A DNA stretch of 44,093 nt from an uncultured Burkholderiales bacterium (lineage in GTDB: Bacteria; Pseudomonadota; Gammaproteobacteria; Burkholderiales; Burkholderiaceae_C), in NCBI GenBank assembly GCA_903831655.1, contig CAIKYO010000297.1, forward strand, positions 1 through 44,093, read 5' to 3'. Positions 1-44,093 of this stretch are shown here, in pieces. How positions within the stretch are numbered: position 1 is the stretch's first letter; each line of letters begins with the position of its first letter. A program made the position numbers and the translations under genes. The notes under the pieces were generated by a model that saw only the letters and a list, made by a program, of their open reading frames with translations, was not told the origin of the DNA and made no database searches.

Positions 1-42
1 AGGCTCGCGCCGGGGGGTGCGCGGGCGCTGACCATGCTGATG

Positions 43-67
43 AAAAAGGGGAAGCACTGGCTTCCCC
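43..67 (-). terminator. Rho-independent terminator after tRNA-Gly
   Basis: On the minus strand an 8-bp perfect stem (GGGGAAGC paired with GCTTCCCC, 4-nt loop) is followed directly by five Ts. It begins 12 bases past the 3' end of the tRNA-Gly gene and is well placed to end that transcript. Positions 1-42 are G+C-rich and hold no gene that I can see. Confidence 0.85.
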
Positions 68-78
68 GTGATCAGACC

Positions 79-154
79 TGGAGCGGGAGACGAGTCTCGA
101 ACTCGCGACCTCAACCTTGGCAAGGTTGCGCTCTACCAACTGAGCTACTCCCGC
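79..154 (-). tRNA. tRNA-Gly (anticodon GCC)
   Basis: Read on the minus strand this is a 76-nt cloverleaf. The 7-bp acceptor stem pairs GCGGGAG with CTCCCGC. The D arm contains AGCTCAGTTGGTAGAGC. The anticodon arm is CAACC, a 7-nt loop with GCC, then GGTTG. The T arm contains GTTCGAGAC, and the CCA end is encoded in the DNA (79-81). The gene lies downstream of lon in the same direction. A TATAAT box 10 bases upstream suggests its own promoter. Confidence 0.96.
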
Positions 155-164
155 GTGGAAATAA

Positions 165-170
165 ATTATA
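165..170 (-). promoter_or_regulatory. Candidate -10 box for tRNA-Gly
   Basis: A perfect TATAAT hexamer on the minus strand ends 10 bases before the tRNA-Gly 5' end, the usual distance for a stable-RNA promoter with a very short leader. The best -35 match, TTGGTG at 191-196, is 20 bp away, longer than ideal. The -10 is therefore better supported than the complete promoter. Confidence 0.45.
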
Positions 171-218
171 ACTTATTTTTATCTTCTTTGCACCAACTAT
201 TCACTAATATTTTCAATA

Positions 219-2636
219 TCAATGTTTGATTGAAGTAACACCTACCTCTGCTTCTTTGACAGGCGTTGCTGGAACAACCTCCTCGTCAGGCAAGGGGACA
301 GGCATCGTCACCAAAGCCAATTCGAGGACTTTATCAATCCATTTGACAGGAACAATTTCTAGACCATTTTTAACATTTTCAGGAATCTCCTGAAGATCTT
401 TGACGTTTTCCTCAGGGATCAAGACAGTTTTGATGCCTCCACGAAGGGCTGCTAGGAGCTTCTCCTTTAGGCCTCCAATGGCGGTCACTTCACCCCTTAG
501 CGTAATCTCGCCCGTCATGGCCACATCCCCTCTCACGGCAATGCCAGTGAGAGCGGACACCAAGGCAGTGGTCATTGCAGCTCCTGCACTAGGACCATCC
601 TTAGGAGTTGCACCATCTGGTACGTGAATGTGAATATCTTTTTTCTCAAAGGCCTCGTCCTTGATTCCTAGACGCTTCGAGCGTGAACGAACCACAGTCC
701 TGGCAGCCTCAACGGACTCTTTCATCACGTCTCCCAAGGAACCTGTTCGTGTGATCGTGCCTTTTCCGGGCATGGAAGCCGCTTCAATCGTGAGCAAATC
801 TCCACCCACCTCGGTCCACGCCAAGCCAACAACCTGGCCCACTTGATTTTGAGATTCTGCGCGTCCGTAATTGTATTTTCTGACCCCCAAGAACTCATCC
901 AAGTTGTCCGCATTGACCACAACTTGAGGCGTCATTTGTTTGAGCTGTAGAGCTTTGACAACTTTCCTACAAATCTTAGACAATTCACGCTCGAGGGAAC
1001 GAACACCCGCTTCTCGCGTGTAATAGCGGACCACATCGCGAATCGCTGACTCTTGGACGGCCAGCTCTGAATCTTTCACTCCGTTGTTTTTCATTTGCTT
1101 GGGCAGCAAATATTTGGTAGCGATGTGAGTCTTTTCATCTTCGGTATAACCCGACAAACGAATGACCTCCATCCTATCGAGCAAAGCTGGAGGGATGTTC
1201 ATAGAGTTGGACGTCGCAACAAACATCACGTCACTCAAATCAAAATCCACCTCGACATAGTGATCACTAAAGGTGTGGTTTTGCTCAGGATCCAACACCT
1301 CAAGCAAAGCACTGGAGGGATCCCCTCTAAAGTCACTTCCCAACTTATCGATTTCATCGAGTAAGAACAATGGATTGCGGGTGTTAATTTTGCTCAAATT
1401 TTGAAGCAATTTCCCGGGCAAAGCACCGATGTAGGTTCGACGATGACCGCGAATCTCAGCCTCATCCCTCATTCCACCCAATGCCATGCGAACGTATTTT
1501 CTCCCAGTCGCTTTTGCAATGGATTGTCCAAGAGAGGTCTTACCCACCCCAGGAGGACCCACCAAACAAAGAATAGGAGCCTTTACTTTTTCAACACGTT
1601 GTTGGACAGCCAAATACTCAAGAATCCTATCCTTGACCTTCTCTAGTCCGTAGTGATCTTCATTCAAAACCGACTCGGCATTTCCCAAGTCGTGTTTGAT
1701 TTTTGTCTTTTTGCTCCAAGGCAAATTAACCAAAACTTCAATGTAATTTCTAACAACCGTTGCCTCTGCAGACATTGGTGACATGAGCTTGAGTTTCTTT
1801 AATTCACTCTCGGCTTTTTTCCTGGCTTCAACAGGCATTTTGGCCGTTTTGATCTTTTTCTCGATCTCCTCAATGTCTGCGCCCTCTTCTCCCTCGCCAA
1901 GTTCTTTTTGGATGGCCTTGACTTGCTCATTCAAGTAAAAGTCGCGCTGATTCTTCTCCATTTGGCGCTTGACTCGACCGCGAATTCTCTTGTCAACATT
2001 TAAGATGTCAACTTCGCGCTCCAACTGCTCAAATAAATTTTCAAGCCTGGCTTTGACATCTGCCAAATCGAGAACCACTTGCTTGTTCTCAAGTTTCAAA
2101 GGCAAGTGAGCTGCAATGGTATCGGCCAAGCGACCTGGGTCATCAATGCTTGATATTGAGGTCAGTATTTCAGGTGGGATTTTCTTATTGAGTTTGACGT
2201 ATTGGTCGAACTGCTGCATGACAGCTCGCCTGAGTGCTTCGATTTCCGTATCGGACTCAGGCAGAGCCACCAGTTCTATGGGCGTCACATTGGCGGTGAA
2301 ATGCGCCTCGCCGTCCTCAATGACGTTGACCAAGGCGCGTTGCTGCCCCTCCACCAATACTTTAACCGTACCGTCTGGAAGCTTGAGCATTTGCAAAATG
2401 GTTGCAACACAACCCACCTCAAACATATCTCCCACAGATGGCTCATCCTTGGCAGCCGCTTTTTGTGCAACCAGCATGATGCGTCTCTCTTGGGCCATGG
2501 CTGACTCAAGTGCTTTGATGCTTTTAGGGCGCCCAACAAACAATGGGATCACCATGTGCGGAAACACCACCACATCTCTCAGTGGCAAAAGTGGTAAATC
2601 CAAGGGGGTAGAAGGCAGGGGAACTTGTCCGGACAT
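219..2636 (-). CDS. lon: ATP-dependent serine protease Lon (La)
   Basis: Lon degrades misfolded and regulatory proteins in the cytoplasm using ATP. The N-terminal substrate-binding domain begins near the motif PLLPLRDVVVFP. It is followed by a coiled-coil linker, the AAA+ module with Walker A GPPGVGKT (about residues 360-367) and Walker B FLLDEIDK, and the C-terminal peptidase. The catalytic Ser sits in DGPSAGA (about 683) and the Lys in GGLKEK (about 726), with the same 43-residue spacing as in E. coli Lon. I chose the ATG at 2636 (805 aa) because GGAAG lies 8 bases upstream and the protein then starts like other Lon proteins; a GTG at 2669 would add 11 residues. It is the last protein gene of the tig-clpP-clpX-lon block. 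The 56-bp gap from clpX contains a CCCC-TTTT-GGGG hairpin, but no proper terminator. Confidence 0.97.
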   Translation of the reverse strand: MSGQVPLPSTPLDLPLLPLRDVVVFPHMVIPLFVGRPKSIKALESAMAQERRIMLVAQKAAAKDEPSVGDMFEVGCVATILQMLKLPDGTVKVLVEGQQRALVNVIEDGEAHFTANVTPIELVALPESDTEIEALRRAVMQQFDQYVKLNKKIPPEILTSISSIDDPGRLADTIAAHLPLKLENKQVVLDLADVKARLENLFEQLEREVDILNVDKRIRGRVKRQMEKNQRDFYLNEQVKAIQKELGEGEEGADIEEIEKKIKTAKMPVEARKKAESELKKLKLMSPMSAEATVVRNYIEVLVNLPWSKKTKIKHDLGNAESVLNEDHYGLEKVKDRILEYLAVQQRVEKVKAPILCLVGPPGVGKTSLGQSIAKATGRKYVRMALGGMRDEAEIRGHRRTYIGALPGKLLQNLSKINTRNPLFLLDEIDKLGSDFRGDPSSALLEVLDPEQNHTFSDHYVEVDFDLSDVMFVATSNSMNIPPALLDRMEVIRLSGYTEDEKTHIATKYLLPKQMKNNGVKDSELAVQESAIRDVVRYYTREAGVRSLERELSKICRKVVKALQLKQMTPQVVVNADNLDEFLGVRKYNYGRAESQNQVGQVVGLAWTEVGGDLLTIEAASMPGKGTITRTGSLGDVMKESVEAARTVVRSRSKRLGIKDEAFEKKDIHIHVPDGATPKDGPSAGAAMTTALVSALTGIAVRGDVAMTGEITLRGEVTAIGGLKEKLLAALRGGIKTVLIPEENVKDLQEIPENVKNGLEIVPVKWIDKVLELALVTMPVPLPDEEVVPATPVKEAEVGVTSIKH

Positions 2637-2692
2637 GGTCAAACTTCCATCATAAAAAAGAGATCTCACCCCAAAAGGGGGACCTCAGTTGC

Positions 2693-3961
2693 TCAAGCTT
2701 TTTTGGCTTCCTCGCGGTAAACCAACAAAGGCGATTTTTTCTCGTCAATCGTGCTCTCATCGACCACGACTTTTTCAACGTTGCTCACATTGGGTAACTC
2801 AAACATGGTGTCAATCAGCGACAATTCAAGTATGGAGCGCAACCCACGAGCCCCAGTTTTTCTCTCCAATGCTTTTTTTGCAATGGCTTTCAGTGCAGCG
2901 GGACGAATCTCCAACTCTACACCTTCCATGGACAACAGTTGAGCATACTGTTTGACCAATGCATTTTTAGGCTCAGTCAGAATTTGCACCAATGCATCCT
3001 CACTGAGTTCACTCAGCGTGGCCACAACGGGCATGCGGCCTACCAATTCTGGAATCAAGCCAAACTTGATCAAATCCTCGGGCTCGACCTCGCTAAAGAC
3101 TTGCGTCAAACTGCGCTCTTGCTTGCTTTTAACCTTGGCTCCAAAACCCATGCCAGACGATTCGGTTCTGCTTTCAATGACTTTTTCTAGCCCAGCAAAA
3201 GCACCACCGCAAATGAACAAAATATTGGTGGTGTCGACCTGTACAAAATCTTGATTGGGGTGCTTCCTGCCTCCTTGAGGTGGAACGCTGGCCATGGTGC
3301 CCTCGATCAACTTCAAGAGCGCTTGCTGAACCCCTTCGCCAGAGACATCCCTGGTAATAGAGGGGTTTTCAGATTTCCGAGTGATCTTGTCGATCTCATC
3401 GATGTAGACAATGCCTCTTTGTGCTTTTTCAACATCGTAATTGCAAGTTTGCAACAACTTTTGGATGATATTTTCTACATCCTCACCCACATAGCCTGCT
3501 TCGGTGAGGGTGGTTGCATCGGCCATGACGAAGGGTACATCAAGCATTCGAGCCAAAGTCTGAGCCAACAAGGTCTTGCCAGAACCCGTAGGTCCAATCA
3601 ACAAAATATTTGATTTCGCAAGCTCGACGTCTTCTTTTTTGGCTTTTTCTTTGTACTTAAGTCGCTTGTAGTGGTTGTAAACAGCCACCGATAAAGATCT
3701 TTTGGCGATCTCTTGACCGATGACGTAGTTATCCAAATTCGCTTTGATCTCAGAGGGCGTAGGCAACTCACCCTTCGCACCCTTGATCGCCTGAGCTTGG
3801 TTGGGCAACTCATCTCTGATGATTTCGTTGCACAAGTCAATGCATTCATCGCAAATGAAAACAGAAGGTCCCGCAATCAGCTTCTTAACCTCATGCTGAC
3901 TCTTACCGCAAAAAGAGCAGTAAAGAGTTTTTTCGTTTGAGGAGCCCTTTTTTTCGGCCAT
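2693..3961 (-). CDS. clpX: ClpX, ATPase/unfoldase subunit of ClpXP
   Basis: ClpX recognises, unfolds and threads substrates into the ClpP chamber. The N-terminal zinc-binding domain has its four cysteines at residues 15, 18, 37 and 40 (CSFC and CDEC). The AAA+ domain shows Walker A GPTGSGKT (123-130), the pore loop GYVGEDVE (156-163), Walker B IDEIDK (187-192), and a C-terminal sensor-2 region with RGLRSILE. Its 422 residues are the usual family length. It lies downstream of clpP, separated by 141 bp that contain a large hairpin, so clpX may be partly uncoupled from tig-clpP or have its own promoter. The upstream Shine-Dalgarno is weak (AAAGA). Confidence 0.98.
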
Positions 3962-4038
3962 GTATTTGTCTTTGAGTTAGTTGGCTCTAATGATAACCAA
4001 AAAGAGAGCCCGTAGACGCGCAAGCGTCATAAATGAAA

Positions 4039-4088
4039 CAAAAATTATGCCCCCATTTCCCACCCCAATTGAGGGGAAATATGAGGGC
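4039..4088 (-). terminator. Hairpin between clpP and clpX, possible attenuator
   Basis: Fourteen bases after the clpP stop, the minus strand can fold GCCCTCAT-A-TTTCCC against GGGAAAT-GGGGGC, with an alternative inner CCCC/GGGG pairing. It is followed by ATAATTTTTG. The stem is imperfect and the T run begins 4 bases late. This suits a partial terminator or RNA processing site better than a full stop. Confidence 0.45.
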
Positions 4089-4102
4089 AAGAAACTCAAA
4101 GC

Positions 4103-4711
4103 TCAAGGACGCTTTTCGATGACCTCGTCGATCAAACCATATTCCTTGGACTCTTGAGCTGAGAGGTAGTAATCCCGCTCGGTGTCGCGTTCGATTTTCT
4201 CAAGGGGTTGGCCTGTGCGTTCAGCCAAAATGCGATTGAGTTGCTCCCTGGTCTTCAAAATCTCTCGGGCATGGATTTCAATCTCAGTTGCCTGACCCTG
4301 GGTACCACCCAAAGGCTGATGGATCATGACCTTGGAATTGGGCAGAGAAAATCTCTTGCCCTTGGCACCAGCAGTCAACAAAAACGCACCCATGCTGGCA
4401 GCCATGCCAATGCACAAGGTTGACACATCGGGTTTGATGAAGTTCATGGTGTCAAAAATGGCCATGCCTGCACTCACCGATCCGCCAGGAGAGTTGATGT
4501 AGAAGGAGATGTCCTTGTCAGGATTTTCACTCTCCAAAAACAACAACTGCGCCACAACCAAATTGGCAGTTTGATCATTCACAGGACCCACCAAAAAGAT
4601 CACACGCTCTTTGAGCAACCTTGAGTAGATGTCGTATGAACGCTCTCCACGACCTGACTGCTCAATGACCATGGGAACCATACCCAAGCCTTGAATATCT
4701 AAATTACTCAT
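4103..4711 (-). CDS. clpP: ClpP, proteolytic subunit of ClpXP/ClpAP
   Basis: ClpP is the serine peptidase that forms the tetradecameric chamber served by ClpX or ClpA. The catalytic triad is visible: Ser106 in GMAASMGAF, His131 in MIHQPLGG and Asp180 in the DTERD motif. The Ser-His and His-Asp spacings (25 and 49) match E. coli ClpP. The oxyanion-region motif SPGGSVSAG is also present. The 202 residues include a short N-terminal propeptide-like segment. It starts 35 bp after the tig stop and is very likely cotranscribed with it. Confidence 0.98.
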
Positions 4712-4746
4712 CGTATTAGCCCTTAAAAATCAGCATTCAGAAAATA

Positions 4747-6054
4747 TCACTGTCCCATCAACTCATCAAAGGATAATTCTTTTTCTATGACCTTGAGTTG
4801 AGACAGGACATATTGTGTGACATTTTCTTCCACCACCAAAGCCTCAACCTCAGCCATGTTTCGCTTGTCGTTGAGGTACCAGTGCATGACCTCCTCAGGT
4901 CTTTCGTAGCTCGATGCCAAATGCTCGATGTGCTCTTTGATTTGCTCAGGCTTGGCGTACAAGTCCTTCATCCTCACCAACTCAGAGACCACCAAGCCCA
5001 TGCGCACGCGTTGCTCGGCTTGTGGACGGAAGATGTCCTCTGGAATGGGTGCAGTATCAGCATCTTTGATGCCACGCTGCTTTAACTCAGCACGGGCGTT
5101 CTCAACCATGCGGTCCAGCTCAGACTGAACGATTGATTTTGGCAGGTCCAATTTGGCTTGTTTGACCAATGCGTCCAAGACCACTTGCTTGTTCTTGTTG
5201 AGCAGTCTTGATTTAACTTCACGCTCTAAATTTTTCTCAATGTCCGCCTTCAAACCCTCAACTGTGCCTTCCTTGACGCCCAAAGACTTGACGAAAGCTT
5301 CGTTCAACTCAGGCAAATGAGAGGCTTCAATCTTTTTGAGTGAAACCATGAAGTCTGCCACCTTGCCTGCGACATCCTTGCCATGGTAATTTTCTGGAAA
5401 GCTCAAGGGGAAGGTCTTGCTCTCGCCCAGCTTCATGCCCAGCACAGCGCTCTCAAATTCCTTGAGCATTTGACCTTCGCCAACGACAAACTGAAAATCG
5501 GTGGCTTGTCCGCCTTGGAAAGGCTCTCCATCGACCTTGCCCTCAAAATCCACCGTCACACGATCGTCGTTAGCGACGCTTTGGTCCATGGCTTTTTGAG
5601 TAAAGGTGCGACGCTGCTTTTTAAGAATGTCGATGGTCTTGTCAATTGCCTCTTGGTTCACGTGGGCGGTGAATTTTTCCACCTCAACTTGACTCAAGTC
5701 ACCCAACTCAACTTCAGGGTAAATCTCAAAGACCGCATCAAAAGCAAACTGACCTTCATCGGCATTTTCTTTCTCAACAATCTTGGGAGCGCCAGCAACG
5801 CGTAAATTGGCCTCCTGGGCTGCAGCGGCAAACGCCTCTCCAACCTTGTCGTTCATGACTTCATACTGAACAGAGTAGCCATAGCGTTGAGCCACAATAT
5901 TCATGGGCACTTTACCGGGCCTAAAACCATCAATCTTGACTTGTTTGGCCAATTTTTTCAAACGAAGATCAACCTCGTTTTGAATGGTCTCAATGGGCAA
6001 GCTCAGGCTGACTTTGCGCTCTAATTTCTCAAGAGTTTCAATCGTAACGGACAT
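4747..6054 (-). CDS. tig: Trigger factor, ribosome-associated chaperone
   Basis: Trigger factor binds at the ribosome exit tunnel and shields nascent chains. The 435-residue protein has an N-terminal ribosome-binding domain with the signature GFRPGKVP near residue 45. A central FKBP-type prolyl isomerase domain follows (about 155-245, with VTVDFEGKVDGEPF and LPFPENYHGKDVAGK-like sequence). The rest is a long helical C-terminal chaperone domain. It is the first gene of the tig-clpP-clpX-lon block, a conserved order in proteobacteria. GGAG lies 11 bases before the ATG. Its promoter should be in the 6055-6521 gap. Confidence 0.97.
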   Translation of the reverse strand: MSVTIETLEKLERKVSLSLPIETIQNEVDLRLKKLAKQVKIDGFRPGKVPMNIVAQRYGYSVQYEVMNDKVGEAFAAAAQEANLRVAGAPKIVEKENADEGQFAFDAVFEIYPEVELGDLSQVEVEKFTAHVNQEAIDKTIDILKKQRRTFTQKAMDQSVANDDRVTVDFEGKVDGEPFQGGQATDFQFVVGEGQMLKEFESAVLGMKLGESKTFPLSFPENYHGKDVAGKVADFMVSLKKIEASHLPELNEAFVKSLGVKEGTVEGLKADIEKNLEREVKSRLLNKNKQVVLDALVKQAKLDLPKSIVQSELDRMVENARAELKQRGIKDADTAPIPEDIFRPQAEQRVRMGLVVSELVRMKDLYAKPEQIKEHIEHLASSYERPEEVMHWYLNDKRNMAEVEALVVEENVTQYVLSQLKVIEKELSFDELMGQ

Positions 6055-6521
6055 TTTTATTTTTCTCCAACAGGGTGTAGTTCATGGAGTCCTAAAGCTC
6101 AAAGCATTAAGACAAAAGGATAGGGTTAAATCTAGTTTGGCTGGAGTCAATTCAACAACAGCTTCAATGCTCAACAAAGTCTGCTCGGCAGCTTGTATTG
6201 AGAATATGTGCTCATTGCATCGATATCAACGCCCCTTTGCCGACCTTATCTACTTTTTTCAGAAATATGAAAGCAGCAAAAAACCAGGAAAGCAATTTGC
6301 AAACCTATTAAAAGTGTGCAAAGCCACTCAAAACCCAGCTTATTAACAGGGAAAAGATTGCGTTAATTCTATCTCACGCTCAGGTTCGTTTATGGCGCAA
6401 GCGACCAATATGGCTTAAATAGCCACAAAGGGACTTTGACCACAAAAGACAGGACTCAAACAAAAGACAAACTTTTGTACTCATCCACAATCAAACCAAG
6501 CCTTCATCATTGACCAAAGCG
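6055..6521. other. Non-coding gap upstream of tig
   Basis: No credible gene is seen in these 467 bases; the longest open frame is antisense and runs into tig. The tig promoter should lie here, but I found no convincing -35/-10 or heat-shock (sigma-32) pair. Close to tRNA-Leu, at 6443-6451 and 6461-6469, the 9-mer CAAAAGACA occurs twice with a period of 18. On the minus strand ACAAAAG/CTTTTGT can form a weak A+T-rich hairpin that might end the tRNA-Leu transcript. Confidence 0.4.
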
Positions 6522-6608
6522 TGGTGCGACTGACTGGACTCGAACCAGCACAGCATTGCTGCCGACAGGACCTAAACCTGTTGCGTCTACCAATTTCGCC
6601 ACAGTCGC
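6522..6608 (-). tRNA. tRNA-Leu (anticodon UAG)
   Basis: On the minus strand this is an 87-nt class II tRNA. The acceptor stem is GCGACTG/CAGTCGC, followed by the Leu-type sequence TGGCGAAATTGGTAGACGC. The anticodon stem ACAGG/CCTGT encloses a loop with TAG, which reads CUA and other CUN codons. A long variable arm follows, then the T arm with GGTTCGAGTCC. The discriminator base is A and the CCA end is encoded (6522-6524). Confidence 0.96.
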
Positions 6609-6623
6609 ACGCTTCAACTCGGT

Positions 6624-6629
6624 ATTCTA
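6624..6629 (-). promoter_or_regulatory. Candidate -10 box for tRNA-Leu
   Basis: TAGAAT on the minus strand lies 15 bases upstream of the tRNA 5' end. TTGACG at 6653-6658 resembles a -35 box, but the 23-bp spacing is too long. This is a candidate only. Confidence 0.3.
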
Positions 6630-6803
6630 AGTGAATTTACCCCATTTACTGGCGTCAAGCACTGAGTTGGTCTGCAATTCATAGGTAACAATGACACCAA
6701 CTCCATCCTTTTTCTTCATTCTTGATTGAATAAACCCCGCATTCGAAACAAAGAAATTTGACCATGTCCTTGCATTGTGAAATAAGCAGGTTAGGATGCT
6801 GGG

Positions 6804-7559
6804 GTGAAACATTACGAAAACTTCCCCGTCGCCTCTTGGCTTTGCCCGCCAAACTTGAGGCCCCCAATTCAAGCCATTTATAACTTTGCCAGAACTGCCG
6901 ACGATATTGCAGATGAAGGCGACATGAGCCCTGAGCAACGCATCGAGCTGCTGCGACTCTTTAGAGAGGAACTTCGCCAATGCGGGGCAAAATCTCCCGA
7001 TTTCTCACCCGATTGGAAGTGGATCTTTGAGCCATTGGCCAAGCAAATGCAACTCCACAACTTACCCACCATCCATTTGGTGCACTTGCTCGAAGCTTTT
7101 GAACAAGATGTGGTGTTTACTCGGGACGCACTTCGCTACGAAACACACGCTCAACTCTTAGAGTATTGCGCCAAATCAGCCAATCCCATTGGCAGACTCC
7201 TCATGCACTTGTATGGGATCAGTGAGGCTGACTCCATCAGAAGAAGTGACGCCATTTGCACCGCATTGCAATTGATCAACTTTTGGCAAGATTTAAGTGT
7301 CGACATTCCAAAAGGTCGACATTACCTGCCTCTAGACAGCGACTTAGATCAGGAATTGAGCATCACGCACGCACTCATGATTCAAGGCACGGCTTTGGCT
7401 CACAGGGTGCCTGGGCGAGCTGGCTGGGAGTTGCGACTCGTTATACAAGGGGGGCTCAAGGTGCTACAAAAATGTCGATCCATGAACACGCGCCTCAAAC
7501 GCCCCAAAGTGACCTTTTGGGATATGCCTGAAATTGCTCTCAGAGCTCTACTTCAATAA
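6804..7559 (+). CDS. hpnC: HpnC, squalene synthase-like (hydroxysqualene synthase)
   Basis: HpnC converts presqualene diphosphate to hydroxysqualene in the HpnCDE route to squalene. The start is GTG at 6804; the protein begins in the family style HYENFPVASWLCPP. The first Asp-rich motif is DDIADEGD (about residues 32-39) and the second is NFWQDLSVD. The C-terminal block PGRAGWELRLVIQGGLKVL is typical. At 251 residues it is shorter than the usual 275-290. As I recall the family, the missing part is about 23 residues between HYLP and the helix before PGR, where the alignment jumps. Both Asp-rich motifs survive, so function is plausible but untested. It is the first gene of hpnCDE; the next starts 98 bp later. 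Confidence 0.9.
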   Translation: MKHYENFPVASWLCPPNLRPPIQAIYNFARTADDIADEGDMSPEQRIELLRLFREELRQCGAKSPDFSPDWKWIFEPLAKQMQLHNLPTIHLVHLLEAFEQDVVFTRDALRYETHAQLLEYCAKSANPIGRLLMHLYGISEADSIRRSDAICTALQLINFWQDLSVDIPKGRHYLPLDSDLDQELSITHALMIQGTALAHRVPGRAGWELRLVIQGGLKVLQKCRSMNTRLKRPKVTFWDMPEIALRALLQ

Positions 7560-7656
7560 GCCCCCAGTCTCCACGTGGGACAATGGGCTCACAAAAGAAG
7601 CGTTTCAAGACTCAACCCCTTTGATGCGACCCAAGAGCGATGGCACAATCTGAGGC

Positions 7657-8496
7657 ATGACGCCACAAACCTACGTTCAAAACAAAGCCGCTTCATCAGG
7701 AAGCTCGTTTTATTACGCCTTTTTATTTTTGACTCCCCAAAAGCGTGCGGCCATCACTGCCTTTTATGCTTTTTGCAGAGAGGTCGATGATGTCGTTGAT
7801 GAAGCCCTTGAGACCGGGGTGGCCCAGGCCAAGTTGGCTTGGTGGAAACAAGAGGTGCTCAACGCCTTTAACGGGCAAGCTCAACACCCCGTCATGCAAG
7901 CCTTGACCCCACTGGCCGACACCTTTCAGATCAAAGCCCAACAGCTCAATCACATCATTGAAGGCTGTGAAATGGATTTGACCCAAACCCGCTATCTCGA
8001 TATGCCCGCCCTGAGAAATTATTGCCACTTGGTTGCTGGCGTTGTTGGAGAGGTCTCTGCTCAAATTTTTGGTCAAACCAGCCCCCTCACCACCCAATAT
8101 GCACATGCCCTGGGTCAAGCTTTGCAAATGACCAACATCATCAGGGACGTGGGAGAAGATGCCCTCAGAGGCCGTATTTATATCCCCATAGACACACTAC
8201 AACAATTCGATGTCAAAGCCCATGAGATCCTAAACCGCATTGACTCACCCCGATTTCAAGCATTGATGCAACACTTGGCCCATGAAACCCACCAACTCTA
8301 TGAGCAAGCCTTTGCCCTTTTGCCAAAAGAGGACTGCAGAACTCAAAAGCCTGGTCTCATGATGGCCAGTATCTACAAGACCTTGCTCAAAGAGATAGAG
8401 GCCTCAAGATTCCCCGTTTTGCATCAACGCGTTGCCCTTACCCCCATTCGCAAGTTGTGGTTGGCATGGAAGGTCCAAGCCCTGGGTGTGTATTGA
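7657..8496 (+). CDS. hpnD: HpnD, presqualene diphosphate synthase
   Basis: HpnD condenses two farnesyl diphosphates head to head into presqualene diphosphate, the first step of HpnCDE. The 279-residue protein is a full-length trans-isoprenyl diphosphate synthase of the squalene/phytoene class. The first Asp-rich motif is REVDDVVDE (about residue 45) and the second is NIIRDVGEDALRGRIYIP (about residue 160). The N terminus, SSFYYAFLFLTPQKRAAI, is typical of HpnD. It sits between hpnC and hpnE in one transcription unit. Phytoene synthase is the main alternative by fold, but the hpnC and hpnE neighbours argue for squalene. Confidence 0.95.
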   Translation: MTPQTYVQNKAASSGSSFYYAFLFLTPQKRAAITAFYAFCREVDDVVDEALETGVAQAKLAWWKQEVLNAFNGQAQHPVMQALTPLADTFQIKAQQLNHIIEGCEMDLTQTRYLDMPALRNYCHLVAGVVGEVSAQIFGQTSPLTTQYAHALGQALQMTNIIRDVGEDALRGRIYIPIDTLQQFDVKAHEILNRIDSPRFQALMQHLAHETHQLYEQAFALLPKEDCRTQKPGLMMASIYKTLLKEIEASRFPVLHQRVALTPIRKLWLAWKVQALGVY

Positions 8497-8512
8497 CAAG
8501 ACATTGAGCTTG

Positions 8513-9874
8513 ATGCTTGTACAAAAACCAACCCTACACATCATCGGAGCCGGTTGGGCAGGGCTGAGCGCAGCAGTTCGAGCTTGTCAATCTGGCTTTG
8601 AAGTGCATCTTTATGAAAGCGCACCAACTTTGGGTGGGCGCGCTGCATCACACATCAAAAACCATCAACCCCTGGACCATGGGCAACACATTTTGATTGG
8701 GGCCTATGAATCAACCCTCAAACTCTTGACACTCTTGGGGGGGAGTCATGCTCAACAATTCAACCGTTTGGGACTGGCCATCTTAGATGCACAGGGCCAA
8801 GGGTTTAAGTTGCCCTTGGACCGCTTCGGCTTCAAAGCCCTCCGAGCTCTGCTCCAAAACAAAAGATGGCGCTCGATCGATAAGCTTGGTGTGCTGTGGA
8901 CCGGCTTTTATTGGCTTTTGAATCCCGATACCCGCGCACTGCTCAAAGACATTGACAGGGACGACCTCAGCATGGGGCGTGACATGAGCGTCAAAGACTT
9001 TTTCGCCCCGATTCCTGATCGAATCATGGACGATTTGATCGAACCCCTGTGTCTATCCGCTTTGAACACGAACATCCACGAAGCAAGTGCCCGACTCCTC
9101 TTGAGAGTGCTCAGGGATGCCTTTCAAGATCTACCCCGGTCCTGCGAGTTGTTGATCCCCAAAGTACCTCTTGGAGAACTCTTGCCAGGACCTGCTCGTT
9201 TGTGGCTTGAGCGCCATGGGGCACACATTCACCCATCCAAGCGAGTGAGGTCGTTGCTTGAGTTCAAGAGTGAGGATATCGTTGTGTTGTGTACCTCAGC
9301 AAAGGAGGCGGCAAGACTTTGTGCTAGTGTAGCAAGCGATTGGGCGCAATGCGCTCAAGCGCTTGAGCATGAAAGGATTTGTACGGTCTACCTGCGATCA
9401 CAAGCCGACTCGAAGAGCCAAGTGCTACCAGATTTGATTGCTCTTGATGCACGTGAACCCGGGAGCGCACAGTTTGCCATCAAAAACCATCACTGCTCCA
9501 CTGAAGACAACATTCAGTGGGCCTTTGTCATCAGTGCAGCACCTCAACTTGAAAATGAGAAATTTGAGGACATCATCATCCGTCAAGCCCAGCATCAGTT
9601 GGGTCTCGTGAACATTGAGGTGCTCCAATGCGTGTGCGACAAGCAAGCCACCTTCAAGGCCAAATGTGGCTTGAAACGCCCACCCCAATTTGTGGGGCAA
9701 AACATTTGGGCCGCTGGTGACTATGTGATGGGACCTTATCCCTCCACATTGGAAGGTGCGGTCCGCTCGGGTCAACAAACCATCGATCTGATTGAACAAG
9801 AACTTCTAAGAGCTTTGCCTAGACACCCAGCATCTCGCACAGCGGAATTAAGCTCGAAAAGCTCAAGCAATTGA
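8513..9874 (+). CDS. hpnE: HpnE, FAD-dependent squalene-forming oxidoreductase
   Basis: HpnE reduces hydroxysqualene to squalene. It belongs to the FAD amine-oxidase/phytoene desaturase fold. The dinucleotide-binding motif IIGAGWAGLSAA lies near residue 9, followed by the ESAPTLGGRAAS segment that contacts FAD. The C-terminal FAD motif is WAAGDYVMGPYPSTLEGAVRSG. I use the ATG at 8513 (453 aa), 16 bp past the hpnD stop; an upstream in-frame start at 8432 would overlap hpnD and add a non-homologous stretch. The 3' end overlaps the convergent HAD gene by 56 bp. No squalene-hopene cyclase gene is in the window, so whether squalene goes to hopanoids cannot be seen here. Confidence 0.94.
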   Translation: MLVQKPTLHIIGAGWAGLSAAVRACQSGFEVHLYESAPTLGGRAASHIKNHQPLDHGQHILIGAYESTLKLLTLLGGSHAQQFNRLGLAILDAQGQGFKLPLDRFGFKALRALLQNKRWRSIDKLGVLWTGFYWLLNPDTRALLKDIDRDDLSMGRDMSVKDFFAPIPDRIMDDLIEPLCLSALNTNIHEASARLLLRVLRDAFQDLPRSCELLIPKVPLGELLPGPARLWLERHGAHIHPSKRVRSLLEFKSEDIVVLCTSAKEAARLCASVASDWAQCAQALEHERICTVYLRSQADSKSQVLPDLIALDAREPGSAQFAIKNHHCSTEDNIQWAFVISAAPQLENEKFEDIIIRQAQHQLGLVNIEVLQCVCDKQATFKAKCGLKRPPQFVGQNIWAAGDYVMGPYPSTLEGAVRSGQQTIDLIEQELLRALPRHPASRTAELSSKSSSN

Positions 9875-10508
9875 GCTTTGAACTTGCAACTTGCCCCTGT
9901 CGATTGATCCACACGGGCAGCATCCCCGCATCTAGGGCACCTTGGACATCGGTATGAAGATCATCTCCGACATGCAAAACCTCTGAACAAGAAAGCCCCA
10001 AAAGAGCGGCACTGTGCTGAAAAATCTTGGCATCGGGTTTGGCCACACCAAATCGCTCTGCGCTCACCGCATGTGTAAAGAGGTGATCTAACCCCACTTG
10101 CCTCAAGTCCGCATTCCCATTTGAGAGCGCCAACAATGGAAAGCGGGCCTTCAGTCGCTCTAGGGCAACGAGTGAATCGTCATAAAATTCGACCACTTGT
10201 CGGGCTTGAAAAAAAACCGCAAATGCCGCCTCCACACCCGAGGTGGACTCACCACTCAAGCGCAAGACTTCATGAATCAATTGTTTGCGGATTGCACTAA
10301 TTTCGTGCATAGCGTGCGCTCGCTGAGCCACAATTTGAGCCCTAAGAGCGGCCACCCTTTGTGGGTCTTCATAAAAGATCAATGCCTTTGGGGCAAACTC
10401 CCTGAACCAAGCTCGCAAAGCCTCCTCAGCCCTCACCAAGGTGGGCCCAATAGGCCATAAAGTGTCATCCAAATCAAGGGATATTGCTTTTACACAATCA
10501 ATATTCAT
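9819..10508 (-). CDS. HAD-superfamily phosphatase, YigB-like
   Basis: This is a subclass IA haloacid-dehalogenase hydrolase. The nucleophile motif is LDLDDTLWP (Asp12 and acid/base Asp14 from the ATG at 10508). Motif II is SNGNAD, the motif III lysine is in FGVAKPDAKIF, and motif IV is HVGDDLHTDVQGA. The SNGNA and HVGDDLHTD blocks resemble E. coli YigB, an FMN/sugar-phosphate phosphatase, but substrates in this family cannot be read from sequence. A TTG three codons upstream (10517) is an alternative start; neither has a clear Shine-Dalgarno. It is convergent with hpnE and divergent from hemH, with only about 23 bp between the two ATGs. Confidence 0.88.
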   Translation of the reverse strand: MNIDCVKAISLDLDDTLWPIGPTLVRAEEALRAWFREFAPKALIFYEDPQRVAALRAQIVAQRAHAMHEISAIRKQLIHEVLRLSGESTSGVEAAFAVFFQARQVVEFYDDSLVALERLKARFPLLALSNGNADLRQVGLDHLFTHAVSAERFGVAKPDAKIFQHSAALLGLSCSEVLHVGDDLHTDVQGALDAGMLPVWINRQGQVASSKLNCLSFSSLIPLCEMLGV

Positions 10509-10531
10509 GGTATTCAATGCGAAAATACTGC

Positions 10532-11632
10532 ATGCTTAAAAATCCTCGTTTTTTAAAAGAACCCGACTTCAGACACGGCCAACCCAAACGAACTGCTGTG
10601 CTCTTGTGTAATCTAGGTACGCCCCAGGCCCCGCAGCCCAAGGCGTTGAGGACCTATTTGGCAGAATTTCTGAGTGATCCTCGCGTGGTCGAAATTCCTC
10701 GCTGGATTTGGCTCATGATTTTGCATGGCATCATTCTAAGACTTCGCCCAGCAGCCTCAGCACTTAAATATGCCAGTATTTGGACCCCTGAGGGCTCTCC
10801 CCTTAAAGTGTGGACCGAGCGCCAAGCTGAGCGCTTGCAAAACGCATTCAATCAATCCAATCACCAGGTGTTGGTGCGCTCGGCCATGCGCTATGGACAA
10901 AACAACATTCCATCCGTCTTGGGTGAGCTCAAAGAGGCTGGGGCTGATCGCATTCTCATCTTGCCCGCATACCCCCAATACTCAGCCACCACCACTGCAA
11001 GCGTTTTTGACAGCGTTTCAATTTGGACCCAAAAAACCAGATTGATCCCTGAACTGCGCTTCATCAATCGATACCACGATCACCCGGACTACATCTCCGC
11101 CTTGACTCAAAATATCAAGTCTCATTGGGCCACACATGGCCGTGCAGAGGTCTTGGTCATGAGCTTTCATGGCGTGCCTCAACGCACTCTAGAACTGGGA
11201 GACCCCTATCATTGCGAGTGCCATAAAACGGCTAGGCTGGTCGCCGAATCCTTGGGGCTTGCAAAACACGAATACAAGGTCACCTTTCAGTCTCGCTTTG
11301 GCAAAGCCAAGTGGCTGGAGCCCTACACAGAACCGAGCGTGCGCACCATGGCTAAAAATGGCGTCAAAAGCATCCAAGTCGTGTGCCCGGGCTTTACCAG
11401 TGATTGTCTTGAGACGCTTGAAGAAATCGCCATGGAAGTTCGCGAGGCTTTCCTGCACGAAGGAGGAGAGCGATTTGAGTACATTGCGTGCCTAAACGAC
11501 AACGAGGCCTGGATCGAAGGACTCAAAGGAATTGCTCTGGAGCACCTCCAAGGTTGGCCCCTGGGCAATCCAGAGGAAAAAGAGTTGGCGCTCAGCAAAG
11601 AGTTGGCCACCTCACTTGGCGCAACGGCTTGA
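10532..11632 (+). CDS. hemH: Ferrochelatase
   Basis: Ferrochelatase inserts Fe2+ into protoporphyrin IX, the last step of haem synthesis. The N-terminal block TAVLLCNLGTPQAP and FLSDPRVVEIPRWIW are family hallmarks. The catalytic His is in MSFHGVPQRTL and the conserved Glu is in CPGFTSDCLETLEE. I chose the ATG at 10532 (366 aa), close to family length. In-frame starts at 10517 and 10484 would run into the divergent HAD gene. Its promoter must therefore lie inside the HAD coding region or the real start is slightly different. It ends 15 bp from the convergent lyase gene. Confidence 0.96.
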   Translation: MLKNPRFLKEPDFRHGQPKRTAVLLCNLGTPQAPQPKALRTYLAEFLSDPRVVEIPRWIWLMILHGIILRLRPAASALKYASIWTPEGSPLKVWTERQAERLQNAFNQSNHQVLVRSAMRYGQNNIPSVLGELKEAGADRILILPAYPQYSATTTASVFDSVSIWTQKTRLIPELRFINRYHDHPDYISALTQNIKSHWATHGRAEVLVMSFHGVPQRTLELGDPYHCECHKTARLVAESLGLAKHEYKVTFQSRFGKAKWLEPYTEPSVRTMAKNGVKSIQVVCPGFTSDCLETLEEIAMEVREAFLHEGGERFEYIACLNDNEAWIEGLKGIALEHLQGWPLGNPEEKELALSKELATSLGATA

Positions 11633-11647
11633 GTCTGAGCACACCTC

Positions 11648-12520
11648 TCACGCGTCGTAGCGCTGCCCCAACTCCAATAATTCCTGTGTACCAATCACAG
11701 AATTGAGACCATCAAAGTCGAGCATTTGGGATTGGAATGGCAGCGTCGTTTTGTGAGCTTGTAAGCTCTCAAAATAATGCTGCAAGGTGTGGGTCACAGC
11801 CCTTGCTGTACCACCAGGAAAGATCACGATCCTAAAGCCAATCGACTCCAATTCAGTGGCGCTCTTGACGGGTGTTTGCCCTCCCTCCACCATGTTGACC
11901 AAGAGCGGGATTTTGTGGGCGAATTGCTCACAAACCACCCGCATTTGCTCAGGTGTTTTGAGAGCTTCGACGAACAAGGCATCAACCCCACAATCCAAGT
12001 ATGCATGAGCTCTCTCAAGGGCTTGCTCGAACCCCTCGACAGCCAATGCGTCGGTTCTTGCCATGATGCAAGTTGACTCGCTCACTCTGCTGTCCAACGC
12101 CGCTTTAAGCTTACCCACCATTTCTGCCTGTGGCACCACGCCCTTGCCTTGCAAATGCCCACACCTCTTGGGGAATGTTTGATCCTCCAATTGAATCATG
12201 CTCGCCCCACAACGCTCGAACTCTCGGACCGTTCTTTGCGTGTTAAGGGCATTTCCAAAACCAGTGTCTGCATCCACAATCACAGGCACACTCACCCGCT
12301 CAGTGATGTGTGCCAGAGTCTGAGCCACCTCAGTGGCTGTGGTGAGCCCAATGTCTGATCGCCCCAATTTTGTGTAAGCAATCGATGCACCTGAGAGGTA
12401 GAGGGCCTCAAAGCCGCTTTGTTCGGCCACCAAAGCGCTTAGTGCGTCATAGACTCCGGGTGCGAGCAACACGCGCGACTCTGAGAGCCTGTCTTTGAAT
12501 GAGGTCTTGGATTGCTTCAT
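11648..12520 (-). CDS. PEP mutase/isocitrate lyase family lyase (methylisocitrate or dimethylmalate lyase-like)
   Basis: This 290-residue TIM-barrel protein is of the isocitrate lyase/PEP mutase superfamily. The metal-binding aspartates sit in IVDADTGFGN (Asp83, Asp85), Glu112 in QLEDQ, and the catalytic-loop motif PKRCGHLQGK has Cys120. An intact KRCGH loop is characteristic of true C-C lyases such as methylisocitrate lyase (PrpB) and 2,3-dimethylmalate lyase. Oxaloacetate decarboxylases and PEP mutases usually differ there. It is the last gene of the 13-gene operon, 24 bp after the flavoprotein gene. I infer that it cleaves a 2-hydroxy (or 2,3-substituted) dicarboxylate into pyruvate plus a shorter acid. 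PrpB itself is less likely because no prpC or prpD-type gene is nearby. Confidence 0.85.
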   Translation of the reverse strand: MKQSKTSFKDRLSESRVLLAPGVYDALSALVAEQSGFEALYLSGASIAYTKLGRSDIGLTTATEVAQTLAHITERVSVPVIVDADTGFGNALNTQRTVREFERCGASMIQLEDQTFPKRCGHLQGKGVVPQAEMVGKLKAALDSRVSESTCIMARTDALAVEGFEQALERAHAYLDCGVDALFVEALKTPEQMRVVCEQFAHKIPLLVNMVEGGQTPVKSATELESIGFRIVIFPGGTARAVTHTLQHYFESLQAHKTTLPFQSQMLDFDGLNSVIGTQELLELGQRYDA

Positions 12521-12544
12521 GGTGTTTTATCTCTTATAAAAAAA

Positions 12545-13990
12545 TCAATTCTCTTGGGACTGGATGTGTTGGGCCACACTTTGAGCTGCAATCAACCCAC
12601 CAGCCAATGCACTCAAGAGTCCGTTGCCAGACAAATAGCCCCAAACCGCACCGCCGGAGACACCACGTGCAGCTCCACCTGCAGCCCAAAGATTCTTAAA
12701 GGGCTGGCCACTCGAGTTCAACACGTGACATTCGCAATCAATGTTCAATCCGCCTTGCGTATGAAACAAGGCACCCGTTACATGGATGGCGTAAAAGGGT
12801 GGGGTCAACCGCCTCTTGAAAATTCGCTCTGCAGCTGAGGACTCTCTCTCGGCGTCAGACAAAAAAGAGGCTGCGGGATCCCCCAGGGGCCAATTGAGCT
12901 CGTGAGCCAGCACCTCATGATCACAACCAATGAGCTTGGCCAACTCGGTGACACTCTCACAGCGTTTGACCGCTCCCAATTGCTCGGCTTGAACAAAATC
13001 AGGAAAACCCCTGGCCAACTCCAACAGTTCGGAGTCAATCACAGCCCATGCCTGTCCACCCGGTTGAGACAGGACCTCGACAGCGGCCTCGGAGTAGCCT
13101 AGGGTCTCGTTGTGAAAGCGTTTCCCTTCGGAGTTGATTTGAACGCCACCTTGCATCATGATGGCCCATGTGATCAAACTGCCTTGAGGGATGGCCCACG
13201 AACCATGCCCTTGGTAGGCTCCCATGTCCTTCAAATCAACATCCAGATCTTTAGACCACAACACAGCAGCGCCATCATTGCCATGGTGACCGGCATAAAA
13301 AGCATTGGCAATGGCTGGCAAATACTCGCGCACGAGTTGTTCGTTTGCGCCAAATCCGTTGCAAGCCAATATCAAAGCTTGAACTCTGACGTACTCCATG
13401 CTTTGGTCAGGCCTTCTAAAACCCACACCCACAATGCAGTCCTGCGCATCCAAGACCAACTCCTGGGCATGCGCATGGTTGAGCAATGTGACCCCTGCTC
13501 GCTCAGCCGCACTGAGCAAGGCAGACATCAAGCCCGCCCCCGTTTTCTCCTTCACCGCATGCATGCGATATTGACTGTGTCCTGGGTACAAAAATTGATC
13601 CAAGACGTGCCACTCAATGCCGTGATTCAACTCCAAAGCATCAATGGCTTTTTGAACGGCGTGGCAATAAGCTTGCACCAAATGAGGAGCCGCAGTACCG
13701 TGCGCTTTGGATTGCACATCCGAAGCAAATACTTCAATCGAGTCTTGGATACCAGCGCGCTTTTGCGCCACCGTTTGCGCAGCTGGAACGAACCCAGAAG
13801 ACAACGCGGTCGATCCACTGGCGACACCATCTCGCTCTAACACCAAAGCCTCTACCCCAAGATCTTGCAACATCAATGCCGCAGTCAAGCCACATGCACC
13901 CGAGCCGATGATTCCCACAGGGAACTCGGGCCACTCGCTGGCGCTGTTGCCAAATTCTTGAAGGCGCCTGACTTGGTAGAGCTTGTTCAA
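12545..13990 (-). CDS. FAD-dependent oxidoreductase, fumarate reductase/TcuA-like family
   Basis: This 481-residue flavoprotein belongs to the FAD_binding_2 family (fumarate reductase, tricarballylate dehydrogenase TcuA, 3-ketosteroid dehydrogenases). The FAD-binding motif is GIIGSGACGLTAAL (about residue 27), followed by LERD and the ASGSTALSSG segment. The middle has GVQINSEGKRFHNE, and the C-terminal FAD/active-site segment is GGLNIDCECHVL followed by NLWAAGGAARGVSGG. These enzymes add or remove hydrogen across a C-C bond next to a carboxyl or carbonyl group. It has no haem motif or signal peptide, so it is probably cytoplasmic. It sits between the isochorismatase-fold gene (37 bp) and the lyase gene (24 bp). 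The substrate is unknown. Confidence 0.87.
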   Translation of the reverse strand: MNKLYQVRRLQEFGNSASEWPEFPVGIIGSGACGLTAALMLQDLGVEALVLERDGVASGSTALSSGFVPAAQTVAQKRAGIQDSIEVFASDVQSKAHGTAAPHLVQAYCHAVQKAIDALELNHGIEWHVLDQFLYPGHSQYRMHAVKEKTGAGLMSALLSAAERAGVTLLNHAHAQELVLDAQDCIVGVGFRRPDQSMEYVRVQALILACNGFGANEQLVREYLPAIANAFYAGHHGNDGAAVLWSKDLDVDLKDMGAYQGHGSWAIPQGSLITWAIMMQGGVQINSEGKRFHNETLGYSEAAVEVLSQPGGQAWAVIDSELLELARGFPDFVQAEQLGAVKRCESVTELAKLIGCDHEVLAHELNWPLGDPAASFLSDAERESSAAERIFKRRLTPPFYAIHVTGALFHTQGGLNIDCECHVLNSSGQPFKNLWAAGGAARGVSGGAVWGYLSGNGLLSALAGGLIAAQSVAQHIQSQEN

Positions 13991-14027
13991 AGTGCGCTTC
14001 CTGACTGAACTGGAATAACAAAATCTA

Positions 14028-14660
14028 TCACGCGCTCAGCTCCTGCAAAGCCTCAGCGCATGAAATGACCCGGCCCACATTTCGCATGTCGGCCAAAGCG
14101 GTGTTGTGCAACTCAGGCGAGAAGGCAGCACATCCGTCGCTGAGCACGGTGATGTCATAATCTCTCAAATGGGCATCGCGCGCGGTGCTATCGACCCCGC
14201 CATTGGTCACGATCCCACAGAGCACCAAGTGCTTGACCTGGGCTTTTTTAAGAACCCAGTCCAATTGGGTGTTGAAAAAGGCTGAATAAGCCACCTTGTG
14301 AACACACACATCAACCCAAGGCTTCAAAGGCTCAACCAACTCTTGCCCCCAAGAGCCTGGTGCAAAGTCACCCTTTTTGAGAAAGGGGCGCAAATTGAGC
14401 AAATGCTCTGAGATCATGGGCTCGCCCGATCCATCGGGCCAAAGCGTAAAGAGACTCGCACAAACCAATCCACCCTTGGATTTGATGGCTTGGGCAATGT
14501 CTTGAACCCTTTTGGGCAACAAAGCAGCAGACTCATTGGTGGCCCCTCCTCGTGCATAAGCACCCTTGGGATGCAAAAAATCATTTTGCAAATCCACAAT
14601 CACCAAGCCTATGCCTTGTTGATCTTCTTTTAAAACCTGACCCAGATTCTTAGCACCCAT
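14028..14660 (-). CDS. Isochorismatase-fold hydrolase-like protein lacking the usual Cys nucleophile
   Basis: This 210-residue protein has the isochorismatase/cysteine hydrolase fold (isochorismatase, N-carbamoylsarcosine amidase, maleamate amidohydrolase). The conserved Asp23 is in IVDLQNDF and Lys122 in VHKVAYSAFFN, but the nucleophile loop reads CGIVTNGGVDSTARDAH. Gly155 occupies the place of the Cys in the usual TxxCVxxTARDA. I checked the codons (AAT GGC GGG GTC), so this is not a frame error within the given sequence. Isochorismatases of the EntB/PhzD type also lack this Cys, so another hydrolytic mechanism is possible, as is a non-catalytic role. It lies 20 bp after hyuA and looks fully coding. 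Confidence 0.86.
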   Translation of the reverse strand: MGAKNLGQVLKEDQQGIGLVIVDLQNDFLHPKGAYARGGATNESAALLPKRVQDIAQAIKSKGGLVCASLFTLWPDGSGEPMISEHLLNLRPFLKKGDFAPGSWGQELVEPLKPWVDVCVHKVAYSAFFNTQLDWVLKKAQVKHLVLCGIVTNGGVDSTARDAHLRDYDITVLSDGCAAFSPELHNTALADMRNVGRVISCAEALQELSA

Positions 14661-14680
14661 GACAGTGGTCCATTTCTTTT

Positions 14681-16765
14681 CTAACTGTTTTTCTCAATCA
14701 ACAAATTACCCAAAGCATCTACCCTTGCAGAAAAGCCAGGCTCGAGCCACAAAGTGGTGTCGGCTTGTTCAAAAATACCAGGGCCTTGCAAATGAGCACC
14801 CACAGGCAAATTGAGTCTCGCATATCGCGGAACTTCTAACCAGGCTCCATTGTGGTAAACCCTTTGGTGGCCCAAAATCTCAGTTGATCCGCCAGCCTGG
14901 GGCGCCAAAAGAGAGAGGTCAAACTTGGGTCGAATACCTATACGGTGATAACGAACGTTAAGCACACGCACCATCAAGCCATTCAGTACACGGCCAAAAC
15001 TCTCATGGTAGGTCTTTTCAAAAGCCGCTTGAATCTCCCCCAACGTGACCTCTTCGCTGGCAAGCGCAACATTCAATGTGTGCGTTTGACCTGCATACAG
15101 CATATCCAGCGCAATGCCCTCTTCAATTCGAGTGAAATGCACTCGAGATGCTTCAAGCCTAGCCTGTGCCGATTCACGCAACGCTTTCACACGTTTGGAA
15201 AAATCAGACAAATCCAATTCCATGAGAGATCGATTCAAGGTTTGAACCGCATCAAATCGCATGTCTGCCATCACACACCCAAGTGCAGAGGTGACACCGG
15301 GGTAACGAGGCACAATCCCCACACTCACCCCAACCTCTTGGAGCATGGCACAAACGTGTAGCGCTCCACCACCTCCAAATGGCATGTAGGCAAACTGCCT
15401 TGGATCATGTCCTTTCTCAATGGAGACCAAGCGAATGGCTCCTGCCATCTTGGCGTTGGCAAGTTTTAAAATCGCCTGAGCAGCCTGGTACACATCAATG
15501 CCCAATGGCTTGGCCACATGCTCCTCAATGGCCTTGTGAGCCAAATTCAAATCCAATGCTTGAAGCAAACCGCCTCCCAATGGACGTGAGGCAGCGATCC
15601 TACCCAAAAGCACATTTGCATCGGTGACTGTGGGTCGGGTGTTTCCCTGCCCATAGCAAGCTGGCCCGGGTCTGCTTCCTGCAGACTCTGGACCCACTTG
15701 AAGCATGCCACTCGCGTCCACGCTAGCGATGGATCCCCCTCCAGCGCCTATGGTTTGAATTTGAATCATGGGGGAGCGCACCACCATGCCAAACTCAATG
15801 GAGGTCTGAGCAGCAAGAGACGCCTCTCCCTCACTTACCAAGGAGACATCAAATGAGGTGCCACCCATGTCACCGGTGATCACATTTTTAAACCCAGAGG
15901 CAATCGCAATTTGGGCACAAGCAATCACACCTGCAGCGGGGCCTGAGAGCGCGGTTTTAACGGGCAATTCTGAGGCTGTTTGTGCAGACATCACACCCCC
16001 ATTGCTTTGAACAATCAAGAAATCCCCGATAAACCCCTCGGCTCTTAAATCACTCTCCAAGCGGGCCAAATAACTACCGACAACGGGTTGCAAGGATGCA
16101 TTGATGCTTGCGGTTGAGGCTCTCTCTAACTCGCGTATTTCGGGCAACACCTCACTGGCAGCCGTCACATATTGATTGGGCCAAACTTGTTTGAGTGCTT
16201 GAAGGGCTGAGTTTTCATTGGAGGGATTTGCATACGCGTTGATGAAAAATATGCAAACCGCTTCACACCCTGCATCCAAGAGTTGTTTGGCACACGCTTT
16301 GACCTCTTGAGGATCCAAGGCCTCTAAAACGGTTCCATCGGCCAACACCCGCTCATTGACCTCCAAGCGCAGATCCCTAGAGATCAAAGGAATAAAGTCA
16401 CCTCTCAAACCCCAGGTGTGGGGCCTGTCTCTGCGTCGCATTTCAAGAACATCTCGAAATCCTTTTGTGGTGATCAAACCTGTTTTGGCCACCTTGCGCT
16501 CCAAAAGCGCATTGGTTGCAACTGTGGTTCCATGAACAAGGGTCGCAATTTGAGAAATCGATTTGGAGGAATCGCCTTCGTTAATTTGCCTCACTCCATT
16601 CATGAAACCCAATGCTTCTTGACCGCGTGTGGAGGGGACCTTGATCACCCGAGCCTCACCTTTTTGCTCATTGAGAACAAATAAATCGGTAAAAGTTCCG
16701 CCCACATCAACACCGATGATGTAGCGTGTATCTGATTGAGCAGATGTTTCAATGGATGAGGTCAT
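14681..16765 (-). CDS. hyuA: HyuA, hydantoinase/oxoprolinase family subunit A
   Basis: HyuA is the ATP-binding subunit of the N-methylhydantoinase/5-oxoprolinase/acetone carboxylase superfamily. Together with HyuB it opens a cyclic amide, or activates a carbonyl, at the cost of ATP. The N-terminal phosphate-binding motif GVDVGGTFTD (residues 18-27) and the central block TGDMGGTSFDVSL are diagnostic, as are IQTIGAGGGSIA and the MPFGGGGALH segment near the end of the catalytic domain. Its 694 residues match family length. The start ATG overlaps the hyuB stop by 4 bp, indicating translational coupling. The family does not predict the substrate; hydantoins, 5-oxoproline-like lactams and other cyclic imides are all possible. 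Confidence 0.95.
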   Translation of the reverse strand: MTSSIETSAQSDTRYIIGVDVGGTFTDLFVLNEQKGEARVIKVPSTRGQEALGFMNGVRQINEGDSSKSISQIATLVHGTTVATNALLERKVAKTGLITTKGFRDVLEMRRRDRPHTWGLRGDFIPLISRDLRLEVNERVLADGTVLEALDPQEVKACAKQLLDAGCEAVCIFFINAYANPSNENSALQALKQVWPNQYVTAASEVLPEIRELERASTASINASLQPVVGSYLARLESDLRAEGFIGDFLIVQSNGGVMSAQTASELPVKTALSGPAAGVIACAQIAIASGFKNVITGDMGGTSFDVSLVSEGEASLAAQTSIEFGMVVRSPMIQIQTIGAGGGSIASVDASGMLQVGPESAGSRPGPACYGQGNTRPTVTDANVLLGRIAASRPLGGGLLQALDLNLAHKAIEEHVAKPLGIDVYQAAQAILKLANAKMAGAIRLVSIEKGHDPRQFAYMPFGGGGALHVCAMLQEVGVSVGIVPRYPGVTSALGCVMADMRFDAVQTLNRSLMELDLSDFSKRVKALRESAQARLEASRVHFTRIEEGIALDMLYAGQTHTLNVALASEEVTLGEIQAAFEKTYHESFGRVLNGLMVRVLNVRYHRIGIRPKFDLSLLAPQAGGSTEILGHQRVYHNGAWLEVPRYARLNLPVGAHLQGPGIFEQADTTLWLEPGFSARVDALGNLLIEKNS

Positions 16766-18468
16766 GCCGCACCGCCTTTCTTTTGTGCGCTCACATAACC
16801 CAATTCAAGGTCACGCTCAATGGCCTCTTTGCTCCTGAGCTTGGAGTCTCCCCATGCCCCTCCACCTGGCGTACTCAGGCGAACACGTTCACCCTTTTTA
16901 AGCCGAATGCCATTGGCTTTGGCGCCCATGGGCGGCTTGATCCATTGACCATTTTGTTGATATTCAAATACATTCAATGCTGCATTGCCCCCTTGTGCGA
17001 TCCCTTTGGGAGGCGATTTGGCGCGCTCGCCAAACACAAAGGCTTGAGCACTTTCTTCCAAGAGCTCAATTTCATAGACAGCACCAAGCCCGCCTCTGTG
17101 CTTGCCGATGCCAGCCGAGTCTGCCCTCAAGGCCCATTGCGTGAACCTCACCGGATAAGCTGCCTCCAAGATTTCCAAGGGCGGTATGGTGGCCGTTGAG
17201 ATGGGCGCGTTTCCATGACTGAGTCCGTCTCCTTGGTCGTGACCTCCGTGGCCTCCACCAAAAAAACTAAACATTACCCAAGGCTGACCTTTCCTTTTGG
17301 CATCACTTCTTTGTCCTGCGATGGACAATGCATTGATGGTGCCATAGGCGTGCGCCACAGCCAGCGAGGGGTTGGCCAAGGCCATTGCGCTGAAAATGAC
17401 ATCAATCATTCTCAAAATGGTCTCTGTGTATCCACCCACAGGCTTGGGGCGGTGCGCACTGATGACGAGTCCATCTGGAATCACAAACTCCACAGCATCC
17501 AAGACTCCCGCATTGGCAGAGACGTCAGGAAAAATGTGTTTCAAGGCGACATAACAAGCGGCCACTGCTGTGGCGCGTGAAATGTTCACAGGACCAGCAC
17601 ATTGCGCAGAAGTTTTGGAGAAATCCAAAACCAGGCGATCGCCTTTGATGGTCATTTGCAGGGATATGTTGAGCAACTCATCGCTTACGCCATCGTTGTC
17701 CAAAACATCGGTGAAGTCGTACTGACCATCAGGCAAATCTGAAATGTGAGACTTCATCAACTGAAGCGTTCTGCGCCTGAGCTCACCAAAGGCAGTTTGC
17801 ACCATTTCCTCAGAATACTCTTCAAGCAAATCATCCAGCCTCTTGACCCCCAAATCGAGAGCCGCCAACTGAGCATTCAAGTCTCCCCACAAACTATCAG
17901 GCAAGCGGGTGTTGGCTCGCAAAATGGCCAAAACGTCTTGAACCAGCTCACCGCCTTGAACGATTCGAACCGGTGGAATTTGAACCGCCTCTTGCCAGCA
18001 CTCGGTTGCGACAGGGTTGTAGTTACCTGGAACGGCTCCTCCCACATCGTGCCAATGGGCAGCGGAGGCCAAGAAGCAAAAGAGCTTTCCGCCCCTAAAG
18101 TAAGGCCTCACCAACTTAAAGTCATTGGCATGTGTTCCTCCCTCGTAGGGGTCGTTAAAGAGCCAGGTATCGCCTTGACTCATTCCGCCTCGCTCTGCGG
18201 CAACACCTTGTGCCGAGCGAACGGCAAAAGCCATCACGCCCACAAAGATGGGCAACCCAGATTTACCTTGGACCAAAGTGTCACCACTTTGCGCGTCATA
18301 CAAACCATGACATGCATCATGTGCCTCAGCGATGATGGGATTAAAAGCACTTCGATACAGTGTGGCGTCCATTTCATCGGCGATTTGCTCAAGCCGCCCC
18401 TTCAAGACCGCCAACGTCACAGGGTCCATGCCATGAGCGTCACCTGATTGATTTAAATTGTGTTGCAT
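16762..18468 (-). CDS. hyuB: HyuB, hydantoinase/oxoprolinase family subunit B
   Basis: HyuB is the partner of HyuA. The 568-residue protein starts with DPVTLAVLKGRLEQIADEM and contains the family blocks GDTWLFNDPYEGGTHANDF, HWHDVGG and GGYTETILRM. It ends with the glycine-rich STPGGGAWGD typical of the C terminus. It lies 34 bp after the LeuD-like gene and overlaps hyuA by 4 bp (ATGA). A second Met at residue 14 (MDPVT) is an alternative start; no strong Shine-Dalgarno distinguishes the two. It is shorter than acetone carboxylase alpha, which argues for hydantoinase-type chemistry. Confidence 0.95.
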   Translation of the reverse strand: MQHNLNQSGDAHGMDPVTLAVLKGRLEQIADEMDATLYRSAFNPIIAEAHDACHGLYDAQSGDTLVQGKSGLPIFVGVMAFAVRSAQGVAAERGGMSQGDTWLFNDPYEGGTHANDFKLVRPYFRGGKLFCFLASAAHWHDVGGAVPGNYNPVATECWQEAVQIPPVRIVQGGELVQDVLAILRANTRLPDSLWGDLNAQLAALDLGVKRLDDLLEEYSEEMVQTAFGELRRRTLQLMKSHISDLPDGQYDFTDVLDNDGVSDELLNISLQMTIKGDRLVLDFSKTSAQCAGPVNISRATAVAACYVALKHIFPDVSANAGVLDAVEFVIPDGLVISAHRPKPVGGYTETILRMIDVIFSAMALANPSLAVAHAYGTINALSIAGQRSDAKRKGQPWVMFSFFGGGHGGHDQGDGLSHGNAPISTATIPPLEILEAAYPVRFTQWALRADSAGIGKHRGGLGAVYEIELLEESAQAFVFGERAKSPPKGIAQGGNAALNVFEYQQNGQWIKPPMGAKANGIRLKKGERVRLSTPGGGAWGDSKLRSKEAIERDLELGYVSAQKKGGAA

Positions 18469-18502
18469 AAGATGTGAAAATTAATAAATCTCTAAGGATG
18501 GA

Positions 18503-19000
18503 TCAGGTGTTTTTCATTTTTAGTTTCAAGACATTCATCAGTCCCTTTTGCTCAACCATGTCCATGAGGAAGTCGGGAATGGGCTCGCATGCCAAAGCCT
18601 CTCCATTGAGCTTTTGAAGCCTTTGCCCCTCCAAGACCACGAGCTCGCCATCTTGGAGCTCCTCGGCCCTTGGGCAGGTGAGCAAAAGCAATCCTAGATT
18701 AAATGCATTTCTAAAAAATAGCCCACTGAAAGATGGGGCTATCACAGCTTTCACGCCCAAGTGCACCAACAAACACGCGGCTTGTTCACGTGAGGATCCA
18801 ACACCAAAACCCTGACCTGCAACCATGACATCACCGGGTTTGACTTCAGATGCAAACTCTGAGCGAACGGACTCCAGTACATGTTTTGCAATGACCTCAA
18901 TGGTGTACTTCATGTACGCGCCTGGGGCCAAGGTATCGGTGTCAATTTGGGAGCCAAATTTCCAGACCCGTGAAGGCGATATTGAATTCAAGGTGCTCAT
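18503..19000 (-). CDS. LeuD-like hydratase small subunit (aconitase swivel domain)
   Basis: This 165-residue protein is the swivel-domain subunit of a two-part aconitase-family hydro-lyase. The family features seen are the start KFGSQIDTDTLAPGAYM and the signature GQGFGVGSSREQAA with APSFSGLFFRNAFNLGLLLL. The Ser-Arg of GSSREQA binds the substrate carboxylate. The start ATG overlaps the LeuC-like stop by 4 bp. Relatives include the small subunits of isopropylmalate dehydratase, maleate/citraconate hydratase and dimethylmaleate hydratase (DmdB). With no leuB or leuA here and a catabolic context, a hydratase of a catabolic intermediate is more likely than leucine synthesis. That is inference from context. 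Confidence 0.88.
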   Translation of the reverse strand: MSTLNSISPSRVWKFGSQIDTDTLAPGAYMKYTIEVIAKHVLESVRSEFASEVKPGDVMVAGQGFGVGSSREQAACLLVHLGVKAVIAPSFSGLFFRNAFNLGLLLLTCPRAEELQDGELVVLEGQRLQKLNGEALACEPIPDFLMDMVEQKGLMNVLKLKMKNT

Positions 19001-20271
19001 GCCAAGACCTCACGAACATCGGTGATCACACCCCGAAGCGCGCTGGCCGCCACGGTCCAAGGTGAACCCAAAAACACTTGCACACTGGCAGGCCCCATTC
19101 GAGCTTTGAAGTTGCGTGCAGTGCTGGACATGACCGTTTGCCCCTCGTCAAATGTTGCGCCATAACCAGCACAAGCACCACAAGAATTGGGCAATACCAC
19201 CGCACCAGCTTCAACCAAGGACTGCATCACCCCTTCACGCTCAGCTTGTTGTTGATCCCTTAGACTTGCAGGGGCCACCATCAACTTAACGGTTGAACTG
19301 ATTTTTTTACCTTTGAGCACTTGAGCTGCTGCTCGCAAGTCTTCGAGCTTGGCGCCTGTACAAGCTCCGATGTAGGCCACATCAATGCTTTGCCCCACAT
19401 GTTCACCAACATCTTTGGTGTTGGCCGGGGAATGGGGAGCAGCGACCTGGGGAGCCAAGTGGCTCGCATCAAAATCAAAACATCTTTGTTGAGCACCCTC
19501 ATCGGTGTGCCACCAATGCAAGTCCTCCAATTGATCTTGCCTGACACCAACGCCCATTAAATATTCTTTTGTGATTTCATCCGCAGCGATCAAACCAGCT
19601 TGTGCGCCCAACTCAGCACTCATGTTGGTGAGCGTCATGCGCTCTTGCATGCCCAGTGCCCTCACCGCGGGCCCCGCGAACTCAACCGCTTGGTACTCAC
19701 CACCATTCATCCCCAAAGTGGCAACCATGTGCAAGGCCATGTCCTTCGCACAGACCCCCTTTTGAAGGGTCCCAGACCAATTCATTTGAAGCGTCTGGGG
19801 CACTTTGAGCCAAATCTCACCTGTGACCACCACCCCCAACATCTCAGTGGCTCCAATGCCAAACATATAGCAACCAAATGCGCCTCCGGTGGGCGAATGA
19901 GAATCGCCTCCGACACAAAAAAGGCCCGGCCTTAAATGCCCCCGCTCTGGGAGAACGACGTGGCAGATGCCCTCAGAGTCGATCACGTGAGGCAATTTCC
20001 ATTCTTGAGCCACCTTGCGTGTGATGTGAACGATTTGCTCAGAGTCCGCATCTCTTGCTGGAACATAATGATCCAGGACCAAAACAACTTTGTTTTTATC
20101 CCAAATTTTTGCCCCCAGTTCCTTGAGCCATGGATCGAGTCTTCTGGGGCCTGAGGAATCATGGAACATGGCCAAATCCACCGCACAGTTGACGATTTCA
20201 CCTGGAACGACCAGGGAGCGTGAAGAAGCTTTGGCAATGATTTTTTGCGCCAAGGTTTGAGCTTGTTTCAT
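18997..20271 (-). CDS. LeuC-like hydratase large subunit ([4Fe-4S] aconitase family)
   Basis: This 424-residue aconitase-family catalytic subunit would hydrate or dehydrate an unsaturated di- or tricarboxylate using a [4Fe-4S] cluster. Likely cluster ligands are Cys304 (GACTGAKLEDL), Cys364 and Cys367 (NSCGACAGYG). Other family motifs are VLDHYVPARD, GGDSHSPTGGAFG and the end segment STARNFKARMG. The cluster loop GACTGAK differs from the GSCTNGR usual in leucine-pathway LeuC, which points to a divergent paralogue. Its stop overlaps the LeuD-like start, and its start overlaps the stop of the receptor gene, both by 4 bp. Dimethylmaleate hydratase DmdA and maleate hydratase are plausible relatives. 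Confidence 0.89.
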   Translation of the reverse strand: MKQAQTLAQKIIAKASSRSLVVPGEIVNCAVDLAMFHDSSGPRRLDPWLKELGAKIWDKNKVVLVLDHYVPARDADSEQIVHITRKVAQEWKLPHVIDSEGICHVVLPERGHLRPGLFCVGGDSHSPTGGAFGCYMFGIGATEMLGVVVTGEIWLKVPQTLQMNWSGTLQKGVCAKDMALHMVATLGMNGGEYQAVEFAGPAVRALGMQERMTLTNMSAELGAQAGLIAADEITKEYLMGVGVRQDQLEDLHWWHTDEGAQQRCFDFDASHLAPQVAAPHSPANTKDVGEHVGQSIDVAYIGACTGAKLEDLRAAAQVLKGKKISSTVKLMVAPASLRDQQQAEREGVMQSLVEAGAVVLPNSCGACAGYGATFDEGQTVMSSTARNFKARMGPASVQVFLGSPWTVAASALRGVITDVREVLA

Positions 20272-21299
20272 TCTGGCTTGGCTCCAGAGAACTTAACCAC
20301 CTCACTCCAGCGAACGATATCGGCTTGCACGAATTTGGCAAATTCCTGGGGTGAGTTTCCAACAGGTGAAGCCCCTTCGGCCTCGATTCGCTTTTTAACC
20401 TCAGGCGATTGAACCGCCCAAATAGCTGCTTCACTGAGGCGCTTTAAAACCTCTGGCGACATCTTGGCAGGTCCAAAAAGGCCAAACCAGGCATTGGACT
20501 CAAATCCAGGCAAGGTCTCTGAAATACTTGGAACCTCGGGGAATTCGGGAAGCCTCTTGAGCGAGGTCACAGCCAGTGGCTTTAATTTTCCAATTGCAAT
20601 GTACTGCTTGGCATTTCCTATGTTGGCAAACATCATCTGCACTTGGCCTGCCAAGACATCTTGAATCGCAGGAGCCGTTCCACGGTAGGGGATGTCAACG
20701 ATGTCAACGCCCGCTTTCATCTTGAAGGCGTCCCCTGCCAAGTGCAATGAAGACCCCATCGCTCCCACTGCAAAATTCAATTGATTGGGCTTTTTCTTGG
20801 CCAATGCGATCAACTCTGACAAGTTGTTAGCAGGCAAGGAGGGATGAGCCACCAAAATAGAGGGCGAGGTCGAAACCATGGTGATGGGTGTGAAGTCTTT
20901 CACGGGATCAAATGGCAAGCGAGGATAAAGACTTGCGTTGATGGCGTGAGAGGTAAAACTCATGAGCAAGGTGTTTCCATCAGGCTCAGCGCGGGCCACC
21001 GCCTCAGCTGCCAAGTTGCCACCTGCACCCGTTTTATTTTCAATCAACACCGTCTTGGAGAGTGCCTGTCCTAGGGCTTGCGCCAAGGCTCGGGCCATCG
21101 TGTCGGTGGTGCCACCGGCTGGTGCACCCACCAAAATTCGAACGGGAGAGGTCTCAGAATGAGCGCCCAATGCGAGTCCCAACGAAAGCAAAATGAACAT
21201 CGACACACGGACGCATACACCCATGAAAGCATTGTTTTTTCCTCCAGGGCTTGAAGGGCTAGTAAACGCTTGGAATTGATTAACAAAAATTTGAAACAT
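20268..21299 (-). CDS. Bug/TctC-family periplasmic solute receptor
   Basis: This is a tripartite tricarboxylate transporter receptor (Bug family), which binds organic acids and similar solutes in the periplasm. After a hydrophobic segment (MFILLSLGLALGAHS) the mature part has the family block PVRILVGAPAGGTTDTMARALAQAL. It continues with ENKTGAGGNLAAEAVARAEPDGNTLL and a C-terminal EGASPVGNSPQEFAKFV. I chose the ATG at 21299 because GAGG lies 5 bases upstream. Met at 21224 would give a shorter, more usual signal peptide, with GGAGG rather far (16 nt) upstream. No tctA or tctB membrane genes are in the window. It sits between livF and the LeuC-like gene, coupled to the latter. Confidence 0.92.
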   Translation of the reverse strand: MFQIFVNQFQAFTSPSSPGGKNNAFMGVCVRVSMFILLSLGLALGAHSETSPVRILVGAPAGGTTDTMARALAQALGQALSKTVLIENKTGAGGNLAAEAVARAEPDGNTLLMSFTSHAINASLYPRLPFDPVKDFTPITMVSTSPSILVAHPSLPANNLSELIALAKKKPNQLNFAVGAMGSSLHLAGDAFKMKAGVDIVDIPYRGTAPAIQDVLAGQVQMMFANIGNAKQYIAIGKLKPLAVTSLKRLPEFPEVPSISETLPGFESNAWFGLFGPAKMSPEVLKRLSEAAIWAVQSPEVKKRIEAEGASPVGNSPQEFAKFVQADIVRWSEVVKFSGAKPE

Positions 21300-21321
21300 A
21301 CTCACCTCAAAAATTCAGGGG

Positions 21322-22035
21322 TTAAACACCCAGATAAGCTTTTCGCATGGCATCACTGGCCAACAATTCACTTGGAACGCCTTCAAATTTGATGATGCCG
21401 TTTTCAAGCACATAAGCTCGCTCGGCAATTTCCAAGGATTGACCCACATTTTGTTCCACCAATAATATGGACAGACCCGAGGCCCTCAAGCGCTCAATCA
21501 AGTCAAACATCTCTTGAACCAACTTGGGAGACAAGCCCAGGGAAGGCTCATCCAAAATCAGCAACCTGGGCTCCGACATCAGTGCTCGACCAATCGCAAG
21601 CATTTGCTGCTCACCTCCACTCATGGTCCCAGCCAGTTGATTCATGCGCTCCTGAAGACGGGGAAAGATCTCTAAAACCTTGGCCTTGTTGGCGCGCAAA
21701 TTAGGAGCACCTCGCTCATAGGCACCCAAGTTCAAATTTTCTGAAACACTGAGATCTGGGAAAACCTTTCTACCCTCTGGCACTTGAATCAATCCAGCTT
21801 GCACAATTTTCGTATAGTGCGCATGACTCAAATCTTGACCGCCAAAGATCACTTGACCTGATTTGTTCGATAAGAGACCGCACAGCGCATGGTTAAGTGT
21901 TGTTTTTCCTGCCCCGTTACTGCCCAAAAGTGCAACGAGCTCGCCCTCATTCACTTGCAAGCTGATACCACGCAAAATTTCTACCGAGCCATAACCCGCC
22001 CTCAGCTCTCGCACTTCTAAGATAGGTGACTTCAT
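21322..22035 (-). CDS. livF: LivF-type ABC transporter ATP-binding protein
   Basis: This is one of the two ATPases of a branched-chain amino acid-type (HAAT) ABC importer. Walker A GSNGAGKT is at residues 38-45, the ABC signature is TMSGGEQQMLAIGRAL, Walker B is LLILDEPSLGLSP, and the H-loop is followed by VEQNVGQSLEIA. Its 237 residues are typical of LivF. The start overlaps the livG stop by 4 bp. In this operon the transporter may carry an amide, acid or cyclic compound rather than leucine; Liv-type importers have broad ranges. Confidence 0.93.
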   Translation of the reverse strand: MKSPILEVRELRAGYGSVEILRGISLQVNEGELVALLGSNGAGKTTLNHALCGLLSNKSGQVIFGGQDLSHAHYTKIVQAGLIQVPEGRKVFPDLSVSENLNLGAYERGAPNLRANKAKVLEIFPRLQERMNQLAGTMSGGEQQMLAIGRALMSEPRLLILDEPSLGLSPKLVQEMFDLIERLRASGLSILLVEQNVGQSLEIAERAYVLENGIIKFEGVPSELLASDAMRKAYLGV

Positions 22036-22787
22036 GTTGTCTCCTTTTGAGCGAAACGCTTGAGTTTTTGTGCAGTACCCTGCCCCAAGTAAGCCTCAAT
22101 CACCGAGGGATCTTGCGTGACCTCGTGCGGCAAACCCTTTGAGATCAATTGCCCTTGGGAAAGCACCCAAACGTACTGGGCCAAACTCATCACCGCTTGC
22201 ATGACATGCTCAATCATCAACACGCTCACCCCACTGTCACAAATCCTTTGAATGACAGGAAGCATGTCTTGAATTTCTTGAGGGTTGAGCCCAGCAAGCA
22301 CCTCGTCCAAAAGCAAGAGCTTGGGTCGAGTTGCAAGCGCTCTGGCCAACTCCAATCGTTTGCGACCCGCAACTGTGAGCTCTCCAGCTTTTTGATCAAA
22401 AATACCTGACAGTCCCACTTGAGAGGTGACCTCTCTCGCCCTGGACAGGGCCTCTTTGCGGGATGCACAATGCAAGTGAGCGCCCACGGCCACGTTCTCA
22501 CCTACCGTTTGGGCAGCAAAGGGCTGCACGATTTGAAACGTTCGCGTGAGTCCTGCAGCTGCTCTTGCGTAGGGGCTCAAAGAGGTTATGTCTTGACCCG
22601 CCAATTCCACGCGCCCCAAATCGGGCTTCACGAAACCGGAAATGATTGAGAAAAAAGTGGTCTTCCCTGCTCCATTGGGGCCAATCAATGCACCCAGAGT
22701 CCCTTGCTCAAGCTCAAGACTCACGCCTTGCACAGCCTTTAATCCACCAAAGGAGACGCTCACATCTTCTACATTGAGTAGCTTCAC
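22032..22787 (-). CDS. livG: LivG-type ABC transporter ATP-binding protein
   Basis: This is the second ATPase of the Liv-type importer. Walker A GPNGAGKT is at residues 36-43. The segment preceding Walker B reads LTVAGRKRLELARAL in place of a strict LSGGQ, a variant I recall in many LivG proteins. Walker B is LLLLDEVLAGLNP. The longer insert with ITSLSPYARAAAGLTRTFQI between Walker A and the signature is typical of LivG and separates it from LivF. Its 251 residues are usual. It follows livM by 11 bp and overlaps livF by 4 bp. Confidence 0.93.
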   Translation of the reverse strand: MKLLNVEDVSVSFGGLKAVQGVSLELEQGTLGALIGPNGAGKTTFFSIISGFVKPDLGRVELAGQDITSLSPYARAAAGLTRTFQIVQPFAAQTVGENVAVGAHLHCASRKEALSRAREVTSQVGLSGIFDQKAGELTVAGRKRLELARALATRPKLLLLDEVLAGLNPQEIQDMLPVIQRICDSGVSVLMIEHVMQAVMSLAQYVWVLSQGQLISKGLPHEVTQDPSVIEAYLGQGTAQKLKRFAQKETT

Positions 22788-22798
22788 GATTTCTTCCC

Positions 22799-23785
22799 TT
22801 AAGAATTCAGCTTGGAATCAACGGCAATCCCGCCTCTTGACTCAGGCTTGGAGCTCAGTGAAGAGAACAAGCCAATCAAACCCTTTGGTAAAAACATGAT
22901 GATCGCGATCAGCAACGACCCATAAACGACCATATTGATTCCTGGTAATTCGCCCAAGAAATTACGCGTCAAACTCGATAACAATTCGAGTGCAAATGCA
23001 CCAAGCACCGGCCCCCACAACGTTCCCATTCCACCCACAATGGCACCCACCAAAGCAGCCACTGAAGTATGAGCGCCGTATGCGAGGTTGGGGTCTATGT
23101 ACTGAAAGACTTGTACATAAAAGCACCCTGCAGCACCCATTAGAGCCGCAGAGATGGAAATAGCGAAAAACTTGACCTTGAGCGGATTGACACCCAAAGC
23201 CTTTGCCGCATCTTCATTATCTCGGACTGCTTGCAAATATGCACCGAGTCGAGAATTCTTCAACCAAAGCGTGATTGCCAATGCAATCACATTCATCGAG
23301 AGAATTAACTCTATGAAGCCGGTTTTTGATGAGAACTGCATGTTGCTAAAAGACTCCGACAAAGGAAGCATCAAACCAACACCAGCGCCGGTAATCGAAC
23401 TCGACAAAGAAAGGATTCGAAATACCTCAGCAAACGCCAAGGTAATGAGAGCGAAGTAAGAGCCCCTCAGACCGTAGCGAAAAGAAATCCAACCCAAAAC
23501 GCCACCCAAAAGGGAAGAAATAGAAATTGCAAGTGCAAGTGCAACCCAAGGATTCACACCATATTGGATTTGAAAAATTGCTTGGGCGTATGCGCCCGTT
23601 CCAAAAAAGAGGGCATGGCCGAAGGACAACTGCCCCCCAAACCCACCCAAGATGTTCCATGACTGGGACATCAAACAAGCAAAAAGCGCCATCATGAGTG
23701 CATTAAGTAAGACGCCAGAATGGGTGAACACAGGCAGACACGCAAAGCCAACGGCGAATAGGACGATCAACCTAAAATCTTTCAT
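22799..23785 (-). CDS. livM: LivM-type ABC transporter permease
   Basis: This 328-residue inner-membrane permease pairs with LivH. Hydrophobic segments alternate through the whole sequence (about eight to nine spans by eye), beginning with LIVLFAVGFACLPV. The family-conserved loop NLGGFGGQLSFGHALFFG-like sequence lies near residue 47, and the EAA-like loop around AVRDNEDAAKALGVNPLKVKFFA contacts the ATPases. The start overlaps the livH stop by 4 bp. Confidence 0.93.
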   Translation of the reverse strand: MKDFRLIVLFAVGFACLPVFTHSGVLLNALMMALFACLMSQSWNILGGFGGQLSFGHALFFGTGAYAQAIFQIQYGVNPWVALALAISISSLLGGVLGWISFRYGLRGSYFALITLAFAEVFRILSLSSSITGAGVGLMLPLSESFSNMQFSSKTGFIELILSMNVIALAITLWLKNSRLGAYLQAVRDNEDAAKALGVNPLKVKFFAISISAALMGAAGCFYVQVFQYIDPNLAYGAHTSVAALVGAIVGGMGTLWGPVLGAFALELLSSLTRNFLGELPGINMVVYGSLLIAIIMFLPKGLIGLFSSLSSKPESRGGIAVDSKLNS

Positions 23786-24654
23786 CGTTTGGCTCCAAAA
23801 AGACCTTGAGGCCGAATCAACAAAACGATAATGAACAGAATAAAAATACCAACTTGACCTAAGGAGTCCCCCAAAAAGAGCCCTCCCAATGACTCCACCA
23901 CGCCGATGAGCAAACCACCCACCACGGCTCCGGCAAAACTACCCATACCGCCCAGCACCACCACTGTGAAGGCGACGAGCACAAACCCGCCCCCAACACC
24001 AGGATTAACGTAATAAGCGGGCAACAAAAAACAAGCTGCAGCGCCTAAACAAGCCAACCCAATTCCAAAACTCATGGCATAGACATGCTCAACATCTATA
24101 CCCATTAAGCGAGCACCTTGTTTTTCTTTGGCGACGGCGCGAATGGCCAATCCAATTTTTGTGTATTTCATCATTGCGATGAGCAACAATGACATGCAAG
24201 CAGCGCCCAAGCAAGCAATGATTTTAGGCAACGCAATCATGGCTGGACCCACTGCAACGGTTGTGAGTGTGTAGGCAGTTTCAATGTTTCGGGTATCGGA
24301 TTTAAAAAACAGCAGAGCTAAATTTTCAAGAACAATGGACAAGCCCAAAGTCACCAACAAAATATTTTCATCCTTACCATGACTGGCCCTGTCGATGACC
24401 AAGCGCTGCAAAGCGTAGCCAAGAACAAACATACCTGGCACCATTAGAACCAATGCCCAATAGGGATCCAGCCCCAAATTCACTTTTAAAAAGTAAACAC
24501 CATACAAGGCAAGCATCAGTGCCGCACCATGCGCGAAATTGATGATGTGGAGAACCCCATAAATGAGCGTCAACCCAAGGGCAATCAAGATGTAAACAGC
24601 CCCAGAGGTTAACCCATTGAGAAGGGATGAATAAATAATAGCTACGTCAAACAT
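23782..24654 (-). CDS. livH: LivH-type ABC transporter permease
   Basis: This 290-residue inner-membrane permease is largely hydrophobic. The conserved N-terminal block LLNGLTSGAVYILIALGLTLIYG leads into HIINFAHGAALML, the LivH signature. The cytoplasmic coupling loop contains AIRAVAKEKQGARLMGIDVEHVYAMSF. It is the first permease gene after livK, separated by 132 bp with a hairpin, and overlaps livM by 4 bp. Confidence 0.94.
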   Translation of the reverse strand: MFDVAIIYSSLLNGLTSGAVYILIALGLTLIYGVLHIINFAHGAALMLALYGVYFLKVNLGLDPYWALVLMVPGMFVLGYALQRLVIDRASHGKDENILLVTLGLSIVLENLALLFFKSDTRNIETAYTLTTVAVGPAMIALPKIIACLGAACMSLLLIAMMKYTKIGLAIRAVAKEKQGARLMGIDVEHVYAMSFGIGLACLGAAACFLLPAYYVNPGVGGGFVLVAFTVVVLGGMGSFAGAVVGGLLIGVVESLGGLFLGDSLGQVGIFILFIIVLLIRPQGLFGAKR

Positions 24655-24672
24655 GCGCCTGAACTCATGGTA

Positions 24673-24701
24673 AATAAAGAGGCTTGCATTTTCAGCAAGC
24701 C
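24673..24701 (-). terminator. Hairpin between livK and livH
   Basis: On the minus strand a perfect 7-bp stem (GGCTTGC / GCAAGCC, 7-nt loop) is followed by TCTTTATTTA. A partial terminator between the receptor gene and the permease genes is common in ABC operons; it lets the receptor be made in excess. The T run is broken by A and C, so readthrough into livH is expected. Confidence 0.5.
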
Positions 24702-24786
24702 CCTAGAGATGAGAAAACTTAAAGCTCGAGAGTCAAATGCGTTGAAAGACCAACTACATCAAACCCTCGACTCTTGTGTTCAAGGC

Positions 24787-25989
24787 TCAAGCATTCAACG
24801 GGAAGATGGGTTCTGCCTCTCTGTATTCCCTGGGCACAATCACCTTGATGTCACCTTTGATGACTTGAGTCATCAAGGGTTGTGCACCTGTGTTTTGGCC
24901 GTTGATGAACTGTGTGGGACCAAAGGGCAGGAAGTGATCGCTAAAAGTGCTCTTGTTCAAAGCATCAATGATTGCGGCACGATCGGTAGATTTTGCGTGA
25001 TCTATCGCATCTGCCAACAACTTCACTGCTGTGTAGGTCAACCACACTTCATAGCTGTAAAAAAGTCCTTTCGCTTCTACCCGTTTTTTAAGCGCGAATG
25101 CACGCTTGTCTTTGGGATTAAACCAATGGTTGCAATCAATAATGCCGTTGGCTGCATCAGGGAACTCTTTGACAAATTTGTAGCTAGATGCTGCGCCCCC
25201 TAACACCGAGTAAATGGCCTTGGGCACGACCTTTTGCTGTTTCATGGTGCGAACCAAGAGCGCGTACTCATCAAAATAATTGGCTGGAATCACGATATCG
25301 GGATTCACTTGCTTCATGCGCAACACAATGTTGTTGAAGTCTCTCGTGGGGTTGGGGTGCTTTAAAACCTCTTTGATTTCATAGCCATAACCGGGCAACT
25401 CCGCGGACAACAAATTGGCGGTTCCAGTGCCAAACAGTGATTCCTCATGAATGATCATCACTGTTTTTGCAGGCTTACCAGCGGCCGTATTCAGTACGTG
25501 CAAATTAGAAACTGCAATTTGTGCGCATTTTTTGTAACCAGGCCCGAAGCGGAAGGTGTTTTTCAAGCCACGCTCCATGATTTGGTCAGCAACACCAACG
25601 TCAACCACGTGAGGCAAGTTGTATTTGGCCGCAGTTTGTGTGGTCGCGAGACAAATGGCGGAAGCGTAAGCACCCACCACCGCACATACACCAGCATCGT
25701 TCATTTTTTCAACTTCAGCACTTCCGCCTTGAGGCGTGGACTGAGCATCTCCAAGAAGGGCTTCAATTTTGGCTCCACCTAAGGAGCGAATGCCACCGGC
25801 TGCATTGATGTCCTCAATGGCCATCAATGCCCCAGTGCGACACTGCTGACCCGAATAAGCCAAAGCACCTGTTACAGGGTGGATGATTCCAATTTTTACG
25901 CTTTGCGCTTGAGCGCCTCCGACCATTGGAAAAGCAAGCGTTGAGGCTGCAGCCACGCTTTGAGAAATGAATTGACGACGAGAATTCAT
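24787..25989 (-). CDS. livK: LivK-type periplasmic substrate-binding protein with Tat-like signal
   Basis: This 400-residue receptor belongs to the Leu/Ile/Val-binding family (type I periplasmic-binding fold) for the LivHMGF importer. The ATG at 25989 has an excellent Shine-Dalgarno (AAAGGAGA, 5-nt spacer). The N terminus, NSRRQFISQSVAAASTLAF, carries a twin-arginine motif and should be cleaved after AQA. The mature part begins VKIGIIHPVTGALAYSGQQ and contains the ligand-pocket region EKMNDAGVCAVVGAYAS. It is the first gene of the operon and should be preceded by its promoter. The ligand is unknown; by context it is the substrate of the HyuAB pathway rather than a branched-chain amino acid. 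Confidence 0.92.
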   Translation of the reverse strand: MNSRRQFISQSVAAASTLAFPMVGGAQAQSVKIGIIHPVTGALAYSGQQCRTGALMAIEDINAAGGIRSLGGAKIEALLGDAQSTPQGGSAEVEKMNDAGVCAVVGAYASAICLATTQTAAKYNLPHVVDVGVADQIMERGLKNTFRFGPGYKKCAQIAVSNLHVLNTAAGKPAKTVMIIHEESLFGTGTANLLSAELPGYGYEIKEVLKHPNPTRDFNNIVLRMKQVNPDIVIPANYFDEYALLVRTMKQQKVVPKAIYSVLGGAASSYKFVKEFPDAANGIIDCNHWFNPKDKRAFALKKRVEAKGLFYSYEVWLTYTAVKLLADAIDHAKSTDRAAIIDALNKSTFSDHFLPFGPTQFINGQNTGAQPLMTQVIKGDIKVIVPREYREAEPIFPLNA

Positions 25990-26495
25990 CAAAATCTCCT
26001 TTGAGTGATGGGTCAAATTTATTGAAATACTTTAGTAGGTAAGCATACATTAAAGACAAAGGGTTCTGTGGCTCAGGCCTTTAAAAATTTTATGAGTCGT
26101 TTAACGATCTCGACTCACTGAGTTGCAATCAGCAAACTCTCGGCTAGCTATCAACCCTATGGAAATAGGGAGTTTTGAATTTAAGAATTGAGACGCAAAA
26201 ATGTCAGAAGCAATCTCAATTCCTGAATAGATAAGAAGGGCTATGGTCAGCCCCTTTCTTACTGCAGCGGCCAAGCTCAGGCTCACCCTATGGTTTTTCA
26301 AAATCAAGTCAAGATTGCATTAGCTTTTATGCTGTCCTTTAAGCAAAAAATGAAAGCTTAGAAATCCACCCTCAAAAATTAATACAAAAGATTTCATAAA
26401 ACAAACGATAACCAGTGGCCTACTCTTTGCTTTGATAAACACATTGATAAATTTCTGACACCCCTACCATCCCTATTCATTTGAGGTAAACATCA
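25990..26495. other. Divergent intergenic region, livK operon / 26.5-kb gene
   Basis: I see no credible gene in these roughly 500 bases; the open frame at 26101-26307 (minus) has no Shine-Dalgarno and no recognisable content. The promoter of the 13-gene livK operon should lie in the left part. A weak candidate on the minus strand is TTGTCT, 16 bp, TACTAA. Two hairpins occur: CCCTAT-GGAA-ATAGGG at 26155-26170 followed by AGTTTTGAATTT, and an imperfect AAGAAGGGCT/AGCCCCTTTCTT at about 26233-26260. No known regulator site is recognisable. Confidence 0.35.
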
Positions 26496-26975
26496 ATGAT
26501 CACCAATGTCAACCAAGCCAATGCCAGTTGGACCATTCAATCTGGCAATGCACAACAACAAAGACAAAAAAGTTCGCAAGATCTTTTTTCAGCCATAGCT
26601 TCTGGTGACTTAGCGAGCGCACAAAAAGCTTATGCAACACTCACACGATCAGGTCTAAATGGGGGCTCTACGCCTGCATTGAATCCCAACACACCGATTG
26701 GCCAAATTGGCAAAGCTCTTGAAAGAGGAGATATAGGCTCCGCGAAATTGATTGCTGGAAGTCTGCAAGCCCTCCAGCAAAACGGACCAGCTGTATCTAA
26801 GTCTATCAAGAGTGCTTTTAACAACGTGTCTTCGGCATCTTCAGGTGCATCAAAAGCTTTGAGCACGCTCAGCAACCTAGAGCAGTCTATTCAAGCAAGC
26901 GAAAATTCATCATTAAGTGCGAAAAACCCCTTGAGTCAATTTGGACTAGGAAGTAAATTCAACTCTCTGGTTTAA
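26496..26975 (+). CDS. Hypothetical protein with a two-fold GD-x-SA helical repeat
   Basis: I do not recognise the function. The 159-residue protein starts at an ATG preceded by TTGAGG (about 7-nt spacer) and is followed by a strong terminator, so the gene is probably real. No signal peptide or membrane span is seen. Two related units are visible: DLFSAIASGDLASAQKAYATL (29-49) and IGQIGKALERGDIGSAKLIAGSL (68-90), sharing A-x-x-x-GD-(L/I)-x-SA followed by a helix. The C-terminal third is Ser/Ala-rich and probably disordered or coiled. Gln and Ser are abundant. Its neighbours (Spy-like secreted protein, flagellin) suggest an envelope or surface context, but this is weak. Confidence 0.65.
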   Translation: MITNVNQANASWTIQSGNAQQQRQKSSQDLFSAIASGDLASAQKAYATLTRSGLNGGSTPALNPNTPIGQIGKALERGDIGSAKLIAGSLQALQQNGPAVSKSIKSAFNNVSSASSGASKALSTLSNLEQSIQASENSSLSAKNPLSQFGLGSKFNSLV

Positions 26976-27013
26976 GCCGTTAAAGCCCCTTTTTTTTGGG
27001 TTTTTCGCGATTT

Positions 27014-27053
27014 CAAAACGAGCTCACAGAAATAGTGAGCTCGTTTTGTTTTT
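27014..27053 (+). terminator. Strong Rho-independent terminator
   Basis: A perfect 14-bp stem (CAAAACGAGCTCAC paired with GTGAGCTCGTTTTG, 7-nt loop AGAAATA) is followed by five Ts. It lies about 40 bases after the stop of the 26.5-kb gene and separates it from the next gene. A weaker CCC/GGG hairpin with T runs lies just upstream (26986-27005). Confidence 0.9.
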
Positions 27054-27132
27054 ACTGAAGAATTACATTTAAATGTCTGGTTGTGCTGCGCTTTTAAGCT
27101 ATCGTGTGAACATATCAAAGGCGAGCTATGCA

Positions 27133-27699
27133 ATGAAGATTCAATCCAAGAAACCTCACTTTACCCATTTTCAATTCGTCTTGATGATTTCGCTATTGGC
27201 AAGTGCATCGAGCGTTTTTGCCCAGTTCGGTGGTGGAGGGATGGGGGGCGGTATGGGCAGACGTGGAGGCATGGGACAAGGTCACTCCGACGTGAGCAAC
27301 AACAACTCTGGCTCTATTGCCAATCCAGCGAACGCGATTCCAGAACAGCTCATTCAAGAGCTTTCTGCACTTGAATACGATTTGAGATTGACTCAGGATC
27401 AAGTGCCTCAGTGGTTGATGTTTTCAGACAGAGTTAGAGCCTACATCGATGATCAAATCAGAAACAAACTTAAAGAACAAAGCACTCAAATGTCAGTACA
27501 GGGTAAAACCTTGGGCTTGCAATATTTAGAGCAAGTCGTCAACACCGAGCAAAATAAATATTCGGATTTAGAAGACATTCAAATCCAAGCCAAATTACTC
27601 TACCCAAACCTCAATGCAAATCAAAAGTTGCTTATGGACCTGAGAATGTCAAAAATAGTCTCTCCTAACTTATACCTTTATCTTTCACCCGCTAAGTAA
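27133..27699 (+). CDS. Secreted Gly/Met-rich protein, Spy/CpxP-like
   Basis: This 188-residue protein has a clear Sec signal peptide (MKIQSKKPHF, then FVLMISLLASASSVFA, cleavage after residue 30). A short Gly/Met-rich stretch follows at residues 32-50 (FGGGGMGGGMGRRGGMGQG), then a helical domain. LTQDQ (86-90) and LNANQ (160-164) resemble the paired LTxxQ motifs of the periplasmic chaperones Spy and CpxP. The Met and His residues in the Gly-rich stretch could bind a metal. The ATG at 27133 is preceded by AAAGGCGAG; an in-frame start 20 codons upstream lacks a Shine-Dalgarno and would bury the signal peptide. The Spy-like assignment is inference from motif spacing only. Confidence 0.7.
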   Translation: MKIQSKKPHFTHFQFVLMISLLASASSVFAQFGGGGMGGGMGRRGGMGQGHSDVSNNNSGSIANPANAIPEQLIQELSALEYDLRLTQDQVPQWLMFSDRVRAYIDDQIRNKLKEQSTQMSVQGKTLGLQYLEQVVNTEQNKYSDLEDIQIQAKLLYPNLNANQKLLMDLRMSKIVSPNLYLYLSPAK

Positions 27700-28104
27700 A
27701 AACTTCAACTACTGCATTTGAATGCAGCATGAAAACCATCACAAAGAACGCGTCATTAAGCGATTACTTAAAGAAGTGAATATTCCTGCGAAAAATAAAA
27801 TTTCGCAAAAGTAATCTGATCCATCAACAGCAATCAATCAATTTCTATTGAAGTTGAAGCTTTCCAATGATTTCGGGAGTTGACCAGAAGACTCAAAAGG
27901 CGTTACAGCTTTTTCAGTCGTTACACCCCCCTATTTTTATCAAAAGAATTAATAATCTATCTACTTTATTTGTATTTCAATTTGCTTTTCCTTTTTTTTG
28001 ACCCCCTTGCAAATTCAAGTTTTGAATTTGGCTTAATCAAGGTTTCGACAGAAAAATCAAAAGCTTTAACGAAAATCAAAAAAATACTCACCCAAGGAAT
28101 TGAA
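27700..28104. other. Intergenic region upstream of flagellin
   Basis: No credible gene is seen. Two perfect 7-bp inverted repeats occur: CTGCATT/AATGCAG at 27712-27727 (2-nt spacer) and TGCGAAA/TTTCGCA at 27787-27807 (7-nt spacer). Neither is followed by a T run, so these are not typical terminators. Positions 27920-28010 are rich in T and C. The flagellin Shine-Dalgarno AAGGA is at 28094-28098. An in-frame reading of this region from 27880 would add 75 non-flagellin residues and is not supported. Confidence 0.45.
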
Positions 28105-30195
28105 ATGCTAAGTCTGAACACAAATAACAATGCCTTGATTGCACAAAACGCGATCAATTCCAGTTCAAAAGATATTTCTACGGCCATGCAAAGGCTATCT
28201 ACAGGGAAAAAAATTAATTCAGCTGCTGACGATTCCGCTGGATTGGCAATCTACAACGCAATGAACAGCCAGGTCATGAGCTATGCGTCAGCTCTTAGCA
28301 ATGTTCATCAAGTGATCGCGATGAACTCTCAAGCAAGCAGCGATCTTCAAAACATAACGACCATATTGAGCAGCATGAATGCACTGGCAATCAGTTCTGC
28401 CTCTTCCAGCACAAACTCAGCCACAAAGTCCATCAATCAAACCCTATTCAGCCAATATCGAAGTCAAATAGATTCCATTGCAAATGGATCAAGCTATAAC
28501 AACTTAAATCTTCTCAACGGCACTCTTGGCGCAACTTCTTTTCAAATCAACACCAACCAAGGCAATCAAATATCGGAAATCTTCCCGGTTGCTTTATCCT
28601 CCAATTTAGGAATTCTCTCTCCCGTTGGGGTCACTTCATCCTCGATCAGTACAAACGCATTAACGTATGGTGATTTGAGCATTAATGGTTACACCGTTCC
28701 AACCTCTTTGGCCAGCAGCGACAACCTCTCGTTCTCTAACAATTCGGGCTCTGCCATCGCCAAAGCCGCCGCCATCAATTCCATTAGCAGTTCATCTGGG
28801 GTTGCCGCATCTGTGAATCCCAACACTGTCTCAGGCTCAGCAGTGACAACCAGCGCAACCATTTCAGGAACACTAACTCTAAATGGTCAAGCCATTTCCA
28901 TCTCTGAGTCATCGAGCAATAGCATTGATTTGAACAGACAAGCCGTTGTCTCATCCATCAATGCAGTTTCAGCTCAATCCGGAGTCATCGCAATCGATTC
29001 CGGGGACTCCACACACGGAATTTCTCTACAAGCCAAAGATGGGAGAAACATCACCATCGCGTTTGATGGCGTGCTCACCAACTTAAACACAGGCTTGGCT
29101 GCTGCAGGAACCTACGCAGGTAGCATTACACTGACCAGCACCTATGGCAATTCGATCAATTTGGGCAGTACTCCGAGCGGAAACATAGCCAACGCAGGTT
29201 TCTCTATTGGTAATTTTTCAGCTAATTCTGCGCAATATTCAACCTCTAAACGCGCCGGTGTAACCTCAGCCCCATTGACTTTATCTGCCAACGATTTGGT
29301 AATCAACGGCATTTCGATTGGAGCACCTGTATCCACGTCTGACACGGCAACTGTATCGAACCTCTCCTCCACCCCAACATCAAGCGCTATTTCATTGGCT
29401 GCAGCCATCAATGCTGCAAGCTCTACAACCCAGGTCAGCGCAATTGCAAATCCCAACGTTCTGATTGGAAATGCTTTTACGGCATCGACGGTCACCTCCA
29501 TCTATTTAAACGGCCAAGCCATCACTGCAAGCCTGAGCGCCAGCTCAACCCTTTCTGACGTGGTGACCTTGCTCAACAAAAACACAGGCACAACTGGAGT
29601 TACAGCGTCAAACAACGGAAGTGGCTTGACTTTGACCGCACAAGACGGAAGAAACATCTCCATTAGCCTTAACTCAACATCAGGCGACGGCGGCTCTCCT
29701 CTAGGACTGGCAGGTCTATCCATTCCCAGCAACTCAATAGTTAATCCGATTACCTTCATTTCGTCTGTAACACTCAGCTCGGCCAGTCCTTTTTCAGTCA
29801 GCAGTGGTTCTGCAGGCAACACCAATTTCAAGGCCTTAGGCTTTACAGCGGGTACTCTTGGAGGATCCTCCAACTCAAAAAGTCTGACAAATCTAGACAT
29901 TTCAACTCAATTGGGGGCAAAAATCGCCATGAATGTTTTGAAGTCTGCGATGTCCACAGTCTCCAATCAGCAATCCATTTTGGGCGGCACCGTGAACTCA
30001 ATGGGTTTTCAAGAAGACTATTTGGTTGGCACTCAAACCAATGTCAGTACCGCTATGAATGACCTGATGTCTACGGATTATGGGCAAGAAACCACTCAAT
30101 TGGCGAAATCGCAAATCATCCAACAAGCCGCAACGGCAATGCTCGCTCAAGCCAACCTCAATAGCGATTTGGTGCTATCCCTATTGAAACATTAA
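28105..30195 (+). CDS. fliC: Flagellin, long form with duplicated central module
   Basis: Flagellin is the filament subunit exported through the flagellar hook channel. The ATG at 28105 has AAGGA 6 bases upstream and starts the canonical N terminus (LSLNTNNNALIAQNAI, then RLSTGKKINSAADDSAGLAI). The C-terminal D0/D1 helix segment ends with QLAKSQIIQQAATAMLAQAN. The 696 residues exceed the roughly 280-500 usual for betaproteobacteria. The extra length is a Ser/Thr/Asn-rich, Cys-free centre with two copies of a roughly 135-residue module (see the repeats). No other flagellar genes are in the window. Tyr and Lys are scarce in the centre, as expected of exposed D2/D3 domains. The C-terminal Ser-Leu-Leu-Lys-His end is slightly unlike the usual LxLLR. 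Confidence 0.93.
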   Translation: MLSLNTNNNALIAQNAINSSSKDISTAMQRLSTGKKINSAADDSAGLAIYNAMNSQVMSYASALSNVHQVIAMNSQASSDLQNITTILSSMNALAISSASSSTNSATKSINQTLFSQYRSQIDSIANGSSYNNLNLLNGTLGATSFQINTNQGNQISEIFPVALSSNLGILSPVGVTSSSISTNALTYGDLSINGYTVPTSLASSDNLSFSNNSGSAIAKAAAINSISSSSGVAASVNPNTVSGSAVTTSATISGTLTLNGQAISISESSSNSIDLNRQAVVSSINAVSAQSGVIAIDSGDSTHGISLQAKDGRNITIAFDGVLTNLNTGLAAAGTYAGSITLTSTYGNSINLGSTPSGNIANAGFSIGNFSANSAQYSTSKRAGVTSAPLTLSANDLVINGISIGAPVSTSDTATVSNLSSTPTSSAISLAAAINAASSTTQVSAIANPNVLIGNAFTASTVTSIYLNGQAITASLSASSTLSDVVTLLNKNTGTTGVTASNNGSGLTLTAQDGRNISISLNSTSGDGGSPLGLAGLSIPSNSIVNPITFISSVTLSSASPFSVSSGSAGNTNFKALGFTAGTLGGSSNSKSLTNLDISTQLGAKIAMNVLKSAMSTVSNQQSILGGTVNSMGFQEDYLVGTQTNVSTAMNDLMSTDYGQETTQLAKSQIIQQAATAMLAQANLNSDLVLSLLKH
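28660..29070 (+). repeat. Flagellin central module, copy 1
   Basis: Residues 186-322 of the flagellin. Landmarks in order are DLSINGYTVP, SGSAIAKAAAIN, VNPNTVSGSAV, TLNGQAISIS and QAKDGRNITI. The second half resembles the flagellin hook IN motif. It is paralogous to copy 2 at the protein level; the DNA has diverged. Confidence 0.75.
29275..29676 (+). repeat. Flagellin central module, copy 2
   Basis: Residues 391-524 of the flagellin. Landmarks in the same order as copy 1 are DLVINGISIG, SSAISLAAAIN, ANPNVLIGNAF, YLNGQAITAS and TAQDGRNISI. The shared order and spacing show an internal duplication of about 135 residues. Confidence 0.75.
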
Positions 30196-30263
30196 GGATT
30201 TAGGCTGAAGATATAGAATGTTACTGATTGTTTTAAGCCAAATAGGCTACAGGAGCATTTTCA

Positions 30264-31412
30264 ATGAATTTCGGTCTAACCCCAGAGCAACAAACATTAA
30301 AAGAACATGTCAAAGCTCTGCTTGATAAGGTTTGTCCACTCGATTATGTGGCTCGTTGTGATGAGCAACTAACCCCCCCTAGAGAAGCGTTCAAAGCACT
30401 TGCCGAACATGGATGGCTCGGCATGATAGCACCAGAAGAATATGGAGGCGCAAATGCTTCAGCAGCTGATTTGGCTGTTTTGCTCGAAGAAACTGGATAT
30501 CACTTTGAGGAACTAGGACTTTGGCTCTTTAGAAGCTACACATTTGGCTGCTATGCCATTTTGAAAAATGGTACCGAGGAGCAAAAACGTTTCTTTGTCC
30601 CAAAGACAGTGAGCGGAGAGTTCACATACGCTTTTGCACTCACTGAGCCCGATTCAGGCTCTGATGCAGCTGCTTTGCGCACTCGAGCTGAGGCTGACGG
30701 GGATGATTTCATCATCAATGGACGCAAACAATTTATTTCAGGCTTTGACATCGCAGACTATGCATTGGTTGCCCTGAGAACCAGTCAGCAGGAGAAAAAA
30801 CAAAAAGGCATTAGCACTTTCCTGATCAACACAAAACTCCCTGGGATTGAAGTTCGACGCATACCCACATTGGGCCAACATGCAATTGGCACCACAGAGG
30901 TGACATTCACCAATGTTCGAGTACCCAGATCCGCTTTACTTGGCGAATTGGATATGGGATGGTCTATTTGTGAGGACACGCTTCGATATGAGCGTCTCTG
31001 CCTTTCAGCTGCTCGCATTGGAGCGGCCAGGTGCGCATTTGAATTTACTTTAGATTACGCCAAAAATAGACTTCAATTTGGCAAGCCCATTGGAAGCTTT
31101 CAAGTGATTCAGCACAAGTTTGCTGACATGAAAGTCATGCTTGATACGGCTCAAACCATGGTTTTGCGCTATGCGTGGTTAATGGATAACAACAAGTCAG
31201 AGAGAGCCGATACAGCAGTGCTCAAATACTTGATTGGTGAATCTTACAAGTCCATCTCAGACACATGCCTTCAAATTTTAGGGGGATATGGCTATTGCAT
31301 GGAATATCCCATTCAGCGCTTTTTCAGAGACTCTCGCCTAGCAACAATTGGCGGCGGCACCTCTGAAATTCAGAAAAACATCATTGCAGGCACACTCGGG
31401 CTCAAAGGCTAA
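30264..31412 (+). CDS. Acyl-CoA dehydrogenase
   Basis: This 382-residue flavoenzyme introduces a 2,3 double bond into an acyl-CoA and passes electrons to ETF. Family motifs are FALTEPDSGSDAAAL (FAD/substrate), FTNVRVPRSALLGE, and the C-terminal QILGGYGYCMEYPIQRFFRD with IGGGTSEIQKNIIAG. The medium-chain-type catalytic Glu (YEGT) is Gly here; Glu243 in RYERL on helix G is the likely base, as in isovaleryl-CoA and long-chain types. The Shine-Dalgarno AGGAG lies 8 bases before the ATG. It ends in an 11-bp convergent overlap with the crotonase-fold gene on the minus strand. The chain-length preference is not readable. Confidence 0.94.
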   Translation: MNFGLTPEQQTLKEHVKALLDKVCPLDYVARCDEQLTPPREAFKALAEHGWLGMIAPEEYGGANASAADLAVLLEETGYHFEELGLWLFRSYTFGCYAILKNGTEEQKRFFVPKTVSGEFTYAFALTEPDSGSDAAALRTRAEADGDDFIINGRKQFISGFDIADYALVALRTSQQEKKQKGISTFLINTKLPGIEVRRIPTLGQHAIGTTEVTFTNVRVPRSALLGELDMGWSICEDTLRYERLCLSAARIGAARCAFEFTLDYAKNRLQFGKPIGSFQVIQHKFADMKVMLDTAQTMVLRYAWLMDNNKSERADTAVLKYLIGESYKSISDTCLQILGGYGYCMEYPIQRFFRDSRLATIGGGTSEIQKNIIAGTLGLKG

Positions 31413-32007
31413 TCCTGTTCCTAGCCAGCTCCAAGGCTTTTTGCAGTGGGGAGTCCGTGACCACTTCGCTCACCAAACCCCATTGCAAAGCCCTTTGTGC
31501 ATCAATCAAGCGTCCAGTGAGTGCAAGATAGGACATGACTTTGGGGTTGACCATCAGCCCCACAGATTTGACGATCTGTGCACCTGGAACAAAACCAAAG
31601 TTAATCTCTGGCATTCCCAATCGTGCTTGCTCGTGGGCGATCACTACATCTGAACATTGCAAGATAGGTAAAGCCCCACCCAGACAATAACCCTCCACCG
31701 CACAGAAGATGGACTGCGGCATCTTTCTCAGCAAATGACACCTCCAGTGCTCGGTTGCGGCCCTCGCTTTTTTCAATAGCTCCGGAGAGCGAGTGGAACT
31801 ATCAAAAAAATCTTTCATGTCCATACCCGATGAGAAATGACCCCCAACTCCGTAGATCACAAGAGCTTTGATGTCATCTCGATAACGCGTCTCCAACAAA
31901 ACCTTTTCAAAAGCGAGGGTCAATTCAACGCCAATGGCGTTGCGCTTATCAGCTCGGTTAAATCCTATTAGACGCAAGCCTGGATTAGGATCTTCAATGA
32001 GTAACAT
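31402..32007 (-). CDS. Crotonase-fold protein, C-terminally short, HCHL-like
   Basis: This 201-residue enoyl-CoA hydratase/isomerase family protein has the oxyanion-hole motif HFSSGMDMKDFF and the segment EGYCLGGALPILQCSDVVIA. It also has the Glu-bearing GMPEINFGFVPGAQIVK. The GMDMKDFF, EHWRCHLLRKM and GFVPG segments recall hydroxycinnamoyl-CoA hydratase-lyase (feruloyl-CoA hydratase/lyase), of about 276 aa. This protein stops about 60-70 residues early, right after the conserved LTGRLIDAQRALQWGLVSEVV block, so the C-terminal helices used for trimer contacts and the HCHL active-site Tyr are missing. It could be a genuine short paralogue or a decayed gene. It starts 3 bp after the stop of the neighbouring crotonase gene. 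Confidence 0.82.
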   Translation of the reverse strand: MLLIEDPNPGLRLIGFNRADKRNAIGVELTLAFEKVLLETRYRDDIKALVIYGVGGHFSSGMDMKDFFDSSTRSPELLKKARAATEHWRCHLLRKMPQSIFCAVEGYCLGGALPILQCSDVVIAHEQARLGMPEINFGFVPGAQIVKSVGLMVNPKVMSYLALTGRLIDAQRALQWGLVSEVVTDSPLQKALELARNRISL

Positions 32008-32010
32008 GAA

Positions 32011-32853
32011 CTAAACGCCTTTCCCAGGCTTGGTCTTGCCTGCCAAAAAACTTGCGACGGCCGCCGCTCTTGCCGAGGTTTCCCCAGCTTGCTTTGATTT
32101 CAATTCTGCAAATTTGGCCGCTGTGAAATTCACACTGGCATCCCAACTCATGCTGGGCACATGAGCAATTGTCTCTTTTGTGAATTGCAATGCCAGCGCG
32201 TCTTTTTCACAAAAAGAAGTGGTCAAGGACAAAACCTCTTGGGTCAACACTTCGGACATAAAGCTCAAAGTAACAAGCCCGATTCTTTCAGCCTCTTGGG
32301 TGTCAAAGGTTTTTGGAGAACGCTCGACACAGCGTTTGACACCCGCCTCTGCTACGCCATGGAATCGATGACTTGCAGGCTCAAAAGTTCGGGTCAATTG
32401 ATGGACCTCTTCCTCTTGTATGACAAATTGAGCATACTCTTCTGCAAAAACAACATCGCATCCCTCAAGCAACTGAATCCCTGCAAAATGACAAACACCT
32501 CGAACTTTTGCAACAACGGGCTGTGGCATGAGTGCCAAATCCCGGTGACAACATTGTTCAAATCGATCCAAAATGGCGCGAACTTTTGCGTCGGGTTTGA
32601 TTGAACCTTGTGAAAAATCTGTAGTCAACAAACCCTTGCAAAAATCTACCCCAACTGAATCAATCACGAGCACTCGAACCTGAGAGTTCTCTCTAGCCGA
32701 TTGAATAAAATCACAAAAAGCATCCATCATCTCTGGGGACCAAAGAAAGTCATTGTGGACACTTCCTAGGCGAATCGTCATCAAACCTTGCTCCAGCTTT
32801 ACTTGAACCAAGGGATCTGACTCTTCATGGGTAAGAGCAACAGGTTCTGTCAT
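32011..32853 (-). CDS. Divergent enoyl-CoA hydratase/isomerase family protein
   Basis: This 280-residue crotonase-fold protein is recognised by VRVLVIDSVGVDFCKGLLTTDF (first oxyanion loop), VRGVCHFAGIQLLEGCDVVFAEE (second loop) and a C-terminal helical part ending ASFLAGKTKPGKGV. The second loop lacks the usual GGG run (HFAGI in its place), so its chemistry may differ from plain hydration. The C-terminal end resembles HCHL-type proteins. It is the first of two crotonase genes on this strand, with only 3 bp between them. Divergent promoters with the enoyl-CoA hydratase at 33116 are expected in the 262-bp gap. Confidence 0.8.
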   Translation of the reverse strand: MTEPVALTHEESDPLVQVKLEQGLMTIRLGSVHNDFLWSPEMMDAFCDFIQSARENSQVRVLVIDSVGVDFCKGLLTTDFSQGSIKPDAKVRAILDRFEQCCHRDLALMPQPVVAKVRGVCHFAGIQLLEGCDVVFAEEYAQFVIQEEEVHQLTRTFEPASHRFHGVAEAGVKRCVERSPKTFDTQEAERIGLVTLSFMSEVLTQEVLSLTTSFCEKDALALQFTKETIAHVPSMSWDASVNFTAAKFAELKSKQAGETSARAAAVASFLAGKTKPGKGV

Positions 32854-33115
32854 GCGACTATCTCCCTACACACTAAAAAATTTCAATCGTTAACTCTAGC
32901 ACACAGATTTACACGCAGATTTACTAACAGGTAAAAGCACCAGTTGTATCTTTTCTTGCTTTCAATTAACCGCATTGTTAAGACTCCGCATTTGACTACT
33001 TTTAACCTTTTCCAGGTTCGTGCCACGCACATGGGTATGAGAGGTTATGCCGTTGACGAGGCATTAATCACATGATCTAATTCTCTGGATTAACCCCTCT
33101 TAGACTCTCTCACTC
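32854..33115. promoter_or_regulatory. Divergent promoter region of the two crotonase gene sets
   Basis: This 262-bp gap lies between divergent genes and must hold promoters for both. The 9-mer CAGATTTAC is repeated at 32904-32912 and 32916-32924, about one helical turn (12 bp) apart, as expected for an operator. No defined promoter hexamers stand out. Confidence 0.35.
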
Positions 33116-33907
33116 ATGCTCCACAACCGTGAAACTCTCCTCGTTGAACAACGGGACCGTGTAGTTATTGTTCAACTCAACCGTCCCGATGTGATGAACG
33201 CCATCAATATGCGCATGCGAGAGGAAATGAGCGAATTGCTGAACGAACTTCGCAAAGACGATTCTGTCGGTGCAGTGATATTGACTGCGACCGGGGAAAA
33301 AGCTTTTAGTGCAGGAATGGATTTGCGAGAATTCTCCAAGCATCTCGCCAACACACCCTTGAGCGAGTTGCGTCGCTTTAGATGGGAACGTTCTGAGGGT
33401 ATTTCCAACTTTGATAAACCCATCATTGCCGCGATCAATGGCATGGCCATTGGTGGGGGAGTTGAGCTTGCTTTGCTTTGCGACGTTTGCTTCGCGTCCG
33501 AAAAAGCCACTTTCGCCTTTGCTGAAGTCACACGAGGATTGATTCCTGGCAATGGTGCAACCCAGCGCCTTGCTCGAAGAATTGGTCAATCAAGAGCCAT
33601 TGAATTGATCTTATCGGCAAGAACCGTCAGCGCAACAGAGGCTGGCACGATGGGGTTGGTTGACCATGTGGTCGAAGCAGATGCGCTTTTGAGCCAAGCA
33701 CTGACACTTGCCAACCTCATGGCAAACAATGCCCCCATTGCTGTCAGAACGGCAAAGGCAGCTATTGTTCGCGGGCTAGATCTATCTCTTGAAGCAGGCT
33801 TGAACCTTGAACGAGATTTAGCAACCTTTCTCTACACCACTGAGGATGCAAAAGAAGGGCCTCTTGCTTTTTTAGAAAAACGTCCAGCTCATTGGAAAAA
33901 CCTTTGA
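33116..33907 (+). CDS. Enoyl-CoA hydratase
   Basis: This canonical 263-residue crotonase-fold enzyme adds water to a 2-enoyl-CoA. The oxyanion-hole loops are FSAGMDLREFS and NGMAIGGGVELALLCD. Both catalytic glutamates are present (GGGVELALLCD and FAEVTRGLIPGNGATQRL). It is full length to the C terminus, AFLEKRPAHWKNL. No clear Shine-Dalgarno precedes the ATG. It leads a plus-strand operon with the CitE-like, acyl-CoA synthetase, TarD-like and Bug genes (gaps of 33, 13, -4 and 14 bp). Confidence 0.94.
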   Translation: MLHNRETLLVEQRDRVVIVQLNRPDVMNAINMRMREEMSELLNELRKDDSVGAVILTATGEKAFSAGMDLREFSKHLANTPLSELRRFRWERSEGISNFDKPIIAAINGMAIGGGVELALLCDVCFASEKATFAFAEVTRGLIPGNGATQRLARRIGQSRAIELILSARTVSATEAGTMGLVDHVVEADALLSQALTLANLMANNAPIAVRTAKAAIVRGLDLSLEAGLNLERDLATFLYTTEDAKEGPLAFLEKRPAHWKNL

Positions 33908-33940
33908 GGTCATTCGTCCTCCCTGATTGAAGTATTGATC

Positions 33941-34813
33941 ATGTATCGAACGCTGCTCTTCGCTCCGGGCACACGCCCTGAGTTACTCAATAAATCTCAA
34001 CTTGGCAATGCCGATGCTTTGATTTTCGATCTCGAAGATTCTGTTGCACAAAATGCCAAAGATGAGGCAAGGAAAAATATTCGCGAAGCCTTGCACGAAG
34101 GTTCTCAAAAACCCGTCTTCCTTAGAATCAATCATCCACGCGCTGGTGACACAAAAGCAGATCTTGAAATCATTGCCAGTCTATCAACCCACCAAAATAT
34201 CGCAGGCGTGATTCTGCCCAAGGCTGAATTGGTGAGCGATATTGAGCAACTTGATCGACAACTTCAAGACATTGAGTCACGTTGTGCATTGGCGCAGGAT
34301 TCACTTGCTATCTTGCCCTTGGTTGAAACTTGTCTGGGTTTGCGCAATACATTTGACCTTGCCAATGGCTCATCTCGCATCTGTGGAATGTCATTGGCCA
34401 GCGCAGAACAAGGCGATTTCATGGTTGATCTTGGAGGGAAATGGACCCCAAGAAGCCTGGCATTGACTTATCCTAGAAGCAAAATGGTCATTGATGCCAG
34501 GGCCAGCGGACTGCAATGGCTGGTCGATGGCGTGTTCATGAACTTGAAAGACCTGGACGCCCTTCGTGCTGAGTGCCTAATCGCACAAGAGCTTGGCTTT
34601 GTCGGGAAAATGGCCATTCATCCAACTCAAGTTGACATCATGCACGAGGTGTTTACCCCATCAACCGAGGAGATTGAGTTTGCTCGCGGTTTGATTTCAA
34701 CCTTTGAGGAAGCGGAAGCAAGAGGCCAAGGCGCCGTGCGCTATCAGGGCATGATGATTGATTACGCCAACGTGCGCTTGGCCAAGCGCACCCTGGCCAT
34801 GGCACAAAGATAG
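33941..34813 (+). CDS. HpcH/HpaI or CitE-like CoA-ester lyase
   Basis: This 291-residue TIM-barrel protein is of the citrate lyase beta (CitE)/malyl-CoA lyase family, which cleaves or forms 3-hydroxy acyl-CoA esters by aldol chemistry with Mg2+. The features seen are the start MYRTLLFAPGTRPELL, the FDLEDSV motif (Asp30, Glu32, Asp33), the substrate-binding Arg62 in VFLRIN, Lys94 in ILPKAE, Glu129 in PLVET, and the GKMAIHPTQV block. No citC, citD, citF or citX genes are present, so it is a stand-alone lyase such as citramalyl-, malyl- or methylmalyl-CoA lyase. The ATG at 33941 fits family starts better than the TTG two codons upstream. Confidence 0.87.
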   Translation: MYRTLLFAPGTRPELLNKSQLGNADALIFDLEDSVAQNAKDEARKNIREALHEGSQKPVFLRINHPRAGDTKADLEIIASLSTHQNIAGVILPKAELVSDIEQLDRQLQDIESRCALAQDSLAILPLVETCLGLRNTFDLANGSSRICGMSLASAEQGDFMVDLGGKWTPRSLALTYPRSKMVIDARASGLQWLVDGVFMNLKDLDALRAECLIAQELGFVGKMAIHPTQVDIMHEVFTPSTEEIEFARGLISTFEEAEARGQGAVRYQGMMIDYANVRLAKRTLAMAQR

Positions 34814-34826
34814 TGAGTCTGAAACA

Positions 34827-36743
34827 ATGATCTCCAACATCCAAACGATTACAACTCTCGATGAGACTTTTGCTTACGGCATGATGAGGTGGAAGTATCC
34901 ACCTCTACGTGACCAATCAGATGTTGAATTAATTGAAAAAACCCCTATTGAGCTGCGCATACCTCGTTGGGATTTTGCTCTGAATTTACTTGAAGGTTGT
35001 CGACTCAATCCACAAAAAATTGCAATTTATGCAACCCACAATGGAGATATCGATGGACCTGTCATCAACTGGCGTTTTTCTGAACTAGAGGAGCAATCCA
35101 TTCGGATTGCAAACCTTTTGCGCTCGAGCGGAATCAATGCCGATGACCCTGTCGCTATCGTAAGCCCAACAGTTCCTGGTCTTTTTGCCACCTTCATTGG
35201 TGGCTTTTTAGCTGCAAGACCATTTCCCATCAACTGGATGTACGATTCCGTTGCAATCGAAGATCTGATCACACAAGCAGGCGTTAAAGCCGTCATTGCC
35301 CTTGGCCCCACACCAGGCTTTTCAATTTGGGAAAACGTCACAGCTGCCATCTCTAAGATTAAAAATGCACCCAAACTTTTCTCGGTTCACGACCCCTTTG
35401 GACAACCTTACGAACACGATTTATTGACCGAAGCAAAGCACTTTACTGGCAGCAAACTTGATTTCGATCGACCCACAGCACAAAGGTCTGACATTGCGTG
35501 CTATGTTCACTCGGGTGGTACCACCGGTCACCCCAAAATTGTGAAAATCCTACACGGTGGTATGGTTTACCGACAATGGGCGGCAAATCAAGGCTTGGCT
35601 TTTACACCCGATGATGTCGTGCTCTCAGACACTCCACTCTTTCACATTGGTGGGTTATTGGTCCGAGGCTTGGTGAGCACTGCAGATGGACAAACCACTG
35701 TCATACCCAGTCTCTTTGGCGCAAGGGATAAGAAATACATCGAGAACTACTGGAGATACGTGGAGCGTTTTGGAATCACTCAAATCTCTGGGGTTCCAAC
35801 CACCTTGTCGGTCCTCTCCAAGCAACCTCCTAAATCCGAGAATATTTCCTCACTGCGTCCCTACTTTGCCACTGGCTCGACCGCAATGGCTGTTTCCGTT
35901 CAAGAACGCCTCTTACAAAACACCGGTTGCAACACCTTGCAGAGTTATGGACTGACGGAAAATACCAGCCACGCAGCCTTGGACCCACGAGATGGACAAT
36001 TCAGGAGAGGTTTTTCGGGTTTGCGAATTCCTTACACTGAGCTCATCATTGCCAAAATGTCTAAAGATGGAGAGTCCATCGAGCGCAGGTGCAATACCAA
36101 TGAAGTGGGCATGGTCGTTGTAAGAGGCCCAGGCGTATCGGGTGGCTATTTAGATCCTCGACAAAACAAGGGGGTATTTTTATCCGGCGGTCTCTTGGTG
36201 ACAGGAGATCTTGGTTCACTTGATGAGGACGGCTTCATTCGCATCAGTGGCCGCCAAAAGGACATCATCATTCGAGGTGGACATAATATTGAGCCACAGG
36301 TGATAGAAGACGCACTGATGCTCTCTCCTCATGTCGCCTTGGCTGCTGCAGTTGGAAAACCCGATGCACATGCGGGTGAACTCCCCATTGCTTACGTTCA
36401 ACTCCAACCCAATACCCATATCTCGGAGCATGCATTGCTTGACTTTGCAAGCTCTCATATCAATGAGAGAGTTGCCATTCCAAAAGAAATCATTTTTCTT
36501 GATCAAATTCCGTTGACCAGTGTTGGTAAGCCTCAAAAGCATCTGCTCCAAATTGATTCAGCCAAGCGTGCGTTTTCCCAAGCACTTGAGGGCATTCGAG
36601 GACACTGGACCTTAGATGTTGAATACGTGGGAGGTGGATTGTTTCTCAAAGTATCCATTCACCCCTCAGAGATTCAAACGAGACAAGAAGTAGACAAGGT
36701 ACTTTCTGCCTACGCTATACGTTATGAGATTTTGAGCTCGTGA
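34827..36743 (+). CDS. Acyl-CoA synthetase (AMP-forming)
   Basis: This 638-residue adenylate-forming enzyme activates a carboxylic acid to its CoA thioester through an acyl-AMP. The P-loop-like motif HSGGTTGHPK is at residues 228-237. The A5 region is SYGLTENTSHAAL, the A8 hinge is GRQKDIIIRGGHNIEP, and the catalytic Lys is in LTSVGKPQKH near the C-terminal domain. A tail of about 60 residues after that Lys is longer than usual. The ATG at 34827 is 13 bp after the upstream stop; an in-frame start at 34758 would overlap the CitE-like gene and is unlikely. The substrate cannot be read; context suggests a small or branched organic acid. Confidence 0.92.
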   Translation: MISNIQTITTLDETFAYGMMRWKYPPLRDQSDVELIEKTPIELRIPRWDFALNLLEGCRLNPQKIAIYATHNGDIDGPVINWRFSELEEQSIRIANLLRSSGINADDPVAIVSPTVPGLFATFIGGFLAARPFPINWMYDSVAIEDLITQAGVKAVIALGPTPGFSIWENVTAAISKIKNAPKLFSVHDPFGQPYEHDLLTEAKHFTGSKLDFDRPTAQRSDIACYVHSGGTTGHPKIVKILHGGMVYRQWAANQGLAFTPDDVVLSDTPLFHIGGLLVRGLVSTADGQTTVIPSLFGARDKKYIENYWRYVERFGITQISGVPTTLSVLSKQPPKSENISSLRPYFATGSTAMAVSVQERLLQNTGCNTLQSYGLTENTSHAALDPRDGQFRRGFSGLRIPYTELIIAKMSKDGESIERRCNTNEVGMVVVRGPGVSGGYLDPRQNKGVFLSGGLLVTGDLGSLDEDGFIRISGRQKDIIIRGGHNIEPQVIEDALMLSPHVALAAAVGKPDAHAGELPIAYVQLQPNTHISEHALLDFASSHINERVAIPKEIIFLDQIPLTSVGKPQKHLLQIDSAKRAFSQALEGIRGHWTLDVEYVGGGLFLKVSIHPSEIQTRQEVDKVLSAYAIRYEILSS

Positions 36744-37903
36744 GAATCCTCGACATTCGTGAAATCAGCGTCCCGTTGCGCTCCAGCATGCGCAATGCAG
36801 TCTTTGATTTCAGTGAAATGACGACCTCAGTTGTCGCTGTACTTACCGATTTACGTCGCAATAACCAACCTGTCATTGGCTTTTCGTTCAATTCCACAGG
36901 TCGCTATGCATGCGGTGACGTGATGCGAAAACGAATGATTCCTAGGCTGTGCGAGGCCGATCCACAGAGCCTCCAAGACCCGGTTACGGGTCTCCTCGAT
37001 CCAGCTGCTGCCTTGGCTTGCATGATGAAAAGGGAGAAACCAGCAGGCCACACAGAACGATCCATCGCAGTGGGCACCATTGAACTTGCAATCTGGGACG
37101 CTTTGGCAAAGGCACAAGATTTGCCTTTGCACGTTGTCTTGGCCAATCGCTATAACGGTGGTAGATACCTAGACAAGGTGCCTTGCTATGTAGGCGGGGG
37201 ATGGTATGCCCCCGGAAAAGGACTTGAACATTTAGAGGGTGAGATTCGGCAGCGCTTGGACGAGGGTTACACGACCATGAAAATCAAAGTGGGCGGCGCG
37301 AGTTTGAGTGAGGACATTGCTCGCTTAGAGACAGCCATCAAAGTTCTAGGCTCTTCTGAGCGCTTGGCAGTCGATGCCAATGCAGGGCTGGATAGAAATC
37401 GATCGTGGGAATATGCAAAGGCTCTCTCCCCCTATGGTCTGAGATGGTTTGAGGAGGCCACGGATCCTTTGGACTTCAAACTGATGTCAGAACTCGCTGG
37501 TGAATATCCGCATGCTTTGGCAACGGGTGAAAATCTTTTTTCCACTCAAGATGTTCGCAACCTGCTGCTCTATGGTGGACTTAGAGCGGGTCAAGATATT
37601 TTGCAAGTTGACATACCTCAATCCTACGGGATTGTTCAATTCACCAAAACTTTGAATGTCCTCCAAGAGCATTCTTGGTCCAAGCACCAAATCTTCCCTC
37701 ACGCAGGAAATCTCATGACCCTCAGTGCCGTTGCTGGTTTTGGTCTTGGTGGGTGCGAAGCCTATCCCGGTGTGTTTGGACCCTTTGCAGGATTCACAGA
37801 CGACGCAAAAATTGAAGATGGAATGCTCTCCATCTCACAGCGGCCAGGCGTTGGATTTGAGGGACAAAACGCACTTTTTGAAATCATGTGCAAAATATTT
37901 TGA
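36740..37903 (+). CDS. Enolase-superfamily sugar-acid dehydratase, D(-)-tartrate dehydratase-like
   Basis: This 387-residue protein is of the enolase (mandelate racemase) superfamily and is very close in recalled sequence features to D(-)-tartrate dehydratase (TarD) of Bradyrhizobium. Shared segments include RILDIRE, FNSTGRYACG, TGENLFSTQDVRNLLLYGG and PGVGFEG. The metal ligands Asp212, Glu239 (or 238) and Glu264, the base Lys183 (or 181) in MKIKVGG, and His321 in FPHAGN fall within one residue of the known TarD positions. It starts at GTG, overlapping the acyl-CoA synthetase stop by 4 bp. TarD makes oxaloacetate from tartrate; a related hydroxy acid is possible here. Confidence 0.88.
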   Translation: MRILDIREISVPLRSSMRNAVFDFSEMTTSVVAVLTDLRRNNQPVIGFSFNSTGRYACGDVMRKRMIPRLCEADPQSLQDPVTGLLDPAAALACMMKREKPAGHTERSIAVGTIELAIWDALAKAQDLPLHVVLANRYNGGRYLDKVPCYVGGGWYAPGKGLEHLEGEIRQRLDEGYTTMKIKVGGASLSEDIARLETAIKVLGSSERLAVDANAGLDRNRSWEYAKALSPYGLRWFEEATDPLDFKLMSELAGEYPHALATGENLFSTQDVRNLLLYGGLRAGQDILQVDIPQSYGIVQFTKTLNVLQEHSWSKHQIFPHAGNLMTLSAVAGFGLGGCEAYPGVFGPFAGFTDDAKIEDGMLSISQRPGVGFEGQNALFEIMCKIF

Positions 37904-37917
37904 AAAAGGAGAACTCC

Positions 37918-38907
37918 ATGTTATTTCGCGCTTCAAATCAAACCTCGAAAATTGCGAGACGAACTCTATTGTCCTGGTTTTCTGCGAGCATCGTCACTCC
38001 ACTCATGGCGCAAACCAAATGGCCTAACAAAGTTTTGCGCATCGTCATTCCCTTTGTTCCAGGTGGTCCACCCGATGCCATCGCCAGACTCATTTTGCCG
38101 AGATTGTCTGAGAATTTAGGCCAATCCATTGTCATTGACAACCGAGGGGGTGCAGGCGGAAACATAGGCACTCAATTGGTGGCAAAGTCGCCCGCTGATG
38201 GCAATACCATTTTGCTCACCACCACCGCCTTTGCAATCAATACTCAGTTCCCAGAATCCAATTACAACGCAGAAATGGATTTCCTACCGGTGACCATCAC
38301 AGCTACACAACCACATGTCGTTGTGGTTCACCCTAGCTTAAACATCAAATCACTCGCTGAATTGATCACCATGGCTCGCACCACGCCGATGGCTTTTGCC
38401 ACCCCTGGAAGTGGTACTGCACCGCATTTAACGGCTGAGAGACTCTTTAACCTCATCGCCAAAGTAAAAATGACTGCCATTCATTACCGAGGAGCAGGGC
38501 TAGCAGTTGGCTCGGTCGTAGCAGGCGAACCCAAAGTTGGGTGCATGGCGATTGCGGGCCCACTTCAAAACATCAAAGCCGGTAAGCTCCAAGCGCTGGC
38601 TGTTTCCAGTCCAAAGCGCCTCTCAACTCTGCCCGATGTACCGACTCTGGCTGAGCTAGGTTATGCAGATATGCTGGACTCAACTTGGGTAGGAGCTTTC
38701 CTACCAGCCGGTACACCAGCCAATATTCAAGCCCGGTGGTATGAGGCCTTCTCTAAAGTTCTTGCAATGCCAGATATACAAGAAAAAGTTCAATCCTTTG
38801 CTTTTGACATCATGGCCGAGTCCCCCTCTCGCTCGGGAGACTTTGTGAAAGAGGAAATTCAGCGTTGGGGGGATGTCATTCACAAAACCGGTATCAAAAT
38901 CGAATAA
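37918..38907 (+). CDS. Bug/TctC-family periplasmic solute receptor
   Basis: This 329-residue receptor of the tripartite tricarboxylate transporter (Bug) family is the second in the window. The ATG at 37918 has a near-perfect Shine-Dalgarno (AAGGAG, 6-nt spacer). The signal is IARRTLLSWFSASIVTPLMAQ, with an RR pair that may direct it to the Tat pathway. The mature part starts LRIVIPFVPGGPPDAIARLILP and includes DNRGGAGGNIGTQLVAKSPADGNTILL. No membrane components are encoded nearby. It follows the TarD-like gene by 14 bp, so its ligand is probably the acid that this operon degrades, possibly tartrate or a related hydroxy acid. Confidence 0.92.
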   Translation: MLFRASNQTSKIARRTLLSWFSASIVTPLMAQTKWPNKVLRIVIPFVPGGPPDAIARLILPRLSENLGQSIVIDNRGGAGGNIGTQLVAKSPADGNTILLTTTAFAINTQFPESNYNAEMDFLPVTITATQPHVVVVHPSLNIKSLAELITMARTTPMAFATPGSGTAPHLTAERLFNLIAKVKMTAIHYRGAGLAVGSVVAGEPKVGCMAIAGPLQNIKAGKLQALAVSSPKRLSTLPDVPTLAELGYADMLDSTWVGAFLPAGTPANIQARWYEAFSKVLAMPDIQEKVQSFAFDIMAESPSRSGDFVKEEIQRWGDVIHKTGIKIE

Positions 38908-39417
38908 CACTTTTGGATCGTGATTTCAAAAGGTCAGTCAGTGACCATTAACCAATGAGCGCAGAACAACAGCAAGTTCAGCCCTCAGCTCGATGCCTGC
39001 AAGGTAGCAATATTGAAATTTGCTAAGCCAGCAAAACACAATGGAAATAATCTTGTTACGAATCTGGATAGATTGAAAAAAGGGAGCCTCAAACTATCGG
39101 TCTATACACTAGCCCTTTCGGACATTTGGCCTTCCTTTATAGCCACCATCAATCCCAATTGAATAAAAGTTCTCTCGTCCATCGTCAGTTGTTTGTAGGT
39201 TTTAGTCATGCAACATTTTCCTTTAATAAAAGTTGCACTTACTTTCTGAGCGCACCAACCAATTTTTTTTTGATTTTGCGAGAAAAAAGTTCCATTCTTA
39301 CTCTACAAACTGGGACTTTCCCTTGGTTGTAATTGGATACAACCTTGGTCAACTTGAAAAGGACAACACTGGCACTTGCATTTCAACTAACCGTTAGGTT
39401 GTATCAAGGAGATAAAA
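38908..39417. other. Non-coding region upstream of the dehydrogenase operon
   Basis: No credible gene is seen in these 510 bases. A short GGTCA/TGACC hairpin (38932-38946) follows the Bug gene stop, but without a T run. The right part, 39322-39411, carries an inverted repeat and a further half-site (annotated separately) and a strong Shine-Dalgarno, AAGGAGAT, for the next gene. The promoter of the 39.4-kb operon must lie here. Confidence 0.45.
39325..39344. promoter_or_regulatory. Inverted repeat GGTTGTA-N6-TACAACC, candidate operator
   Basis: This is a perfect 7-bp dyad with a 6-bp spacer, flanked by CTT/TTGG. Its right half reads AGGTTGTATC in reverse complement, and the same 10-mer recurs at 39397-39406, just before the Shine-Dalgarno of the first dehydrogenase gene. 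Three half-sites within 85 bp of a start codon suit a transcriptional regulator; the RHH protein encoded downstream is a candidate binder (inference). Confidence 0.5.
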
Positions 39418-40056
39418 ATGCGAGTAATTCCTATTGGCGCTGAAACTGGCATCCAAGCTGATGCATCAGGCTGTGATGAAGAGAGTGGCGTGGTACAGAA
39501 AGTGAACATGCCTTTGGTTCGTCGAGAATTCTTAAAGGGTTCTGGGATTTTGTTTGGCATTATCGCCAGCGGTTCTGTGTTGGCGGCATTGGCCCCTTCG
39601 AACGCTTGGGCGCTGGAACTCAAAACATTGACATCTGACGAAGGTAAAGTGCTCATGGCCATGGGACGTACCTTATATCCACACAAGAAATTACCAGATG
39701 CTGTCTATGCTCTATTGGCCAAGGATTTGGACGGTGGCGCCAACAGCAATGCGGCGACTGCGAAGTTACTGAAAGATGGTGTCGCTAGCTTGAACAAAGC
39801 AGCTGGCGGTGATTTTTCCAAGCTCACTAACGACCAGCGCCTGGCCATTATTCACCCCATGGAAGACACCCCCTTCTTTGCCAAGGTTCGCGGTCAATGC
39901 ATCACCTCTTTGTACGACAACGATATGGCTTTTGCTGCTTTCGGTTATCCCGGCTCGGCTTGGGAGAAGGGCGGTTACATCACACGCGGATTCCAAGACC
40001 TGAAATGGTTGCCCAATCCACCTGCTGAAGCCAGCCCCCCACCCTTCCTCGGTTAA
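39418..40056 (+). CDS. Dehydrogenase subunit III (gluconate 2-dehydrogenase subunit 3 family) with Tat signal
   Basis: This 212-residue small subunit supplies the export signal for a partner GMC flavoprotein. A textbook twin-arginine signal, VRREFLKGSGILFGIIASG, lies at residues 34-52, with probable cleavage after Ala65 (SNAWA). The mature part has the family-style LTSDEGKVLMAMGRTLYPHKKLPD and a C-terminal WLPNPP. The ATG at 39418 has the best Shine-Dalgarno (AAGGAGAT), which leaves an unusually long 33-residue n-region; Met31 is a weaker alternative start. It is followed 38 bp later by the GMC gene. Confidence 0.86.
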   Translation: MRVIPIGAETGIQADASGCDEESGVVQKVNMPLVRREFLKGSGILFGIIASGSVLAALAPSNAWALELKTLTSDEGKVLMAMGRTLYPHKKLPDAVYALLAKDLDGGANSNAATAKLLKDGVASLNKAAGGDFSKLTNDQRLAIIHPMEDTPFFAKVRGQCITSLYDNDMAFAAFGYPGSAWEKGGYITRGFQDLKWLPNPPAEASPPPFLG

Positions 40057-40094
40057 TGGACTGAACGTCAATTTTTAAAAAATTGGAGACTGAA

Positions 40095-41663
40095 ATGGCT
40101 AAATTTGATTACAACGATGACTCTGTGGTGGTTGTCATTGGTTCGGGTGCAGGTGGCGGTACGCTCTCAAATGAGTTGTGCCAAAAAGGCATCAAAGTAG
40201 TTTGCTTGGAGGCGGGTGCCCGTCAATCGAGCGCCAGTTTTATCAACGACGAATGGAAGTCGTTCAGCCAATTGGCTTGGCTCGATCCCCGCACCACCTC
40301 AGGTTCTTGGCGCATCGCCAAAGACTTTGCGGGCTTACCTGCTTGGATTTGCAAAACTGTGGGAGGCACTACCACCCACTGGGCTGGTGCATCCTTGCGA
40401 TTCCAAGAACACGAATTCAGAACACGTCAGGTTTATGGAGATTTGGCGGGAGCAAACCTCTTGGACTGGCCCTTAACACTTGATGAGCTCGAGCCCTATT
40501 ACGCCAAAGCCGAAGACAAAATGGGTGTGACACGCACCAATGGAATTCCTGGTTTGCCTGGGAACAACAACTTCAAAATCATGTACGCCGGCGCTAAAAA
40601 ACTGGGTTACGGAGAAGTGCACACTGGCCGCATGGCGATCAATAGCCAACCGCGCGATGGACGAGGTCGCTGCATGCAATTGGGATTTTGCTTCCAAGGT
40701 TGCAAGAGCGGTGCGAAGTGGTCCACGTTGTACACCGAAATTCCCAAGGCGGAAGCCACCGGCAACTTCGAACTTCGCCCCGAGTCGCACGTGACACGCA
40801 TCGAGCACAATGCCGAGGGCAAGGTAAACGCAGTCGTGTATTTTGACAAAAATGGCAATGAACACCGTCAAAAAGCGCGTATCGTTTGCGTCGCTGGCAA
40901 CTCGATTGAGTCGCCTCGACTACTCTTGATGTCGGCCTCCAATATGTTTAAAGACGGTTTGGCCAATTCATCGGGTCAAGTGGGCCGCAATTACATGCGA
41001 CACATGACGGGCTCTGTCTACGCTGCGTTCAAAGACCCGGTTCACATGTACCGAGGCACTACGATGGCAGGCATTGTGCGTGATGAAGCAAGACACGATA
41101 CACGTCGTGGCTTTGCGGGCGGCTACGAACTGGAAACCCTGTCGTTGGGAGTGCCTTTCATGGCAGCCTTCTTGGATCCTGGCAAGTGGGGAGCAGACTT
41201 CGCTTGGTGGATGGAGCATTACAGCCAACTCGCAGGCATGTGGATTGTGGGCGAAGACATGCCCCGTGAAACCAACCGGGTGACCTTGAACACCAATGTC
41301 AAAGATAAGTGGGGCAGTCCGGTCCCCAATGTCCACTTTGACGATCACCCCAACGACATGGCCATGCGTGAGCACGCATTCAGCCAAGGCGAGAAAATTT
41401 ACCAAGCAGCCGGTGCCATTCGCACCTACCGCACACCGCCTTATCCATCGACCCACAACTTGGGCACCAACCGCATGAGCGCCAAGGCCAGCGATGGCGT
41501 GGTCAATAAGTGGGGCCAAGCGCACGACATAAACAACCTGTTTGTCAGCGACGGCAGCCAGTTCACCACTGGTGGATCTGAAAATCCTACGCTAACCATC
41601 GTAACATTGGCAATTCGCCAAGCAGACTACATTGCCAAGCAAATGAAAGAGCGTTCCATTTAA
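40095..41663 (+). CDS. GMC-family flavoprotein dehydrogenase with predicted 3Fe-4S site
   Basis: This 522-residue catalytic subunit of a membrane- or periplasm-linked alcohol or sugar dehydrogenase is FAD-dependent. The FAD motif is VVVIGSGAGGGTLSNEL (about 13-29). The C-terminal GMC signature is THNLGTNRMS with LFVSDGSQFTTGGSENPTLT, bearing the active-site His. Cys193, Cys199 and Cys203 (C-x5-C-x3-C in GRCMQLGFCFQGCKSG) have the same spacing as the 3Fe-4S cysteines of Burkholderia FAD glucose dehydrogenase. It has no signal peptide of its own, so it probably rides out folded with subunit III. The ATG at 40095 has GGAG 6 bases upstream. Substrate unknown; gluconate, sorbitol and glucose are family options. 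Confidence 0.92.
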   Translation: MAKFDYNDDSVVVVIGSGAGGGTLSNELCQKGIKVVCLEAGARQSSASFINDEWKSFSQLAWLDPRTTSGSWRIAKDFAGLPAWICKTVGGTTTHWAGASLRFQEHEFRTRQVYGDLAGANLLDWPLTLDELEPYYAKAEDKMGVTRTNGIPGLPGNNNFKIMYAGAKKLGYGEVHTGRMAINSQPRDGRGRCMQLGFCFQGCKSGAKWSTLYTEIPKAEATGNFELRPESHVTRIEHNAEGKVNAVVYFDKNGNEHRQKARIVCVAGNSIESPRLLLMSASNMFKDGLANSSGQVGRNYMRHMTGSVYAAFKDPVHMYRGTTMAGIVRDEARHDTRRGFAGGYELETLSLGVPFMAAFLDPGKWGADFAWWMEHYSQLAGMWIVGEDMPRETNRVTLNTNVKDKWGSPVPNVHFDDHPNDMAMREHAFSQGEKIYQAAGAIRTYRTPPYPSTHNLGTNRMSAKASDGVVNKWGQAHDINNLFVSDGSQFTTGGSENPTLTIVTLAIRQADYIAKQMKERSI

Positions 41664-41708
41664 AGCAGCCCAACCATTTGGTTAAATTTTCTCAAGGAGT
41701 TCCCCATC

Positions 41709-42053
41709 ATGTGCGAATATTTTGTCAAAGCCGACCCGATTCAATTCGAGCAAAGAACCCGATCGATTCGCATCAAAGGCGTGCTGACCAGTATTCGACT
41801 GGAAAACATGGCGTGGGACATATTGGCTGAAATGGCCGAGGTCGAAGGCTGCACAACGAATGCACTGATCTGCCAGTTTCACAGCGAAATATTAGAGCAC
41901 CGAGGTGAGGTGCCAAATTTTGCTTCATTTCTGCGGGTCACGTGCATGCGGTACTTGCGGAGGGCGCTTTTAAGCGCCGAGCTGAAATTACAAAAAATCG
42001 AAGGTGAACAAGAGCCAGAGTCCAATGTGGTGATGGCTAAGTTTGCAACCTGA
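41709..42053 (+). CDS. Ribbon-helix-helix domain protein (RHH_4-like)
   Basis: This 114-residue protein has an RHH-like core: the strand RSIRIKGVLTSIRLEN (19-34), then helices MAWDILAEMAEVEGCTTNAL and ASFLRVTCMRYLRRALL. This layout matches the RHH_4 family, small proteins that bind DNA as dimers or have unknown roles in proteobacteria. The Shine-Dalgarno AAGGAG precedes the ATG. It sits between the GMC and glyoxalase genes (45-bp gaps). It may regulate this operon through the inverted repeat at 39325, but nothing in the sequence proves this. Confidence 0.78.
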   Translation: MCEYFVKADPIQFEQRTRSIRIKGVLTSIRLENMAWDILAEMAEVEGCTTNALICQFHSEILEHRGEVPNFASFLRVTCMRYLRRALLSAELKLQKIEGEQEPESNVVMAKFAT

Positions 42054-42098
42054 GCGTCTGATCACAAACTCGTTTTATAAGAATCTTCCTAAAACCCC

Positions 42099-42635
42099 AT
42101 GAGCTTCAATACAGAAAATTTACCCGGTGTGAGCGCCTTAGCCCCTTCGCAGACCGAAGGATTTGTTTTAAACCACAGCATGCTGCGAATCAAAGATCCA
42201 GCAATAGCTTTGGACTTTTATACCCGCGTCATGGGTTTACGGGTGCTGCGAAAATTGGATTTCCCAGAATCGAACTTCTCGCTGTATTTCTTAGCACACC
42301 CTATCCAAGGTCAACCAGTGCCAGAGGATCAAAGCGAGCGCATGGCCTACACCTTCAGTCAAAGGGGCATCTTGGAGTTGACCCACAACTGGGGCACCGA
42401 GAACAACCCCGACTTCAATTACCACGATGGAAATTCACAGCCACAAGGTTTTGGGCACATTTGTTTTTCTGTGCCAGACCTCGACAAAGCCACAGCTTGG
42501 TTTGATGAAAACCACGTTCAATTCATCAAGCGTTCCGACCAAGGCAAGATGAAAAATGTAGTTTTCATTAAAGACCCTGACGGTTATTGGATTGAAATTG
42601 TTCAAGCTTCCTTGCTCAAAAATCTGGGTAATTGA
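42099..42635 (+). CDS. gloA: Glyoxalase I (lactoylglutathione lyase)
   Basis: Glyoxalase I isomerises the hemithioacetal of methylglyoxal and glutathione to S-lactoylglutathione. The 178-residue protein resembles the longer eukaryotic-type enzyme rather than the roughly 135-residue E. coli form. The insert LAHPIQGQPVPEDQSERM is present, and the metal ligands His26 (NHSMLRIKD), Glu93 (LELTHNWGTE), His120 (GFGHICFSV) and Glu166 (YWIEIV) fall at the expected spacing. Such inserts usually go with Zn-dependent forms. No good Shine-Dalgarno precedes the ATG. It may detoxify aldehydes or ketoaldehydes formed by the neighbouring dehydrogenase. Confidence 0.95.
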   Translation: MSFNTENLPGVSALAPSQTEGFVLNHSMLRIKDPAIALDFYTRVMGLRVLRKLDFPESNFSLYFLAHPIQGQPVPEDQSERMAYTFSQRGILELTHNWGTENNPDFNYHDGNSQPQGFGHICFSVPDLDKATAWFDENHVQFIKRSDQGKMKNVVFIKDPDGYWIEIVQASLLKNLGN

Positions 42636-42656
42636 AGCCAATGCAAGCACCAAAAC

Positions 42657-42995
42657 ATGAAAAAATACTCATTTAAAACTGCGCTGCTATTGGTTTCAAT
42701 AAGCGCCGTTATAGTGCTGCCACGGTCATCTTTGGCGGCAACCCAAGCTGGAGAAGCCTTGGTGAGGAAAGGCGATTGCTTGGGCTGCCACGCGGTATCG
42801 GTTAAAGTGGTTGGCCCGGCTTTTCATGACGTCGCAGAAAAATACGCCGGTCAAGCTGATGCCAACGCCGTCTTGGCGGCCAGCATCAAAAACGGATCCA
42901 CAGGCAAATGGGGCGACTTGCCCATGCCGCCTCATCCGAATTTGTCACCGGCGGACTTGAAGAAAATTACAGACTGGATTTTGAGCATCAAATAA
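42657..42995 (+). CDS. Monohaem class I cytochrome c
   Basis: This 112-residue periplasmic cytochrome resembles c551/c552. It has a Sec signal (KKYSFKTALLLVSISAVIV, cleavage after about residue 28). The haem motif is CLGCH (41-45), followed by GPAFHDVAEKYAG, and Met90 in LPMPPHP is the likely sixth ligand. The C terminus LKKITDWILSIK is typical. It starts 21 bp after gloA in the same direction as the GMC/subunit III genes. It is a plausible electron acceptor for the GMC dehydrogenase, whose usual partners are cytochromes c. Confidence 0.93.
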   Translation: MKKYSFKTALLLVSISAVIVLPRSSLAATQAGEALVRKGDCLGCHAVSVKVVGPAFHDVAEKYAGQADANAVLAASIKNGSTGKWGDLPMPPHPNLSPADLKKITDWILSIK

Positions 42996-43123
42996 CTTAC
43001 TTTGAATTGATGATGCAACCAAAGCAGTCACTGTGGTGTGCTGCAGACAACTGCAGCTATCGTGGCAAACTTGGCGTAGCAGTCGACCCACTTTTGTGAT
43101 GCTGATGCACGACAACTCGTAAA

Positions 43124-43267
43124 TTACTGCGCGGTGTGGATCCAGTTCTATGCATGCGGCGCAGGCAACCGTGCGAACTCCCCCATGTTATTCGTCACCA
43201 GCACTAGGACTTAGCAGCGGGCGGGCGCTGCAATGTGCTTGTCGTTCACACAGATATTTTGGTAAGG
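43124..43267 (-). pseudogene. Remnant of a VapC-type PIN-domain toxin, C-terminal part
   Basis: Read on the minus strand in one frame, this stretch gives PYQNICVNDKHIAAPAR, a stop, then VLVLVTNNMGEFARLPAP, another stop and NW. It lines up with the VapC C-terminal pattern (P-I-G-x-N-D-x-x-I-A-A-H-A, then LVTNNxREFxRVPGLRxENW), with in-frame stops at two places. The conserved PIN Asp (in VND) survives. The upstream half of the gene and any vapB are not visible. It is a dead fragment, not an expressed protein. Confidence 0.7.
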
Positions 43268-43545
43268 CTGTGGGTCAAAGCAGATTTGAGTTGGAGTCGT
43301 CCCAAGAGAAGTTGCCAGCAATTGCTGCTATTGAACGCTAGCACATGGGCAAGTTTGAGCGAGGCGTGAATTTCCCAAATTTGGTCATGATTTTTAAACA
43401 GGAGAAAAGCTTTGACCATCAGTCCCGGGATATGGGTCGACCCTGCAATCGATTTGAAGCAGTCAAAGTCGGAATCAGAGAGATTGAAAAGCCAGCAGAC
43501 GTGAACGACTAGACTTAATGGGTCGGCAAATCTTAGGCAGAAAAG

Positions 43546-43572
43546 AAATACGCCCCAATAAGGGGCGTATTT
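43546..43572. terminator. 11-bp perfect hairpin, possible terminator
   Basis: AAATACGCCCC pairs perfectly with GGGGCGTATTT around a 5-nt loop. On the minus strand it is followed by CTTTTCTG, and it lies about 100 bp past the doc stop. It could act as a second terminator there. On the plus strand there is no T run beyond the stem. Confidence 0.45.
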
Positions 43573-43614
43573 ACTTGCTATTTGGCGGCCCAGAACATAC
43601 TTCATCACAAAACG

Positions 43615-43642
43615 CCTGAGGTGCGGAAATCTCAGGTTTTTT
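43615..43642 (+). terminator. Rho-independent terminator, possibly bidirectional
   Basis: CCTGAG/CTCAGG (6-bp stem, 10-nt loop) is followed by six Ts on the plus strand. On the minus strand the hairpin is followed by CGTTTTGTG, so it may also end the doc transcript, whose stop lies about 35 bp away. No intact plus-strand gene lies directly upstream. Confidence 0.6.
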
Positions 43643-43675
43643 GCTTTTGGTCTGCGGGAGGGATACTAACCACCA

Positions 43676-44056
43676 TCACTCTTGAGTGACGGCAAAACCT
43701 CGCAGCCACGGTTCAAGGTGGGCAATATTAAACGTGCAAGCCTCGAACATCTGCAGCATCTCTTCGTGAATAACCAATGGTGGCCTCTTTAAGCACCAGC
43801 CGTTGATACGCAGAAACACGTCGACGGCCGCAAAAGCAATACGCTTGTTGCCATCCACAAAGGGATGATTAATAGCAAGGCTTTCAAGCAAAGCTGCAGC
43901 CTCAGCGATGATATCGTCGTAGTAACCCGTTTGTGGTCGAAACAGGGCTGCTTCGAGGGCGCCTGGGTCACGAACACCACCCGCGCCGCCATACCTTTGT
44001 ATTAAGATCGTGTGCATGCCGAGCACATCGGCCACGGTTAAATCATCGCGCTGCAA
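43676..44056 (-). CDS. doc: Doc-type toxin (Fic/DOC family)
   Basis: Doc toxins phosphorylate EF-Tu and stop translation unless bound by an antitoxin. The 126-residue protein has the Fic/Doc motif HPFVDGNKR (His64, Asp68, Gly69, Asn70, Lys71, Arg72). The N-terminal family part VLGMHTILIQRYGGAGGVRD is followed by GALEAALFRPQTGYY. All motif residues are intact, so it may be active. The likely start is TTG at 44056, since an in-frame TAG lies at 44060-44062. The antitoxin gene should lie upstream, beyond the window edge. Confidence 0.9.
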   Translation of the reverse strand: MQRDDLTVADVLGMHTILIQRYGGAGGVRDPGALEAALFRPQTGYYDDIIAEAAALLESLAINHPFVDGNKRIAFAAVDVFLRINGWCLKRPPLVIHEEMLQMFEACTFNIAHLEPWLRGFAVTQE

Positions 44057-44059
44057 GAT

Positions 44060-44093
44060 CTATTTCGCAAGTTCTCGGTACAAATGATCAAAA
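44060..44093 (-). CDS. Possible last codons of the doc antitoxin gene (partial)
   Basis: The frame ending at TAG (44060-44062) reads DHLYRELAK at its end and is cut by the window edge. Antitoxin genes usually stop just before, or overlap, the doc start, and this stop is 3 bp from the toxin TTG. With only 10 codons visible the identity cannot be established. Confidence 0.25.
   Translation of the reverse strand, partial: FDHLYRELAK

Follow-up and report, generated by a model that had tools for sequence, protein, structure and literature searches.

Nicotinate fermentation pairs the dimethylmaleate hydratase DmdAB with 2,3-dimethylmalate lyase. To our knowledge, the bacterial use of chlorophyll's single-ring imide fragments has not been worked out; we likewise know of no route in print for the mineralisation of hematinic acid, and an open-access literature search, which covered part of the literature, found no such route. 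Chlorophyll is made and degraded yearly on a 10^12-kilogram scale, and the excerpt cited here reports hematinic acid in leaves, where maleimides were undetected, and cites it for senescent leaves and lake sediments (PMC7318184). Cyclic imides are degraded through an imidase and a half-amidase to a dicarboxylate, with HxnM/HxnN of Aspergillus nidulans and an imidase of P. putida as examples in the cited excerpt (PMC9304392).

Here we analyse a 13-gene operon in a 44,093-nucleotide stretch of DNA (the window) from an uncultured Burkholderiales bacterium. Judged from its genes and their relatives, the operon probably encodes a route that imports a substituted five-membered cyclic imide, opens its ring, and then carries out hydration and C-C cleavage.

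Results

Operon organization and transport genes

Thirteen minus-strand open reading frames span positions 11648-25989 (all coordinates below refer to this strand). Counted from the lyase end, the gaps between them are 24, 37, 20, -4, 34, -4, -4, 16, -4, 11, -4 and 132 bp, that is, five 4-bp overlaps and otherwise gaps of 11-37 bp, except for the single 132-bp gap. The Pfam families, from the lyase end upward, are PEP mutase/ICL, FAD_binding_2, isochorismatase, hydantoinase A, hydantoinase B, aconitase C (LeuD) and aconitase (LeuC), followed by TctC, two ABC ATPases, two LIV permeases and a LIV-type binding protein. The shared strand, overlaps and short gaps make it likely that all 13 genes lie on one transcript. 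The 132-bp gap (24655..24786) has a folding energy of -50.3 kcal/mol (z = -5.1; 0 of 200 shuffles equally stable) and contains a terminator-like stem of 10 pairs at 24704-24678, and may act as an attenuator that separates the binding-protein gene from the remainder; the terminator-stem scan of the region, with 23 sites against 19.5 expected, proves nothing by itself. The first-pass annotation had described the same 13 minus-strand genes, five overlaps and hairpin gap, all of which we reproduced; the single transcript that it proposed stays likely, with the qualification that attenuation may occur after the binding-protein gene.

The first gene encodes a LIV-type substrate-binding protein (24787..25989; Pfam Peripla_BP_6); its reading frame extends to a TTG at 26016, 25989 being an internal ATG. 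The other transport genes encode LivH-type (23782..24654) and LivM-type (22799..23785) permeases, both with Pfam BPD_transp_2, LivG-type (22032..22787; ABC_tran and BCA_ABC_TP_C) and LivF-type (21322..22035; ABC_tran) ABC ATPases, and a TctC/Bug-type periplasmic receptor (20268..21305; PF03401, 244 bits). The LIV-type ABC importer would bring in the substrate, perhaps with assistance from the TctC receptor.

Catabolic enzymes

HyuA (14681..16765) carries the Pfam hydantoinase A N-terminal, core and C-terminal domains and HyuB (16762..18468) matches PF02538 with 528 bits. These domains, in adjacent genes with a 4-bp overlap, identify the two subunits of an ATP-dependent cyclic-amide hydrolase of the HyuAB/oxoprolinase family. 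The best NCBIfam models are those of caprolactamase CapAB, whose cut-offs are not reached (alpha/HyuA, 523.2 of 1000 bits; beta/HyuB, 264.5 of 1000), and neither subunit reaches any NCBIfam equivalog cut-off.

The isochorismatase-fold protein (14028..14660; Pfam PF00857) fits the fold model and, aligned to RutB, has TNGGV in place of TNVCV: the Asp and Lys of the Asp-Lys-Cys triad are kept and Cys is replaced by Gly, as it is in 59 of 59 HyuAB-linked homologues. Because the catalytic cysteine is missing from the window protein and all these relatives, an ordinary half-amidase is ruled out, and so is the half-amide step by an ordinary amidase implied in the first-pass annotation. The loss is also compatible with a wholly different reaction. 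A cysteine-less partner that is uniform among relatives presents a defined enzymological puzzle.

The large ([4Fe-4S], LeuC/HacA-type, 18997..20271) and small (LeuD/HacB-type, 18503..19000) subunits of a hydro-lyase pass the cut-offs of the homoaconitase/LeuC archaeal-type subfamily (NF001614, 500.8/385 bits; TIGR01343, 403.5/385.7; TIGR02087, 149.8/108.95 for LeuD) and narrowly miss TIGR02086 (397.8/410.15). LeuD, which shows a GSSRE motif and an AYMKY loop when aligned with the small subunits of IPMI and homoaconitase, also passes the broad LeuD/DmdB-family model. Its lysine, kept in 106/110, is weak evidence because the biosynthetic LeuD of the same genome has lysine there too. Operon LeuC falls below the cut-off of the isopropylmalate isomerase model leuC (TIGR00170; 227.1/560.25 bits), and a separate leuC elsewhere in the genome exceeds it (761.3 bits). 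By these scores LeuCD is not the biosynthetic isomerase, as the first-pass annotation had held while naming a genuine isomerase as grounds for abandoning its proposal. Database records annotate LeuC relatives as 3-isopropylmalate dehydratase.

A PrpB-like C-C lyase (11648..12520; PF13714, 157 bits) belongs to the PEP-mutase/isocitrate-lyase superfamily by its KRCGH loop, present in 113 of 114 alignable relatives (KKCGH in the remaining one), and its metal-site motif, DADTG in the window and D[AGC]D[TN]G in 114/114. PrpB (TIGR02317) is its best NCBIfam model, yet below cut-off (285.9/354.4 bits). Its best solved-structure match, 4iqd, bears the name carboxyvinyl-carboxyphosphonate phosphorylmutase instead of methylisocitrate lyase, and the lyase's relatives of solved structure include 2,3-dimethylmalate lyase (3fa3). 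An arginine kept in 114/114 alignable lyases aligns with Arg of PrpB (1mum) and Tyr of petal death protein (1zlp); we take it to bind a distal carboxylate, which the PrpB substrate has. One relative is annotated as oxaloacetate decarboxylase in its record.

The FAD-dependent enzyme (12545..13990; Pfam FAD_binding_2) is a fumarate-reductase/TcuA-like dehydrogenase that may introduce a C=C bond. It matches the flavocytochrome c and TcuA tricarballylate dehydrogenase models below cut-off (118.7/369 bits for the latter), and its best solved structures are fumarate reductases.

Exchange of ring openers beside a conserved core

Among 149 loci, 67 contain hyuAB and 60 of these also the lyase; four of the seven without it are contig ends. 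The linkage of hydratase, lyase and hyuAB, on which the first-pass annotation had staked its proposal beforehand, is thus conserved: it spans several families of Proteobacteria, and the gene order is kept in many relatives. Hosts include freshwater Limnohabitans, soil- and plant-associated bacteria, Sulfitobacter and Rhodospirillales, and an operon with these hosts would allow the imide-fragment question to be tested with a small number of purified enzymes.

In 15 loci the LeuCD-FAD-lyase core stands beside a hydantoinase/allantoinase-type metalloenzyme (dihydropyrimidinase/allantoinase type, here DHPase-type), with its metal ligands kept, instead of HyuAB and the isochorismatase-fold protein. 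Three others (L083, L172 and L184) have PuuE-type proteins beside the same core, a family related to known cyclic imidases in the excerpt cited (PMC9304392). None of the 15 DHPase-type loci contains HyuAB; none of the 15 contains an isochorismatase homologue either, which leaves their half-amide step unexplained. The lyase tree requires 10 changes among the three unrelated openers, showing repeated exchange, for example between L139 and L162, the latter a long branch. Since HyuAB is exchanged for DHPase-type or PuuE-type openers beside a fixed core, the pattern favours a cyclic amide, most probably an imide, as substrate. It also lends independent support to the earlier logic of cyclic amide to acyclic acid, hydroxy acid and lyase. 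What is new here is the repeated swapping of HyuAB and the isochorismatase-fold protein for two other opener types on one core; a fixed downstream core whose opener is replaced by two unrelated folds represents clear modular pathway evolution.

The FAD gene is absent from seven HyuAB loci on uncut stretches (L050-L052, L057, L060, L061 and L084), which fits a step required only for saturated substrates. Further arrangements comprise LeuCD and lyase without any of the three openers (20 loci, 15 without and five with FAD; four on contigs <8 kb), lyase accompanied by a TauD-type dioxygenase but not by LeuCD (10 loci), operon-type LeuCD with no lyase at 50% identity (10 Cupriavidus loci), and HyuAB with LeuC but no lyase or isochorismatase gene (L050-L052). 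LeuCD and the lyase therefore need not each have one substrate.

Discussion

Proposed pathway and its alternatives

Ring-opening genes are linked to acid-catabolism genes in the same loci. We infer each reaction, the reaction order and the substrate from the observed gene content, order and families, opener replacement, cysteine loss and glutarate neighbours; the pathway class is probable, and the substrate is offered as a hypothesis. HyuAB would open the ring at ATP cost, and the cysteine-less protein may help free ammonia from the half-amide, perhaps with the adjacent cis-carboxylate as nucleophile, leaving a succinate or maleate that carries the substituents. Saturated forms would be oxidised to the C=C form by the FAD enzyme, and hydration by the LeuCD-like enzyme would yield a substituted malate or isocitrate. 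Cleavage by the PrpB-like lyase would release two products, a 2-oxoacid that is probably pyruvate and a shorter acid that is probably glutarate in at least some relatives.

The leading, though unproven, candidate substrates come from the breakdown of chlorophyll or heme. The best single guess would be hematinic acid or its dihydro form, a tetrapyrrole fragment with methyl and propionate groups. The earlier tetrapyrrole idea thus survives, with the propionate-bearing ring now preferred over methyl-vinyl or methyl-ethyl maleimide. The ring-opened triacid of hematinic acid is a methyl homologue of homoaconitate. We suggest tentatively, as a route of low probability in its full detail, that hematinic or dihydrohematinic acid from chlorophyll, heme and bilin imides is mineralised by ATP-dependent opening, carboxylate-assisted ammonia release, methyl-homoaconitate hydration and a methylhomoisocitrate lyase yielding pyruvate and glutarate.

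Glutarate enters through the neighbours of three loci: ETF, gcdH and CoA-transferase genes adjoin the module in L083, and a GcvA-like LysR gene, gcdH and CoA-transferase in L196 and L197. Two of the three come from one genus with one arrangement, making about two independent events; within the 149-locus set gcdH occurs in L083 only, and every CoA-transferase score is below the curated cut-off. Mere co-occurrence of gcdH is uninformative because the gene is near-universal in the family (367/399). The adjoining genes suggest that the lyase releases glutarate and that the imide resembles hematinic acid rather than dimethylmaleimide.

A simpler imide, namely a methyl- or dimethyl-substituted maleimide or succinimide converted by an analogue of DmdAB and dimethylmalate lyase to pyruvate plus acetate, propionate or butyrate, is possible but improbable. 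It accords with the LeuD/DmdB-family match, with 3fa3 among the lyase's relatives, and with the methyl, methyl-ethyl and methyl-vinyl maleimides listed among tetrapyrrole products in the cited excerpt (PMC7318184), but leaves the glutarate genes of three loci unexplained. Because of these genes, and because PrpB is the best lyase model, an extra-carboxylate substrate fits better than the earlier dimethylmaleimide/dimethylmalate analogy. The invariant PrpB-like arginine, presumably a distal-carboxylate ligand, likewise argues against the simpler ring. Hydantoins and 5-oxoproline, also named earlier, are poor candidates, because neither a hydratase nor a lyase is required in the routes known for them.

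A ring other than an imide, whether a lactam or a six-membered N-heterocycle, is rather unlikely; HyuAB would then open it in the manner of caprolactamase or oxoprolinase, and the isochorismatase-fold protein would cut an enamine/enol-type bond rather than an amide. The missing cysteine, the best models of HyuA and HyuB, and a version of the module with LLM monooxygenase, RibBA and flavin reductase among relatives would agree with such a ring, but the caprolactamase scores lie far below cut-off, and imides and ureides are the usual substrates of DHPase-type enzymes. PuuE-type openers, too, are related to imidases and allantoinase in the excerpt cited (PMC9304392). In a further, ordinary reading, LeuCD would duplicate the isopropylmalate isomerase, the lyase would be PrpB or decarboxylate oxaloacetate, and both would lie beside a hydantoin operon by chance, as record annotations of relatives might suggest. 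This reading is already disfavoured and highly improbable given the LeuC scores and the linkage retained across families.

Comparison with known systems

The proposed imide pathway combines features of several systems. Both HyuAB subunits have the full Pfam domains of the ATP-dependent family (oxoprolinase, N-methylhydantoinase, caprolactamase), but reach no equivalog cut-off and lie in a gene context different from those pathways as known to us. The FAD enzyme would resemble TcuA in dehydrogenating a polycarboxylate, whereas its score is far below the TcuA cut-off and tcuB and tcuC are absent from the 13 genes. As at the end of the methylcitrate cycle (aconitase-type hydration and PrpB), a methylated unsaturated acid would be hydrated and cleaved by a KRCGH lyase whose best model is PrpB; unlike that cycle, the lyase is below the prpB cut-off, prpC and prpD are absent from the 13 genes, and an opener and importer are present. 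A LeuCD-family hydratase followed by an ICL-superfamily lyase resembles DmdAB and 2,3-dimethylmalate lyase of nicotinate fermentation, but the window operon contains hyuAB, and glutarate genes lie beside three relatives. With cyclic-imide degradation, as far as the cited excerpt describes it, the proposal shares ring opening followed by ammonia release, and the PuuE-type openers are related to its imidase family (PMC9304392); the window differs in having an ATP-dependent HyuAB with a cysteine-less partner, followed by a hydratase and a C-C lyase.

Operon organization and regulation

The operon spans 11648-25989 of a contig that is one of 463 in a 3.54-Mb genome, and its 13 genes all lie on the minus strand. 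The gaps from the lyase end upward are 24, 37, 20, -4, 34, -4, -4, 16, -4, 11, -4 and 132 bp, and these ORF coordinates bear out the gene count, strand and spacing given in the first-pass annotation. Pfam assignments place a LIV-type binding protein, LivH, LivM, LivG, LivF and a TctC receptor in the first half of the transcription order, followed in the second half by LeuC-like and LeuD-like proteins, HyuB, HyuA, an isochorismatase-fold protein, an FAD enzyme (12545..13990) and a PEP-mutase/ICL-type lyase (11648..12520). The 132-bp gap has an unusually stable fold (z = -5.1) and may hold an attenuator that separates the binding-protein gene from the genes after it. A GntR-UTRA gene is present in 64 of the 149 loci compared here; none adjoins the window's operon, and a genome search with one GntR-UTRA relative, run without a positive control, gave no match at E <= 1e-20.

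Conservation of the module

Relatives were gathered by scanning the LeuC-like protein against genome contigs and taking the best 80 of 88 confirmed relatives, among which are Limnohabitans, Achromobacter, Bordetella, Cupriavidus, Mesorhizobium, Rhodospirillales and SAR324. Twelve of these best 80, at 37-41% identity, seem to belong to another hydratase. A search for the lyase at E <= 1e-90 found it in 47 of 399 genomes of the family, the window's genome included; each of the 53 places beyond the window was added to the set, along with all three that lay outside it in 369 genomes of the class and 14 plasmid loci chosen from two plasmid-record searches. The resulting tally set holds 149 loci, with the duplicate strain L140 and short match-only loci left out. 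Genes were counted by tblastn; in five HyuAB loci (L135, L138, L144, L151 and L162), the gene-caller tallies had overlooked the isochorismatase gene.

The lyase is present at 50% identity or more in 115 of the 149 loci and LeuC in 110, while HyuA or HyuB occurs in 67. The first-pass annotation had said that a lack of linkage between hyuAB and the hydratase and lyase genes in relatives would count against it; the lyase is linked in 60 of these 67 loci, which include the isochorismatase-fold gene in 59 and the FAD gene in 55. Of the seven loci that lack the lyase, four (L009, L014, L016 and L024) stop at a contig edge, as do five of the eight that lack the isochorismatase-fold gene; L050-L052 have neither gene within 21 kb.

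The nearest relative found, genome G802 (locus L201), has a lyase 92% identical to the window's and retains most of the FAD gene, with flanks that align at 83% and 79%. A 12.5-kb segment matching window positions 13907-26415 is missing there and some 330 unaligned bases stand in its place, either because most of the operon was lost naturally or as an effect of assembly. The missing segment suggests that the operon is dispensable. We further note that record CALQKH020000003.1 (L020), titled Akkermansia muciniphila, bears a Limnohabitans-like operon, so this record is probably mislabelled or contaminated.

Exchange of the ring-opening enzyme

A single gene for a hydantoinase/allantoinase-type amidohydrolase (DHPase-type) takes the place of the HyuAB-isochorismatase block in 15 loci, where no HyuA, HyuB or isochorismatase homologue occurs within the stretches fetched. 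All 15 proteins carry the HxH motif, and alignment of the L134 protein with allantoinase shows that the metal site keeps its lysine, its aspartate and two more histidines. The FAD gene accompanies this opener in 15 of 15 loci and LeuC in 13, the remaining two being on contigs shorter than 10 kb. Three further loci, L083 (a Burkholderia plantarii plasmid), L172 and L184, have two paired PuuE-type proteins as their opener. Cyclic imidases are described in PMC9304392 as related to the family that includes the allantoinase PuuE.

Explaining how the three openers are distributed over 116 lyases in a FastTree tree takes 10 changes, and the starred branches force at least five for HyuAB and at least three for each other opener. 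L139 (DHPase-type) and L162 (HyuAB), the latter on a long branch, are sisters in this tree. The occurrence of unrelated cyclic-amide enzymes beside one LeuCD-FAD-lyase core is the strongest evidence for the function of the module, and there is good evidence that the operon serves the catabolism of a cyclic amide, most likely an imide. The interpretation of the first-pass annotation is supported in part and extended, any particular substrate being a hypothesis. A route from isonicotinate or citrazinate to aconitate was considered; a dedicated lyase would be superfluous there. Catabolism of hydantoin or 5-oxoproline is rejected, since the known routes for these compounds require no hydratase and lyase.

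Several clusters vary in other ways. In L180 (7407-10381), genes for a thiolase, a DUF35-type protein and a 3-oxoacid CoA-transferase pair lie between leuD and the DHPase gene. L136 and L149 have AtuA-like and DUF4387 proteins (Pfam, for L136), an SDR and another LIV transporter ahead of GntR-LeuCD-FAD-lyase, with no known opener beside these genes. The cluster of L093 and L169 comprises an LLM monooxygenase, an SDR, an isochorismatase-fold protein, the lyase, LeuCD, RibBA and a flavin reductase, and is predicted to be another ring-opening version. Genes of the MmgE/PrpD and Asp/Glu-racemase families accompany the lyase in Neorhizobium (L091, HyuAB present) and Tistrella (L090, HyuAB absent).

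An isochorismatase-fold protein without its cysteine

Compared with RutB, the isochorismatase-fold protein has the Asp and Lys of the triad, and the Cys is replaced by Gly (TNGGV versus TNVCV). This replacement is found in 59 of 59 HyuAB-linked homologues (58 TNGGV, one SNGGV), and the LLM-type proteins of L093 and L169 also lack the cysteine. The residue is kept (TSGC) in both PuuE-linked proteins seen, L083 and L184. It is also kept in L060 and L061 by a second copy encoded next to the cysteine-less protein. With the catalytic cysteine absent, the predicted protein is not a thiol amidase. Alkylated maleamic acids lose ammonia via attack by the neighbouring carboxylate, and the cysteine-less protein may assist such an intramolecular release from the half-amide; this would also explain how DHPase-type loci manage without it. 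Alternatively, the protein may perform a wholly different hydrolysis. The DHPase-type loci, which have no isochorismatase homologue for the half-amide step, count against the proposed pathway.

Hydratase and lyase

A biosynthetic LeuCD is rejected. The window's LeuC reaches 227 of the 560 bits required by the leuC model, yet passes the homoaconitase-family model, and the genome has another leuC above the curated cut-off (761 bits) with its leuD adjoining; by model score, the window's LeuC is not the genuine isopropylmalate isomerase that the first-pass annotation had said would count against its reading. By eye, the sequence shows the LeuD GSSRE motif, and cysteines at the positions where the cluster would need them. 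A LeuD lysine, considered as proof of a third carboxylate, was downgraded to weak evidence because it is kept in only 106 of 110 relatives (Gln in L147, L148, L149 and L180) and stands at the same position in the genome's own biosynthetic LeuD.

The KRCGH motif of the lyase is kept in 113 of 114 alignable relatives. Among NCBIfam models the lyase scores highest with PrpB, though under the cut-off, and its best solved-structure match is 4iqd, named carboxyvinyl-carboxyphosphonate phosphorylmutase, followed by methylisocitrate lyases, with dimethylmalate lyase 12th. Locus L198 (G000:C463 1709-3956), on a 4.1-kb contig of the window's genome, encodes a second, more distant lyase (38% identity to the window's) and directly after it a bacterial-type LeuC, which is 44% identical to the LeuC found in the LLM-type cluster.

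Twenty loci have LeuCD and the lyase without any of the three openers (15 without the FAD gene, five with it), four of them (L027, L059, L182 and L185) on contigs shorter than 8 kb. Ten Cupriavidus loci have this LeuCD and no lyase at 50% identity, and ten others (L092, L156, L159-L161, L163, L164 and L166-L168) combine the lyase with a TauD-type dioxygenase and a TctC receptor and lack LeuCD, perhaps with hydroxylation replacing dehydrogenation and hydration. These loci count against the proposed pathway, since they suggest that neither LeuCD nor the lyase need have a single substrate.

Glutarate genes and hematinic acid as a possible substrate

On the Burkholderia plantarii plasmid, genes for a porin and electron-transfer flavoproteins lie downstream of the lyase. 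They are followed by a gene for glutaryl-CoA dehydrogenase, which scores 735 bits against 3gnc and lies 3.4 kb from the lyase, and by one for a CoA-transferase that best fits the succinate-glutarate CoA-transferase model (542 bits of 750). The lyase occurs in 36 of 84 Limnohabitans genomes, two of which (G689 and G786) have glutarate genes beside the operon: a GcvA-like LysR gene, gcdH, divergent from the operon, and a CoA-transferase of the same type (465 and 457.5 bits) come after the operon's upstream GntR gene. By our own arithmetic, roughly 0.2-0.3% of loci would by chance have gcdH no more than about 4 kb away from the operon; it was seen beside the module three times in some 150-180 loci, in about two independent events. 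This adjacency is suggestive, not conclusive. Whole-genome co-occurrence is uninformative because gcdH is near-universal, being present in all 40 good Limnohabitans genomes and in 367 of the 399 genomes of the family. In L136, a contig-cut CoA-transferase homologue follows the lyase (148 bits over half of the model). In or near clusters L037, L055, L088-L091 and L197 there is a gene for a tautomerase-like protein (about 160-190 aa), which in L197 (42% identity) adjoins gcdH and the CoA-transferase gene.

A lyase releasing glutarate and a 2-oxoacid would imply a cyclic parent carrying a carboxyethyl group. This parent would be hematinic acid if its other carbon bears a methyl, and dihydrohematinic acid if the ring is also saturated, a case that would require the FAD gene. 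The leaf analyses of PMC7318184 report hematinic acid and no detected maleimides there, and its text cites earlier work that found hematinic acid and maleimides in senescent leaves and lake sediments. A ferrochelatase gene (10484-11632) lies convergent with the operon, and homologues occur in four of the 149 loci (L018, L022, L036 and L038; 65-67%) and in L201 (90%). The lyase tree places those four among the close kin of the window's operon, so we give this neighbour no weight as a sign of tetrapyrrole metabolism: it reflects synteny of close kin and not a family-wide linkage.

Comparison with described systems

In the part of the open-access literature that was searched, no paper was found that joins hydantoinase, isopropylmalate dehydratase, isocitrate lyase and isochorismatase, or hydantoinase with Limnohabitans. 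As far as these searches show, the way in which the operon combines known enzyme families is undescribed.
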